Shown one piece after another: positions 1 through 64,000 of a DNA stretch of 64,000 nt. Numbering within the stretch: the stretch's first letter is position 1; every line of letters begins with the position of its first letter. Source of the stretch: Halichondria panicea. Its lineage: Eukaryota > Porifera > Demospongiae > Suberitida > Halichondriidae. The position numbers and the translations under genes were made by a program. The notes below the pieces were generated by a model. It had not been told where the DNA came from. It saw nothing but the letters and a program-made list of their open reading frames with translations, and did no database searches. The DNA is taken from the NCBI RefSeq assembly GCF_963675165.1, contig NC_087392.1, forward strand, positions 1,503,001-1,567,000, given 5' to 3'.

Positions 1-1164
1 TTATCGACAATGTGCACTACACCATTGCGAGCTTGGCAGGCATTTGGTTGAGAAATCCGCACTCCATTCACGTAGAATACCTAATTGAAAACAGGAAAGC
101 AATAATTATAGTTAACAGTACACATTGACAACCTCTATACTAGAAAATACAATACCTTGACAGTACTATTTCTAGTTTTTCCAATATGAAGAGACACGTT
201 GGAGGCTAGTGTTTGTATCAGCTGGCCATTGAACAATTTATTCTCTGGAATACTTCCTTCTCCGATATGTGCAGAAATAATTGTCTCTCTGGTAATTATA
301 TTGAACAGCAGAGCTCGTGTAATATCGTTCAGACCTGCAAATGCTTCGTTGGAAAGAGCAAACACTGTAATTGGGTCAGTTTCTGACTCAAATCTCTCAA
401 CAATGTCTGGCAGTTCATTAGTTTCTGTCAGGAATTCATTTAGAGCCAGCTCGTTCAAACAATCCATAACGTTTTCCCTCAGCACTAAGCAGGAGAACAA
501 AAAATGTAATTATGATTATAGTAATTTTCAAGTCACTTACTGACAGGGCATCCCTCAGTTCTCAAGGAAATGCGATTCCTATATCTCCTAATGAAATCAA
601 AACTCTCTCCAGCTGCCACAGCCGCTGACTCCATGGATTCACCTTGAGCACATCCGTCACAGCAATCAATAGTGTTATCGGTGAAGTTGACCATCGTACC
701 ATTGCATTGATTAGTGACAAAACAGTCAGTACTGTATTTATAGGGAATCAGTGATAAAAAAAATAGTATGTGCAAAATAATTAGTGTGTCATAAAACTTA
801 CAAAGAAAAGCCTCTAAAGATTCGAAACTCTTGATATGTGTAGCCTCGTGTTTGCTGCATGTAGATCTTGGACACTCGACACACATTCGGTCTGCAGAGT
901 TAAAGAATGGATACATGCATGTACCATATACAGCCGGCTAATTTTGTACACTAACCCTTCGATTCCATCTGTTTCACCTAGCTCAGCCTCAGTTTGCCCA
1001 ATAAGAGTTGCCTCTCCACATCTTTTAGCTATAGAGTGTCGTCTGGGGGTGCAGCTGTCCCCAAGCTGTGCTCCGTTGGGAAGACCAGTTGGTCTATATC
1101 CTTGTGCATTAGCGACACCAGCAAACAGTGCAATGCAAAGCACCACAAATCGTAGAGTTGCCAT
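1..1164 (-). CDS. EMI-FAS1 secreted matrix protein, copy A (3' end cut by window)
   Basis: This is the first of seven near-identical periostin/TGFBI-like genes. Exons in transcript order are 956-1164, 802-891, 541-731, 156-484 and 1-80 (cut by the window edge). Exon 1 encodes a 20-residue signal peptide beginning MATLRFVVLC. The exon 1/2 junction creates GPNVC, the hallmark start of an EMI domain, and exon 3 carries the CCDG pair that matches the CCPG of known EMI domains. Exon 4 is the first FAS1 domain and the last exon starts the second. I chose the ATG at 1164 because the signal peptide starts there and a TATA box lies 60 bp upstream. The known family consists of extracellular adhesion proteins; the role here is inferred. 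Confidence 0.85.
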
Positions 1165-1223
1165 TGTTGAGTAATTTTGACTGCGACTACTTTGCAAAAT
1201 GATTGCATTGGCTCTGCCAGCTA

Positions 1224-1231
1224 CTTTTATA
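1224..1231 (-). promoter_or_regulatory. TATA box of copy A
   Basis: TATAAAAG on the minus strand, 60 bp upstream of the copy A start codon. The same octamer recurs at nearly the same place in all seven intact copies, followed by a conserved AGCCAATGCAATCATT-like stretch where transcription would start. Confidence 0.7.
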
Positions 1232-2358
1232 CACTAGCAATGTACACAGTGTTGGCAGAACACCTTATTAAGAAATGGACACTTGCTAATGGAGTTTGTC
1301 ATGGTTGCATTTACAATACAGCACAAGAACTTGTGGTAAATGACTTCAAGGGCTTTGATCATAAGTTTTTTGATCATACATTATTTTGACATGAACAAAT
1401 AATTATGGTTTAAGGACACTTTCTTATACACCTACCTAAAGCTTGGAGATCATAATGAGGTAGCAAACCACACTCACTATTGTTGAACCACAGATCATGC
1501 ATAACAATATACAGTACACATGCATGCACAGCTAAGATCATTACACACTAATTAGATCAATCTTTATAGTTATGCCCACTTCACTAAATGCTGTGACACA
1601 GGCGTAGCGTAGGGGTGGTGTTGCTCATAGCTTGCAACACTTGGTTTCAACATATCATTACCCTACCAACAAACGAAGCTGTGTCTCTACCCCCTCTTCC
1701 CTTTAACCCTGACGATCGTAAATAGAGCATTCAATGTATAGGAAAGGTTCCTCAAGACACATCCGCTTATCTAAAGAAACAGGTGCCATAGCTTCCCTGA
1801 TTCAAAAAGTTGATGACACGATTAGCTACTGCTCAATCTATTCGTGACTGTGTATAAGACTAGGGAAGTACAATGAAAAAAGACATAGAATGATACTATA
1901 GTCAAGCTCTTCACGTACGTGTCAATCTTAGCTGGGCGAAGGAACTTGAGAGCATCTCCTGGTTTCTCTATCAAACCCGACATGACCAAATTAAGCAAAA
2001 CGAGCAATTGACTTCTGAAAAAGTATGGAAGCTAATTCAGTCTGCATGGGATGGAAAGAAAATATATAAAAATAAAAAGTATTTATGTGTTAAGGATATG
2101 AAGTATGGATTCGGTTTATAAACCCAACACTTCCAAGAGATCCCTTCAGATCAAGTTGATGATCAGGCTGAGCCCAACCCTGCATGTACTTAACAACGAA
2201 GCATCTATCCTATGACACGCACAACCACACAACAACCTATTTTTTTTGGAGTGGCCCAAACGGAACACCCTTCTCCAAAGTAAGCAACTTTCTCTCAATA
2301 TTAATGTACAATGCATGTCAGAAAGTCTATTACACATGATTTGAAAGCAGAATGTACG

Positions 2359-2462
2359 GTCAGAAGACCAGATATAATTTGTATTACAGAAACCTGGCTA
2401 GCCGATCAAGAAGTGTGTGGCGCTTGGATAGGAATAAATGGAGGAGATGTGGCCATCGGATG
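2359..2462 (+). mobile_element. LINE fragment: APE-type endonuclease, unit A
   Basis: Plus-strand translation reads VRRPDIICITETWLADQE and continues in frame to a stop near 2462. The PDIICITETWL core is the typical motif of the apurinic-type endonuclease in non-LTR retrotransposons of the CR1/Jockey/L2 kind. The sequence on both sides is decayed and the reading frame is short, so this is a dead fragment. Units B and C carry the same fragment at the equivalent place, so it was there before the array was duplicated. Confidence 0.7.
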
Positions 2463-2929
2463 ATCCTCATCTCTAAGGTATTTTCGTAAAACCATTTTTT
2501 GGGGTCAGTTGTTTTACGGAATGTTTAACAATTTCTGTATTATGTGGACCTGCATGTGAATTAGGCATGCATTGGTGTCCTGTATAGGCTCTTCGATTCC
2601 CACACTTAGGGAACCTAGCTGTCTCTGGATTGGCTATAACTGACAGCAGGAGTGCTGCGTGAAGACTGAAGTGCATGAATGTACTCCCATACAAAAGCCA
2701 GCAGCTTAGTTTTTCCAAAATTTCCGAATCGCAATCGCTGATAGTCAGATAAACCCTCATAGATCTACTCAAGCACAGAAGACCTTCTACAATCACAGTC
2801 TGAGGAATTCCTATGTTAGAGGAAATGGCTCTCTCAATTAATAATAAAAGCTCTAGTCTGGAGCTGATAATACTTCTGGTTTCATGCTAAAACACACAGC
2901 TAGCAATGTATTAATTAATCAGCTCAGGG

Positions 2930-3215
2930 ATGTTTCCTAGGGCCTGGAAGTTTGCAAGAATTGTTCCAATCCCTAAAGCTGGCGATAAAACTAACCCTGT
3001 TAACTACAGGCCTGTTTCGCTACTGCTTATATTCAGCAAACTTCTTGAAAGGCACATCATTGATTTGCTACTACGACATCCGTAGTTCATGTCCGTCACT
3101 CCTTTCGGAACTCCAATGGCCATGGGGCTTCACAGCACAGAAATCCACGACCAGTGCTTTGATTTCTTTCACACACTATTACTGGAGGCTACGACCTTGG
3201 TCATGCATGAGGTAT
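2930..3215 (+). mobile_element. LINE fragment: reverse transcriptase N-terminal part, unit A
   Basis: Plus-strand translation includes ARIVPIPKAGDK followed by NYRPVSLL and SKLLERHI, the classic opening motifs of LINE reverse transcriptase. This is the best preserved of the fragments; copies in other units have lost part of the motif. With the endonuclease scrap 500 bp upstream on the same strand, it suggests one old CR1/Jockey-like insertion with its middle deleted. The exact clade cannot be decided from so short a piece. Confidence 0.75.
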
Positions 3216-3916
3216 AGTTCTGTCTTATCACAAAACTGAAAACTCTGTTCAAGCTAATTTGCTGATCTAATTTGATTACTACCTAGCTTCAAGCTGCACT
3301 TTTGAGATTGGCTGGATAACTTGAAGGATGATGAATTACTAGTGTGCAATAACAACTTATTGCACACTTTATTGCACACTTGTAATTTAAAGTACAGCCA
3401 GTGACTGGATTTAATGAATGTCATGGCAATAATATTATTGCTGGTAAAAATAAAGAAACATTATGCAGTTGTCACATGATCTCCAGCCAATCAGCTTATC
3501 TAAAATTACTACACTTTAAAACCACACTTTATACGTGCATGTGCTTTAAGTTGTTAATGCACACTTAAGTACAAGTGAGAAGTAGCAAGACTTTATCCAA
3601 GTGCACCAGCATACAAGGGTTTAGTGCTGTAACGTGATCACTAGCCTCGTGTACATCCATGCAGCTGCTATTTGTACAACTGGACCTGTCATATGTGGCT
3701 ACATTTCTGTATTGCTATTTTTCATGAACAAAAGATAACTTAGTGCTGTGATCATCACACATCTCCAGCCTTATCAGCTTTAAACTATTATTTTTTGTAT
3801 CAGTATCACAACTACAACCAAAAGAAGTAAAATATACAGAAATCATGCATGCTGCAGTTATTATCAGTTCAATGTTCTGGTTCTTAGCGACCCACAGGCT
3901 CAGGAGGGACCACGAC

Positions 3917-5623
3917 TCAATCAGTAGGAATGCTGTCAGGATCGGGGGTGACCTCAGGTTCGATAACAAGCTCCATTATAGCTGTGATGCCTGGACAAAT
4001 TTGCCCCAACTGTTCATCGGTAAAGGTCTGGATGATCTCGGGGATGGCATGGATCACACCGTTACGAGCAGGGAGGTCAGTACCGTCAAGAGGGATAATA
4101 CGGTTTGGAATGATATTAGCATTGGTAATGCTCACTAATTCTTCGGCTAAGTTAACTTTAAGACGGGAGATGAATGTTGGGACATAATTACGCTCAGAAA
4201 GAGTGGTTGTGAACTCAGCAGGATAGGAGATATGAAGGAGAACAAAAGTAGAAAGATATCCTTTATTGGCATCTTTAAGTAGACAATCAACAAAACCTGG
4301 ATCAAAGGCATCGTTTGTAGGGGCAAAAACAGTTTGAGATTTCTGCGGAACATCTAAGAGTTCAGCAATATCAGCTTTTTCTGCCAGTTGCTGAAAAATG
4401 CTGAAACGAGAAGACTGCTGAGTTAAAACGTCCTTAATGGTGTCTGAGGAAAAGGGCAGAAAATTATCGACAATGTGCACTACACCATTGCGAGCTTGGC
4501 AGGCATTTGGTTGAGAAATCCGCACTCCATTCACATAGAATACCTAATTGAAAAGAGGAAAGCAATAATTATAGTTAACAGTACACATTGACAACCTCTA
4601 TACTAGAAAATACAATACCTTGACAGTACTATTTCTAGTTTTTCCAATATGAAGAGACACGTTGGAGGCTAGTGTTTGTATCAGCTGGCCATTGAACAAT
4701 TTATTCTCTGGAATACTTCCTTCTCCGATATGTGCAGAAATAATTGTCTCTCTGGTAATTATATTGAACAGCAGAGCTCGTGTAATATCGTTCAGACCTT
4801 CAAATGCTTCGTTGGAAAGAGCAAACACTGTGATTGGGTCAGTTTCTGACTCAAATCTCTCAACAATGTCTGGCAGTTCATTAGTTTCTGTCAGGAATTC
4901 ATTTAGAGCCAGCTCGTTCAAACAATCCATAACGTTTTCCCTCAGCACTAAGCAGGAGAACAAAAAATGTAATTATGATTATAGTAATTTTCAAGTCACT
5001 TACTGACAGGGCATCCCTCAGTTCTCAAGGAAATGTGATTCCTATATCTCCTAATGAAATCAAAACTCTCTCCAGCTGCCACAGCCGCTGACTCCATGGA
5101 TTCACCTTGAGCAAATCCATCACAGCAATCAATAGTGTTATTGGTGAAGTTGGCCATCGTACCATTGCATTGATTAGTGACAAAACAGTCAGTACTGTAT
5201 TTATAGGGAATCAGTGATAAAAAATAGTATGTGCAAAATAATTAGCGTCATAAAACTTACAAAGAAAAGCCTCTAAAGATTCGAAACTCTTGATATGTGT
5301 AGCCTCGTGTTTGCTGCATGTACATCTTGGACACTCGACACACATTCGGTCTGCAGAGTTAAAGAATGGATACATGCGTGTACCATATAAAGCCGGCTAA
5401 TTTTGTACACTAACCCTTCGATTCCATCTGTTTCACCTAGCTCAGTCTCAGTTTGCCCAATAAGAGTTGCCTCTCCACATCTTTTAGCTATAGAGTGTCG
5501 TCTGGGGGTGCAGCTGTCACCAAGCTGTGCTCCGTTGGGAAGACCAGTTGGTCTATATCCTTGTGCATTAGCGACACCAGCAAACAGTGCAATGCAGAGC
5601 ACCACAAATCGTAGAGTTGCCAT
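3917..5623 (-). CDS. EMI-FAS1 secreted matrix protein, copy B
   Basis: A complete five-exon model: 5415-5623, 5261-5350, 5004-5194, 4619-4947 and 3917-4543. The lengths sum to 1446 nt (481 residues) with the frame kept at each junction. Residues 1-20 are a signal peptide. About 70-162 form an EMI-like module, with GPNVC at 70-74, C103, C109 and C123-C124, closed by GCPV near 160. FAS1 domain 1 is about 164-300 and domain 2 about 305-460, with SQTVFAPTNDAFDP and NGVIHAIPEII as its conserved strands. N-glycosylation sequons lie at N115 and N118. The tail ends at SIPTD, shorter than in copies E-H. No membrane anchor or GPI signal is visible, so it is probably secreted. Family members bind matrix and integrins; the partner here is unknown. 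Confidence 0.88.
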
Positions 5624-5682
5624 TGTTGAGTAATTTTGACTTTGACTACTTTGCAGAATGATTACATTGGCTCCGCCAGTTA

Positions 5683-5690
5683 CTTTTATA
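5683..5690 (-). promoter_or_regulatory. TATA box of copy B
   Basis: TATAAAAG on the minus strand 60 bp upstream of the copy B start codon, in the block conserved among copies. Confidence 0.7.
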
Positions 5691-5784
5691 CACTAGCAAT
5701 GTACACATACACATTGCCTGTTTTGGCAGAACACCTTATTAAGAAATGGACACTTGCTAATGGAGTTTGTCATGGTTGCATTTA

Positions 5785-6417
5785 CAATACAGCACAAGAA
5801 CTTGTGGTAAATGACTTCAAGGGCTTTGATAATAAGTTTTCTGATCATACATTATTTTGACATGAACAAATAATTATGGTTTAAGGACACTTTCTTATAC
5901 ACCTACCTAAAGCTTGGAGATCATAATGAGGTAGCAAACCAACACACTATTATTGAACCACAGATCATGCATAACAATGTAAAGTATACACATGCAGTCA
6001 CCATACAGCACAAGAACTTGTGGTAAATGACTTCAAGGGCCGTGATCATAAGTTTTCTGATCATACATTATTTTGACATGAACAAATAATTACGGTTTAA
6101 GGACACTTTCTTATACACCTATATACCTAAAGCATAATGAGGTAGCAAACCACCTCACTATTGTTGAACCACAGATTATGCATAACAATGTACAGTATAC
6201 ACATGCAGTCACCATACAGCACAAGAACTTGTGGTAAATGACTTCAAGGGCCGTGATCATAAGTTTTCTGATCATACATTATTTTGACATGAACAAATAA
6301 TTATGGTTTAAGGACACTTTCTTATACACCTACCTAAAGCATAATGAGGTAGCAAACCACCTCACTATTGTTGAACCACAGATCATGTGTAACAATGTAC
6401 GTATACACATGCAGTCA
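5785..6417. repeat. Tandem repeat, three copies of a 206-211 bp unit
   Basis: The block running from CACAAGAACTTGTGGTAAAT through TTTTGACATGAACAAATAAT to CACATGCAGTCACCAT occurs three times in a row, with CAGTCACCAT near 5995, 6206 and 6412. Unit A has one copy and unit C has two. It contains no open frame of note. Copy-number change without sequence drift points to recent slippage or unequal exchange. Confidence 0.85.
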
Positions 6418-7305
6418 CCATTCTGATTTTAGGGTACATGCATGCACAGCTAAGATCATTACACACTACTACGCCTAATTAGATCGACCTTTATAATTAT
6501 GGCCACTTCACTAAATGCTGTGACACAGACGTAGCGTAGGGGTGGTGTTGCTCATAGCTTGCAATACTTGATTTCAACATATCAAATCGTAAACATATCA
6601 TTACCCTACCAACAAACGAAGCTGTGTCTCTACCCCCTCTTTCCTCTAACCCTGATGATCGTAAATAGAGCATTCAAGAATGTATAGGAAAGGTTCCTCA
6701 GGACACATCCGCTTATCTAAAGAAACAGGTGCCGTAGCTTCCCTGGTTCAAAAAGTTGAAGACACGATTACTGCTCAATCTATTCGTGACTGTGTAAGAC
6801 TAGGGAAGTACAATGAAAAAAGACATGGACCAATACTATAGTCAAGCTCTTCACGTACGTGTCAATCTTAGCTGGGCGAAGGAACTTGAGAGCATCTCCT
6901 GGTTTCTCTATCAAACCCGACATGACCAAATTAAGCAGAACGAGCAATTGAAACAATACTTCTGAAAAGTATGGAAGCTAATTCAGTCTGCATGGGGTGG
7001 AAAGACAAATAAAAGGTATTTATGTGTTAAGGATATGAAGTATGGATTCTGTCATAAATTCGGTTTATAAACCCAACACCTCCCAAGAGATCCCTTCAGA
7101 TCAAGTTGATGATCAGGCTGAGCCCAACCCTGCATGTACTTAACAATGAAGCATCTATCCTAGCTATGACACGGACAACCACACAACAACCTATTTTTTC
7201 AGGAGTGGCCCAAACGGAACACCCTTCCCCAAAGTAAGCAACTTTCTCTCAATATTAATGTACAATGTCAGAAAGTTTATTACACATGATTTGAAAGCAG
7301 TGATG

Positions 7306-7410
7306 TACGGTCAGAAGACCAGATATAATTTGTATTACAGAAACCTGGCTAGATTAATTACCGATCAAGAAGTGTGTGGCGCTTGGATAGGAACAGGAAT
7401 GGAGGAAATG
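7306..7410 (+). mobile_element. LINE fragment: endonuclease, unit B
   Basis: Paralogue of the unit A fragment at 2359. It again reads PDIICITETWL on the plus strand, then has a small insertion after the TETWL motif that changes what follows. Confidence 0.6.
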
Positions 7411-7849
7411 TGCATGGCCATCGGATGATCCTCATCTCTAAGGTATTTTCGTAAAACCATATTTTTGGGTCAGTTGTTTTACGGAATGCTTAACAATTTC
7501 TGTATTATGTGGACCTGCATGTGAATTAGGCATGCATTGGTGTCCTGATAGGCTCTTCGATTCCCACACTTAGGGAACCTAGCTGTTTCTGGATTGGCTA
7601 TAACTGACAGCAGGAGTGCTGCGTGAAGACTAAAGTGCATGAATGTACTCCCTGAGTGACAGCCATACAAAAGATAGTCAGATAGAACCCTCATAGCTAC
7701 TCAAGCACAGAAAACCTTCTACAATCACAGCCCGAGGAATTCCTATGTTAGAGGAAATGGCTCTCTCGTTCTCTCGCTGATGTGGTTTCATGCTAAAACA
7801 CACAGCTGCAGCTATATGATCTCAGTTTTTCTAATCAATCACCTCAAGA

Positions 7850-8075
7850 GTGTTTCCTAGGGCCTGGAAGTTTGCAAGAATTGTTCCAATCCCTAAAGCT
7901 GGAGATAAAACTAACCCTGTTACTACAGGCCTGTTTCGCTACTGCCTATACTCAGCAAACTTCTTGAAAGGCACATCACTGATTTGCTACTATAACATCT
8001 TCATGTCCGTTACCCCTTTCGGAACTCCAATGGCCATGGGGCTTCACAGCACGGAAATTTCTATAGGTGTTATTG
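7850..8075 (+). mobile_element. LINE fragment: reverse transcriptase, unit B
   Basis: Plus-strand reading RAWKFARIVPIPKAGDK as in unit A, but a one-base loss in the next motif (NYRP in unit A) shifts the frame. It is a dead copy made by the array duplication, not a new insertion. Confidence 0.65.
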
Positions 8076-8716
8076 CTGATATCACAAAACTGAAAACTCT
8101 GTTCAAGCTAACTTGCTGATCTAAATTGATTACTACCTAGCTTCAAGCTGCACTTTTGAGATTGGCTGTATGACCTTGAAGGATGATGAATTACAAGTGT
8201 AATTTAAAGTACAGTCAGTGAATGGATGTCATGGCAATAATATTATTGCTGGTAAAAATAAAGAAACATTATGCAGTTGTCACATGATCTCCAGCCAATC
8301 AGCTTATCTAAAATTACTGTGCTTTAAAACCACACTTTATACGTGCATGTGCTTTAAGTTGTTAATGCACACTTAAGTACAAGTGAGAAGTAGCAAGACT
8401 TTATCCAAGTGCACCAGCATTAAACAACAAGGATTTAGTGCTGTCACGTGATCACTAGCCTCGTGTACATCCAGCTGCCATTTGTACAACTGGACCTGTC
8501 ATATGTGGCTACATTTCTGTATTGCTATTTTTCATGAAAAAAAGGTAACTTAGTGCTGTGATCATCACACATCTCAGCTTTAAACTATTATTTTTTGTAT
8601 CAGTATCACAACTACAACCAAAAGAAGTAAAATATACAGAAATCATGCATGCTGCAGTTATTATCAGTTCAATGTTCTGGTTCTTAGCGACCCACAGGCT
8701 CAGGAGGGACCACGAC

Positions 8717-10424
8717 TCAATCAGTAGGAATGCTGTCAGGATCGGGGGTGACCTCAGGTTCGATAACAAGCTCCATTATAGCTGTGATGCCTGGACAAAT
8801 TTGCCCCAACTGTTCATCGGTAAAGGTCTGGATGATCTCGGGGATGGCATGGATCACACCGTTACGAGCAGGGATGTCAGTACCGTCAAGAGAGATAATA
8901 CGGTTGGGAATGATATTAGCGTTGGTAATCCTCACTACTTCTTCGGCTAAGTTAACTTTAAGACGGGAGATGAATGTTGGGACATAACTACGCTCAGAAA
9001 GAGTGGTTGTGAACTCAGCAGGATAGGAGATATGAAGGAGAACAAAAGTAGAAAGATATCCTTTATTGGCATCTTTAAGTAGACAATCAACAAAACCTGG
9101 ATCAAAGGCATCGTTTGTAGGGGCAAAAACAGTTTGAGATTTCTGCGGAACATCTAAGAGTTCAGCAATATCAGCTTTTTCTGCCAGTTGCTGAAAAATG
9201 CTGAAACGAGAAGACTGCTGAGTTAAAACGTCCTTAATGGTGTCTGAGGAAAAGGGCAGAAAATTATCGATAATGTGCACTACACCATTGCGAGCTTGGC
9301 AGGCATTTGGTTGAGAAATCCGCACTCCATTCACGAAGAATACCTAATTGAAAACAGGAAAGCAATAATTATAGTTAACAGTACACATTGACAACCTCTA
9401 TACTAGAAAATACAATACCTTGACAGTACTATTTCTAGTTTTTCCAATATGAAGAGACACGTTGGAGGCTAGTGTTTGTATCAGCTGGCCATTGAACAAT
9501 TTATTCTCTGGAATACTTCCTTCTCCGATATGTGCAGAAATAATTGTCTCTCTGGTAATTATATTGAACAGCAGAGCTCGTGTAATATCGTTCAGACCTG
9601 CAAATGCTTTGTTGGAAAGAGCAAACACTGTAATTGGGTCAGTTTCTGACTCAAATCTCTCAACAATGTCTGGCAGTTCATTAGTTTCTGTCAGGAATTC
9701 ATTTAGAGCCAGCTCGTTCAAACAATCCATAACGTTTTCCCTCAGCACTAAGCAGGAGAACAAAAAATGTATTTATGATTATAGTAATTTTCAAGTCACT
9801 TACTGACAGGGCATCCCTCAGTTCTCAAGGAAATGCGATTCCTATATCTCCTAATGAAATCAAAACTCTCTCCAGCTGCCACAGCCGCTGACTCCATGGA
9901 TTCACCTTGAGCAAATCCGTCACAGCAATCAATAGTGTTGTTGGTGAAGTTGACCATCGTACCATTGCATTGATTAGTGACAAAACAGTCAGTACTGTAT
10001 TTATAGGGAATCAGTGATAAAAAAATAGTATGTGCAAAATAATTAGTGTCATAAAACTTACAAAGAAAAGCCTCTAAAGATGCGAAACTCTTGATATGTG
10101 TAGCCTCGTGTTTGCTGCATGTACATCTTGGACACTCGACACACATTCGGTCTGCAGAGTTAAAGAATGGATACATGCATGTGCCATACACAGCCGGCTA
10201 ATTTTGTACACTAACCCTTCGATTCCATCTGTTTCACCTAGCTCAGTCTCAGTTTGCCCAATAAGAGTTGCCTCTCCACATCTTTTAGCTATAGAGTGTC
10301 GTCTGGGGGTGCAGCTGTCACCAAGCTGTGCTCCGTTTGGAAGACCAGTTGGTCTATATCCTTGTGCATTAGCGACACCAGCAAACAGTGCAATGCAGAG
10401 CACCACAAATCGTAGAGTTGCCAT
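8717..10424 (-). CDS. EMI-FAS1 secreted matrix protein, copy C
   Basis: A complete five-exon gene: 10216-10424, 10062-10151, 9804-9994, 9419-9747 and 8717-9343. It spans 1446 nt, 481 residues, the same layout as copy B and differing at only a few residues. Signal peptide, EMI-like module and two FAS1 domains are all intact. The second FAS1 exon starts VFFVNGV rather than VFYVNGV. Like copies A and B, the EMI-like exon 2 is 90 nt and lacks the two extra cysteines seen in copies E-H. The very low divergence from B points to recent duplication or gene conversion. Confidence 0.88.
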
Positions 10425-10482
10425 TGTTGAGTAATTTGACTTTGACTACTTTGCAGAATGATTGCATTGGCTCTGCCAGTTA

Positions 10483-10490
10483 CTTTTATA
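10483..10490 (-). promoter_or_regulatory. TATA box of copy C
   Basis: TATAAAAG on the minus strand 59 bp upstream of the copy C start codon, within the promoter block conserved in all copies. Confidence 0.7.
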
Positions 10491-10589
10491 CACTAGCAAT
10501 GTACACATACATACACATTGCCTGTTTTGGCAGAACACCTTATTAAGAAATGGACACTTGCTAATGAAGTTTGTCATGGTTGCATTTAC

Positions 10590-11010
10590 AATACAGCACA
10601 AGAACTTGTGGTAAATGACTTCAAGGGTTTGATCATAAGTTTTCTGATCATACATTATTTTGACATGAACAAATAATTATGGTTTAAGGACACTTTCTTA
10701 TACACCTACCTAAAGCTTGGAGATCATAATGAGGTAGCAAACCACCTCACTATTGTTGAACCACAGATCATGCATAACAATGTACAGTATACACATGCAG
10801 TCACCATACAGCACAAGAACTTGTGGTAAATGACTTCAAGGGCCGTGATCATAAGTTTTCTGATCATACATTATTTTGACATGAACAAATAATTATGGTT
10901 TAAGGACACTTTCTTATACACCTACCTAAAGCATAATGAGGTAGCAAACCACCTCACTATTGTTGAACCACAGATTATGCATAACAATGTACAGTATACA
11001 CATGCAGTCA
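10590..11010. repeat. Tandem repeat, two copies of the 210-bp unit
   Basis: The same block as at 5785-6417, here twice (CAGTCACCAT near 10798 and again near 11006). Confidence 0.8.
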
Positions 11011-11011
11011 C

Positions 11012-12639
11012 CATTCTGATTTTAGGGTACATGCATGCACAGCCAAGATCATTACACACTACTACGCCTAATTAGATCGACCTTTATAATTATGGCCACT
11101 TCACTAAATGCTGTGACACAGGCGTAGCGTAGGGGTGGTGTTGCTCATAGCTTGCAATACTTGATTTCAACTATCAAATCGTAAACATATCATTACCCTA
11201 CCAACAAACAAAGCTGTGTCTCTACCCCCTCGTCTCTCTAACCCTGATGATCGTAAATAGAGCATTCAAGAATGTATAGGAAAGGCTCCTCAAGACACAT
11301 CCGCTTATCTAAAGAAACAGGTGCCGTAGCTTCCCTGGTTCAAAAAGTTGATGACACGATTACTGCTCAATCTATTCGTGTGTAAGACTAGGGAAGTACA
11401 ATGAAAAAAGACATGGACCGATATTATAGTCAAGCTCTTCACGTACGTGTCAATCTTAGCTGGGCGAAGGAACTTGAGAGCATCTCCTAGTTTCTCTATC
11501 AAACCCGACATGACCAAATTAAGCAGAACGAGTAATTGAAACAATACTTCTGAAAAGTATGGAAGCTAATTCAGTCTGCATGGGATGGAAAGACAAATAA
11601 AAGGTATTTATGTGTTAAGGATATGAAGTATGGATTCTGTCATAAATTCGGTTTACAAACCCAACACCTCCCAAGAGATCCCTTCAGATCAAGTTAATGA
11701 TCAGGCTGAGCCCAACCCTGCATGTGCTTAACAACGAAGCATCTATCCTATGACACGGACAACCACACAACAACCTATTTTATTAGGAGTGGCCCAAACG
11801 GAACCCCTTCTCCAAAGTAAGCAACTTTCTCTCAATATTAATGTACAATGTCAGAAAGTCTATTACACATGATTTGAAAGCAGAATGTATGGTCAGAAGA
11901 CCATGCAGATATAAATTTAATAATTCCCAACAAAGTAAGTTGTTTCAGTCTTCTCATATCTTTGGCACATGAGTCTACTCACCTGGCTCTGTGTTTACCT
12001 CTATGGGCCCTGTGCAGCATGAGTCCCGTTGCCCTCAAACATCACATCCGTTTTGACTTCTCCAGTTGGCGAAAAGAACGTATGTTGGTATCATATACTA
12101 GCATTATGTAATTGTGTACGATATTTATTCGAAAGGCCCCCTTCTAATGATTTTATTTTCAATTTGCTTAGACTGTCCTTTCACCAAGGCGCAGATGGAT
12201 GAGATCATCGAGGAAAAGCTATGGCAAGTTAAGTTTTGTTATTGCACACTTAAGTGAGAAGTAGCCGAGAGTTAATCCAAGTGCACCGGCCAGCATTAAA
12301 ACACGTGATTATGGCTAGGTGTGTTCTAGGATTTAGTCATAGATAGTAGACAACTACTATCTATGATTTAGTGCTGTCACTGAATCTCTAGCCTCGTGTA
12401 TATGCAGCCAGCTGCCATTTGTACAGCTTGACCTGGTTAAACCAGTTTTATACCTGGCTACATTTCATTCTGTCTCTTATTGCTATTTTTCATGAAAAAA
12501 GTAGTGATCGATCACACATCTCCTGCCAATCAGCTGTGCTTTAATTCATTAAAATAAGTATCAGTAACTGTATCATAACCACAACCAAAAGAAGTAAAAT
12601 ATACAGAAATCATGCAGCAGTTATTGTCAGTTAAATGTT
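11012..12639. repeat. Spacer of unit C, with a unique segment
   Basis: The left part matches the spacers of units A and B and includes a cut-off remnant of the LINE endonuclease near 11880-11910. From about 11926 to 12235 the sequence has no counterpart in other units; it contains the orphan exon pair listed separately. The rest matches the DNA that precedes the 3' end of other copies. Confidence 0.65.
12018..12227 (+). pseudogene. Orphan pair of coding-like exons, origin unknown
   Basis: Two plus-strand segments look like exons. 12018-12079 follows a pyrimidine-rich tract ending CCCTGTGCAG and is followed by GTATGT. 12172-12227 follows TTTGCTTAG and is followed by GTTAAG. Joined, they keep one frame: MSPVALKHHIRFDFSSWRKE, then HCPFTKAQMDEIIEEKLWQ (39 residues). 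I do not recognise the family. The segment is absent from the other tandem units, so it was inserted or captured in unit C only. Without neighbouring exons it is likely a gene fragment, but chance cannot be ruled out. Confidence 0.4.
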
Positions 12640-12976
12640 CTGGTTCTAGCGACCCACAGCCTCAGGAGGGACCACGATCCCGCCTCTGGATCCGCCAGGA
12701 ATGCCGTCAGGATCGGGGGTGGCCTCAGGTTCGACAACAATCGGAGGTGTTGTTGGCTCCATGGTAGCTGTGATGCCTGGACAAAATCGTTCCAACTGTC
12801 TATCGGTAAAGGGTGGATGATCTCAGAGATGGCATGGATCACACCGTTACGAGCAGGGATGTCAGTATCGTCAAGAGGGATATTATCATTGGTGTTTGGC
12901 TAAATTAACTTTAAGAGACCAGTAGGTGAATGTTGGGACATAATTACGCTCAGAAAGAGTGGCTGTGAACTCAGCA
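12640..12976 (-). pseudogene. Truncated EMI-FAS1 copy D (3' scrap of last exon)
   Basis: About 335 bp match the 3' half of the last exon of the other copies: the C-terminal tail, the conserved strand encoding NGVIHAI and the stretch back to the AEFT motif. Then the match breaks off and spacer sequence follows at once. Small indels disrupt the frame. It has no upstream exons and no promoter. It most resembles copy H in its glycine-rich tail codons. It looks like the product of an unequal exchange that joined the inside of one gene to the spacer of another unit. Confidence 0.8.
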
Positions 12977-13990
12977 GAAAATTTCCATCGCTGATAGTCA
13001 GATAGATAACTCTCATACTCAAGCACAGAAGACCTTCTACAATCACAGCCTGCATGTGGCCTGAATGTTTACAAGAATTGTTCCAATCCCTAAAGCTGGC
13101 GATAACTGGTAACTCAGTACAGGCCTGTTCATGCACCACTGCCTATACTGAGCAACCTTCTTGAAAGCACATCACTGATTTGCTACTACAACATCTTCAT
13201 GTCCGTCACCTCTTTCGAAACTCCAATGGGGCTTCACAACACAGAATTCCACGACCAGTGCTGGTTTGATTTCTTTCACACACTATATACTGGAGGCTGG
13301 TCATGAGGTATGTTCTGTCTTTTTCGACTTAAGCAATAATGCTGGAGGTTACGTAATTCACGAGCCTAGCGAGTGCATTACTCAACCTTATTGCATCATC
13401 CGAGTGCACCAGCATTAAAACACGTTGGCTAGCTAAGTGTGTTATAAAGGTTTTATGCTAATATCCCAAAGCTAAAAAGCCTGATTTGATTACTACCTAG
13501 CTTCAAGCTGCACTTTTGAGATGGCTGGATGACTTAAATGATGATTGTGCAATAAAAACTTATTGCACACTTAACTGCACTGTTAGTGACTGGATTTACA
13601 TGATCTCCAGCCAATCAGCTTGTCTAAAATGACTGCACTTTAACCACACTTTGTAGTTTGTGCTTTAAGTTGTTAATGTACACTTAAGTGAGATGTAGCC
13701 GAGAGTTCATCCGAGTGCACTGGCCAGCATTAAAACACGTGATTTTGGCTAGGTGTGTTCTAAAGGATTTAGTGCTGTCACGTGATCTCTAGCCTCGTGT
13801 ATATGCAGCCAGCTGCCATTTGTACAGCTTGACCTGTTAAACCAGTTTTATAGTTGGCTACATTTCATTCTTGTTTGTATTGCTATACACATCTCCAGAC
13901 AATCAGCTGTGCTTTAAATCATTTAATTTGTTTATAGTAATTGTATCACAACCACAACCAATTGAAGTAAAATATACAGAAATCATGCAG
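12977..13990. repeat. Spacer before copy E
   Basis: Spacer of the E-H type. It starts abruptly after truncated copy D, includes a LINE reverse transcriptase remnant at 13056-13290 and the AT-rich block that precedes every 3' gene end. No gene is visible. Confidence 0.7.
13056..13290 (+). mobile_element. LINE reverse transcriptase remnant, unit D/E
   Basis: Decayed copy of the 2930-3215 fragment: the nucleotide match is clear (AAGAATTGTTCCAATCCCTA), but the frame is broken soon after the PIPKAGD motif. Confidence 0.55.
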
Positions 13991-14009
13991 CAGTTCAATG
14001 TTCTGGTTC

Positions 14010-15723
14010 TTAGACACCCACAGACTCAGGAGGGACCACGACTCCACCAGGAGGAATACCGTCAGGATCGGGGGTGACCTCAGGTTCGACAATAATCGGA
14101 GGTGTTGTTGGCTCCATTGTAGCTGTGATGCCTGGACAAAATTGCTCCAACTGTCTATCAGTAAAGGGCTGAATAATGTTGGGGATGGCATGGATCACAC
14201 CGTTACGAGCAGGGATGTCAGTATCGTCAATAAGGATATTATCGTTGGTGATGCTCACTCCTTCATCCGTTGAGGTAACTTTAAGAGACCAGTAGGTGAA
14301 TGTTGGGACATACTTACGCTCAGAAAGAGTGGTTGTGAACTCAGCAGGATAGGAGATATGAATGAGAACAAAAGTAGAAAGATATCTTTCATTGCCATCC
14401 TCAAGTAGACAATCAACAAAATCTGGATCAAAGGCATCGTTTGTAGGGGCAAAAACAGTTCGAGACTTCTGCGGAACATCTAATAGTTCAGCAATATCAG
14501 CTTCTTCTGCCAGTTGCTGGAAAGTGCTGAAACGAGAAGACTGCTGAGTTAAAACATCATTGATGGTGGCTGAGGAGAAGGGCAGAACATCATCGACAAT
14601 GTGCACTACACCATTGCGAGCTTGGCAGGCATTTGGTTGAGAAATCCGCACTCCATTCACATAGAATACCTAATTTAAAACAGAAAAGCAATATAGTTAA
14701 CAGTACACAACCTCTACTAGAAACACAATACCTTGACAGTCCTATTTCCAGTTTTTCCAATATGGAGAGACACGTTGGAGGCTAGTGTTTGTATCAGCTG
14801 ACCATTAAACAATCTATTCTCTGGAACACTTCCTTCTCCAATATGTGCAGAAATTGTTGTCTCTCTGGAAATTTCACTGAACAGCAGAGCTCGTGTAATA
14901 TCGTCCAGACCTGCGAATGCTTCATTGGAAAGACCAAACACTGTAATTGGGTCAGTTCCTGACTCAAATCTCTCAACAATGTCTGGCAGTAGATCAGTTT
15001 CTGTCAGGAATTCATTTAGAGCCAGCTCGTTCAAACAATCCATAACGTTTTCCCTCAGCACTAAGAAGGACAAAAATTAATTATGAGCATAGAGAGATGG
15101 TAGTTTTCAAGTCACTTACTGACAGGGCATCCCTCAGTTCTCAGGGAATTGCGATTCTTATATCTCCTAAAGAAACCAAAACTTTCTCCAGCTGCCCCAG
15201 CCTCTGGCTCCATGGGTTCACCTTGAGCAAATCCGTCACAGCAATCAGTAGAATTCTTGGTGAAGTTGACCATCGTACCATTGCATTGATTAGTGGCATA
15301 ACAGTCAGTACTGTATAGGATTTATAAATTTTGCAAAATAAGTAGTGTCATAAAACCTACAAACAACGACGACCTCCAAATCTGCTTCTGTAGCAAAACT
15401 CTTGATACGTGTAGCTTCGTGTTTGCTGCATGTACATCTTGGACACTCGACACACATTCGGTCTGCAGAGTTAAAGAATGGATACATGTACCATTTACAG
15501 CAAATTTGTTCACTAACCCTTCGATTCCATCTGTTTCACCTAGCTCAGTCTCAGTTCGCCCAAGAAGAGTTGCCTCTCCACATCTTCTAGGTTGTCCTCT
15601 GGGGGTGCAGCTGTCCCCAAGCTGTGCTCCCTCGGGAAGACCGGTTGGTCTATAATATCCATGTGCATTAGCGACACCAGCAAACAGTGCAATGCAAAGC
15701 ACCACAAATCGTAGAGTTGCCAT
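14010..15723 (-). CDS. EMI-FAS1 secreted matrix protein, copy E
   Basis: A complete five-exon gene: 15518-15723, 15361-15462, 15120-15310, 14732-15060 and 14010-14669. The sum is 1488 nt, 495 residues, in frame throughout. It has a signal peptide, an EMI-like module and two FAS1 domains. Exon 2 is 12 nt longer than in copies A-C and encodes EFCYRSRFGGRRC, adding two cysteines as in canonical EMI domains. The C-terminal tail is proline- and glycine-rich and ends PPGGVVVPPESVGV, longer than in A-C. Exon 2 uses a GTAGG donor. No anchor is visible. It is followed upstream by the first VSP relic. Confidence 0.88.
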
Positions 15724-15781
15724 TGTTGAGTATTTTGACTTCGACTACTTTGCAGAATGATTGCATTGGCTCTGCCAGCTA

Positions 15782-15789
15782 CTTTTATA
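15782..15789 (-). promoter_or_regulatory. TATA box of copy E
   Basis: TATAAAAG on the minus strand 59 bp upstream of the copy E start codon. Confidence 0.68.
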
Positions 15790-16202
15790 CACTAGCAATG
15801 ATTAAATCATGTGCACATGCACATTGCATGCACTGTTTTGGCAGAACACCTTATTAAGAAATGGACACTTGCTAATGGAGTTTGTCATGGTTGCATTATA
15901 ATACAGCATGAATATGTCAATAGTGGCAGCAAAGCAGGAACTTGTGGTAAATGACTTCAAGGGCCTCTGATCATATAAGTTTTCTGATCATACGATATTT
16001 TGCCATGAACAAATAAGGACACCTTCTAGCCTAATAGCTCTAAGATCATAATGAGGTCAAGTAAACACCCACTCACTACTGTCTGGAGGCATTGACCACT
16101 ATTCTGATTTTAGGGTACATGCACAGCCAAGATCATTATGTATTAGTTATTGCCCAGCACGAGCGAGAGCATTATGTTGCTCCAGGCGCCTGCAATAACT
16201 AA

Positions 16203-16540
16203 CTTGTTGCCCAATGACGTCAAACTCTTCTGATTGGTCAAGTTTTTTCCCTATAAATTGTAATAAAAGACATGTGTTTTTAGTATATTCCATAGTAAAT
16301 TCTTAGGTTTTGTTCCCACAACTAATGGAAAAGGTAGTAGCCTATAATAAAAGGGGATCAAATGAGTATTGGGTGGGAGGGTGGATCATAAGTCCCAAAA
16401 GTAGACTTCTTTCTCAAAATCTACTGTATTTACACAAAGTGCAAGTGCCAGTGCAGTATGTGGTTGCTATGGTAGTGATGCAACATGCCATATACAGAGC
16501 ACTGAATTGCTTTGATCTGCCCACTCACTGGGCAACAAAC
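16203..16540. mobile_element. Possible MITE in the spacer after copy E
   Basis: Only this unit holds this 340-bp segment. It is bounded by an imperfect inverted repeat: TTGTTGCCCAATGA on the left, TCACTGGGCAACAAA on the right. There is no coding capacity. No target duplication is clear, so the element call is tentative. Confidence 0.4.
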
Positions 16541-16800
16541 ACTACTACAAGAAAAACCGTCTAATTAGATTGACCTTGTTATATATACAGCCGTTTTACT
16601 AAATGCTGTGAGACAGGAATAGCATATAGGGGTGGTGTTGCTCATAGTTAACAACATTTTCGGTTTCAACTGTAAACATCATTAATAAAACAGGGTGTAA
16701 CCATGCGACAAGCTAAGTTCCAATTTGGGAAATAACGTGATAAAAATGTTGCAAATCATAATAAAGCCATGAGAACGATTCACCCACACCCTACAAACAC

Positions 16801-19800
16801 TTAGTCTACTAATAAGGCACTCCCAGTCAGTCTATTTTCGATCACAGAGTAGGTACCACTAAAGTCTGACGCCCGACCGGGTAGTAACTGTGCAGTTTGG
16901 ACTTATGGAGATTGTCCAATTCTCTTGCTCCAAAGAACCTGTGAGAATAGTAAATTTGTAGAACATTTTGAAGGGAAAAACCTTTGTGAATGTGCCAAAT
17001 CAGTAGAAAATTTGACCCTAACTATTTCGTTCTGGCAAGGATCGTGTGTCGTTACCAGTACTAGTTTTGCGATTTAATGTTTGCGAAGTGATAAACGCTT
17101 GCAAAATTTTGATATACATGTATATGGTTTGACGCTCGCAAAACATTATAGTAATACGGCTGTAGTGTGCACAACGTCCATGGTAAGGATCATTACAATA
17201 CCTGTTATTTTCAATGAATGTGGTATGAAACCAAAAGTAGAAATGACACTTATCATTGTCAGTGGGAATGGAACGCTATATGGAGGGACATAATCATGAC
17301 AATCTCTTTGAGGATAGATCAATAGCTACTTACGTTAGTGGTGCAAAACTTGAACCGTAACCACTTCAATACTGCTTGTATTTTGGTCGAAATTAATCCG
17401 TGTCTGCAATGAATGAAATCATGGTAATCCTATGGGTAGACTTAAATGTTAGTGTAAATGAAAGCTGCGCATGTTAAAATTGCAATGTAATACTCACTAC
17501 GTTTGCATTGGGAGAGTCTAGAGAGCACTCAAAGACGATATCCTCATCAAGGTACACTTCAGTCTGAACCATCTCCTCTGCCAAGCCCTAGGAATGCATG
17601 CACATCAAAGGGAATACTTACAAAATAGCATAATTGTAATGAGAACACCATGACAACATGACAACAATGAGATAAATGTGCATATATGTATATACCTATG
17701 ACTATAGCTATAGGGCATCACATGCTGTTGCTTCTTACACCCACATGTTCACCACAAACCCATAAACACTAATTGCGAAAGAGGTATAACTTCAAACAGC
17801 TAGTTTGTGGGTGTTTATTGCGAAAGAGGCAAGTTTAATCAATGGGTGGCCACACAATAATTATTGTATCAACATCAATTACTATTGTGTACGGCTATTG
17901 ACCTGACATCATTGCTCACCTGATATCCCATGCAGTGTCAAGTTAGTCATTCTCAATGCTACTGGCGGTGGTAAGTTTCTGTTCATGACAGCTATCAGTT
18001 ACTGGTAATAACGGACGTAGCGACTCTGACTGGGTGTGTCCACACCTTGTGTCTTCTTCCCTCGGGACGTGAAATAATCCAGGCTATCCCTCGCCTCTTC
18101 AAAGAGACCAGACCTCACCAACCAGGCAGAGATCATGGTTCCGGTGCGACCTGTCAGATGAGAAGAAAAATGAAATGCTACACCCCCCTCACACACACTG
18201 AGGCCGTAGGCAATAGGGGATTTGGGGCTAAAGTATCCCAGTTTCTTTAAACAATCCTACCGTATTGGTTATGTATTAAAAGTCAGCGCACCTTGCCAAC
18301 CTCAGAGCCCCCCTACTTGTCCGAACACACACACGAGCCTCACCCTCCACACACATACACACAAATACATACAAGGCTCACCTTTCCCTCCCTTGCAGTG
18401 CACCACAATGACATTCTTCTGGCTAGCTTCTATCCAAGTGAACGCATCTTCACAGAAGTCAACTAAATCCCTATACATAAGAATAAGAAACTGATGACAT
18501 TACAGTCTACAATAGCTATTGTAACTATAATGCCTAGTCCTCATTTGTCATTGTCATTACTTTGTCATTATAATTATTAGTGGCTACATCATCATACTTG
18601 CGATTGACAGGTTGTTGCAGGATTCTACCCAGGATTCGCCATGCAAAAATGGACCACAGTTTGTATAAAAGCAATGCAAGCTAATAGGGTGTTGGGAGGT
18701 GATTTAGGTTGAATCAATCTGCACCCTGGATATAATATCAAGGGTGTATGAAGAGAATAGGGCTGTGAGCAAAACTGCATTCATAGCTATCTGCACAATA
18801 ACGTCATGTATTTTACACAAAATCAGAAATCTATTTTTAGATATTACTGTAAATCTCACCACCCACTTACTTCGCAAGTAGTTCATTTTTATTGACCTAC
18901 GCTTGGTAAAAGTGCACCGTCAGCTCAATTAGCACTCGCCCGCAGACCCACTTAGCAATTTTGCATATAAGGTCATGCTTTGCAAACTTGCACGAGATGC
19001 GATTCCCGAGGTAAGACGCTCCTTCTGTAATGTGCTCCTGGTAATAATTATAAGGTATATATATTGACCACATGTCATCCTGGGTGATTAACTACTCAGG
19101 CATGTACTGTATTTACAACAGTAGTGCCAATTCTTTGATGTCTGGCCACAATGAGCAATAGTCACTATAATTATAATTACGGGCTTTTTTCGAGAACACT
19201 AAATTGCAGTCTTTGATCGAACCACAACAAATGCATCCACACCCTAACCAATATATGTAAACATAAAATTATCTTGGAATACAACATCAAACATTCATAA
19301 TTTGATACTAATCAGCAGCAGCTGGCACTCACAGCAGAGGTTATAGACTCTGTAATGACCAAAGTGCATCTTGTCCAGGAATTTTCCCACCTCTTGAATG
19401 GAGTTACGATAAAGGGAGCGACTGCCACTGGCTGGGAAAGACATGGCAATCACACGGTTCGTCACCTACATCAGGTCAAGGTTAAAGTCCTCATCTATAT
19501 AATGCCTCTTGTTCTGTGATACCTGGAGGCATGTATAAACAAGTTATACACGTTGAGGCTGCACCTCCCGCCTCGCCGGAGGCGAAATTTTTTGCTTTTT
19601 ACAATTTGCTCACACTTTTACTTTTGAACTGTCATATTAATTAGTGAATACTGAATATGAAAAAGTTAATACAAAAAACTCATTCTAATCAACAAAAGGA
19701 TGTATACTGTAGATGTTACATCTACATTCATGCACTCTTGGTAGAAAGAATCACAATGCCTACCCAGACTGCACTGAGAGTGAGAGGAGATAAGGCTGCT

Positions 19801-20215
19801 TCCTTGCAACTAGCTGAGATCTGCTCCATGTTGCAGCTCAACAGCATGCCTCCTTCTCACAAGGCAGGCTAGGAAAAGAGGCCTGGGATAATTATGATCG
19901 AGGCTACAAAACATTGCACAAGGAGCTGACTCAGCAACAGCAATAGTTGACCTATGCACTTTATTAGTTCTAGCTCCTGACATTTTACATAATACAGTTC
20001 ACACGTGTACTGACTGTATATATATATGGCAGACCATATTTGCAATGGGTCAATCAACACCAAGTAATGCAAACCTGGTGACCCTGATCGCAATGGTTGC
20101 AGTATCCACTCTAAACTTGGTCGCGTCTACCAGTAGCACATACACAATGGTGAGGACGGTGGACAAAGTGACTATATATGATCAGATCAAACACTTCAAA
20201 CAATTGACAATTAGT
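16801..20215 (-). pseudogene. Voltage-sensing phosphatase relic 1
   Basis: Matches exons 13 to 4 of the intact gene at 42018-46191. Exon 12 (17202-17275), most of exon 10 (about 17498-17588), exon 9 (about 17922-18147), exon 8 with its HCKGGKG loop (about 18381-18468), exon 6 (about 19331-19523) and exon 4 (about 20075-20215) are recognisable. Exon 7 and exon 5 are absent, exon 13 and exon 11 carry internal deletions, and exon 10 has an 8-bp loss that shifts the frame. Exons 1-3 are missing: homology stops in intron 3 and spacer DNA follows. It cannot encode a working enzyme. The stop codon position matches that of the intact gene. Confidence 0.88.
19566..20030. other. Unique insert replacing exon 5 in VSP relic 1
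   Basis: This 465-bp stretch sits where exon 5 should be and is not found in the other three VSP loci. It begins with a short GC-rich palindrome-like stretch (CGCCTCGCCGGAGGCG). A plus-strand frame of 71 codons lies at 19657-19872, but nothing in it is recognisable. Confidence 0.5.
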
Positions 20216-21800
20216 GGTTGCCTGTCCACAGATTATGCATAGAACATTCAAGAATGTAGGAAAGGCTCCTCAAGACACATCCGCTTATGTGAAGACACGC
20301 GCAGGTGCCGTAGCTTCCTGGTTCAAAAAGTTGATGACACGATTACCGCTCAATTATTCGTGACTGTACATGTGTAAGACTAGGGAAATACAATGAAAAA
20401 AGACATAGATCGATACTAGCCAAGCTCTCACGTACGTGTGAAGTATTATTATTACGTGTGAGGTATCTTAGCTGGGGGAAGGAACTTGAGAGCGTCTCCT
20501 GGTTTCTCTATGAAACCTGACATGACCAAATTAACCAGAATGAGCAATTGAAACGATATTTCTGAAAAAGTATGGAAGCTAATTTAGTATGGGATGGAAA
20601 GAAAATACAGTTAATTAAGGACACGAAGTATGGATCTGTCATAATTCGGTTTACAAACCCAACACTGTGCATGCACTCCAGTTGTTTCACGGAATGCTTA
20701 ACAACTTATGTGGATCTGTATGTGAAGGCATGCATTGGTGTCCTGTATAGGCTCTTCAATTCCCACACTTAGGGAACCTAGCTGTCTCTGGATTGGCTAT
20801 CTGACAGCAGGAGTGCTGCATGAAGTGCATGAATATACTCCCTGACAACCATACACTGAAAGCCAGCTTAAACAGCCAAAATTTCCATCGCTGATAGTCA
20901 GATAGATAACCCTCATACTCAAGCACAGAAGACCTTCTACAATCACATGGGGCCTGGATGTTTGCAAGAATTGTTCCAATCCCTAAAGCTGGTGATAACT
21001 GGTAACTCAGTACAGGCCTGTTCATGCACCACTGCCTATACTGAGCAACCTTCTTGAAAGCACATCACTGATTGCTACTACAACATCTTCATGTCTGTCA
21101 CCTCTTTTGGAACTCCAATGGGGCTTTACAACACAGAATTCCACGACCAGTGCTTTAATTTATTTCACACACTATATACTGGAGGGTGGTCATGAGGTAT
21201 GTTCTGTTTTTTCCGCAATAATGCTGGAGGTTACGTAATGCACGAGCCTAGCGAGTGCATTACTGCATCATCCGAGTGCACCAGCATTAAAACACGTTGG
21301 CTAGCTAAGTGTGTTATAAAGGTTTTATGCTGATAATTATAATATCACAAAGCTGAAAACCCGAATGTCATTGGCAATATTGCTGGTAAAAATAAATAAC
21401 ATTATGCAGTCGTACATGATCTCCAGCCAATCAGCTTGTCTAAAATCATTGCACTTAAAATAACTTAAGTGAGATATAGCCAAAAGTTCATCCGACTGCA
21501 CCGGCCAGCATTATAAAACACGTGTGATTTTGGCTAGTGCTGTCACTAAATCTCTAGCCTCGTGTATATGCAGCCAGCTGCCATTTGTACAGCTTGACCT
21601 GTTAAACCAGTTTTATACCTGGCTACACTTTATTCTGAATTTGTTTGTATTGCTATTTTTCATGAAAAAAGTAACTTATTGCTGTGATTATCACACATCT
21701 CCAGCCAATCAGCATAAAGTAAGTAGCTATCAGTAACTGTATCACAACCACAAACAATTGAAGTAAAATATAAGAAATCATGCAGCAGTTATTGTCAGTT
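20216..21800. repeat. Spacer before copy F
   Basis: Unit spacer of the E-H type. It joins directly to VSP exon 4 of relic 1 and runs through a LINE reverse transcriptase remnant at 20949-21187 to the AT-rich block before the 3' end of copy F. No gene is visible. Confidence 0.7.
20949..21187 (+). mobile_element. LINE reverse transcriptase remnant, unit F
   Basis: Same decayed fragment as at 13056, recognisable by the PIPKAGD-coding segment. It shares the deletions of the D-, G- and H-unit copies, so it was spread by unit duplication. Confidence 0.55.
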
Positions 21801-21814
21801 CAATGTTCTGGTTC

Positions 21815-23556
21815 TTAGCGACCCACAGACTCAGGAGGGACCACAACTCCACCAGGAGGAATGCCGTCAGGATCGGGGGTGACCTCAGGTTCGACAACAA
21901 TCGGAGGTGTTGTTGGCTCCATTGTAGCTGTGATGCCTGGACAAATTCGCTCCAATTTTCTATCAGTAAAGGGCTGGATGATCTCGGGGATGGCGTGGAT
22001 CACACCGTTACGAGCAGGGATGTCAGTATCGTCAAGAGGGATATTATTGTTGGTGATACTCACTCCTTCATCGGTTGAGGTAACTATAAGAGACTGGCGG
22101 TAGGCACATGTTCGGACATAACTACGTTCAGAAAGAGTGGTTGTGAACTCAGCTGGATAGGAGATATGAGTGAGAACAAAAGTAAAAAGATATTTTTCAT
22201 TGCCATCCTCAAGTAGACAATCAACAAAATCTGGATTAAAGGCATCGTTTGTAGGGGCAAAAACAGTTCGAGATTTCTGCGAAACATCTAATAGTTCAGC
22301 AATATCAGCTTCTTCTGCCAGTTGCTGGAAAGTGCTGAAACGAGAAGACTGTTCGGTTAAAATGTCGTTGATGGTGGCTGAGGAGAAGGGCAGGACATCA
22401 TCGACAATGTGCACTACACCATTGCGAGCTTGGCAGGCATTTGGTTGAGAAATCTGCACTCCATTCACGTAGAATACCTAGTTGAACAGGAAAGTAATAT
22501 AGTTAACAGTACACAACCTCTACTAGAAAACACAATACCTTAACGGTCCTATTTCCAGTTTTTCCAATATGGAGAGACACATTGGAGGCTAGTGTTTGTA
22601 TCCGCTGGCCATTGAACAATCTATTCTTTGGAACGCTTCCTTCTCCGATATGTGCAGAAGTTGTTGTCTCTCTGGCAATATTACTGAACAGCAGAGCTCG
22701 TGTAATATCGTCCAGACCTGCAAATGCTTCATTGGAAAGAGCAAACACTGTAATTGGGTCAGTTTCTGACTCAAATCTCTCAATAATGTCTGGCAGTTCA
22801 TTAGTTTCTGTCAGGAATTCATTTAGAGCCAGCTCCTCCAAACAATCCATAATGTTTTCCCTAAGCACTAAGCAGGGCAAAAATATTATGTCATATAGAA
22901 ATGGTAGTTTTCAAGTCACTTACTGACAGGGCATCCCTCAGTTCTCAGGGAATTGCGATTCTTATATCTCCTAAAGAAACCAAAACTCTCTCCAGCTGCC
23001 CCAGCCTCTGACTCCATGGATTCACCTTGAGCAAATCCATCACAACAATCAATAGAGTTCTTGGTGAAGTTGACCATCGTACCATTGCATTGATTAGTGG
23101 CATAACAGCCAGTACTGTAGAGGGAAATAATTATCAATTTTGCAAAATAAGTAGTGTCATAAAACCTACAAACAATGACGACGACCTCCAAATCTGTAGC
23201 AAAACTCTTGATATGTGTAGCCCCGTGTTTGCTGCATGTACATCTTGGACACTCGACACACGTTTGGTCTGCAGAGTTAAAGAATGGACACATGTATATA
23301 TACCATATGCATGCATGCATGTGCAGCTAAATTTGTTCACTAACCCTTCGATTCCATCTGTTTCGTTCAGCTCAGTCTCAGTTTGCCCAAGAAAAGTTGC
23401 CTCTCCACATCTTCTAGGTTGTCCTCTGGGGGTGCAGCTGTCCCCAAGCTGTGCTCCGTCGGGAAGACCAGTTGGTGGTTTATATCTATATCCATGTGCA
23501 TTAGCGACACCAGCAAACAGTGCAATGCAAAGCATTACAAATCGTAGAGTTGCCAT
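21815..23556 (-). CDS. EMI-FAS1 secreted matrix protein, copy F
   Basis: A complete five-exon gene: 23345-23556, 23170-23268, 22924-23114, 22539-22867 and 21815-22477. The sum is 1494 nt, 497 residues, in frame. Signal peptide MATLRFVMLC..., then an EMI-like module with exon 2 encoding EFCYRFGGRRHC (both extra cysteines), then FAS1 domains 1 and 2. The tail ends PPGGVVVPPESVGR. An upstream in-frame ATG ten codons earlier exists, but the signal peptide starts at 23556, so I use that one. Confidence 0.88.
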
Positions 23557-23616
23557 TGTTGAGTAGTTTGACTTGACTACTTGCATGCAGAATGATTGGA
23601 TTAGCTCTTCCAGCTA

Positions 23617-23624
23617 CTTTTATA
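23617..23624 (-). promoter_or_regulatory. TATA box of copy F
   Basis: TATAAAAG on the minus strand 61 bp upstream of the copy F start codon. Confidence 0.68.
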
Positions 23625-23629
23625 CACTA

Positions 23630-24265
23630 GCAATGTACAGTAACACATGCACATTGCATGCACTGTGTTGGCAACACCTTATTAAGAAATGGTTGCAATA
23701 CACAGCAGGAATATGTCAAGTAAAGCAGGAACTTGTGGTAAATTAACGACTTGAAGGGCCTCTGATCATAAGTTGTCTGATGGGTAAAAGGACACCTTTT
23801 TAACACCAACCTAATGGCTTTGAGATAATTATAATGATGTAGCAAACACCCACTCAATACAGCTGTCTGGGTCGAGGCATTATCATTAAACCCATACACC
23901 TACATGTACAGTATGCAGTCACATGTACAGTCTCAGTAGTCTCATGAATCAGCCGCCCTTTTTTGGTCTTCCCAAAAGAAGGGCGGCTGATTCATGAGAC
24001 TAGGTTACATGCACAGCAAAGATACTACTACAAGAAGAACTGCTATTTGAATTTCACTAAATGCTATGAGACAGGCGTAGTTGCTCATAGCTTGCAACTT
24101 AGGTTTTAGGTTTCAACATATCAAACTGTAAACATTTCATTAATAAAACAGGGTGTAACCATGCGACAAGCCAAGTTCCAAATTAAATTGGGTGATAAAA
24201 ATGTTGTGAGATAAAGACGTAGAAATCATAATAAGCCATTAGAACGATCCACCCACACCAAACAC
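23630..24265. repeat. Spacer between copy F and VSP relic 2
   Basis: Unit DNA shared with the same interval after copies G and H; it contains the 66-bp hairpin at 23937-24002 and nothing gene-like. Confidence 0.7.
23937..24002. mobile_element. 66-bp hairpin MITE, unit F
   Basis: Near-perfect palindrome. The left arm TAGTCTCATGAATCAGCCGC continues to a TTTTTTGG end; the right arm is its reverse complement with one mismatch, leaving a loop of a few bases. The arms are about 30 bp. It is flanked by or ends in TA on both sides, as expected for a TA target duplication. The same hairpin lies in units G and H; the spacer after copy E has no hairpin there. Confidence 0.75.
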
Positions 24266-26525
24266 TTAGTCTACTAATAAGGCACTCCCAGTCGGTCTAT
24301 TTTCGATCACAGAGTAGGTACCACTCAAGTCACTTGATCTCTCAAACGCCATCTCCACGGCGAACCCGACCGGGTAGTATCTGTGCAGTTTGGACTTATG
24401 GAGATTGTCCAGTTCTTCTCGCTCCAGGAAGAACCTGTGAGAACAGACATGCATTATAGCATACGTAACGATAGTGTGCACAACGTCCATGGTAAGGATC
24501 TATTACAATACCTGTTATTTTCAATGAATGTGGTATGAAACCAAAAGTAGAAATGACACTTATCACTGTCAGTGGGAATGGAATGCTGTATAGAGGGACA
24601 TAATCATGACAATCTCTTTGAGGATAGATCAATAGCTACTTACATTAGTGGTGTAAAACTTGAACCGTAACCACTTCAATACTGCTTGTATTTTAGTTGA
24701 AATTAATCCGTGTCTGCAATGAATTAAGTCATGGTAATCCTATGGTTAGACTAATCAACATTAATTTTAATGTTGGTGAGTTAAAGCTGCGCATCTAAAA
24801 TTGCAATGTAATACTCACTACGTTCGCATTGGGAGAGTCTAGAGAGCACTCAAAGACGATATCCTCACCAAGGTACACTTCAAACATCCAGTTTGAGCCG
24901 TCTCCTCTGCCAAGCCCTAGGAATGCATGCACATCAAAGGGAATACTTACAAGCAGCATAATAATGAGAACACCATGACAACATGACAACAATGAGATAA
25001 ATGTGCATATATGTAGACCTATGACTATAGCTGTAGGGCATCACATGCTGTCTTTCTGTTGCTTCTTACACCCACATGTTCACCACAAATCCATAAACAC
25101 TAATTGCAAAAGAGTTACAACTTCAAACAGCTAGTGTGTGGGTGTTTATTGCGAAAGAGGCAAGTTCAATCAATGGGTGGCCACACAATATTTTACCAAC
25201 ACCAATTACTATTGTGTACGGCTACTGACCTGACATCATTGCTCACCTGATATTGGGAGGTGATTTAGGTTGAATCAATCTCTGCACCCTGGATATAATA
25301 TCAAGGGCGTATGAAGAGAATAGGGCTGCGAGCAAAAACTGCATTTCTAGCTATCTGCACAATAATGTTATGTATTTTACACAAAATCAGAAATCTGATA
25401 TTACTGGTAAATCCCATCGCCCACTTACTTCCCAATTGCCCTCTTCTCTCATACACCCTTGGTAATAGGTATATAACCACATCCTGGGTGATTGATTACC
25501 CAGGCATGTACTGTATTTACAACAGTAGTGCCAATTCTTTGATGTCTGACCACAATGAGCAATAAGTCACAATAATTATTACCAGGGCTTTTAAAGTCAT
25601 GAGAACACTAAATTGCAGTCTTTGACCGAACCAACAAATGCATCCACACCCTAACCATTATCTGTAAGCATAAAATTATCTTGGAACCAACATCAAACAT
25701 TCATAATTTGATTCTAATCAGCAGCAGCTGGCACTCACAGCAGAGGTTATAGACTCTGTAATGACCAAAGTGCATCTTGTCCAGGAATCTTCCCACCTCT
25801 TGAATGGAGTTGCGATAAAGGAAGCGACTGCCACTGGCTGGGAAAGACATGGCAATCACACGGTTCGTCACCTACATCAGGTCAAGGTTAAAGTCCTCAT
25901 CTATATAATGCCTCTTGTTTTATGATACTCAGAGGCACGTATAAACAAGCTATACACGTTGAGGCTGCACAAAGCATCAAAATAGCAACAGTGCATGGTT
26001 TTGCGTACCTTTGATCTAACGTAAGTGATGATGTTTCTTTGTTCATCTCTAACTCTGGACCAAACAACAGACGTATACAACGTGCCAGAGCAATGTACCG
26101 CAGACCACTGCAGGGTGACAAACAGGCGCCAGTAACTAACCACATGTACGGAGGAGATAACAAGGTCAATAGTTTAATTATTGGGAGTAGATATGTACAT
26201 ACTCACAACTCCCTTCCACACCCAAACCTATAATGGCTGCAACTGCAAAGTATACTTAGCTAGGTAATAACAAAACTTTCACTAAGAATACACGTTGCAT
26301 ATACATTTGACATAATACAGTTCACACGTGTACTGACTGTATATGGCAGACCATATTTGCACTAGCTACAATGGGTCAACCAACACTGCAAACCTGATGA
26401 CCCTGATCGCAATGGTTGCAGTTTCCACTCTGAACTTGGTTGCGTCTACCAGTAGCACATACACCATGGTGAGGACGGTGGTCAAGGTGACTATGATCAG
26501 ATCAAACACTTCAAACCAACGACAA
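24266..26525 (-). pseudogene. Voltage-sensing phosphatase relic 2
   Basis: Exon 13 is intact in sequence (24266 to about 24434) and exons 12, 10, 6, 5 and 4 are recognisable. Exons 9, 8 and 7, which hold the whole phosphatase active site, were removed by one deletion whose junction is near 25255. Exon 11 has the same internal deletion as relic 1. Homology ends after exon 4 at the same place as in relics 1 and 3, so exons 1-3 were never part of this copy. Confidence 0.87.
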
Positions 26526-28270
26526 TTAATGGTTGCATGTCCACAGATTATGCATAGGGCATTCAAGAATACAAGAAAGGCTCCTCAAGACACATCCGCT
26601 TATGTGAAGGCACAGGTGCCGTAGCTTCCCTGCATGGTTCAAAAAGTTGATGACACGATTACCGCTCAATCTATTCGTGACTGTACATGTGTAAGACTAG
26701 GGAAATACAATGAAAAAAGACATAGACCGATACTAGTCAAGCTCTCACGTACGTGTGAAGTATTAAGTATTATTACGTGTGAGGTATCTTAGCTGGGGGA
26801 AGGAACTTGAGAGCGTCTCCTGGTTTCTCTATCAAACCCGACAAGACCAAACTAAGCAAAAGGAGCAATTGAAACGATATTTCTGAAAAAGTATGGAATC
26901 TAATTTAGTATGGGATGGAAAGAAAATACAAATTATATGTATTTTAAGGACATGAAGTATGGATCTGTCATAATTCGGTTTACAAACCCAACACTGTGCA
27001 TGCACTCCAGTTGTTTCACGGAATGCTTAACAACTTATGTGGATCTGTATGTGAAGGCATGCATTGGTGTCCTGTATAGGCTCTTCGATTCACACTTAGC
27101 TGTCTCTGGATTGGCAGGAGTGCTGCATGAAGTGCATAAATATACTCCCTGACAACCATACACTGAAAGCCAGCTTAAACAGCCAAAATTTCCATCGCTG
27201 ATAGTCAGATAGATAACCCTCATACTCAAACACAGAACACCTTCTACAATCACAGCCTGCATGGGGCCTGGAAGTTTGCAAGAATTGTTCCAATCCCTAA
27301 AGATATCGATAACTGCATGGTAACTCAGTACAGGCCTGTTCATGCACCACTGCCTATACTGAGCAACCTTCTTGAAAGCACATCACTGATTTGTTACTAC
27401 AACATCTTCATGTCCGTCACCTCTTTCGGAACTCCAATGGGGCTTCACACAGAAGTCCATGACCAGTGCTTTGATTCCTTTCATACACTACAAAAAATGT
27501 ATATTACTGGAGGCTGGTCATGAGGTATGTTCTGTCTTTTTCGACTTAAGCAATAATGCTGGAGGTTACGTAATGCACGAGCCTAGCGAGTGCATTACTC
27601 AACCTTACTGCCTCATCCGAGTGCACCAGCATTAAAACACGCTGGCTAGCTAAGTGTGTTATAAAGGTTTTATGCTAATATCATGCACAAAGCTGAAAAC
27701 CCTAATTTGATTACTACCTAGCTTCAAGCTGCACTTTTGAGATGGCTGGATAACTTGAATGATGATGTGTGCAATAACAACTTATTTCACACTTAACTGT
27801 CAGTGACTGGATTTAATGAATGTCATTGGCAATATTGCTGGTAAAAAATAAGAAACATTATGCAGTCGGCACATGATCTCCAGCCAATCAGCTTGTCTAA
27901 AATGATTGCACTTAAGTGAGATATAGCCAAGAGTTCATCCGACTGCACCGGCCAGTATTATATAAAACACATGTGATTTTGGCTAGATGTGTTCTACTGC
28001 TCTCACTAAATCTCTAGCCTCATGTATATGCAGCCAGCTGCCATTTGTACAGCTTGACCTGTTAAACAAGTTTTATACCCTTTATTCTGAATTTGTTTGT
28101 ATTGCTATTTTTCATGAAAAAGTAACTTATTACTGTGATTATCACACATCTCCAGCCAATCAGCTGTGCTTTAAATCATTATTTATAGTAATTGTAGTAA
28201 TTGTATCACAACCACAACCAATTGAAGTAAAATAATTATACAGAAATCATGCAGGAGTTATTGTCAGTTC
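26526..28270. repeat. Spacer before copy G
   Basis: Unit spacer of the E-H type, fused to VSP exon 4 on its left, with a LINE reverse transcriptase remnant at 27262-27520. No gene is visible. Confidence 0.7.
27262..27520 (+). mobile_element. LINE reverse transcriptase remnant, unit G
   Basis: Plus-strand copy of the shared fragment. The frame for KFARIVPIPK is readable, then broken. Confidence 0.55.
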
Positions 28271-28283
28271 AATGTTCTGGTTC

Positions 28284-30050
28284 TTAGCGACCCACAGACT
28301 CAGGAGGGACCACGACTCCGCCAGGAGGAATGCCGTCAGGATCGGGGGTGACCTCAGGTTCGACCACAATCGGAGGTGTTGTTGGCTCCATGGTAGCTGT
28401 GATGCCTGGACAAATTCGCTCCAACTTTATATCAGTAAAGGGCTGGATGATCTCAGGGATGGCATGGATCACACCGTTACGAGCAGGGATGTCAGTATCG
28501 TCAAGAGGGATATTATCGTTGGTGATACTCACTCCTTCATCGGTTGAGGTAACTATAAGAGACTGGCGGTAGGCACATGTTTGGACATACTTACGCTCAG
28601 AAAGAGTGGCTGTGAACTCGGCAGGATAGGAGATATGAGTGAGAACAAAAGTAGAAAGATATCTTTTATTGGCATCCTCAAGTAGACAATCAACAAAATC
28701 TGGATCAAAGGCATCGTTTGTAGGGGCAAAAACAGTTCGAGATTTCCGCGAAAAATCTAAGAGTTCAGCAATCCCAGCTTCTTCTGCCAGTTGCTGGAAA
28801 GTGCTGAAACGAGAAGACTGTTCGGTCAAAATGTCGTTGATGGTGGCTGAGGAGAAGGGCAGGACATCATCGACAATGTGCACTACACCATTGCGAGCTT
28901 GGCAGGCATTTGGTTGAGAAATCCGCACTCCATTCACATAGAATACCTAATTGAACAGGAAAGCAATATAGTTAACAGTAGTGCACAACCTCTATTAGAA
29001 AACACAATACCTTGACGGTCCTATTTCCAGTTTTTCCAATATGGAGAGACACATTGGAGGCTAGTGTTTGTATCAGCTGGCCATTGAACAATCTATTCTT
29101 TGGAATGCTTCCTTCTCCAATATGTGCAGAAATTGTTGTCTCTCTGGCAATATTACTGAACAGCAGAGCTCGTGTAATATCGTCCAGACCTGCAAATGCT
29201 TCATTGGAAATAGCAAACACTGTAATTGGGTCAGTTTCTGACTCAAATCTCTCAACAATGTCTGGCAGTTCAATAGTTTCTGTCAGGAATTCATTTAGAG
29301 CCAGCTCCTCCAAACAATCCATAATGTTTTCCCTAAGCACTAAGAGGGAGAAAAATTAAATTATGAGCATAGAGAGATGGTAGTTTTCAAGTCACTTACT
29401 GACAGGGCATCCCTCAGTTCTCAGGGAATTGCGATTCTTATATCTCCTAAAACTCTCTCCAGCTGCCCCAGCCGCTGGCTCCATGGGTTCACCTTGAGCA
29501 AATCCATCACAGCAATCAGTAGAATTCTTGGTGAAGTTGACCATCGTACCATTGCATTGATTAGTGCTATAACAGTCAGTACTGTATATATAGGGAAATA
29601 AAATTATAAATTTTGAAAAATAAGTAGTTATAAAACTTACAAACAAAGACGACGACCTCCAAATCTGTTTCTGTAGCAAAACTCTTGATACGTGTAGCTT
29701 CGTGTTTGCTGCATGTACATCTTGGACACTCGACACACATTCGGTCTACAGAGTTGAAGAATGGACATAATTTTTTTATTATGTATACATATTATATACC
29801 ATGCATGCATGCATGTATAGCTAATTGTGTACACTAACCCTTCGATTCCATCTATTTCGTTTAGCTCAGTCTCAGTTTGCCCAAGAAGAGTTGCCTCTCC
29901 ACATCTTCTAGGTTGTCCTCTGGGGGTGCAGCTGTCCCCAAGCTGTGCTCCCTCGGGAAGACTAGTTGGTCTATATCTGTTATATCTGTGTGCATTAGCG
30001 ACACCAGTAAACAGTGCAATGCAAAGCACCACAAATCGTAGAGTTGTCAT
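28284..30050 (-). CDS. EMI-FAS1 secreted matrix protein, copy G
   Basis: A complete five-exon gene: 29839-30050, 29641-29745, 29400-29581, 29011-29339 and 28284-28946. The sum is 1491 nt, 496 residues, in frame. Signal peptide MTTLRFVVLC..., EMI-like module with both extra cysteines (EFCYRNRFGGRRLC), two FAS1 domains, tail ending PPESVGR. Exon 3 is 9 nt shorter than in copies A-F (in-frame loss). The exon 2 acceptor reads CTGTAG instead of CTGCAG, still a valid AG site. Confidence 0.87.
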
Positions 30051-30108
30051 TGCTGAGTATTTTGACTTTGACTACTTTGCAGAATGATTGCATTGGTTCT
30101 GCCAGTTA

Positions 30109-30116
30109 CTTTTATA
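30109..30116 (-). promoter_or_regulatory. TATA box of copy G
   Basis: TATAAAAG on the minus strand 59 bp upstream of the copy G start codon. Confidence 0.68.
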
Positions 30117-30119
30117 CAC

Positions 30120-30754
30120 TAGCAATGTACACATGCACATTGCATGCACTTGTGTTGGCAACACCTTATTAAGAAATGGAGTTTGTCATGGTTGCAATAC
30201 ACAGCAGGAATATGTCAAGTAAAGCAGGAACTTGTGGTAAATGACTTAAAGGGCCTCTGATCATAAGTTGTCTGATGGGTAAAAGGACTCCTTCTTAACA
30301 CCCACGTAATGGCTTTGAGATAATGAGGTAGCAAACACCCACTCAATACAGCTGTCTGGGTCGAGGCATTATCATTGAACCCATACACCTACATGTACAG
30401 TATGCAGTCACATGTACAGTCTCAGTAGTCTCATGAACCAGCCGCCCTTTTTTGGTCTTCCCAAAAGAAGGGCGGATGATTTATGAGACTAGGTTACATG
30501 CACAGCAAAGATACTACTACAAGAAGAACTGCCTGACTGTTATTTACATGGTTATTTCACTAAATGCTGTGAGACAGGCGTAGTTGCTCATAGCTAAATC
30601 AGGTTTTAGGTTTCAACATATCAAACTGTAAACATTTCATTAATGAAAAACAGGGTGTAACCATGCGACAAGCCAAGTTCCAATTAGGTGATAAAAGAGA
30701 TAGAGACGCAGAAATCATAATAAGCCATTAGAACGATCCACTCACACCAAACAC
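30120..30754. repeat. Spacer between copy G and VSP relic 3
   Basis: Same unit DNA as 23630-24265, with the hairpin at 30426-30491. No gene is visible. Confidence 0.7.
30426..30491. mobile_element. 66-bp hairpin MITE, unit G
   Basis: Paralogue of the hairpin at 23937, with a few changes in both arms (AACCAGCC on the left, GGATGATTTATG on the right). These changes break pairing at some positions, so this copy has decayed most. Confidence 0.7.
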
Positions 30755-33588
30755 TTAGTCTACTAATAAGGCACTCCCAGTCGGTCTATTTTCGATCACG
30801 AAGTAGGTACCACTCAAGTCACTTGATCTCTCAAACGCCATCTCCACGACGAACCCGACCGGGTAGTATCTGTGCAGTTTGGACTTATGGAGATTGTCCA
30901 GTTCTTCTCGCTCCAGGAAGAACCTGTGAGAACAAACATGCATTATAGCATACATAACGATAGTGTGCACAAGGTCCATGGTAAGGATCATTACAATATA
31001 CCTGTTATTTTCAATGAATGTGGTATTAAACCAAAAGTAGAAATGACACTTATCACTGTCAGTGGGAATGGAACGTTGTATGGAGAGACATAATTATGAC
31101 ATCTCTTTGAGCAATAGCTACTTACGGTAGTGGTGTAAAACTTGAATTTAACATCATCAATTAAGACGACAGGTTTAGTTGGCGTGAATACTACTTCAAT
31201 ACTGCTTGTATTTTGGTCGAAATTAGTCCGTGTCTGCAATGAATGAAGTCATGGTAATCCTATGGGTAGACTAATCAACATAAATAAATGTTGGTGAAAA
31301 TTAAAGCTGCGCATGTTAAACTTGCATATGTAATACTCACTACGTTCGCATTGGGAGAGTCTAGAGAGCACTCAAAGACGACATCCTCACCAAGGTACAC
31401 TTCAAACCTCCAGTCTGAACCATCTCCTCTGCCAAGCCCTAGGAATGCATGCACATCAAAGGGAATACTTACAAGCAGCATAATAATGAGAACACCATGA
31501 CAACATGACAACAATGAGATAAATGTGCATATATGTAGACCTATAACTATAGCTGTAGGGCATCACATGTTGTCTTTCTGTTGCTTCTTCCCCACATGTT
31601 CACCACAAACCCATGAACATTAATTGCGAAAGAGGAAAGTTCAATCACTTTGTGGGAAACACCCACACAATATTGTATCAACATCAATTACTATTGTGTA
31701 TGGCTACTGACCTGACATCATTGCTCACCTGATATCCCATGCAGTGTCAAGTTAGTCATTCTCAATGCTACTGGCGGTGGTAAGTTTCTGTTCATGACAG
31801 CGATCAGTTGCTGGTAATAGCGAACGTAGTGACTCTGACTGGGTGTGTCCACACCTTGTGTCTTCTTCCCTTGGGACTTGTCCGTGCGACGAAGAGTGAA
31901 ATAATCCAGGCTGTCCCTCGCCTATTCAAAGAGACCAGACTTCACCAACCAGGCAGAGATCATGGTTCCGGTACGGCCTGTCAGATGAGAAGAAAAATGA
32001 AATGCTACACCCCCCTCACACACACTGAGGCCGTAGGCAATAGGGGGATTTGGGGCTGAAATCTCCCAGTTTCTGTAAACTATCCTACCGTATTGGTTAT
32101 GTGTTAAAAGTCGGCGCACCTTGCCAACCTCAGAGCCCCCCTACTTGTCCGAACACACACACACGAGCCTCGCCCTCCATGCACGCACAATACACAACAC
32201 ACACTCACACAAGGCTCACCTTTCCCTCTCTTGCAGTGCACCACAATGACATTCTTCTGGCAGGCTTCTATCCAAATGAACGCATCTTCACAGAAGTCAA
32301 CTAAATCTCTATACATAAGAATAAGAAACTGATGACATTACAGCTACAATAGCTATTGTAACTGTAATGCCTAGTCCTCATTTGTCATTGTCATTACTTT
32401 GTCATTGTCATTATTTTGTCATACAATATTTATTAGTCGCTACATCATCATACGTTACTTTGACAGATTGCAGGATTCTACCCGGGATTCGCCATGCATC
32501 AATGCACTACAGTTTCTTATAAACAATGCAAGCTAATAGGGTGTTGGGAGGTGATATAGGTTGAATCAATCTGCACCCTGGATATAATATCAAGGGGCGT
32601 ATGAAGAGAATAGGGCTGCGAGCAAAAACTGCATTTCTAGCTATCTGCACAATAACGTTATGTATTTTACACAAAATCAGAAATCTGATATTACTGGTAA
32701 ATCCCATCGCCCACTTACTTCCCAATTGCCCTCTTCTCTCACACACCCTTGGTAATGATAGGTATATAACCACATCCTGGGTGATTGATTACCCAGGCAT
32801 GTACTGTATTTACAACAGTAGTGCCAATTCTTTGATGTCCGACCACAATGAGCAATAACTCACAATAATTATTACCAGGGCTTTTCAAGTCATGAGAACA
32901 CTAAATTGCAGTCTTTGACCGAACCAACAAATGCATCCACACCCTAACCATTATCTGTAAGCATAAAATTATCTTGGAACCAACATCAAACATTCATAAT
33001 TTGATTCTAATCAGCAGCAGCTGGCACTCACAGCAGAGGTTATAGACTCTGTAATGACCAAAGTGCATCTTGTCCAGGAATCTTCCCACCTCTTGAATGG
33101 AGTTGCGATAAAGGAAGCGACTGCCACTGGCTGGGAAAGACATGGCAATCACACGGTTCGTCACCTACGTCAGGTCAAGGTTAAAGTCCTCATCTATATA
33201 ATGCCTCTTGTTCTATGATACTTGGAGGCACGTATAAACAAGTTATACACGTTGAGGCTGCACAAAGCATCAAAATAGCAACAGTGGTTTTGCGTACCTT
33301 TGATCTGACGTAGGTGATAATGCTTCTTTGTTCATCCATGACTCTGGACCAAACAACAGACGTATGCAACGCACCAGAGCAGTGTACCGCAGACCACTGC
33401 AGGGTGACAAACAGGCGCCAGTAACTAACCACATGTCAGGGCCGTAGCCACCAACTTTAGAGTGGTCAGGTTATGAAGTAGCGTGCCGAAATTTTTGGGG
33501 CCACGTTACGCCCCTTGTCTACTGACTATACTGCTACTAGATTCTGTTTAGCTTTAAAGCTTAGCCCTAACACAAAATAATGTTACAG

Positions 33589-33757
33589 AACACAACATCT
33601 TGATTCTCATCATGATGGAGAAACAGTAAAGTTTTCTTTGGCAAGACTACAGAACTGGTTTGCAAATGATGATCGCTTCGGGAACAACAAATTTTTAGCT
33701 CAGCTGGATGGTGAGCTTGGTCTGGAAGACTTGGAAGGGATTCTCTCTCAACATTGA
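33589..33757 (+). pseudogene. Coding-like terminal exon inside the transposon
   Basis: A plus-strand frame after the acceptor-like TGTTACAG reads on through GETVKFSLARLQNWFANDD and LAQLDGELGLEDLEGILSQH to a TGA at 33755-33757. The sharp amino-acid character suggests real coding DNA: either the C-terminus of a lost transposase or a captured host exon. I do not recognise it. Confidence 0.4.
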
Positions 33758-35322
33758 CAGCCATAGTAATGATAGCATGCAATACTTATAGATTAAATTA
33801 TAGTCTTGCATGTTTTGCACTGCAGAAGGCACATTTTGTCCATTATGTATTTACTGTAGTGACGACCATTGCCTATTTACCTCGGAAAAAGTGGTTGACT
33901 GGTGGCCACATGACCAGCTAAAAGGATTGTGAATCTCATTAACTTGTGCATGAATATCATTCAAGACTGTGTACTTTGATAGTGGATTTGGTTTGGCGTG
34001 TATCTTTCAAAAAATACACTTGACGTTTCTAAGATCAGGATTGTTGATTGCTGGGCTTATACTGATGTGAAATAGCTTTTCAACCAGTTTCAACCACCAC
34101 TTAGATTTTGAGATATTATTGTTTTTAGTGTAATTCTGTTTTAGAGTATTCAATAAGTATTCTGTGCCTGCATTCAGGATAGGATCACTGCAAACATCTG
34201 AGCCTTGGTTTTTACAACAAATCTAATCTCTACTTGTAAAACTCTAGCTACTAGCCAGCAACAAATTCACTGAGTTTTATGCTCTAAACTTGTCTCTTTA
34301 TGGCGCTTACTTGCCACCAGTTGAATGTCGTCATTGGAATGCATTTTTAACGACTTCTTTGTCTTTCTTGCCTTCAATCAAGAAACAGCAGCCACGTGAG
34401 CTTAACCCGTGTCGTAGAGGAGGTACGACATAGGTTGACCTTTTGCTAATGAGTTACTCCTGTATTGGATTCCTGCAGCATGACAGGATGCCACGCCCAC
34501 ATTTACTAGAGGAGGTGTGGCCTCGCGTCATAATAAGTTTCACGGAGGAATTGTGAGTGTACGGAGAAAGAAGAGAATATACGGAAGCATAACACCAAAA
34601 CTTGCTCTCCTAGCTAGCTAAAAGGCTACAAACGATCATAGTACTCCACAGTAGTTATAAATAATGCCTAACTATATCCTGTGACATAAGAAAATGAATA
34701 GCATAGTCATAGTTGAAGAAATGAGCTATAAACTTACAGTGTAAGAGTTTGTTGCGCTTTCTATGGCTCCTGTGTTAATGTAATACTTATAGTAGATACT
34801 AAGATTGATAAACTAGTAGAAAATGCCTCTTGGAGAGACTCCAGAAGAGATAAACACAAAGAACAGTAACACAGCCAAAAATCCACGGGGCGTGTCAGGT
34901 CCGTTACATGTCCGTTACAGGACGTTTACCACATCCTGATACGGGACCGTTGGGTAGACACTACTAAACAGGCCGTTCACATACAGCCTGTAAACAGCCC
35001 GTACAAACGGCCTGTATCATACTGTTCTCCATGCACAATTTAATAAGCTAGTATCATGCTTCAAAAGGTCACAATTCAAAGACAAAGAAGACAAGAACAA
35101 GATATATATTTAATTTCTGTTCAGCTACATTATGTCTCTCATTATCATGTCCGTGTCTTCACATCCCCACGGTGGCACTGCAGATAAAAACAACCAGTTG
35201 AACTGTACGTTAACGCCACATAAGTATACTAACTTACTGTATTTATATTCGTCTTGTTTTTGTGCACAAAGATAGACTCTGAGGAGAAGAGGCTGGAAAT
35301 TATACAAAAAATACACCACTGC

Positions 35323-35950
35323 TTACCGGCGTACTATAAAGTCAGTGAACAGCTTGAAGGGCCGTTCTTCATCTCCGAGATAGCTTGCCAGCTGTACACT
35401 AATAATACTTATTCACATAGATTAAACTAAGTTGCTTACCAGGCAATTGTTGCATTCTCTTTATCATTCGTCTAAAAACTTCAATCTATGAGGCATATAA
35501 TGCATCACCAAAGACATACAAAATAATGGCACTTACCTAACACATCCAGACTCCAACTCAGCATGCCAATAAAGAAATCTATTAAATAACATGTGTAACG
35601 AGTGCTAAAGATGAAAACAATAAACAAACCTTGAGTTTTGCAACATCTGAAGAAGAGTTAGAAGATTAAAAGAAGAACACACCACTGTGAATAATCTTAC
35701 CGGCGTACTATGAAGTCAGTCAACAGCTTACAGTGTGCTGTACACATTACAAGGGCTCTTTTTCATCTCGAAGATATCTCGCAACTGTACACCAATACGC
35801 TATTCACACAGATTACATAGTTGCTGAATTTTCTTACCAGGAAACTGTTGCTTTATCTTTAGTTCATTCTTCTGACAACATCTAGTGTCTACAGAAGCAA
35901 TAACGTATCACAAAACACAATAGAACAGTGGCACTTACGTAATTAGTCCA
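35323..35950. repeat. Diverged direct duplication of about 250 bp
   Basis: Two diverged blocks start with CTTACCGGCGTACTAT at about 35323 and 35697. Both continue with matching segments (GAAGTCAGT..ACAGCTT, ATTCACA.AGATTA, GTGGCACTTAC) in the same order. The repeated CTTAC words would be GTAAG donors on the minus strand, hinting at a former multi-exon gene. No protein is readable. Confidence 0.55.
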
Positions 35951-36482
35951 GACTTCAACTCGGCAGCATTATATAAAGTCAATTTGATTGCGTGTTTAAT
36001 ATGTGAATGCTAGTGAAAGAGAATAACAAACCTGGGAGCATTCTTCAACACCTCTTTTTCAAAAGTGAAAAAACTTCAGATGGGAGCCTACGATGAGGAG
36101 GATTATTTCAAAAAGGAAGCAAAACGAAACGTTTACCTTGTAAATTGGCCAGTGACTGTGTTCCAGCTTCAAAAATCCATAACAACGTGCAAACCTGAAT
36201 TTATAAACATACAGTAGAGGTGAAATTTACAGACCTTTGCTGCCAACTACACAAGAGGTCAAATTCACTACAGATTTGAAATAGCTGTGGAACTAGAGGA
36301 ACACAAACTGCTATGAGAAAGTTCAATAAAAATAATATAACTGTATAATAACATGCTGCTACAGCTTCACCTTTTTCTGTTCACAGGTGACTAATAGTGT
36401 ATAGTCCTCTTCAAGTTGTCTTTTTGGACCAGCAGCTCCTCTTGTGACAAGCAGCAGGATTTTTTCTCAGAGCTCTGTCTGT

Positions 36483-37003
36483 CCATAGATTGAAGAGTTA
36501 GAGGGATAGGAAACGGAGTGGTGCACGTGATGATTTTACATTGAATCTGCAGTGGAGCCTCGAAAATTATCAGCGCTACGCCCTATGAACGAGGCTATTA
36601 ACCACATTTTTGCCGGGTAACTCCCAAAGCTGTGTTTCCTCGAGACATCATCTCTTTCAGCAACAACTTATAACACGCCTAGTCCATGAGCCACGTATAG
36701 TACTTGCTAATGACTGACCACACCCAGTAAAAAGAGACTTTCCAATAAAGTTATATGTTCCCAAGGCTGTTTTAGAGCTATTGGAACATGTAACGTGTAA
36801 GCGTGCTGGTTATGACTACTACAATAGGTATAGACCTTGAAATATAAGTGAGTTGCACGGACTAAGCACAGTTACTTGTAGTTTATTATGCACTGAGTGT
36901 AGAAATAGATATTGTTGTGATGGCCTCGATTAAACCGCAGCGTAGCGCGGATGTTACTCGAGATACCAACCGTTTCCTATCCCTCTAACTCTTCAATCTA
37001 TGG
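36483..37003. mobile_element. 521-bp MITE with 34-bp TIRs
   Basis: Perfect 34-bp inverted ends (starting CCATAGATTGAAGAGTTAGA) at 36483-36516 and 36970-37003, flanked by a 5-bp duplication TCTGT at 36478-36482 and 37004-37008. No coding capacity. It is inserted into the element at 34870-37294 and so is younger than it. Confidence 0.85.
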
Positions 37004-37869
37004 TCTGTCTTATTCTCTTTTTGTAGTCAGGTGACGTCATCCTGCCCCAAGCTAGCGCATGCGCATAAGCTACAGCTGCAACAGCCTGTATACAGGACAT
37101 GGGTGCTACGCCCTGATACAGGCCCGTATCCACGGGCTGTAAACAGGACGTGGGCTAACGTCCTGTTTACAGCCCGAGAATGGCCTGTATACAGGACGTG
37201 GGTGGGCTACATCCTGTATACAGGCCGTTCACGGCCCCGTAACGGCCCGTTTTCAACCAACGGCCTGAAACGGACCCGTGGATTTTTGGCTGTGATAAAT
37301 AGCGCTGACGGTGCATAAAAATACTTGCTGAGTCAACACAAATATCATGTGGGCGTGACATCCTGTCATGCTGCAGGAATGCAATACGGGAGTAACTCAT
37401 TAGCAAAAGGTCAACCTATGTCGTACCTCCTCTGGGTGGCTACGGCCCTGTCATGTACGGAGGAGACAACAAGGTCAATAGTTCTAATTAGTATAATTAT
37501 TGGGAGTAGATGTACATACTCACAACTCCCTTCCACACCCAAACCTAATGGCTGCAGCTGCAAAGTATACTTAGCTAAGAAAACAGCATGTAAGGTAGTA
37601 ACAAAACTTTCACTAAAAATACATTGTTGCATATACATTTGACATAATACAGTTCACACGTGTACTGACTGTATATGGCAGACCATAATTGTTTGCACTA
37701 GCTACAATGGGTCAACCAACACAAAGTAACGCAAACCTGGTGACCCTGATCGCAATGGTTGCAGTTTCCACTCTGAACTTGGTCGCGTCTACCAGTAGCA
37801 CATACACCATGGTGAGGACAGTGGTCAAGGTGACTATATATGATCAGATCAAACACTTCAAACCAACGA

Positions 37870-39554
37870 CAATTAATGGTTTCATGTCCACAGAGGGCAT
37901 TCAAGAATATAAGAAAGGCTCCTCAAGACACATCCGCTTATGTGAAGGCACAGGTGCCGTAGCTTCCCTGCATGGTTCAAAAAGTTGATGACACGATTAC
38001 CGCTCAATTTATTCGTGACTGTACATGTGTAAGACTAGGGAAATACAATGAAAAAAGACATAGACCGATACTAGTCAAGCTCTCACGTACGTGTGAGGTA
38101 TCTTAGCTGGGGGAAGGAACTTGAGAGCGTCTCCTGGTTTCTCTATCAAACCCGACAAGACCAAACTAAAAAAGCAAAAGAAGCAATTGAAACGATATTT
38201 CTGAGAAAAAGTATGGAGGCTAATTTAGTATGGGATGGAAAGAAAATTATGTGGATCTGTCATAATTCGGTTTACAAACCCAACACTGTGCATCATGCAC
38301 TCCAGTTGTTGCACGGAATGCTTAACAACTTATGTGGATCTGTATGTGAAGGCATGCATTGGTGTCCTGTATAGGCTCTTCAATTCCCACACTTAGGGAA
38401 CCTAGCTGTCTCTGGATTGGCTATCTGACAGCAGGAGTGCTGCATGAAGTGCATGAATATACTCCCTGACAACCATACACTGAAAGCCAGCTTAAACAGC
38501 CAAAATTTCTATCACTGATAGTCAGATAGATAACCCTCATACTCCATACTCAAGCACAGAAGACCTTCTCTACAATCACATGGGGCCTGGATGTTTGCAA
38601 GAATTGTTCCAATCCCTAAAGCTGGCGATAACTGGTAACTCAGTACAGGCCTGTTCATGCACCACTGCCTATACTGAGCAACCTTCTTGAAAGCACATCA
38701 CTGATTTGCTACTACAATATCTTCATGTCCATCACCTCTTTCGGAACTCCAATGGGGCTTCACAGCACAGAATTCCACGACCAGTGCTTTGATTTCTTTC
38801 ACACACTATATACTGGAGGCTGGTCATGAGGTATGTTCTGTCTTTTTCGACTTAAGCAATAATGCCGGAGGTTACGTAATGCACGAGCCTAGCAAGTGCA
38901 TTACTCAACCTTACTGCATCATTCGAGTGCACCAGCATTAAAACACGTTGGCTAGCTAAGTGTGTTATAAAGGTTTTATGCTAATATCATGCACAAAGCT
39001 AAAAACCCTGATTTGATTACTACCTAGCTTCAAGCTGCACTTTTGAGATGGCTGGATGACTTGAATGATGATTTGTGCAATAACAACCTATTGTACATTT
39101 AACCGCACTGTCAGTGACTGGATTTAATCAATGTCATTGGCAATATTGCCACCGTGATATGCTGGTAAAAATAAGCAACATTATGAGTCGCACATGATCA
39201 ATGACTGCACTTTAAATAACTTAAAACCACATGCACTTATGTGTGCTTTAAGTATGCACACTTAAGTGAGATAATTATTGTAGCCAAGAGTTCATCCAAC
39301 TGCACCGGCATTATATAAAACACGTGTGATTTTGGCTAGATGTGTTCTAAAGGATTTAGTGCTGTCACTAAATCTCTAGCCTCGTGTATATGCAGCCAGC
39401 TGCCATTTGTACAGCTTGACCTTGTTAAACCAGTTTTATACCTGGATACACTTTATTCTGAATTTGTTTGTATTGCTATTTTTCATTTCATGAAAAAAGT
39501 AATGAAATATACAGAAATCCTGCAGCAGTTATTGTTAGTTCAATGTTCTGGTTC
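37870..39554. repeat. Spacer before copy H
   Basis: Unit spacer of the E-H type, fused to VSP exon 4 on the left, with a LINE reverse transcriptase remnant at 38582-38822. No gene is visible. Confidence 0.7.
38582..38822 (+). mobile_element. LINE reverse transcriptase remnant, unit H
   Basis: Plus-strand copy of the shared fragment (CAAGAATTGTTCCAATCCCT), frame broken after PIPKAGD. Confidence 0.55.
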
Positions 39555-41314
39555 TTAGCGACCCACAGCCTCAGGTACCACGATTCCGCCTCCGGATCCG
39601 CCAGGAATGCCGTCAGGATCGGGGGTGGCCTCAGGTTCAACAACAATCGGAGGTGTTGTTGGCTCCATGGTAGCTGTGATGCCTGGACAAAATCGCTCTA
39701 ACTGTCTATCGGTAAAGGGCTGAATAATGTCGGGGATGGCATGGATCACACCGTTACGAGCAGAGATGTCAGTATCGTCAATAAGGATATTATCGTTGGT
39801 GATGCTTACTCCTTCATCGGTTGAGGTAACTTTAAGAGACCAGTAGGTGAATGTTGGGACATACTTACGCTCAGAAAGAGTGGTTGTGAACTCAGCAGGA
39901 TAGGAGATATGAATAAGAACAAAAGTAGAAAGATATCTTTCATTGCCATCCTCAAGTAGACAATCAACAAAATCTGGATCAAAGGCATCGTTTGTAGGGG
40001 TAAAAACAGTTCGAGATTTCTGCGGAACATCTAAGAATTCAGCAATCCCAGCTTCTTCTGCCAGTTGCTGGAAAGTGCTGAAACGAGAAGACTGTTCGGT
40101 CAAAATGTCGTTGATGGTGGCTGAGGCGAAGGGTAGAACATCATCGACAATGTGCAGTACACCATTGCGAGCTTGGCAGGCATTTGGTTGAGAAATCTGC
40201 ACTCCATTCACGAAGAATACCTATTGAACAGGAAAGCAATATATAGTTATCAGTACACAACCTCTACTAGAAAATACAATACCTTGACGGTCCTACTTCC
40301 AGTTTTTCCAATATGGAGAGACACATTAGAGGCTAGTGTTTGTATCAGCTGACCATTGAACAATCTATTCTCTGGAACACGTCCTTCTCCAATATGTGCA
40401 GAAATTGTTGTCTCTCTGGCAATATTACTGAACAGCAGAGCTCGTGTAATATCGTCCAGACCTGCAAATGCTTCATTGGAAAGAGCAAACACTGTAATTG
40501 GGTCAGTTTCTAATGACTCAAATCTCTCAACAATGTCTGGTAGTTGATTAGTTTCTGTTAGGAATTCATTTAGAGCCAGCTCGTTCAAACAATCCATAAT
40601 GTTTTCCCTCAGCACTAAGAAGGACAAAAATTAAATTATGAGTATAGAGAGATGGTAGTTTTCAAGTAACTTACTGACAGGGCATCCCTCAGTTCTCAGG
40701 GAATTGCGATTCTTAAAGAAACTAAAACTCTCTCCAGCTGCCCCAGCCTCTGGCTCCATGGGTTCACCTTGAGCAAATCCGTCACAGCAATCAATAGAGT
40801 TCTTGGTGAAGTTAACCATCGTACCATTGCATTGATTAGTGCTATAACAGTCAGTACTGTATATATAGGGAAATAAAATTATAAATTTTGCAAAATAAGT
40901 AGTTATAAAACTTACAAACAACGACGACGACCTCCAAATCTGTTTCTGTAGCAAAACTCTTGATATGTGTAGCTTCGTGTTTGCTGCATGTACAACTTGG
41001 ACACTCGACACACATTCGGTCTGCAGAGTTGAAGAATGGACATAATTATGTATACATATATACCATGCATGCATGCATGTATAGCTAATTGTGTACACTA
41101 ACCCTTCGATTCCATCTGTTTCGCTTAGCTCAGTCTCAGTTTGCCCAAGAAGAGTTGCCTCTCTACATCTTGAAGGTTGTCCTCTAGGGGTGCAGCTGTC
41201 CCCAAGCTGTGCTCCCTCGGGAAGACCAGTTGGTCTATATCTGTTATATCTGTGTGCATTAGCGACACCAGCAAACAGTGCAATGCAAAGCACCACAAAT
41301 CGTAGAGTTGTCAT
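39555..41314 (-). CDS. EMI-FAS1 secreted matrix protein, copy H
   Basis: A complete five-exon gene: 41103-41314, 40916-41020, 40675-40856, 40283-40614 and 39555-40220. The sum is 1497 nt, 498 residues, in frame. Signal peptide MTTLRFVVLC..., EMI-like module with both extra cysteines, FAS1 domains 1 and 2. Exon 4 has one extra codon (SLETDP). The tail is the most glycine-rich of the set (GGSGGGIVVPEAVGR). It sits next to the only complete VSP gene, so this pair probably preserves the pre-duplication arrangement. Confidence 0.87.
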
Positions 41315-41372
41315 TGCTGAGTATTTTGACCTTGACTACTTTGCAGAATGATTGCATTGGCTCTGCCAGCTA

Positions 41373-41380
41373 CTTTTATA
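41373..41380 (-). promoter_or_regulatory. TATA box of copy H
   Basis: TATAAAAG on the minus strand 59 bp upstream of the copy H start codon. Confidence 0.68.
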
Positions 41381-41389
41381 CACTAGCAA

Positions 41390-42017
41390 TGTACACATGC
41401 ACATTGCATGCACTGTGTTGGCAACACCTTATAGAAATGGTTGCAATACACAGCAGGAATATGTCAAGTAAAGCAGGAACTTGTGGTAAATTAACGACTT
41501 GAAGGGCCTCTGATCATAAGTTGTCTGATGGGTAAAAGGACACCTTTTTAACACCAACCTAATGGCTTTGAGATAATTATAATGATGTAGCAAACACCCA
41601 CTCAATACAGCTGTCTGGGTTGAGGCATTATCATTAAACCCATACACCTACATGTACAGTATGCAGTCACATGTACAGTCTCAGTAGTCTCATGAATCAG
41701 CCGCCCTTTTTTGGTCTTCCCAAAAGAAGGGCGGCTGATTCATGAGACTAGGTTACATGCACAGCAAAGATACTACTACAAGAAGAACTGCTATTTGCAT
41801 TTCACTAAATGCTGTGAGACAGGCGTAGTTGCTCATAGCTTGCAACTTAGGTTTTAGGTTTCAACATATCAAACTGTAAACATTTCATTAATAAAACAGG
41901 GTGTAACCATGCGACAAGCCAAGTTCCAAATTAAATTGGGTGATAAAAATGTTGTGAGATAGCTAGAGACGTAGAAATCATAATAAGCCATTAGAACAAT
42001 CCACCCACACTAAACAC
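41390..42017. repeat. Spacer between copy H and the intact VSP
   Basis: Same unit DNA as 23630-24265, almost identical to it, including the hairpin at 41685-41750. It also holds the 3' untranslated region of VSP. No other gene is visible. Confidence 0.7.
41685..41750. mobile_element. 66-bp hairpin MITE, unit H
   Basis: Same sequence as the hairpin at 23937, both arms preserved, TA at both ends. Confidence 0.75.
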
Positions 42018-45000
42018 TTAGTCTACTGATAAGGCACTCCCAGTCGGTCTATTTTCGATCACAGAGTAGGTACCACTCAAGTCACTTGATCTCTCAAACG
42101 CCATCTCCACAGCGAACCCGACCGGGTAGTACCTGTGCAGTTTGGACTTATGGAGATTGTCTAATTCTTCTCGCTCCAGGAAGAACCTGTAAGAATAGTT
42201 GCAGGTGAAAAACCTTTTCGCAAAACATTATAGTAATACGATACATAACTATAGTGTGCACAACGTCCATGGTAAGGATCTATTACAATACCTGTTATTT
42301 TCAATGAACGTGGTATGAAACCAAAAGTAGAAATGACACTTATCACTGTCAGTGGGAATGGAACGCTGTATGGAGGGACATAATCATGACAATCTCTTTG
42401 AGGATAGATCAATAGCTACTTACGTTGGTGGTGTAAAACTTGAATTTGACATCATCAATTAAGATAACAGGTTTAGTTGGCGTGAATACCACTTCAATAC
42501 TGCTTGTATTTTGGTCGAAATTAATCCGTGTCTGCAATGAATGAAGTCATGGTAATCCTATGGGTAGACTAATCAACATTAATTTTAATGTTGGTGAGCT
42601 AAAGCTGCACATGTTCAAATTGCAATGTAATACTCACTACGTTCGCATTGGGAGAGTCTAGAGAGCACTCAAAGACGATATCCTCACCAAGGTACACTTC
42701 AAACCTCCAGTCTGAACCATCTCCTCTGCCAAGCCCTAGGAATGTATGCACATCAAAGGGAATACTTACAAAATAGCATAATTGTAATGAGAACACCATG
42801 ACAACATGACAACAATGATCAGCGGGTGGGAAACACCCACACAATATTGTATCAACATCAATTACTATTGTGTACGGCTACTGACCTGACATCATTGCTC
42901 ACCTGATATCCCATGCAGTGTCAAGTTAGTCATTCTCAATGCTACTGGTGGTGGTAAGTTTCTGTTCATGACAGCGATCAGTTGCTGGTAATAGCAAACG
43001 TAGCGACTCTGACTGGGTGTGTCCACACCTTGTGTCTTCTTCCCTCTGGACTTGTCTGTGCGCCGAAGCGTGAAATAATCCAGGCTATCCCTCGCCTCTT
43101 CAAAGAGACCAGACCTCACCAACCAGGCAGAGATCATGGTTCCGGTACGACCTGTCAGATGAGAAGAAAATCAATTGCTACATACCTCCTTTCACACACT
43201 GAGTAGGCAATAGGGGGCTTTGGGGCTGAAGTATCCCAGTTTCTTTACCTACTGTATTGGCTATGTATTAAAAGGCAGCGCACCTTGCCAACCTCAGAGC
43301 CCCCCCTACTTGTCCGAACACACACACGAGCCTCACCCTCCACACACACACATACAAGCCTCACCTTTCCCTCCCTTGCAGTGCACCACAATGACATTCT
43401 TCTGGCTAGCTTCTATCCAAGTGAACGCATCTTCACAGAAGTCAACTAAATCCCTATACATAAGAATAAGAAACTGATGACATTACAGTCTACAATAGCT
43501 ATTGTAACTATAATACCTAGTCCTCATTTGTCATTGTCATTTGTCATTGTACATAATTATTATTAGTGGCTACATCATCATACGTGAACTTTGGAACGTT
43601 GTGGTCGTCTATGAGAATCCGCTGCACTTGATTGTGGAAATAACTCGTATCATATTCTCTCTCGGCTGGAAAAAAATTTTACCATCAGATATTCATTAGT
43701 ATAATTATTAGAGCAACGCTCCTCGGGCTCGAGTTGTATTAGCAGTAGAGCACGAGGGCATGACGTAATAACCTACTTATTGCTGATTGTGTAATAATTT
43801 CAAGGATCATTACCAAATGGACCAATCAGATTGCAGGATTCTACCCGGGATTCGCCATGCATCAATGCACTACAGTTTCTTATAAGCAATGCAAGCTAAT
43901 AGGGTGTTGGGGGGTGATTTAGGTTGAATCAATCTGCACCCTGGGTAATATCAAGGGCATATAAAGAGAAGAGGGGCATGCAACTCACTATTAGTCCAAC
44001 GTGCGAGCAAAAACTGCATTCAATCTATCTGCACATGTACTTTACACAAAATCAGAAATCTGTGCTTTTCCAGTAAATCCCACCACCCACTTACAGTTTT
44101 TTCCCTCTTCTCTCATACACCCTTGATAAATATTGACCGCATCCTGGGTGATTGACTACCCAGGCATGTACAACAGTAGTGCCAATTCTTGATATCTGGC
44201 TACAATGAGCAATAAGTCACTATATACCACACCCTAACCATTATCTTTAAGCATAAATTATCTTGGAACACAACGTTTAAAAAGTTTTCAAACATTCATA
44301 ATTATCTGTAAGCATATCTTGGAACACAACATCAAATATTCATAATTTGATACTAATCAGCAGCAGCTGGCACTCACAGCAGAGGTTATAGACTCTGTAA
44401 TGACCAAAGTGCATCTTGTCCAGGAATCTTCCCACCTCTTGAATGGAGTTACGATAAAGGGAGCGACTGCCACTGGCTGGGAAAGACATGGCAATCACAC
44501 GGTTTGTCACATACGTCAAGTCAAGGTTAAAATCCTCATCTACATAACGCCTCTTGTTCTGTGATACCTGGAGGCACGTACAAACAAGTTATACACGTTG
44601 AGGCTCACTCTTTCTGCACAAAGCATAAAAACAGCAACAGTGGTTTTGTGTACCTTTGATCTGACGTAGGTGATGATGCTTCTTTGTTCATCCATGACTC
44701 TGGACCAAAACAACAGACGTATACAACGCGCCAGAGCAATGTACCGCAGACCACTGCAGGGAGACAAAAAGGCGCCAGTAACTACCACATGTACAGAGGA
44801 GCTAGACAACAAGGTCAATAATTACTTATTAATTTGGGAGTAGATGTACATTACTCACAACTCCCTTCCACACCCAAACCTAAAATGGCTGCAGCTGCAA
44901 AGTATATACTTAGCTAAGAAAACAGCATGTAAGGTAGTAACAACTTTCACTAAGAATACATTGTTGCATACATTTGACATAATACAGTTCACACGTGTAC

Positions 45001-46191
45001 TGACTGTACAACAATGAACAGACCATATTTGCACTATATAGCTACAATGGGTCACCACACAAAGTAACGCAAACCTGATGACCCTGATGGCAATGGTTGC
45101 AGTAGCCACTCTGAACTTGGTTGCGTCTACCAGTAGCACATACACAATGGTGAGGACGGTGGACAAAGTGACTATGATCAGATCAAACACTTCAAACCAA
45201 CGACGAAAGTACACTCTCCTGCAGTCAGTGTGTGAGACAATAGTGTGTGCAAAGGCACGTGGTGTGACTGACTGTACGCATACGTAGCTATGGGCTATAT
45301 GGTTTTGCAGGCATACAAGCCATACAAACTAAACACACTGTAGAGTAGAAGGATTTCAACTTATCCTTGTTGTTATATATGATGCATGTGATTGCATGTC
45401 AGATACTCACCCCTGACCGACAACCCTGAGCCCCACCTCCACGGAGAAGATAGTGACAAAGATGAGCTCCAGCAGCTGCAACACCTCGTCCACAGCAAAA
45501 GGGACGGTGGTATCGTACAGTACCAGCTGAGCAGTGTTCAGACCAATGTATGCAACCAGCACCAAAAGACTCAGAGATCTGCAGATGGTGTTATTAGCAG
45601 TACAGCTTAATTATTTATACTGTAGCTAGCTACTAGCATAATGTGTCCTATAAGAGAAGTTGGCATTTGTATGGTTTTATGATACCGGCAAAAATCCTCA
45701 CTTGGTGATATTTGACTCCACACCATGCAATATACGCAGTCTTGCTCTCCTGTGGAAAATATGTAGTCAAGACAACCGCTATTATATAGGGTGACTTACG
45801 CCAGCATGTTATCTGATGCACAGTGCTTGACATAGTGAGGAGTGTTCTTGGAAGAGTCAATAAACTTATCATTCACTGTCTTCCGTCGGGTCCTCCCTTT
45901 GGGCAGCCTCATACCTCGTCGCCATTTATTAGCTCTCCGACGAAACTTCCCACTCTCAACTTGTTCAGGAGCACTGTGTATATCACCACAAGGTGAAGCT
46001 AGCTCAATATCGTGGTCTGCTTCCAGTAGAGGCTCCTTTAGCTGGTTAGAATGGTCCCCTCTTTCAAGATCAAGTGACTGTCCTCTTTTTGCTTTGCCAT
46101 GGAAGAAACTAGTCGTCACTGTAGTGGGTGAAATTGGCTCTTCTTCAGTAGAAGACAAAGACTTCGAACGAAGACGTGAGTTGGAGGCCAT
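42018..46191 (-). CDS. TPTE: Voltage-sensing phosphatase (TPTE/Ci-VSP type), complete
   Basis: Thirteen exons: 45800-46191, 45702-45749, 45411-45578, 45075-45218, 44654-44753, 44378-44567, 43584-43665, 43365-43453, 42903-43151, 42638-42735, 42424-42531, 42292-42365, 42018-42186. Total 1911 nt, 636 residues. Residues 1-145 are a basic cytosolic N-terminus. S1-S3 span about 150-230 and S4 about 240-265, with arginines at 247, 250, 254, 260 and 263. The linker has QNKRRY (287-292). The phosphatase domain follows: WPD-type loop DDHNVP at 367-372, catalytic HCKGGKGRTG with C400, TI-like loop [14 protein letters not shown]2 domain with [13 protein letters not shown] ends the protein. The glycine after CK matches Ci-VSP rather than PTEN (alanine). 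Known members turn depolarisation into phosphoinositide dephosphorylation at the plasma membrane; activity here is inferred. Confidence 0.93.
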
Positions 46192-46285
46192 CTTTTAGCC
46201 CGAGGACTGTTTATTATTAACGAGCCCCTCCCCCCTTTTGTAATGTGCAGAAGTCATTAATTTTAGCTCTAGATGTGTAGAACCA
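46192..46285. promoter_or_regulatory. Shared head-to-head promoter region
   Basis: Only 94 bp separate the start codon of the VSP gene (minus) from that of the 513-residue gene (plus). No TATA box is evident; a CCCCTCCCCCC tract lies in the middle. Both 5' untranslated regions and core promoters must fit here or overlap the genes, unless either gene has an unseen non-coding first exon. Confidence 0.55.
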
Positions 46286-49200
46286 ATGGACAGAGAAGCA
46301 AGCTTTCTACGTTGCTCAAAGGTAAGTTACAAGCATGACAAGTCTATCCCAAGCTTGCTTATAACTCTGTGTGTCTGCCCTGAAGTTGAGCTGCTATGCT
46401 GAGTTCAACAGGATGGTGCAAGTAGTAGCCAAGGTAGGGAGCCTCGGTGGTGGTGGACACAAGGAGCTCCAGAGTGCTAATAGAGGGTGAGTAAAGAAAC
46501 TGAGCATTTTCTTATATCTTTTCCAACTCATACATATAGGACAGGGACTAGTGCAGAGTATCACTTCTACTACACTTTGTCTGCCATGCTCAGGGAGATT
46601 GTACGGTATGTTCACATGCAGCGCTAGATCTAGCCTGATAACTTGCTAACTAGAACTACGTAGGTCTAGCATAATCTCTTTGGTTAGAGCCTGAGCATAT
46701 GCAACTCACTCATGATCATTTGCAGCAATACTGATCCCATTGAGCAAAAGAAGGACCTACAGAAAGTGTACAGTTGGTACAGCCTCAACAAGCCGATACT
46801 AAAAGCCAAGACTAAAAGAGGTCAAACCAAGCCCCTACTCTCACTGAAAACAACTGAGCAAGGGGACAACGGATCACAAGAATTAAGTCGCCCGCAAACA
46901 GCACCTGCCTCACTTTGCCACGTTAGTAAATTTATCGAAGTGTTCTAGATGTCCTTTCCTAATAGCATAATTATTGCGAATACCCTCAATCTTAACTATC
47001 CGCCCACCTGCATATATAGGGCATGACACCACTGAAAACTGGACCTGCATTTACAAGTTCCTACATCCGCCGGTCAATGATGGGTGAAATTCAATCTATC
47101 AGTCCCGGACAGACTTTTGATGAGCTACAAACTACACACGTTCAATTGCAACCGCCCAAAACTGTTTCGAAAAGGTAAGCTAGCTATCAGAAGCCCATCA
47201 AGGAAGGAGCGGCTAACTTCAACATATACTCGGAGATCACATTTCGTAATTTCCGGTGAAACTGCATTTCCTTTTATGCATGGAAGCGACTAAATGCTTG
47301 CAAACCGCAACACGTACTGTATTGCGTATAACATGTGTAGGGATTCAACCACTTAGCATAATTATATGGAAATGCAGTCATAGCCACTTACAAAACGTGA
47401 TTCCCGTAGTCGCCGCTCCTTCTCTTATGATGGGATCCTGCTATTATTACCTGCGCAGCAGAGGTAGAGTGATTGGTGTGTGCATCAGTTTGTGCGTGTG
47501 TGTGTAGACACAAAGATGAGCTGTTTGAGCTAACTAGACACATTCTCATGAACTGCTTTAACTGTTAATGAGACAGTGGTTGACTAATAATACGCTATTA
47601 ACAGTTGAAACTTGTAGGTGATATTTGAAGACGATAAAAGCACTGTTTTCTAATCGTTGCTTTATAGATTCACGATCATTCCCCATATTTAATAAATAAG
47701 GTCATTACGATAAAAACTTAATTGCATGTCGTTATGTCAACGCACGGGGTGAATGCTCTACTGCATGAGCATCTTGTTCATACTTTTTTAAAATTTTAGC
47801 AACAATTTTTATCCCAGGCCCAAGAGCTCAGGTTCACTCCAGAAAAGAGCACCACAACACCCAAGATTTTCCAAAGGGTCTGAGATAACGACCCTCTCAG
47901 TTGTAGAGTTCCCTTCTGAAGATACCTTCAGCGGGAATCATCATCACAGAAGACCAGCCACTGTACCAGCTGCCATTAGCTGTGAGCAACTCTTCAATTT
48001 CACCTCAGGAGTGGCAGCTAACATGGTGTTAGACAAGGAAATGGTAAATGAGTGATGCATGTCCATGCAGATGTAGCATAAAATACTGTGTACCTGCAGA
48101 GGTTGATGAGGGAGAAGTTCATAAGGAGGAGGACTGTATCGGCACAACCAGCTGCTCGTTCATCTTCACGGCTACTTGTAAGCTCTCCGATTGAAAGGCC
48201 ACAAACCACAAAAGAAGGACAAGTACGACATTACAATGAAGCTGAGAGACAAGTCAGAGGAACTCAACAAGAAGCAGTATCTATTACAACCACAAAGACG
48301 GATGAAGCTACTTCACCAACAAAGCAAAGTAAATTTCTTCTTCTAAAAGGCAAGTCTATGAATATCTCTGAATCTGACAAGCCTGTGGCTATGGAGACTA
48401 TACCAGAAGAGCGTTTATCGGCTGCTTCATTGTCTAAACCTACAAATGTTGCTCCTGGAAAAGTGGCACTAAATAATCATCCAAAACAAGTTAACAATTC
48501 TCCACAACACTCGTCTACCACAACTACTGAACAAAATTCTGGCAACCATGTTAATAAAGCTAGAGAGGACCAAGAACCTGATCAGACACCACTGTCTGCA
48601 AAGGTTACATTGAGGAACCATCTCTCACAGTCAGAACAAGGGAAAGGCAACCAGTCAACTGTTGGGCAGAAAGGCAAACGGTAATGTACTTAGACGTCTA
48701 TATAGTATTATTATATGATTTTCTGAAAGCTTAGAAAGTAAAATAATGTGTAAAACTTTAATGTACTTAGGCCACTCCAAGTGACACTCTGGTTTCTGGT
48801 CCTGAAGTTTTTCTAATTGCACGCGGGCGGGCGGCTTTTCTCATTATGTCATTATCAATTTCACCTTATGAATCTCATTATTTTGCAAATGAATATCATT
48901 ATCACACTATTTTGTACCGCATGGACCATTCTGCGCATGCGTAGTAGAAATAATGGGATAGAAATCCAATAATGAGATAGAAATCCAAGAATAAAATCTG
49001 ATGCGGGCGGTGGACCAGAAACCAGAGTATCATTTGGAGTGGCCTTAGTGAAAATCAAAATTAATGATGTCATTGTGTTTAAATCTAAAATTTCGTTACG
49101 GCCATAATGTATTATTTTTCACCCTTTGACCCATGCTGCAGAGTGGTTGCTGATCTGAAGATCACAACATTGGCATTTCTCAAGGAAGAGCAGATGTAAG

Positions 49201-49451
49201 CAAGAGCACACTAATAATTAAGCTAGCAATTATTTGAATCATACCCAATCATGCAGAATACCAAGAGCACAGGGCAGGAAGTCACAGGGACAACTGCACA
49301 AGCACAGGTGAGATTATATATGTATATATAATTATTAGCAAGTGATCATTCCTTCACATGCATCTTTACATACAGGCCAAGACCACATACTGTTCACAGT
49401 CAAACAAAACACAGAACTGATTTATCAAATTTAACATCAGTGGCACAATAA
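46286..49451 (+). CDS. Uncharacterised 513-residue protein
   Basis: Ten exons join in frame: 46286-46321, 46386-46486, 46540-46605, 46726-46921, 47020-47174, 47818-48043, 48100-48680, 49142-49195, 49257-49307, 49376-49451; 1542 nt. I do not recognise the family. The N-terminal 110 residues look folded, with AEYHFYYTLSAMLREIVR and DPIEQKKDLQKVYSWYSLNK as the most conserved-looking stretches. The rest is basic, rich in S, T, K and Q, and probably disordered, apart from a helical RLMREKFIRRR near residue 261. No signal peptide or membrane segment. Exon 4 uses a GTTAGT donor. Exon 7 could instead end at an in-frame TAA two bases after its donor; the spliced form adds 60 residues. A cytosolic or nuclear adaptor is possible but unproven. 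Confidence 0.72.
48770..49044. mobile_element. 275-bp MITE in an intron of the unknown gene
   Basis: Inverted ends of about 33 bp, GGCCACTCCAAGTGACACTC on the left and its near complement on the right (two mismatches). A TTA duplication flanks it at 48767-48769 and 49045-49047. No coding capacity. It fills most of the 461-bp intron between exons 7 and 8. Confidence 0.8.
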
Positions 49452-49497
49452 ACTTAAGACATTTACATGTATAATGTGCTTTTGTAGATGTATATAC

Positions 49498-49514
49498 AAT
49501 AAAGTTGAAATAAA
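49498..49514 (+). terminator. Polyadenylation signals of the unknown gene
   Basis: Two AATAAA hexamers, at 49498-49503 and 49509-49514, 46 and 57 bp after the stop codon of the plus-strand gene and just before the stop codon of the converging FRY gene. Confidence 0.65.
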
Positions 49515-49536
49515 TGTTGTGGTCAAAAATTGTTCA

Positions 49537-50784
49537 CTATACACTGTGTTCTACAAATCCTCCTGGTAAAGTTCTACTGCTACCTCTAATATGTAAATGT
49601 CCATAGGTTGTAGGAGGTGTGGCATTATCATGTGACTCATCCGTGGCCTGTTGATCAGACTGTTCCAGCAACGAGTGCAGACTACTATTCTGGGTCATGA
49701 GTTTAGTGAGAACATCAGACAGTTTCTGTTCTGTATTCGTTATAAACAGCACACCTGCAAAAGAACGACATCACATAACAAATTTGCACACAACCAACAG
49801 CACATAATTCCACACAACTAAAATAGCACATGCAGTCTCTCAGGACATGTGTCCTACCTTGTTGTTGGTTTGTAATAAAGTGTGCGTAAATGAAGAAGAG
49901 ACATTGAACATCATCTCCTTCTCCCGTACCAAACATTTCCTCGTCTCTCCAGTTCTTTCGTATCGTGTGCAGTAGTTGGATGGCTTTGAGATATTGCTTT
50001 CGATTCAGCACGTCCTCAAGCATGTGTACAGCATCGGACATGCTCGACAACTGACCCACCTCCCTCTCAGAAAAATCATCAAATGGAGGGGAGGGGCCTC
50101 GGCTAATGGTAAGCATCGCATCCTCACTCTCTCGTACAAGGGAGGTCAGCTCTGAGCATGTGTCTCCAACCTGTGTGCATGTGTATGGGAGTGATAATAC
50201 TTGGCATAGAATATTGAATGCACAGGATTTATACATGTAGCAACGAATTTGTATACAGGTAATATAAGCACAGACTGTTGGGTAGACACATGTGTGGCCA
50301 CAAGATTTTCCAGAGGCCTTAACAGATGGATTCCAATTCTATAAGACTATAGCTCAATTCACACAACAGAATAAAACTCACAGCTTTCTGTTGTAGGGGA
50401 GGCTGAAGCATACCCATGAGCTTGACATAGGAGCCCAACAGAACCAGCAGCTGGTAGTGGAACATGTGTACAGCTCTACAGAGCGAGCGACCAGCCTGCT
50501 CCTGACTGACGGATGTGGTCTGTCTGAGAGTCTGCTGGAATACTGTCAAGGCCTATAGGGAATGGAATAACCTTTCAGTGCAGTAACATGTGTACAGTAT
50601 AACATAAGAATGATTTGTAAGTCATTGTATAGGCTATGCGCTTGTACACACAGTGCGTATATACATGTATTGTTGAGCTTATGTACCTCTTGAACATTTT
50701 TTCTCTTATCAACGTAAGCAGAGAGATTGTTTTCTAACTCAAGGACAATGGAAACTAACGGCTCAAGCAGCTCCGACTGTATTA

Positions 50785-50842
<58 letters not shown>

Positions 50843-53800
50843 CGTGCGTGTGTGTACAACACAAAATATTACATACCATTTCCGAATCAATAAAGACTTT
50901 TGGGATCTTAAAGTCGGACATTAAAAATTCGGCAGTGACAAGGAAATGTGATGCAATCGACTTGAATCCATTCCCAATGTAATTGCATGCTTCTCTGGTC
51001 AGATTGGAGAATTGTAGACGGAGTGTGGAGAAGAGACGGTCAAACAGGAAGTAAGTGTGTACTGCTACCATCGGAGATTGGTCACGGCAGAGAGCAGTCA
51101 CATGATTATGCCATGCCTCCTCGATCTATAGCATGGAATATAATAGTTAGATAGTCATACGAACCACATTTAGTTGCACACACTCACTTCTTCTGCAGAG
51201 CAGTAAAAGAATCTTGACACTCCACTGTCTTGGTGTAATGGTTTTTCATCTCTTGGTGGTTCCAGTTCACTGTACACAAAGGATTCAAAATGATTCTACA
51301 TTGACTGAAAGCTTACTTGTTCACAGGCTCATCAGAAAGGTCATGTGACCCCACCTCTTGGCCAAGATCAGTATCCTCACTGCCTCCTCCCTCCGACACG
51401 GCTATCTCCACACCACCCTCACTAAACTCCGGCTCTTCTACCGACCCACCACCTCTGAACTTTGACCCCTTGTCATCATCATCCTCTCCGGCGCTAGACT
51501 CCTGGTCCTCTCTGTCCAACACTTCGTCTAACTGAGCCAGGATCTCCAGTCCATCATTATCGTCCTCACCCTCAGCTGTATGAGGTTCAGTCAACGTGGC
51601 ATCAAGAGACATATCTTGTAGAACATCTCTTGAAGGACTTTGTCTTTCGCTAGAGCTTCGAACAGAAACGCCTTCTGCAATAGGAGATAGGATGTGTTCA
51701 TGGTGGTCACCTGATGTATCGTGAGATTTGCCTTCAACTGAGTAATGTGTGAGATCTTGCTGGTCGTCAGAAGTATCATGTGATGTATCAAGTGACCTAT
51801 CTGATAAGTCATCGAAATTTTTCTTATCGAGCATCTCAAAGAAGAGATTTTCCCCTAGGGACTGATCATTTATTTGCCTACTATCTCCTTCTCCTTCGTC
51901 TGTTGGCATGGTGGCCATTACGAGAGTTGGTGATATGACAGACTGGGGTATGGGGAAGTCAGTGTCTGAGTTGGGAGATTGTTCGTGTGCGTGTGCGTGG
52001 CCTACTCCATCTGAGTGTTTAGAATCGGTTGATCCTGTCTTGCTGTGACCTGATGCCTGTGAGAGGGGTTCAGATGAGGCTGGGGGAACTTCCTTTTCCC
52101 TTTGAATTATATCTGTGTCAGATTTTTTCTGGTCAGTTTGTGAGTCAAGACTGTCTCTATGCTGGGATAACCGTTTACTGTTAGTTTTGGGGGAGGTTTC
52201 CTTTGATTCGGGGGATTTCTCCTCTGAGTCTTGTCTCGCGCACGGTGACGAATCACGCGAGCGATCAGCGTCAGGTATCATATCGTCATGTGACTCGGAC
52301 TCGGCAACACCAGAAAGGGGATTGTACGAGTATCGGTGCTGTTGTTTTCGGAGGACAAGTGGTGACTTCTCGGGAGAGGTGTGTCTTCGATGCTTTCGGA
52401 TTACATCTGGTGAGTGAGAAAGGTTCAGCACAAGAGATCGTGGTGATGATGACCGCGGAGGACTGATAGACTCTGGAGGAGGAGGAGAGATATTTTATAA
52501 AACTAGCTAAGTGGTATTGGTTGCAGTCAAGCAGGGCAGTGCACAGTCAATTAGGAGGTGGCCTATGAGAATACTTGCATAGAGAAAGTTGTAGACTGAC
52601 TGACCTTCCAATTCGTGATCATCTGACTCTGCTGTGTCATCTCCACCCACACTCTCCACTAGAGACAGACGACTGCCCATCAGCGACCCCGGTAAAGAGC
52701 TAGAGAGAGAGAGAGAGGGGGGAAGCACTGACAACAGTAATACAGTGTTCTAAGAGCTACAGAATGCAACGATTCTTCTTCAATGCAAACGGTTGTGGGT
52801 ACTCAAAGGTATAGCTTAGCAAATAACTCGTACATATACACATAGTATCAGTGTTGCCCACCCGTCCTCCTCCTTATCCTCCAGCTCGACATCGAGGGGC
52901 TCGGAGGGGCGGGTGAAGGGACCAGGGGGAGTCTCACTGTCATTGCTGCTGTGGTCGTACTTGTACTCAAAGTCATTGAGGAAGTCAAACTCATTGCCAA
53001 CAGCTGCAATGTACACCTGAGGAGGGTGTGGGGTGGAGTACTTACAACTGCACAACTACATGTATACATGTACATGTACATGTAATTGTAGTTTTTTTAC
53101 ACATTATATATACACATTTAATGAACATGTACAATGTACATCAAAAAGCAAAAGTAAGCACCAATTTAGTAGTACATGTAGTACCCTGTAATTATCCTAT
53201 AGGCATTAGTAAAGCATTATTTTGGATGCTTATGGGATTTTTAAGAATAATAATCGATAGGCTTCCACCCGAGTTACATACATGTACAGTACATGTACTG
53301 TACATGTGTGTGGTATCCATCCTTTACCTGTGATTCTGGCTGGGAGCTGTCCAGTATCTCATCAGCGATGGAGCTGGCTGTCTCATCCGAGGCACTCGAG
53401 TAGAGAGTTCCTTTGTCTCCTATCAACGCTTGCTCATCGGTGAAAATGACACTAGGGCTGCTCATAATCACAGGGACAGGACCACTAGCATTGAGCACAC
53501 TCAGTATACGTTCTCGTGTACGCCTCTGGCAGCTTTGAGGTCGTTTCCATGACGCTGTGGTCAGGTGACTGTTGGCAGCAAGGGCGAGGTCATGTGATCC
53601 ATGCTGTAAGTCCATCTGGAACTGAAGTGTGGGGCCGGGTAGTGTCTGGTTGAATAGACCCAGGTCAACAGGGAGGCCTCGAGTGGGCGGTTGGACAAGA
53701 GATGCAGAGTTGGAGACGGCGAGCTTTAGTAGGTCCAACGCTTCCTTCCACAGAACACCCTGTACAGGGACAACACTTTCTTAACAACAGTAGATAAGTA

Positions 53801-54628
53801 GCAAATACATGTATCCGTAGCTCAAAACTTTAAGGCAATTAAATCCTGTACAGATTTACGTACTCCTATTGCCCCACCCACCTTGACGTGCTGTGTGGCC
53901 ACTGTCATGATGGTACCGGCCATTCTCATCATCTCGTGGCTGTTGGAGTCCTGTAGTCGTGTGTACTCAAACAGTAACCTCAGGACTGGTCGATGGTATA
54001 GAGGGCTGCCTTTGTCTAGCAGCTCCGCCAGCAACGAGAGCATCTGTGTGGGGGTGTGAGGGTACAATAGTAGTACAGACTGGATAAATCTGGACATACA
54101 TCTGTACATGCTACTCTGTGTATAACACTGATATCGACACATGTATGATCGTGTGTTACCTTGACAGCCAGAGGGGGGTAAGCATCATGGAGGTAGCGAC
54201 ATATGCCAGCTAGCCAGAGGTCCACTCCATTAGTAAAGTCTCTAGTGGCGTACATCTGAAACATTTTGCTCATGTGCACCAGCTTTGTCTTGCTCTCCTC
54301 AGAGGGGAGGTCCACAGATGTACATGCCTAAACATGATTGGTAAAGTAACAGTAAACGTACAAGTACAAGTACAATCTGTAATTCTTGTCAAAGTGATAA
54401 GCATACATGTAACTATATACTACACATACATGTACATGTATGCTACAGGTAATGGGGATAGTATACAGGCTCACCTGTTGGATGTTTGACACCACTTTGA
54501 TACAGAATTCTGTGGGTTGGTCAAAATGGTGAATGAGGACAGGCATGAGTGACATCACGTTCAGAGGAAGGCCATCGTACTGACTGGGGTCAAACACAAA
54601 CCGTGTGGAGTGGAGTGTGATCCTGTGG

Positions 54629-54664
<36 letters not shown>

Positions 54665-57600
54665 TTGTTGTACCGGATACAATTACATTTGCTCTAGTGT
54701 ATGATAATTAACCTGCTACCGACAAATACTATCTGATAATAATATAAATAAGTACAAAAGTATCATCGACAAGCCAACTGTACATATACTGTATATACAC
54801 ATGGAATTGTTCCTACCTGGACAGAATCTCCCTCGATGGCTCAGAAGTTGAATCCAATGTAAGTCCTTTCAACAACAATTTCTGCACTCCAGGGAAGGTA
54901 CTCCACTTCATCTTGTCCAACAGAGACTCTAGCCTCTCGTAAGTGTCGTTCATACTCAGCTCCAGATGGTCCAGCACACGACAGAGTAGTCTCTGGGCCA
55001 TCAAGTACTCTCCCTCAAAGTCAGACTCAAGGAGGCTAGTAGCAGTCCAGAACAGTTGGGCTGATAAGTCTGGTGTGAACGGTTTGATGGCGTCCGAGGA
55101 GAAGGACGGGCCGTATCGGTATGAAGACGTTTCTATCATAGATCTGGAAAGGGAAGAGATTTATGTAGACGATTGTGGACACATACACATACGTACGTAC
55201 GCACATAAAGTTGCTACATGTATCTCTGATCAGAAATACGTACTGTACTCTGAAAGAACGCATAATTCTACATATTGTAAGAAAATGTTACCGTTTCCAC
55301 ACAACCCACCAACACCCACTCACCTTGGCCTCTTCTTTCCGCTTAACTCCGCCCCATCTGAGTCCTTAAACACTCCGTACTGCAGTAGCGAGCTGTTTCG
55401 TCTCTTCAGATCAATGGGCTGCTTTGGTTGGGACACTTGCGAGGGAGCCTGTGAACTCTCACTGCTACTCTCCACGTCTTGAACCTTTGACGGGGCCACT
55501 CGCTCCATCACACTTTCTTTAGTCATCTCCTTCACTGTCACTGATTCGTTACTCACTAAACTCTCATGGCTAACTGTTAGAGACTGCATCTTGAGTAGCC
55601 CCGAATCTTTCAAGCTCTCTTTGCTCTGGTAAATCTCGCGATCCTTGCTGTTCTTTAAGCTCGAGTCAACTTGGAGTGAGTCGAATCTATTCCGGCTAGA
55701 TTTAGAGTCATCTTCGTTATGAATATCTTGCAGTTGCTGTGTAGAGTGGGCTCGCACCATTGGGGAGTCATTTGTAAGTACTTTTGTGATATGGGAGGTA
55801 CTGAGAGGAGAATTCAGGTGCGGGTGTGAGGGGGTACGTTGTATTTTACCCGAGATCATACTCTCTGAGAGATCAAGCCGATTGTTTTTATCGCTAGTAG
55901 AGGGTGACTTGACTCTCCGAGTGTGCAGTTTAGGGGACTGGGGGGTGGTTGATTTGAGGTGGGTACTGTCCAGACTGTGCTGTTTAGGGTGTGCTACATG
56001 TACGTGGTCAGCACTATGCTGCTTGTTTATCATGCGTCGAGAGCTCCCCATATCGTGATCGAACAATGCTTGAAGAGAGGGGGGCGGCTCGGAGGATTTA
56101 CGGGATCGTCCGTCTCTGTCCTCTGTTGTTCCGACTATCGGAGAGACGAGGGTTTCCTTGACTGTCTCTTTGGCTACTTTAGTGTCCGAGGCACTGGCAG
56201 AGTTGGCAGGTGCAGCACCACCCTCCAGAGATGTCTGTATACATGTACATGTGCATAATAATTATAGAGCTTAAGTACTGCATGTGCTCATGTACAATCA
56301 CACCACATGTACATAATAATTATAGAGCTTAAGTACTGCATGTGCTCATGTACAATCACACCACATGTACATAATAATTGCCATAATTATGGTATAGCTA
56401 CATATAACACAGGTTTACAAAGTTCTGTACACAGCAGCCTCTAATAGTGTATCTTACCAAATGGCTGTCTTGAAGGACACTTTCTAGAGGTGAGCTCTTT
56501 TGAGGGCTGTTGGAAGGAGTGTGATGAGCAATGATTGGAATGGTGCTACTTGTATTCTCTGGAATGGCTATTGGAGCGGTACGAGACGTCTGAATGATTG
56601 TTGAGTGGGGGCGGACTGGTAGAACCACACCCATTTCATCACGCTCCTTCGGATGCATTGTCGAGAAGGCCATAGGGAAGGGCTGCATGGAACAACCAAC
56701 ACACAGTAAACATACTATACGCACATGTACATGTACATTTGCATGTATGTATCATGTTCAATGTTCAGCCCTAAAGAAGTAATTTACATGTTATGTACAC
56801 GTACGTCCCTCCTAACTCACTTGTGTCTCTCTGATGGAAGGGGTAGAGGGTGGGGACATTGGTCTGGGGAATATCCCACCTCCCTCGTATGGAGTGCCCA
56901 CTTCCATCTTAGCTTTGGCTGAACTAGGTCGTGACATCATCTCTGCCTTGTTGGTCACACTTCGCCCACGGGAATGGTGTCTCTTGGTCACACCCACTGG
57001 TGGACCACCCCCTGAGAAAGCCCCTGCACCAGTATTAACAGGAGGAGTCGGGGGGAAACTGTGCGGAGTATCTGGTTGGTCGCCTGAAGAGAAAAAAATT
57101 GAGTGAATTTTTTTAAGTTAATGTCTTTAATAAAACATTCTTACTTGGCAATGGAGAAAGCTCTGAAACCTTCCTTGGAGAAATAACATTGCTAGGCAAC
57201 AACTGGTTCCCGTCAATGTGATCCACAGCTGACTCGATGGTGAGCACAATTTCAAGTACGTAGCTCTGCATGTCTTCCTTGTCCTCGGATGCTGACTCAG
57301 CAAGTCTGGTGAGAACTTCTCTAAACATAGAGGAGGAGAGAGGCAGCTGCAAGGCTCGGCACACCTGGAATGACTGGCTAGCGTACTGATGGGAGGAGCA
57401 GCTTGTAGCCCACTGCAGGAGGTAAAGGAGCTTTAATGTTTGGATCTATTACAGTGTAGCTACATTTGCTGGCTGGATTTTGACCTACACTCCAACTACT
57501 TACAATGTCAAACCTCTACAGTATAAATTAGAGGACCTTTAATGCTAGCTACCTTTGCTGGCTGGATTTAGGTCCACATATACACTGCAATTACTGTGAT

Positions 57601-59332
57601 GGCTTTACAATGCATACACTGTACATGTAGGTAGGCCACTACATGCATTGTAAGCAAACCTGTACAGTGTATATATGCGTACATGTACATATAAGCTCAC
57701 CTGTAAGGCAATCATGGTCCACTTCTCCTTGAGTGAGAGGGCGGCCACATTCTCAAACACTTGCAGGATCTTTGTGACCAGACCAAACAACTCAGCCACC
57801 TGTCCACTGGGGTTGAGACGATTACACGTCAGATCTGCACAATACACGTATGTGATACATTAAGTGCAGAATAGACAAAATACAAACCATGTAGTACCCT
57901 CACCTGCAAAGGGCCAGGGTGGTCGATGAGTGTCCCTGGAGGCCACAAAATGGATGAGCTCTCTAGCTTCAAGAGAGAGTGCTGACTGCAACTGAGGGTT
58001 GGAGAACTTGAGTGAGTCAAGGGATCCTAGCTCCAGGTTGGTGCGACTGCCTCCAGCCTGGTCCAGCTCACTGCCTAGACTGATGGCTGAGAATGAGCGA
58101 AGTGTCACTTCTTGTTGGACAAACCTGATGATTGTGCATTGGGTAAGGAATAGACTTACTAATGTTCTGGTACACATAACAACAATGGTGTACATTTATG
58201 TTTGTAATACTTCTAGTTCAATGTACATTACGCTACAAGGTTCAGTTCACTCACTCACTAAATACACAACTTACAGACTGTACATAATCTAGCTGCACGT
58301 ACGAATGTCCACAACAAGCACTTAACAAAATCAACCAGTGCATGTGTATGTTACGAGTTCCATTAGCTCACCTAGCCTGGAGAGCAGCCACCTTGTTGTT
58401 CTGACATGCCAGCACCACAAGAAGATTCCCAAGCAGCTTCTTACTGTGCTCAAAGACGAGGGGACGATAGAGGTCCAGTCCGAGGATGATCACGTGGAGT
58501 AGGAGGGGCAAGTGGGCGGACCAATCCACACCCTTCAACTCAACAACCAACTCGGAGAGAAGAATCAGGGCAAAGTTGCACCTATAGTGTATGTAGGAGG
58601 GAAAGTGTGTTTCGTATTGAACAGACTTCAAGCTTTAGCCCAGAACTTGAAAAAGCGCATTCTATCTATTCTGTACCATACATCGATAAGTTTTAGAGGC
58701 ATAGCGTACGTGTATGTACACAACTCACCTGTGTAAGCCTATTGGCTTCTGAGTTGGAGCTTTGAGAATCTCCCTCATGTTCACGAAATGCTGCCTATTG
58801 GAGGGCAGAGGGAGGGGCAGAGGGGGAGAGCCGGGGGTACGAAAGGAGATCCTCCAGGCCACAGCCCATCCCACCCCCTCGAAACCTTCGGGTGATGCGG
58901 TGTGGGACTGGCGCATAGTCCCGTGAGACATGGTCACATGATAGTAGGGTGGGGAGTCTGTGCCTTGAATGTCAGAGGAGATGAGCTCCACAGACTAAAG
59001 GGGGGGGGGGGGGGAGGGGAGACAGGTTAGCCTGTGGGTTTATCATAATACATGTACCACTATCAATTCATACATACGATTAAGACTACCTTTACCCTCA
59101 CCTGCAGATCTTTAATGAGCTCTGTGACGATGGGCCGGACCTGGTGCTGACTGAGACACACCATGATCCTCTTAGCCTGAGCCAGCATGAGAGGGAGGTT
59201 CCCCGACACACACGTCAGTCGACCGAGGTAGTTCAGAGTCACTCGAATGTTCTGAGGCCACATGCAGAGTGCTGACCACAACGCCTCCACCTCCTTGATG
59301 TGGTTATCACCATACTGTATGTACATGTATGT

Positions 59333-59374
<42 letters not shown>

Positions 59375-62300
59375 GGTAATATGAATAGCTAGCAAATTAT
59401 AAAAAAAACATCTTCTATTAAAGAATTAATTGTTAACAAAGTTTCAAATTATACAAAGGTTTCAACACCTACCCTTGCGGTAACATAGAGGAGATTGTGA
59501 AGGACGACCTTTGTACCCTCGATGGAACCCCACCCATTTCCCTTGAGGACGGGGTGCTCCCCCTCGTTAACATTGACGTAATCTGATTGGTGGGTGCTAT
59601 GATGAGGGAGGTGGGCGTCTTCAACGAGCTCCACGTTCTGTAACCATGGCACCATGTACTCCAGAATGCTCCTCTTGCCACACTGAGAGGCCATCTCATA
59701 GCGATACACCATCTCTGTAGCAGGTGAATGTCATCTATAATCTCCATGCATGTATATACATAATCATGTCATGCAGATCAAAGGGAGGAAAACCATCCGT
59801 AAGATGTATTTATGCACTTCAGGGGCAGCTAGGCTAATCCATACACTGTACGTAACTCAGATTTTTTTTATAAATTGTACATGTAACTAAAAATATATAA
59901 GTGTGTTTTATAACATACCACAGAACATGGGTAGAGTGAGCTCAGGGTTTGCCTGTGCCAGCTCTCTACTGAGGATCATGTGACACTGTGAGTACGCCCC
60001 TGCCGTTAGAGAGCTGAGCAGATCAGTACGACGCCCACTATCATTGTCCTCATCAGCAGACACAAAGAACCTGTAACACAGAGAAGAAGCAGGGAGAAAA
60101 ATAATAATTATGACAGGAGAAAAGAAGAACTTTTATTGAAAATTCCATACACAGTCTTTACCATCTGTAGATCTATACCTTTCATACGTGCATGTACATG
60201 TGCATGTACATGTATAGCAATCGCATGCATGTACATGTAACATAGAAGAAGTATAGTGCACCTTCTGTCTAGTATCTGTAGGAGATGTGTGGCCCTCTCT
60301 CTGGTGGAGTAGTCAAGGTCAGCTGTCTTGAAGAGCACCACATGAAGGACAGTCACCATCTCACACGGGTAGGTGGGCCTGAGGGAGACAGAAGAAAGCC
60401 ACAATAATACCTAGATACAATGGCCTCTCAACAATTAGCATTGAATTTACAATTGCAATTAGCTAGGATAAACAAGCTAGCTGCTCACATTTCGGTAATA
60501 GTGTTGGAGAGTGCATGAAAGCACAGTTGGGCACAAGTCGGGTGGGAGTCATAGCAACGGTCCACCACCCAGTACAAGAGGGTGGAATGAGAGGAGTTGT
60601 TGAGTAACAGCATCTGCACTGTCTTACGTCCAATACTCTGCACCTGGAGGTATAGCGAGGAAACAAAACAGTTATGGATAATAAACTAGAACAAAAAATC
60701 ATTAGATGTGGTCATGTCAAAGCACTGTGTAGTGTGTCTGTACAGCGTAGGTCATTGTAATGGTGGTACTAGTCTTGTGACTGGTGTAACAGTAGCCACC
60801 TACGTACCTTTGGTTCTCCACTACTGAGCATGTTCTTCAGCCATCGGTAGATGTGAGACTCTCTCTCGAGCTCCCTTGGGCTAAACACCGGGCCACAACA
60901 GAGGAGAGCAGACATGGCTAGCAGGGAGTTGACGGAGAGGACACTCGCACGAGGATTGCGTCTAGAGATAGAGGAGAGAGGGGTCAGTGTCTGGCATATG
61001 CACAGGGAAACTGGTAACAACAACAAAAAACAAGATTTTTGACATAAAGTACATGTACCTCAATGCCATACAGACAACCCAAGAGATACAAAAGGCATCT
61101 TTGTCATACATGTAGACTACCTAGCTCACCTCATCTCACGCTCAGACTCTGCTGCCAGGACTTGTCCAAACATGCCGCACCAGTTGGCAAAGAGATGGAA
61201 GAGACTGCTCCTCATGTCAGCACTGAAGAGCTTGAGCTGTGCCTCTCCCTGTGGCAGGGAGGTGATCATGCTGGCTATCAGGGCCGCAAAATAGAGACGA
61301 AGCTCATTGCCAGCAACTCCACTCTCACCCTCAAGGGAGTTCCTAGCAGGTGGAGGTTGAGAGATACAGTGTATAATCATTGTTACTTGGTATAAATACG
61401 AACTAAGCAACGTATCAAAATACCTTAAAATAGAAATTCTAGTTTAGAGTTTCATATTAGTTAATTGATACATGAGACTAGGATCACAGTAAAGAAACCT
61501 GGAGTCTTAGAGAAGTATGGTTTCTGGAGTTCAGAGCAGCAAAGAAGCCTCCTGAGACAACAAACCAGTCACAATTCTAGCTTTCTATTCTAGTGACCCT
61601 TTTCCATTGTTCCTGGTACGGGATCACTACAGCTGTAAACCTCGAATAAAGGCCACGTGTAGTTAGCTAGCTGCCAATGTGCAAGTTCAAGCTTCTTAGC
61701 TTTTATTCAACAACGAAGCTTTAACATCAAAATCTGCCAATATTAAAACTAATAACTTGTTGTGTGAAGGCTACCCATGCTGTAAACGCAGTGCTATGGC
61801 ATCCAGGTGAGCAGGCTCAGATCTTACAAACAGACAAACAAACAAACAAACGGACGGACGGACTACTATACCCGTGGCCGCCCACGCGTGCCTCGGGTAA
61901 TAACGAATGATAGTATTTAGTGTATGTACAGGTATACCAATCAAGGAATCCAACATATACACAGTGTGACAGTGCATGTACCTTATTCCATCTATGAACT
62001 CGAGGAAGATAGGTGACACCTCCCCCTTGTCTGTGCGGGTCATGGGACTCTGACGGAAGCACCCATGCTCTGCAGTGAGGGCAAACACACGAGTGATCTG
62101 GACACGCAGTTGATCTCTCTGCTTCTTCTTCTTGACATTTTTCTGCAAGGGAGGGGAAAATTCTCGCATGATCCAGAGCTGCTTCCAAGCAACTATTATA
62201 CAGTAAGTATGCTATTATATCAATGACCACACTTACCGATTCTCCTAAAGCCTCGTGAATGTGTGGGTTCAACTCCTCAACCAAATCACTGCATTGTAAT

Positions 62301-64000
62301 CAAATTAACATTATAATTATGTATAAAATGCATGCACAACACATAATGTGTGTCACAAGACTCTAGCATACACAGGCTAGAAATATGGAGTACAAAATAG
62401 ATCTGCTGATCACATGACAGTCATGTGCTCACCCGAAGGCATTGGGATGGATGAGTCCTAGAGCAGTAATGGCCACTTCTCTGATCTCTCCCTCTGATCG
62501 CACTAGGGGAACAACTTTGTGGAACAGGTTGCGAGCGTTGAGTGAGTGAGAGACACGACTGCCCATCCCCTCCAACACAGTACTGCAATGACAGATACAT
62601 GTAATAAGCACAATGAGAACAAAATATAGACTCTGAAAACAGACTAAGTTCCATTTGCCTACTGTAATAATTACATACCGGCTTTCAGGTGTGTATGGGA
62701 TATGTTCACTAGAGTATATGGAGCTTTTCAATTGATACTCAAGGTACAAGTACAAGTACAGTTGTATGCTCTACCAAGGACTGTGTACGTACTTATCCCC
62801 TGAGGTTGACATGAGGGATGCCTGGAGGCTGGTGGAGGGCGGGGCAGTACACGACACAAACATGAGGTAGTTCCGCCAGAGAAACATCTCAGTGGAGCTG
62901 ATAACTGGACGACGCCCCTTTATGGAGGGAGGGCGCTCCCCTTTCTCAGGAGCAACTCCACTGCAAGGGTATAAACCAATCACACACGATTCGAATACAA
63001 TTCACAACTTTAGATTAAAGCTCAAAGTTTAATATGTTTGTGGGTACAATTAGGATACACACACCATAGTGCTTACATGTACTAATTAGCTAATGAAGGT
63101 GTCAGCAGCAACTCACCCTGGGTCCAGTACAGCGTAAGCTTTGCCCATCCTCTGGAACATGTAGGGCCAGGCAATATGCACAGAAGCGGGGCACACCTCA
63201 GGAAGTAGGTGTGGCTCTAGGAGTCCAGCGAGACATTGTACCCATGCGTCCCTAAGACTGTCTCTACTACCACCCTGCTCTAGGAAACAAGACGAGCGAT
63301 CGGCCATCCACGACAAGTTGAGGCTTTGGTGGGATTGCCGGAGCTCCGTCTGAAATGATATGGACATACATGTACTGACACACATGATTATATACATAGA
63401 GACTGAACTTACCCTCTCCTTCTGTGTAATGGTCGCCAGGTAACGCTTTATGATAGTGGGAGTGGCTTTTTCAATCACATCCATGACTGTGGCACGTTCA
63501 GTCTGCAGGAGCATACAGTATATGCAGTATACATGTACGTCATGTACATAGGCGGTACGGTATGTAAGTATACTTGCAACAATGGCAGTGGTAATACTCT
63601 CCCTACCTGAACTTTGAGAGTCTCGTGTAGTACTCTGGTTTCCTTGAGCAGTGCCAGACTGAGTCGCCTAGTGACAGAGCGATAGCTGCACAGGGTCACG
63701 AGGGCACACCCCTCCACCCACGGCACACAGTAGTACTCCCCACCCCCACTAGCCCCGCCCTCCCCAGCACTGGTGGTGGTGGCGGGAGGGGTGGTAGTGT
63801 TGTCAGTCTGGAGGGAGAGGTGAAGAAATTAACTCACTGAGTGGCCGAGTTATATACAACAATGCACAGATGTTGGATCGTCACAGTTAATGGATTTGGA
63901 ATTGAATTTGGGGGGGGGGGGGGGGTAAATTTATAAGGCTCACCGGAGACTCAGTGGTGATGAGTGTCTTCCAGTGGGTGATCATCTGAATGAGCATCTT
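49537..64000 (-). CDS. FRY: Furry (FRY/FRYL) orthologue, C-terminal 2891 residues
   Basis: I can splice 38 exons from 63944-64000 (cut by the window edge) down to 49537-49754. Lengths sum to 8676 nt with no frame break. Matches to animal Furry run along the whole length: SSLFHLFANWCGMFGQV (61.2 kb), SALLCCGPVF (60.9 kb), YWVVDRCYD (60.5 kb), PWLQNVELVED plus LKGNGWGS (59.6 kb), LLLHVIILGLDLYRPLVFEH (58.5 kb), WATSCSSHQYA (57.4 kb), QLFWTATSLLESDFEGEYL (55.0 kb), SQRRTRER-like and PSVIF (53.5 kb), DVELED (52.9 kb) and NLTREACNYIG (51.0 kb). Furry is a giant helical-repeat scaffold that activates NDR/Trc kinases in cell shape and polarity control. Human FRY is about 3000 residues, so a few hundred N-terminal residues lie beyond the window. 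Two large exons (55324-56234, 51317-52472) encode serine-rich disordered stretches. The exon at 62679-62723 is less certain because its acceptor is weak. Confidence 0.95.
50789..50850. repeat. (GT)n microsatellite at a FRY splice acceptor
   Basis: About 25 GT units, then (GTGC)n. On the coding strand it is an (AC)n run that directly abuts the CACACAG acceptor of the exon at 50687-50785. Confidence 0.9.
54633..54662. repeat. (GT)n microsatellite in a FRY intron
   Basis: About 15 GT units ending 10 bp upstream (coding strand) of the acceptor of the exon at 54475-54622. Confidence 0.9.
56248..56376. repeat. Short tandem repeat in a FRY intron
   Basis: A unit of about 60 bp (GCTTAAGTACTGCATGTGCT in its core) occurs twice plus a partial third, in the intron upstream of the exon at 56458-56682. 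Confidence 0.8.
58998..59014. repeat. Homopolymer G run next to a FRY acceptor
   Basis: About 16 consecutive G (C on the coding strand) form the pyrimidine tract just before the TTTAG acceptor of the exon at 58729-58994. Confidence 0.85.
59336..59371. repeat. (GT)n microsatellite in a FRY intron
   Basis: About 17 GT units, 20 bp upstream on the coding strand of the acceptor of the exon at 59102-59314. Confidence 0.9.
61660..61905. mobile_element. Possible SINE-like insert in a FRY intron
   Basis: The intron between exons at 61982-62142 and 61130-61342 is about 640 bp, longer than most introns in this gene. It holds a tetranucleotide tract CAAACAAACAAAC then CGGACGGACGGAC, followed by a GC-rich stretch (CCGTGGCCGCCCACGCGTGC). 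Tetranucleotide runs beside GC-rich boxes are common at SINE ends. No A and B box pair is certain, so this is tentative. Confidence 0.3.
63911..63925. repeat. Homopolymer G run in a FRY intron
   Basis: About 15 consecutive G in the intron between the first two FRY exons of the window; not beside a splice site. Confidence 0.9.

Follow-up and report, generated by a model that had tools for sequence, protein, structure and literature searches.

We identified a tandem array of seven full-length FAS1 (periostin/TGFBI-like) genes in the sponge Halichondria panicea, which very probably grew from a single tandem duplication reaching from exon 4 of a neighboring voltage-sensing phosphatase (VSP) gene, through a FAS1 gene, into the spacer 3′ of that gene, with unequal exchange and gene conversion following. 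The analyzed window comprises 64,000 nucleotides of contig NC_087392.1 (positions 1,503,001 to 1,567,000) and is part of a 5.8-Mb contig in a genome of 131.5 Mb in 39 contigs. Three VSP relics lie upstream of FAS1 genes D, E and F, and an intact VSP gene, H, closes the array.

We compared the window, together with 20 kb to its left and 10 kb to its right, to itself. The comparison revealed a head-to-tail array spanning approximately −500 to 46 kb, in which the FAS1 genes A–G all lie on the minus strand (Table 1). The units align over kilobases at ~80–96% identity, which rules out a chance resemblance, and no VSP match was seen in units A–C. At least 15 FAS1 matches were found genome-wide, 15 of 15 within this cluster (20 candidates scored; the counts are lower bounds).

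Table 1 Features of the FAS1–VSP array, in window coordinates.
Feature	Position	Strand	Description
FAS1 gene A	1..1164, exon 5 extends to about -507, left of window	-	468 aa, five exons; open model, four GT..AG introns, TATAAAAG at -67
FAS1 gene B	3917..5623	-	481 aa; open exon model, GT..AG introns
FAS1 gene C	8717..10424	-	481 aa; open exon model, GT..AG introns
5′-truncated FAS1 piece	12641..12977	-	partial match, 3′ part of exon 5 only; exons 1-4 absent
FAS1 gene D	14010..15723	-	495 aa; open exon model
VSP relic r1	16795..20201	-	lacks exons 1-3, 5, 7; begins within exon 4; exons 4, 9, 10 and 13 carry indels, exons 6 and 9 stops
r1-junction spacer	20202..20666	-	homologous to spacers of units A-C
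FAS1 gene E	21815..23556	-	497 aa; open exon model
VSP relic r2	24260..26523	-	lacks exons 1-3, 7-9; begins within exon 4; exon 5 frameshifted; stops in exon 6 (two) and exon 11 (one)
r2-junction spacer	26524..26995	-	self-comparison and junction alignment
FAS1 gene F	28284..30050	-	496 aa; open exon model
VSP relic r3	30749..37870	-	lacks exons 1-3, 7; begins within exon 4; frameshifted in exons 4 and 5; stops in exon 6 (two) and exon 9 (one); altered acceptors at exons 6 and 12; interrupted by ~4 kb insertion
Dispersed-repeat insertion, intron 4 of r3	33437..37451	.	gap relative to r2 and H; repeats elsewhere in genome
r3-junction spacer	37871..38247	-	self-comparison and junction alignment
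FAS1 gene G	39555..41314	-	498 aa; exons 41314-41103, 41020-40916, 40856-40675, 40614-40283, 40220-39555; periostin/TGFBI matches
Intact VSP gene H	42018..46191	-	13 exons, 635 aa, motif CKGGKGRTG
VSP exon 4	45075..45218	-	duplication breakpoint 14-15 nt inside 5′ end (about 45204)

Units B and C are close (95.7% over 3 kb, dS of 0.024), as might be expected if an assembler had stacked alleles or repeats. However, the aligned units differ by ~4–20%, the relics and spacers differ in structure, and the contig is 5.8 Mb long; judged from the sequence, an assembly artefact is extremely unlikely.

Several features surround or punctuate the array. A ~211-bp unit lies upstream of the FAS1 genes in units A–C (5787–6421, also about 1306–1524 and 10581–11014). 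It occurs about once at A, three times at B and twice at C, and one portion matches sequence upstream of the D–G FAS1 genes. On the left, outside the window, a diverged FAS1 gene, its tail rich in threonine and proline, adjoins the array at about −738 to −2821. It contains one open frame from −2075 to −2821, in which 72 of 216 aligned columns are identical to exon 5 of gene G. The right-hand neighbor is a Furry (Fry) gene at about 49.7–51.1 kb on the minus strand, with Fry_C Pfam matches in two of eight open frames scanned.

The FAS1 genes share a common architecture of five exons encoding 468–498 residues. All seven are open, GT..AG borders flank 28 of 28 introns, and a TATA box, TATAAAAG, is placed at −66 to −68 in every one. 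These models bear out the seven-gene tandem array proposed in the first-pass annotation, along with its view that the matrix genes had stayed intact; its eight unit letters are taken here as seven genes plus the truncated piece at 12977–12641. The annotation also described repeated fusion to phosphatase fragments. Such a phosphatase–FAS1 fusion is ruled out: a TATA box, start, splice sites and stop of its own were found for every FAS1 gene, and the two kinds of sequence are merely adjacent.

The FAS1 part of gene G matches periostin (E of 3.3e-35, 5yjg) and TGFBI (E of 1.2e-23, 5nv6), and PF02469 was found in two stretches (105.8 bits against a Pfam cut-off of 22), which places the protein in the FAS1 (fasciclin) family. 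Periostin and TGFBI have four FAS1 domains, with an EMI domain upstream of them. The sponge protein resembles them in its FAS1 part and in carrying a GCPV-like motif immediately ahead of its first FAS1 domain, whereas it differs in having two FAS1 stretches and in the EMI domain being undetected by Pfam. The "EMI" label of the first-pass annotation found no backing from Pfam: PF07546 gave no match in gene G, in two N-terminal parts or in the genome, and gave none in 14 control genomes either. Gene G showed a weak, non-significant alignment at the GPNVC start of periostin, and a profile built from four of the seven FAS1 proteins aligned only the FAS1 portion of periostin (one alignment). By eye, the N-terminus looks like a signal peptide, and we infer that the seven genes are expressed and act as matrix or adhesion proteins. 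In exon 2 of A–C (891–802, 5350–5261 and 10151–10062), which is in frame, two cysteines of the N-terminal cysteine-rich part that are kept in D–G are missing. Among the papers listed in literature searches, titles and abstract openings showed no FAS1 array of this sort for fasciclin/periostin, sponge and tandem, and nothing combined FAS1, EMI domain, sponge and genome; the words "EMI" and "sponge" are absent from the available portion of PMC6032426.

VSP-H is predicted to be a voltage-sensing phosphatase from its domain content. It has an Ion_trans match, a PTEN-like phosphatase with the CKGGKGRTG motif and PTEN_C2 (Pfam), as do TPTE2 and Ci-VSP (9c49, 3awf), and its best match is TPTE2 (E of 1.5e-113). 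We found 33 genome matches to VSP-H, 31 in this array and two weak phosphatase matches on another contig, and H is the sole VSP found in the genome. A voltage sensor, a PTEN-like phosphatase with a CX5R site and a C2 domain occur together only in H; relics r1–r3, unlike TPTE2 and Ci-VSP, are not working members of the family. The proposal that the phosphatase is whole only in the last unit therefore holds, with a 13-exon gene set against three lesioned relics. A search of titles found nothing on VSP in sponges.

Next, we consider where the relics begin. Read on the minus strand, they start at 20201 (r1), 26523 (r2) and 37870 (r3), and a search of the three relic regions turned up nothing matching VSP exons 1–3. 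The junction aligns at one position in all three, with a few substitutions in r1, and lies 14–15 nt inside VSP exon 4 (exon 45218–45075, homology from about 45204). The spacer beside it is homologous to its counterparts in units A–C. The first-pass annotation had the relics ending after exon 4, at one breakpoint in intron 3 followed by the same spacer sequence. Breakpoint alignment upholds a single junction, at which all three relics meet a common spacer, but the relics are 5′-truncated and begin within exon 4, which rules out a breakpoint in intron 3. The exact spacer word ATTAATGGTTGCATGTCC is present once, at 26525, with variants at the other two relics.

The relics also share lesions. A TAG in exon 6, at codon 303, is common to all three, and exon 7 is absent from each: r1 and r3 lack the same ~240 bp, while r2 lacks exons 7–9, so that the loss of exons 8–9 through a larger deletion is private to r2. 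The two relics that retain exon 5, r2 and r3, carry the same 1-nt deletion in it; r1 has lost this exon. Since the junction and the exon-6 stop are common to the relics, the truncation and the first inactivation preceded amplification, and the VSP fragment probably arose in truncated form and was already dead when it was amplified.

Other lesions are private, namely an exon-9 stop and indels in exons 9, 10 and 13 of r1 (deletions in exons 10 and 13), and an exon-9 stop and a ~4 kb insertion in r3. The 1.8 kb part of this insertion at 33600–35400 has at least 51 other matches in the genome, 41 of them 92–100% identical (40 of 388 candidates scored), and by eye the insertion ends in inverted repeats of ~16 nt. 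Hitch-hiking decay of the phosphatase copies, as first proposed, thus describes the private lesions, which came later; the truncation and the exon-6 stop predate amplification.

Private lesions in every relic, together with a mild third-position excess among them, would also be expected if whole VSP–FAS1 units had been duplicated first and each extra VSP had then lost its 5′ half and decayed independently. This order of events is largely refuted by the common junction, which like the exon-6 stop recurs in three of three relics, and VSP exons 1–3 are unmatched in the relic regions searched; we regard it as quite improbable. That the relics function, be it as exons fused to FAS1, as regulatory leaders or as truncated phosphatases, is hardly credible. 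Stretches close to H are retained, such as exon 8 of r1 with its flanks (108 of 109 positions identical). Against this, stops and the absence of exon 7 affect all three relics, exon 5 is missing from r1 and exons 8–9 from r2, the FAS1 genes possess their own TATA box, start and stop, and genes A–C manage without any relic. The stops and missing exons rule out working truncated phosphatases.

We compared the divergence of the VSP copies. At noncoding sites, the distance from H is 0.085–0.087 for r1, r2 and the main part of r3, and 0.030 for the short 5′ piece of r3. Over all aligned sites, the first three lie 0.065–0.072 from H and 0.040–0.055 from one another; the short 5′ piece of r3 is 0.024 from r2 and 0.051 from r1. 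The lower divergence among relics than from H indicates that their common ancestor postdates the split from H, and the values appear consistent with one clipped copy that was amplified later. The lesions do not give the relics a clean tree, since their distributions conflict: an ATAT insertion in exon 4 is common to r1 and r3, and an exon-11 deletion to r1 and r2. Units D–G are mosaic, with 69 two-against-two sites falling in 18 runs (43.8 in shuffles, p of 5e-5). The conflicting lesions and the block-like patterns in D–G show exchange or conversion between copies. With head-to-tail copies, a common junction and mosaic identity, the locus has the features of a tandem array grown by unequal exchange, and the later unequal exchange suggested in the first-pass annotation is supported by the common junction, common lesions and mosaic units. 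A codon-model tree separates D–G from A–C with a support of 100, and groups E–F (94) and E–F–G (68).

The FAS1 reading frames carry signs of constraint. Of 133 coding indels counted between pairs of genes, 127 have lengths divisible by three; in introns 29 of 162 do. The pairwise counts are not independent. Among D–G, dN/dS is 0.46 (bootstrap 0.34–0.64), all our dN/dS ratios being pairwise counts and not codon-model omega, and these comparisons support selection maintaining the D–G frames. Between A–C and D–G the ratio is 0.83 (bootstrap 0.64–1.14), with neutrality within range, and introns differ by 0.17–0.22, above both dN (0.105) and dS (0.126). Variable sites among A–C are flat across codon positions (25, 23, 25; for codons 0–358, 4, 5, 10) because gene A diverges in its last part; a search for a sequence that could have donated the 3′ end of gene A gave no clear candidate. 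The case for frame maintenance in A–C is made by the open frames, the TATA boxes and tests of borderline outcome (p of 0.04–0.06).

We propose the following history, in which the order of events is our inference. The starting point would have been a single VSP gene with a secreted FAS1 gene immediately downstream. One end of a tandem duplication would have fallen 14–15 nt into VSP exon 4 and the other in the spacer beyond the 3′ end of the FAS1 gene, giving a repeat unit that combined the clipped VSP, an entire FAS1 gene including its promoter, and spacer. Without a promoter or exons 1–3, and so missing its N-terminus and the voltage sensor's first half, the clipped VSP would have been dead at birth. 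It may then have acquired the exon-6 stop and lost exon 7, before unequal exchange raised the unit to three copies. The relic-free FAS1 units A–C would have arisen by exchanges with another breakpoint, and copies would have been mixed by gene conversion or further exchange. Death at birth is opposed by the variable coding sites among relics, which favor third positions (12, 20, 28; p of 0.04), a lean that conversion from H could cause. Further points against the history are the closeness of the short 5′ piece of r3 to both H and r2, the conflicting lesions, and the A–C ratio and flat codon positions given above.

The FAS1 genes might instead form a diversifying family and not a dosage array, in which unit exchange and fast amino-acid change in one stretch of the second FAS1 domain would generate different adhesion or recognition proteins that are perhaps polymorphic among individuals. 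The selection for matrix gene number suggested in the first-pass annotation is a candidate explanation; what the retained frames and the D–G ratio show is selection on the coding sequence, and the A–C versus D–G ratio of 0.83 fits divergence as well as dosage. Whole-gene positive selection is unsupported by dN/dS. In codons 375–440, dN/dS between A–C and D–G is 1.55 (bootstrap 0.69–4.25), and in one stretch of the second FAS1 domain (alignment codons about 358–455) the comparison of genes A and B shows changes at 20 of 204 nonsynonymous sites but 2 of 63 synonymous ones (p of 0.07, one-sided, for a stretch picked post hoc). These values are only suggestive of fast amino-acid change in that stretch, and we consider a diversifying family unlikely.

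The duplication that we favor has a known counterpart in the human RCCX module (STK19-C4-CYP21-TNX). The available portion of PMC8362596 describes TNXA, a truncated pseudogene carrying a 120-bp deletion and a premature stop, unequal crossover and gene conversion at the locus, and one to three segments segregating in people. As far as that portion allows comparison, both loci are tandem modules with a neighbor gene reduced to a truncated pseudogene, whereas the sponge locus involves other genes, has three relic-bearing units beside relic-free units, and is known from one assembly. The mechanism is an ordinary one, a tandem duplication with one end inside a neighbor gene, much as in RCCX, and the array is a well-resolved example of it. 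It provides a clean record of tandem array growth, in which the clipped neighbor gene marks one duplication type and orders it relative to later exchanges. Since the FAS1 matches found are all in one cluster, copy-number and sequence variation of this matrix-protein family can be easily tested.
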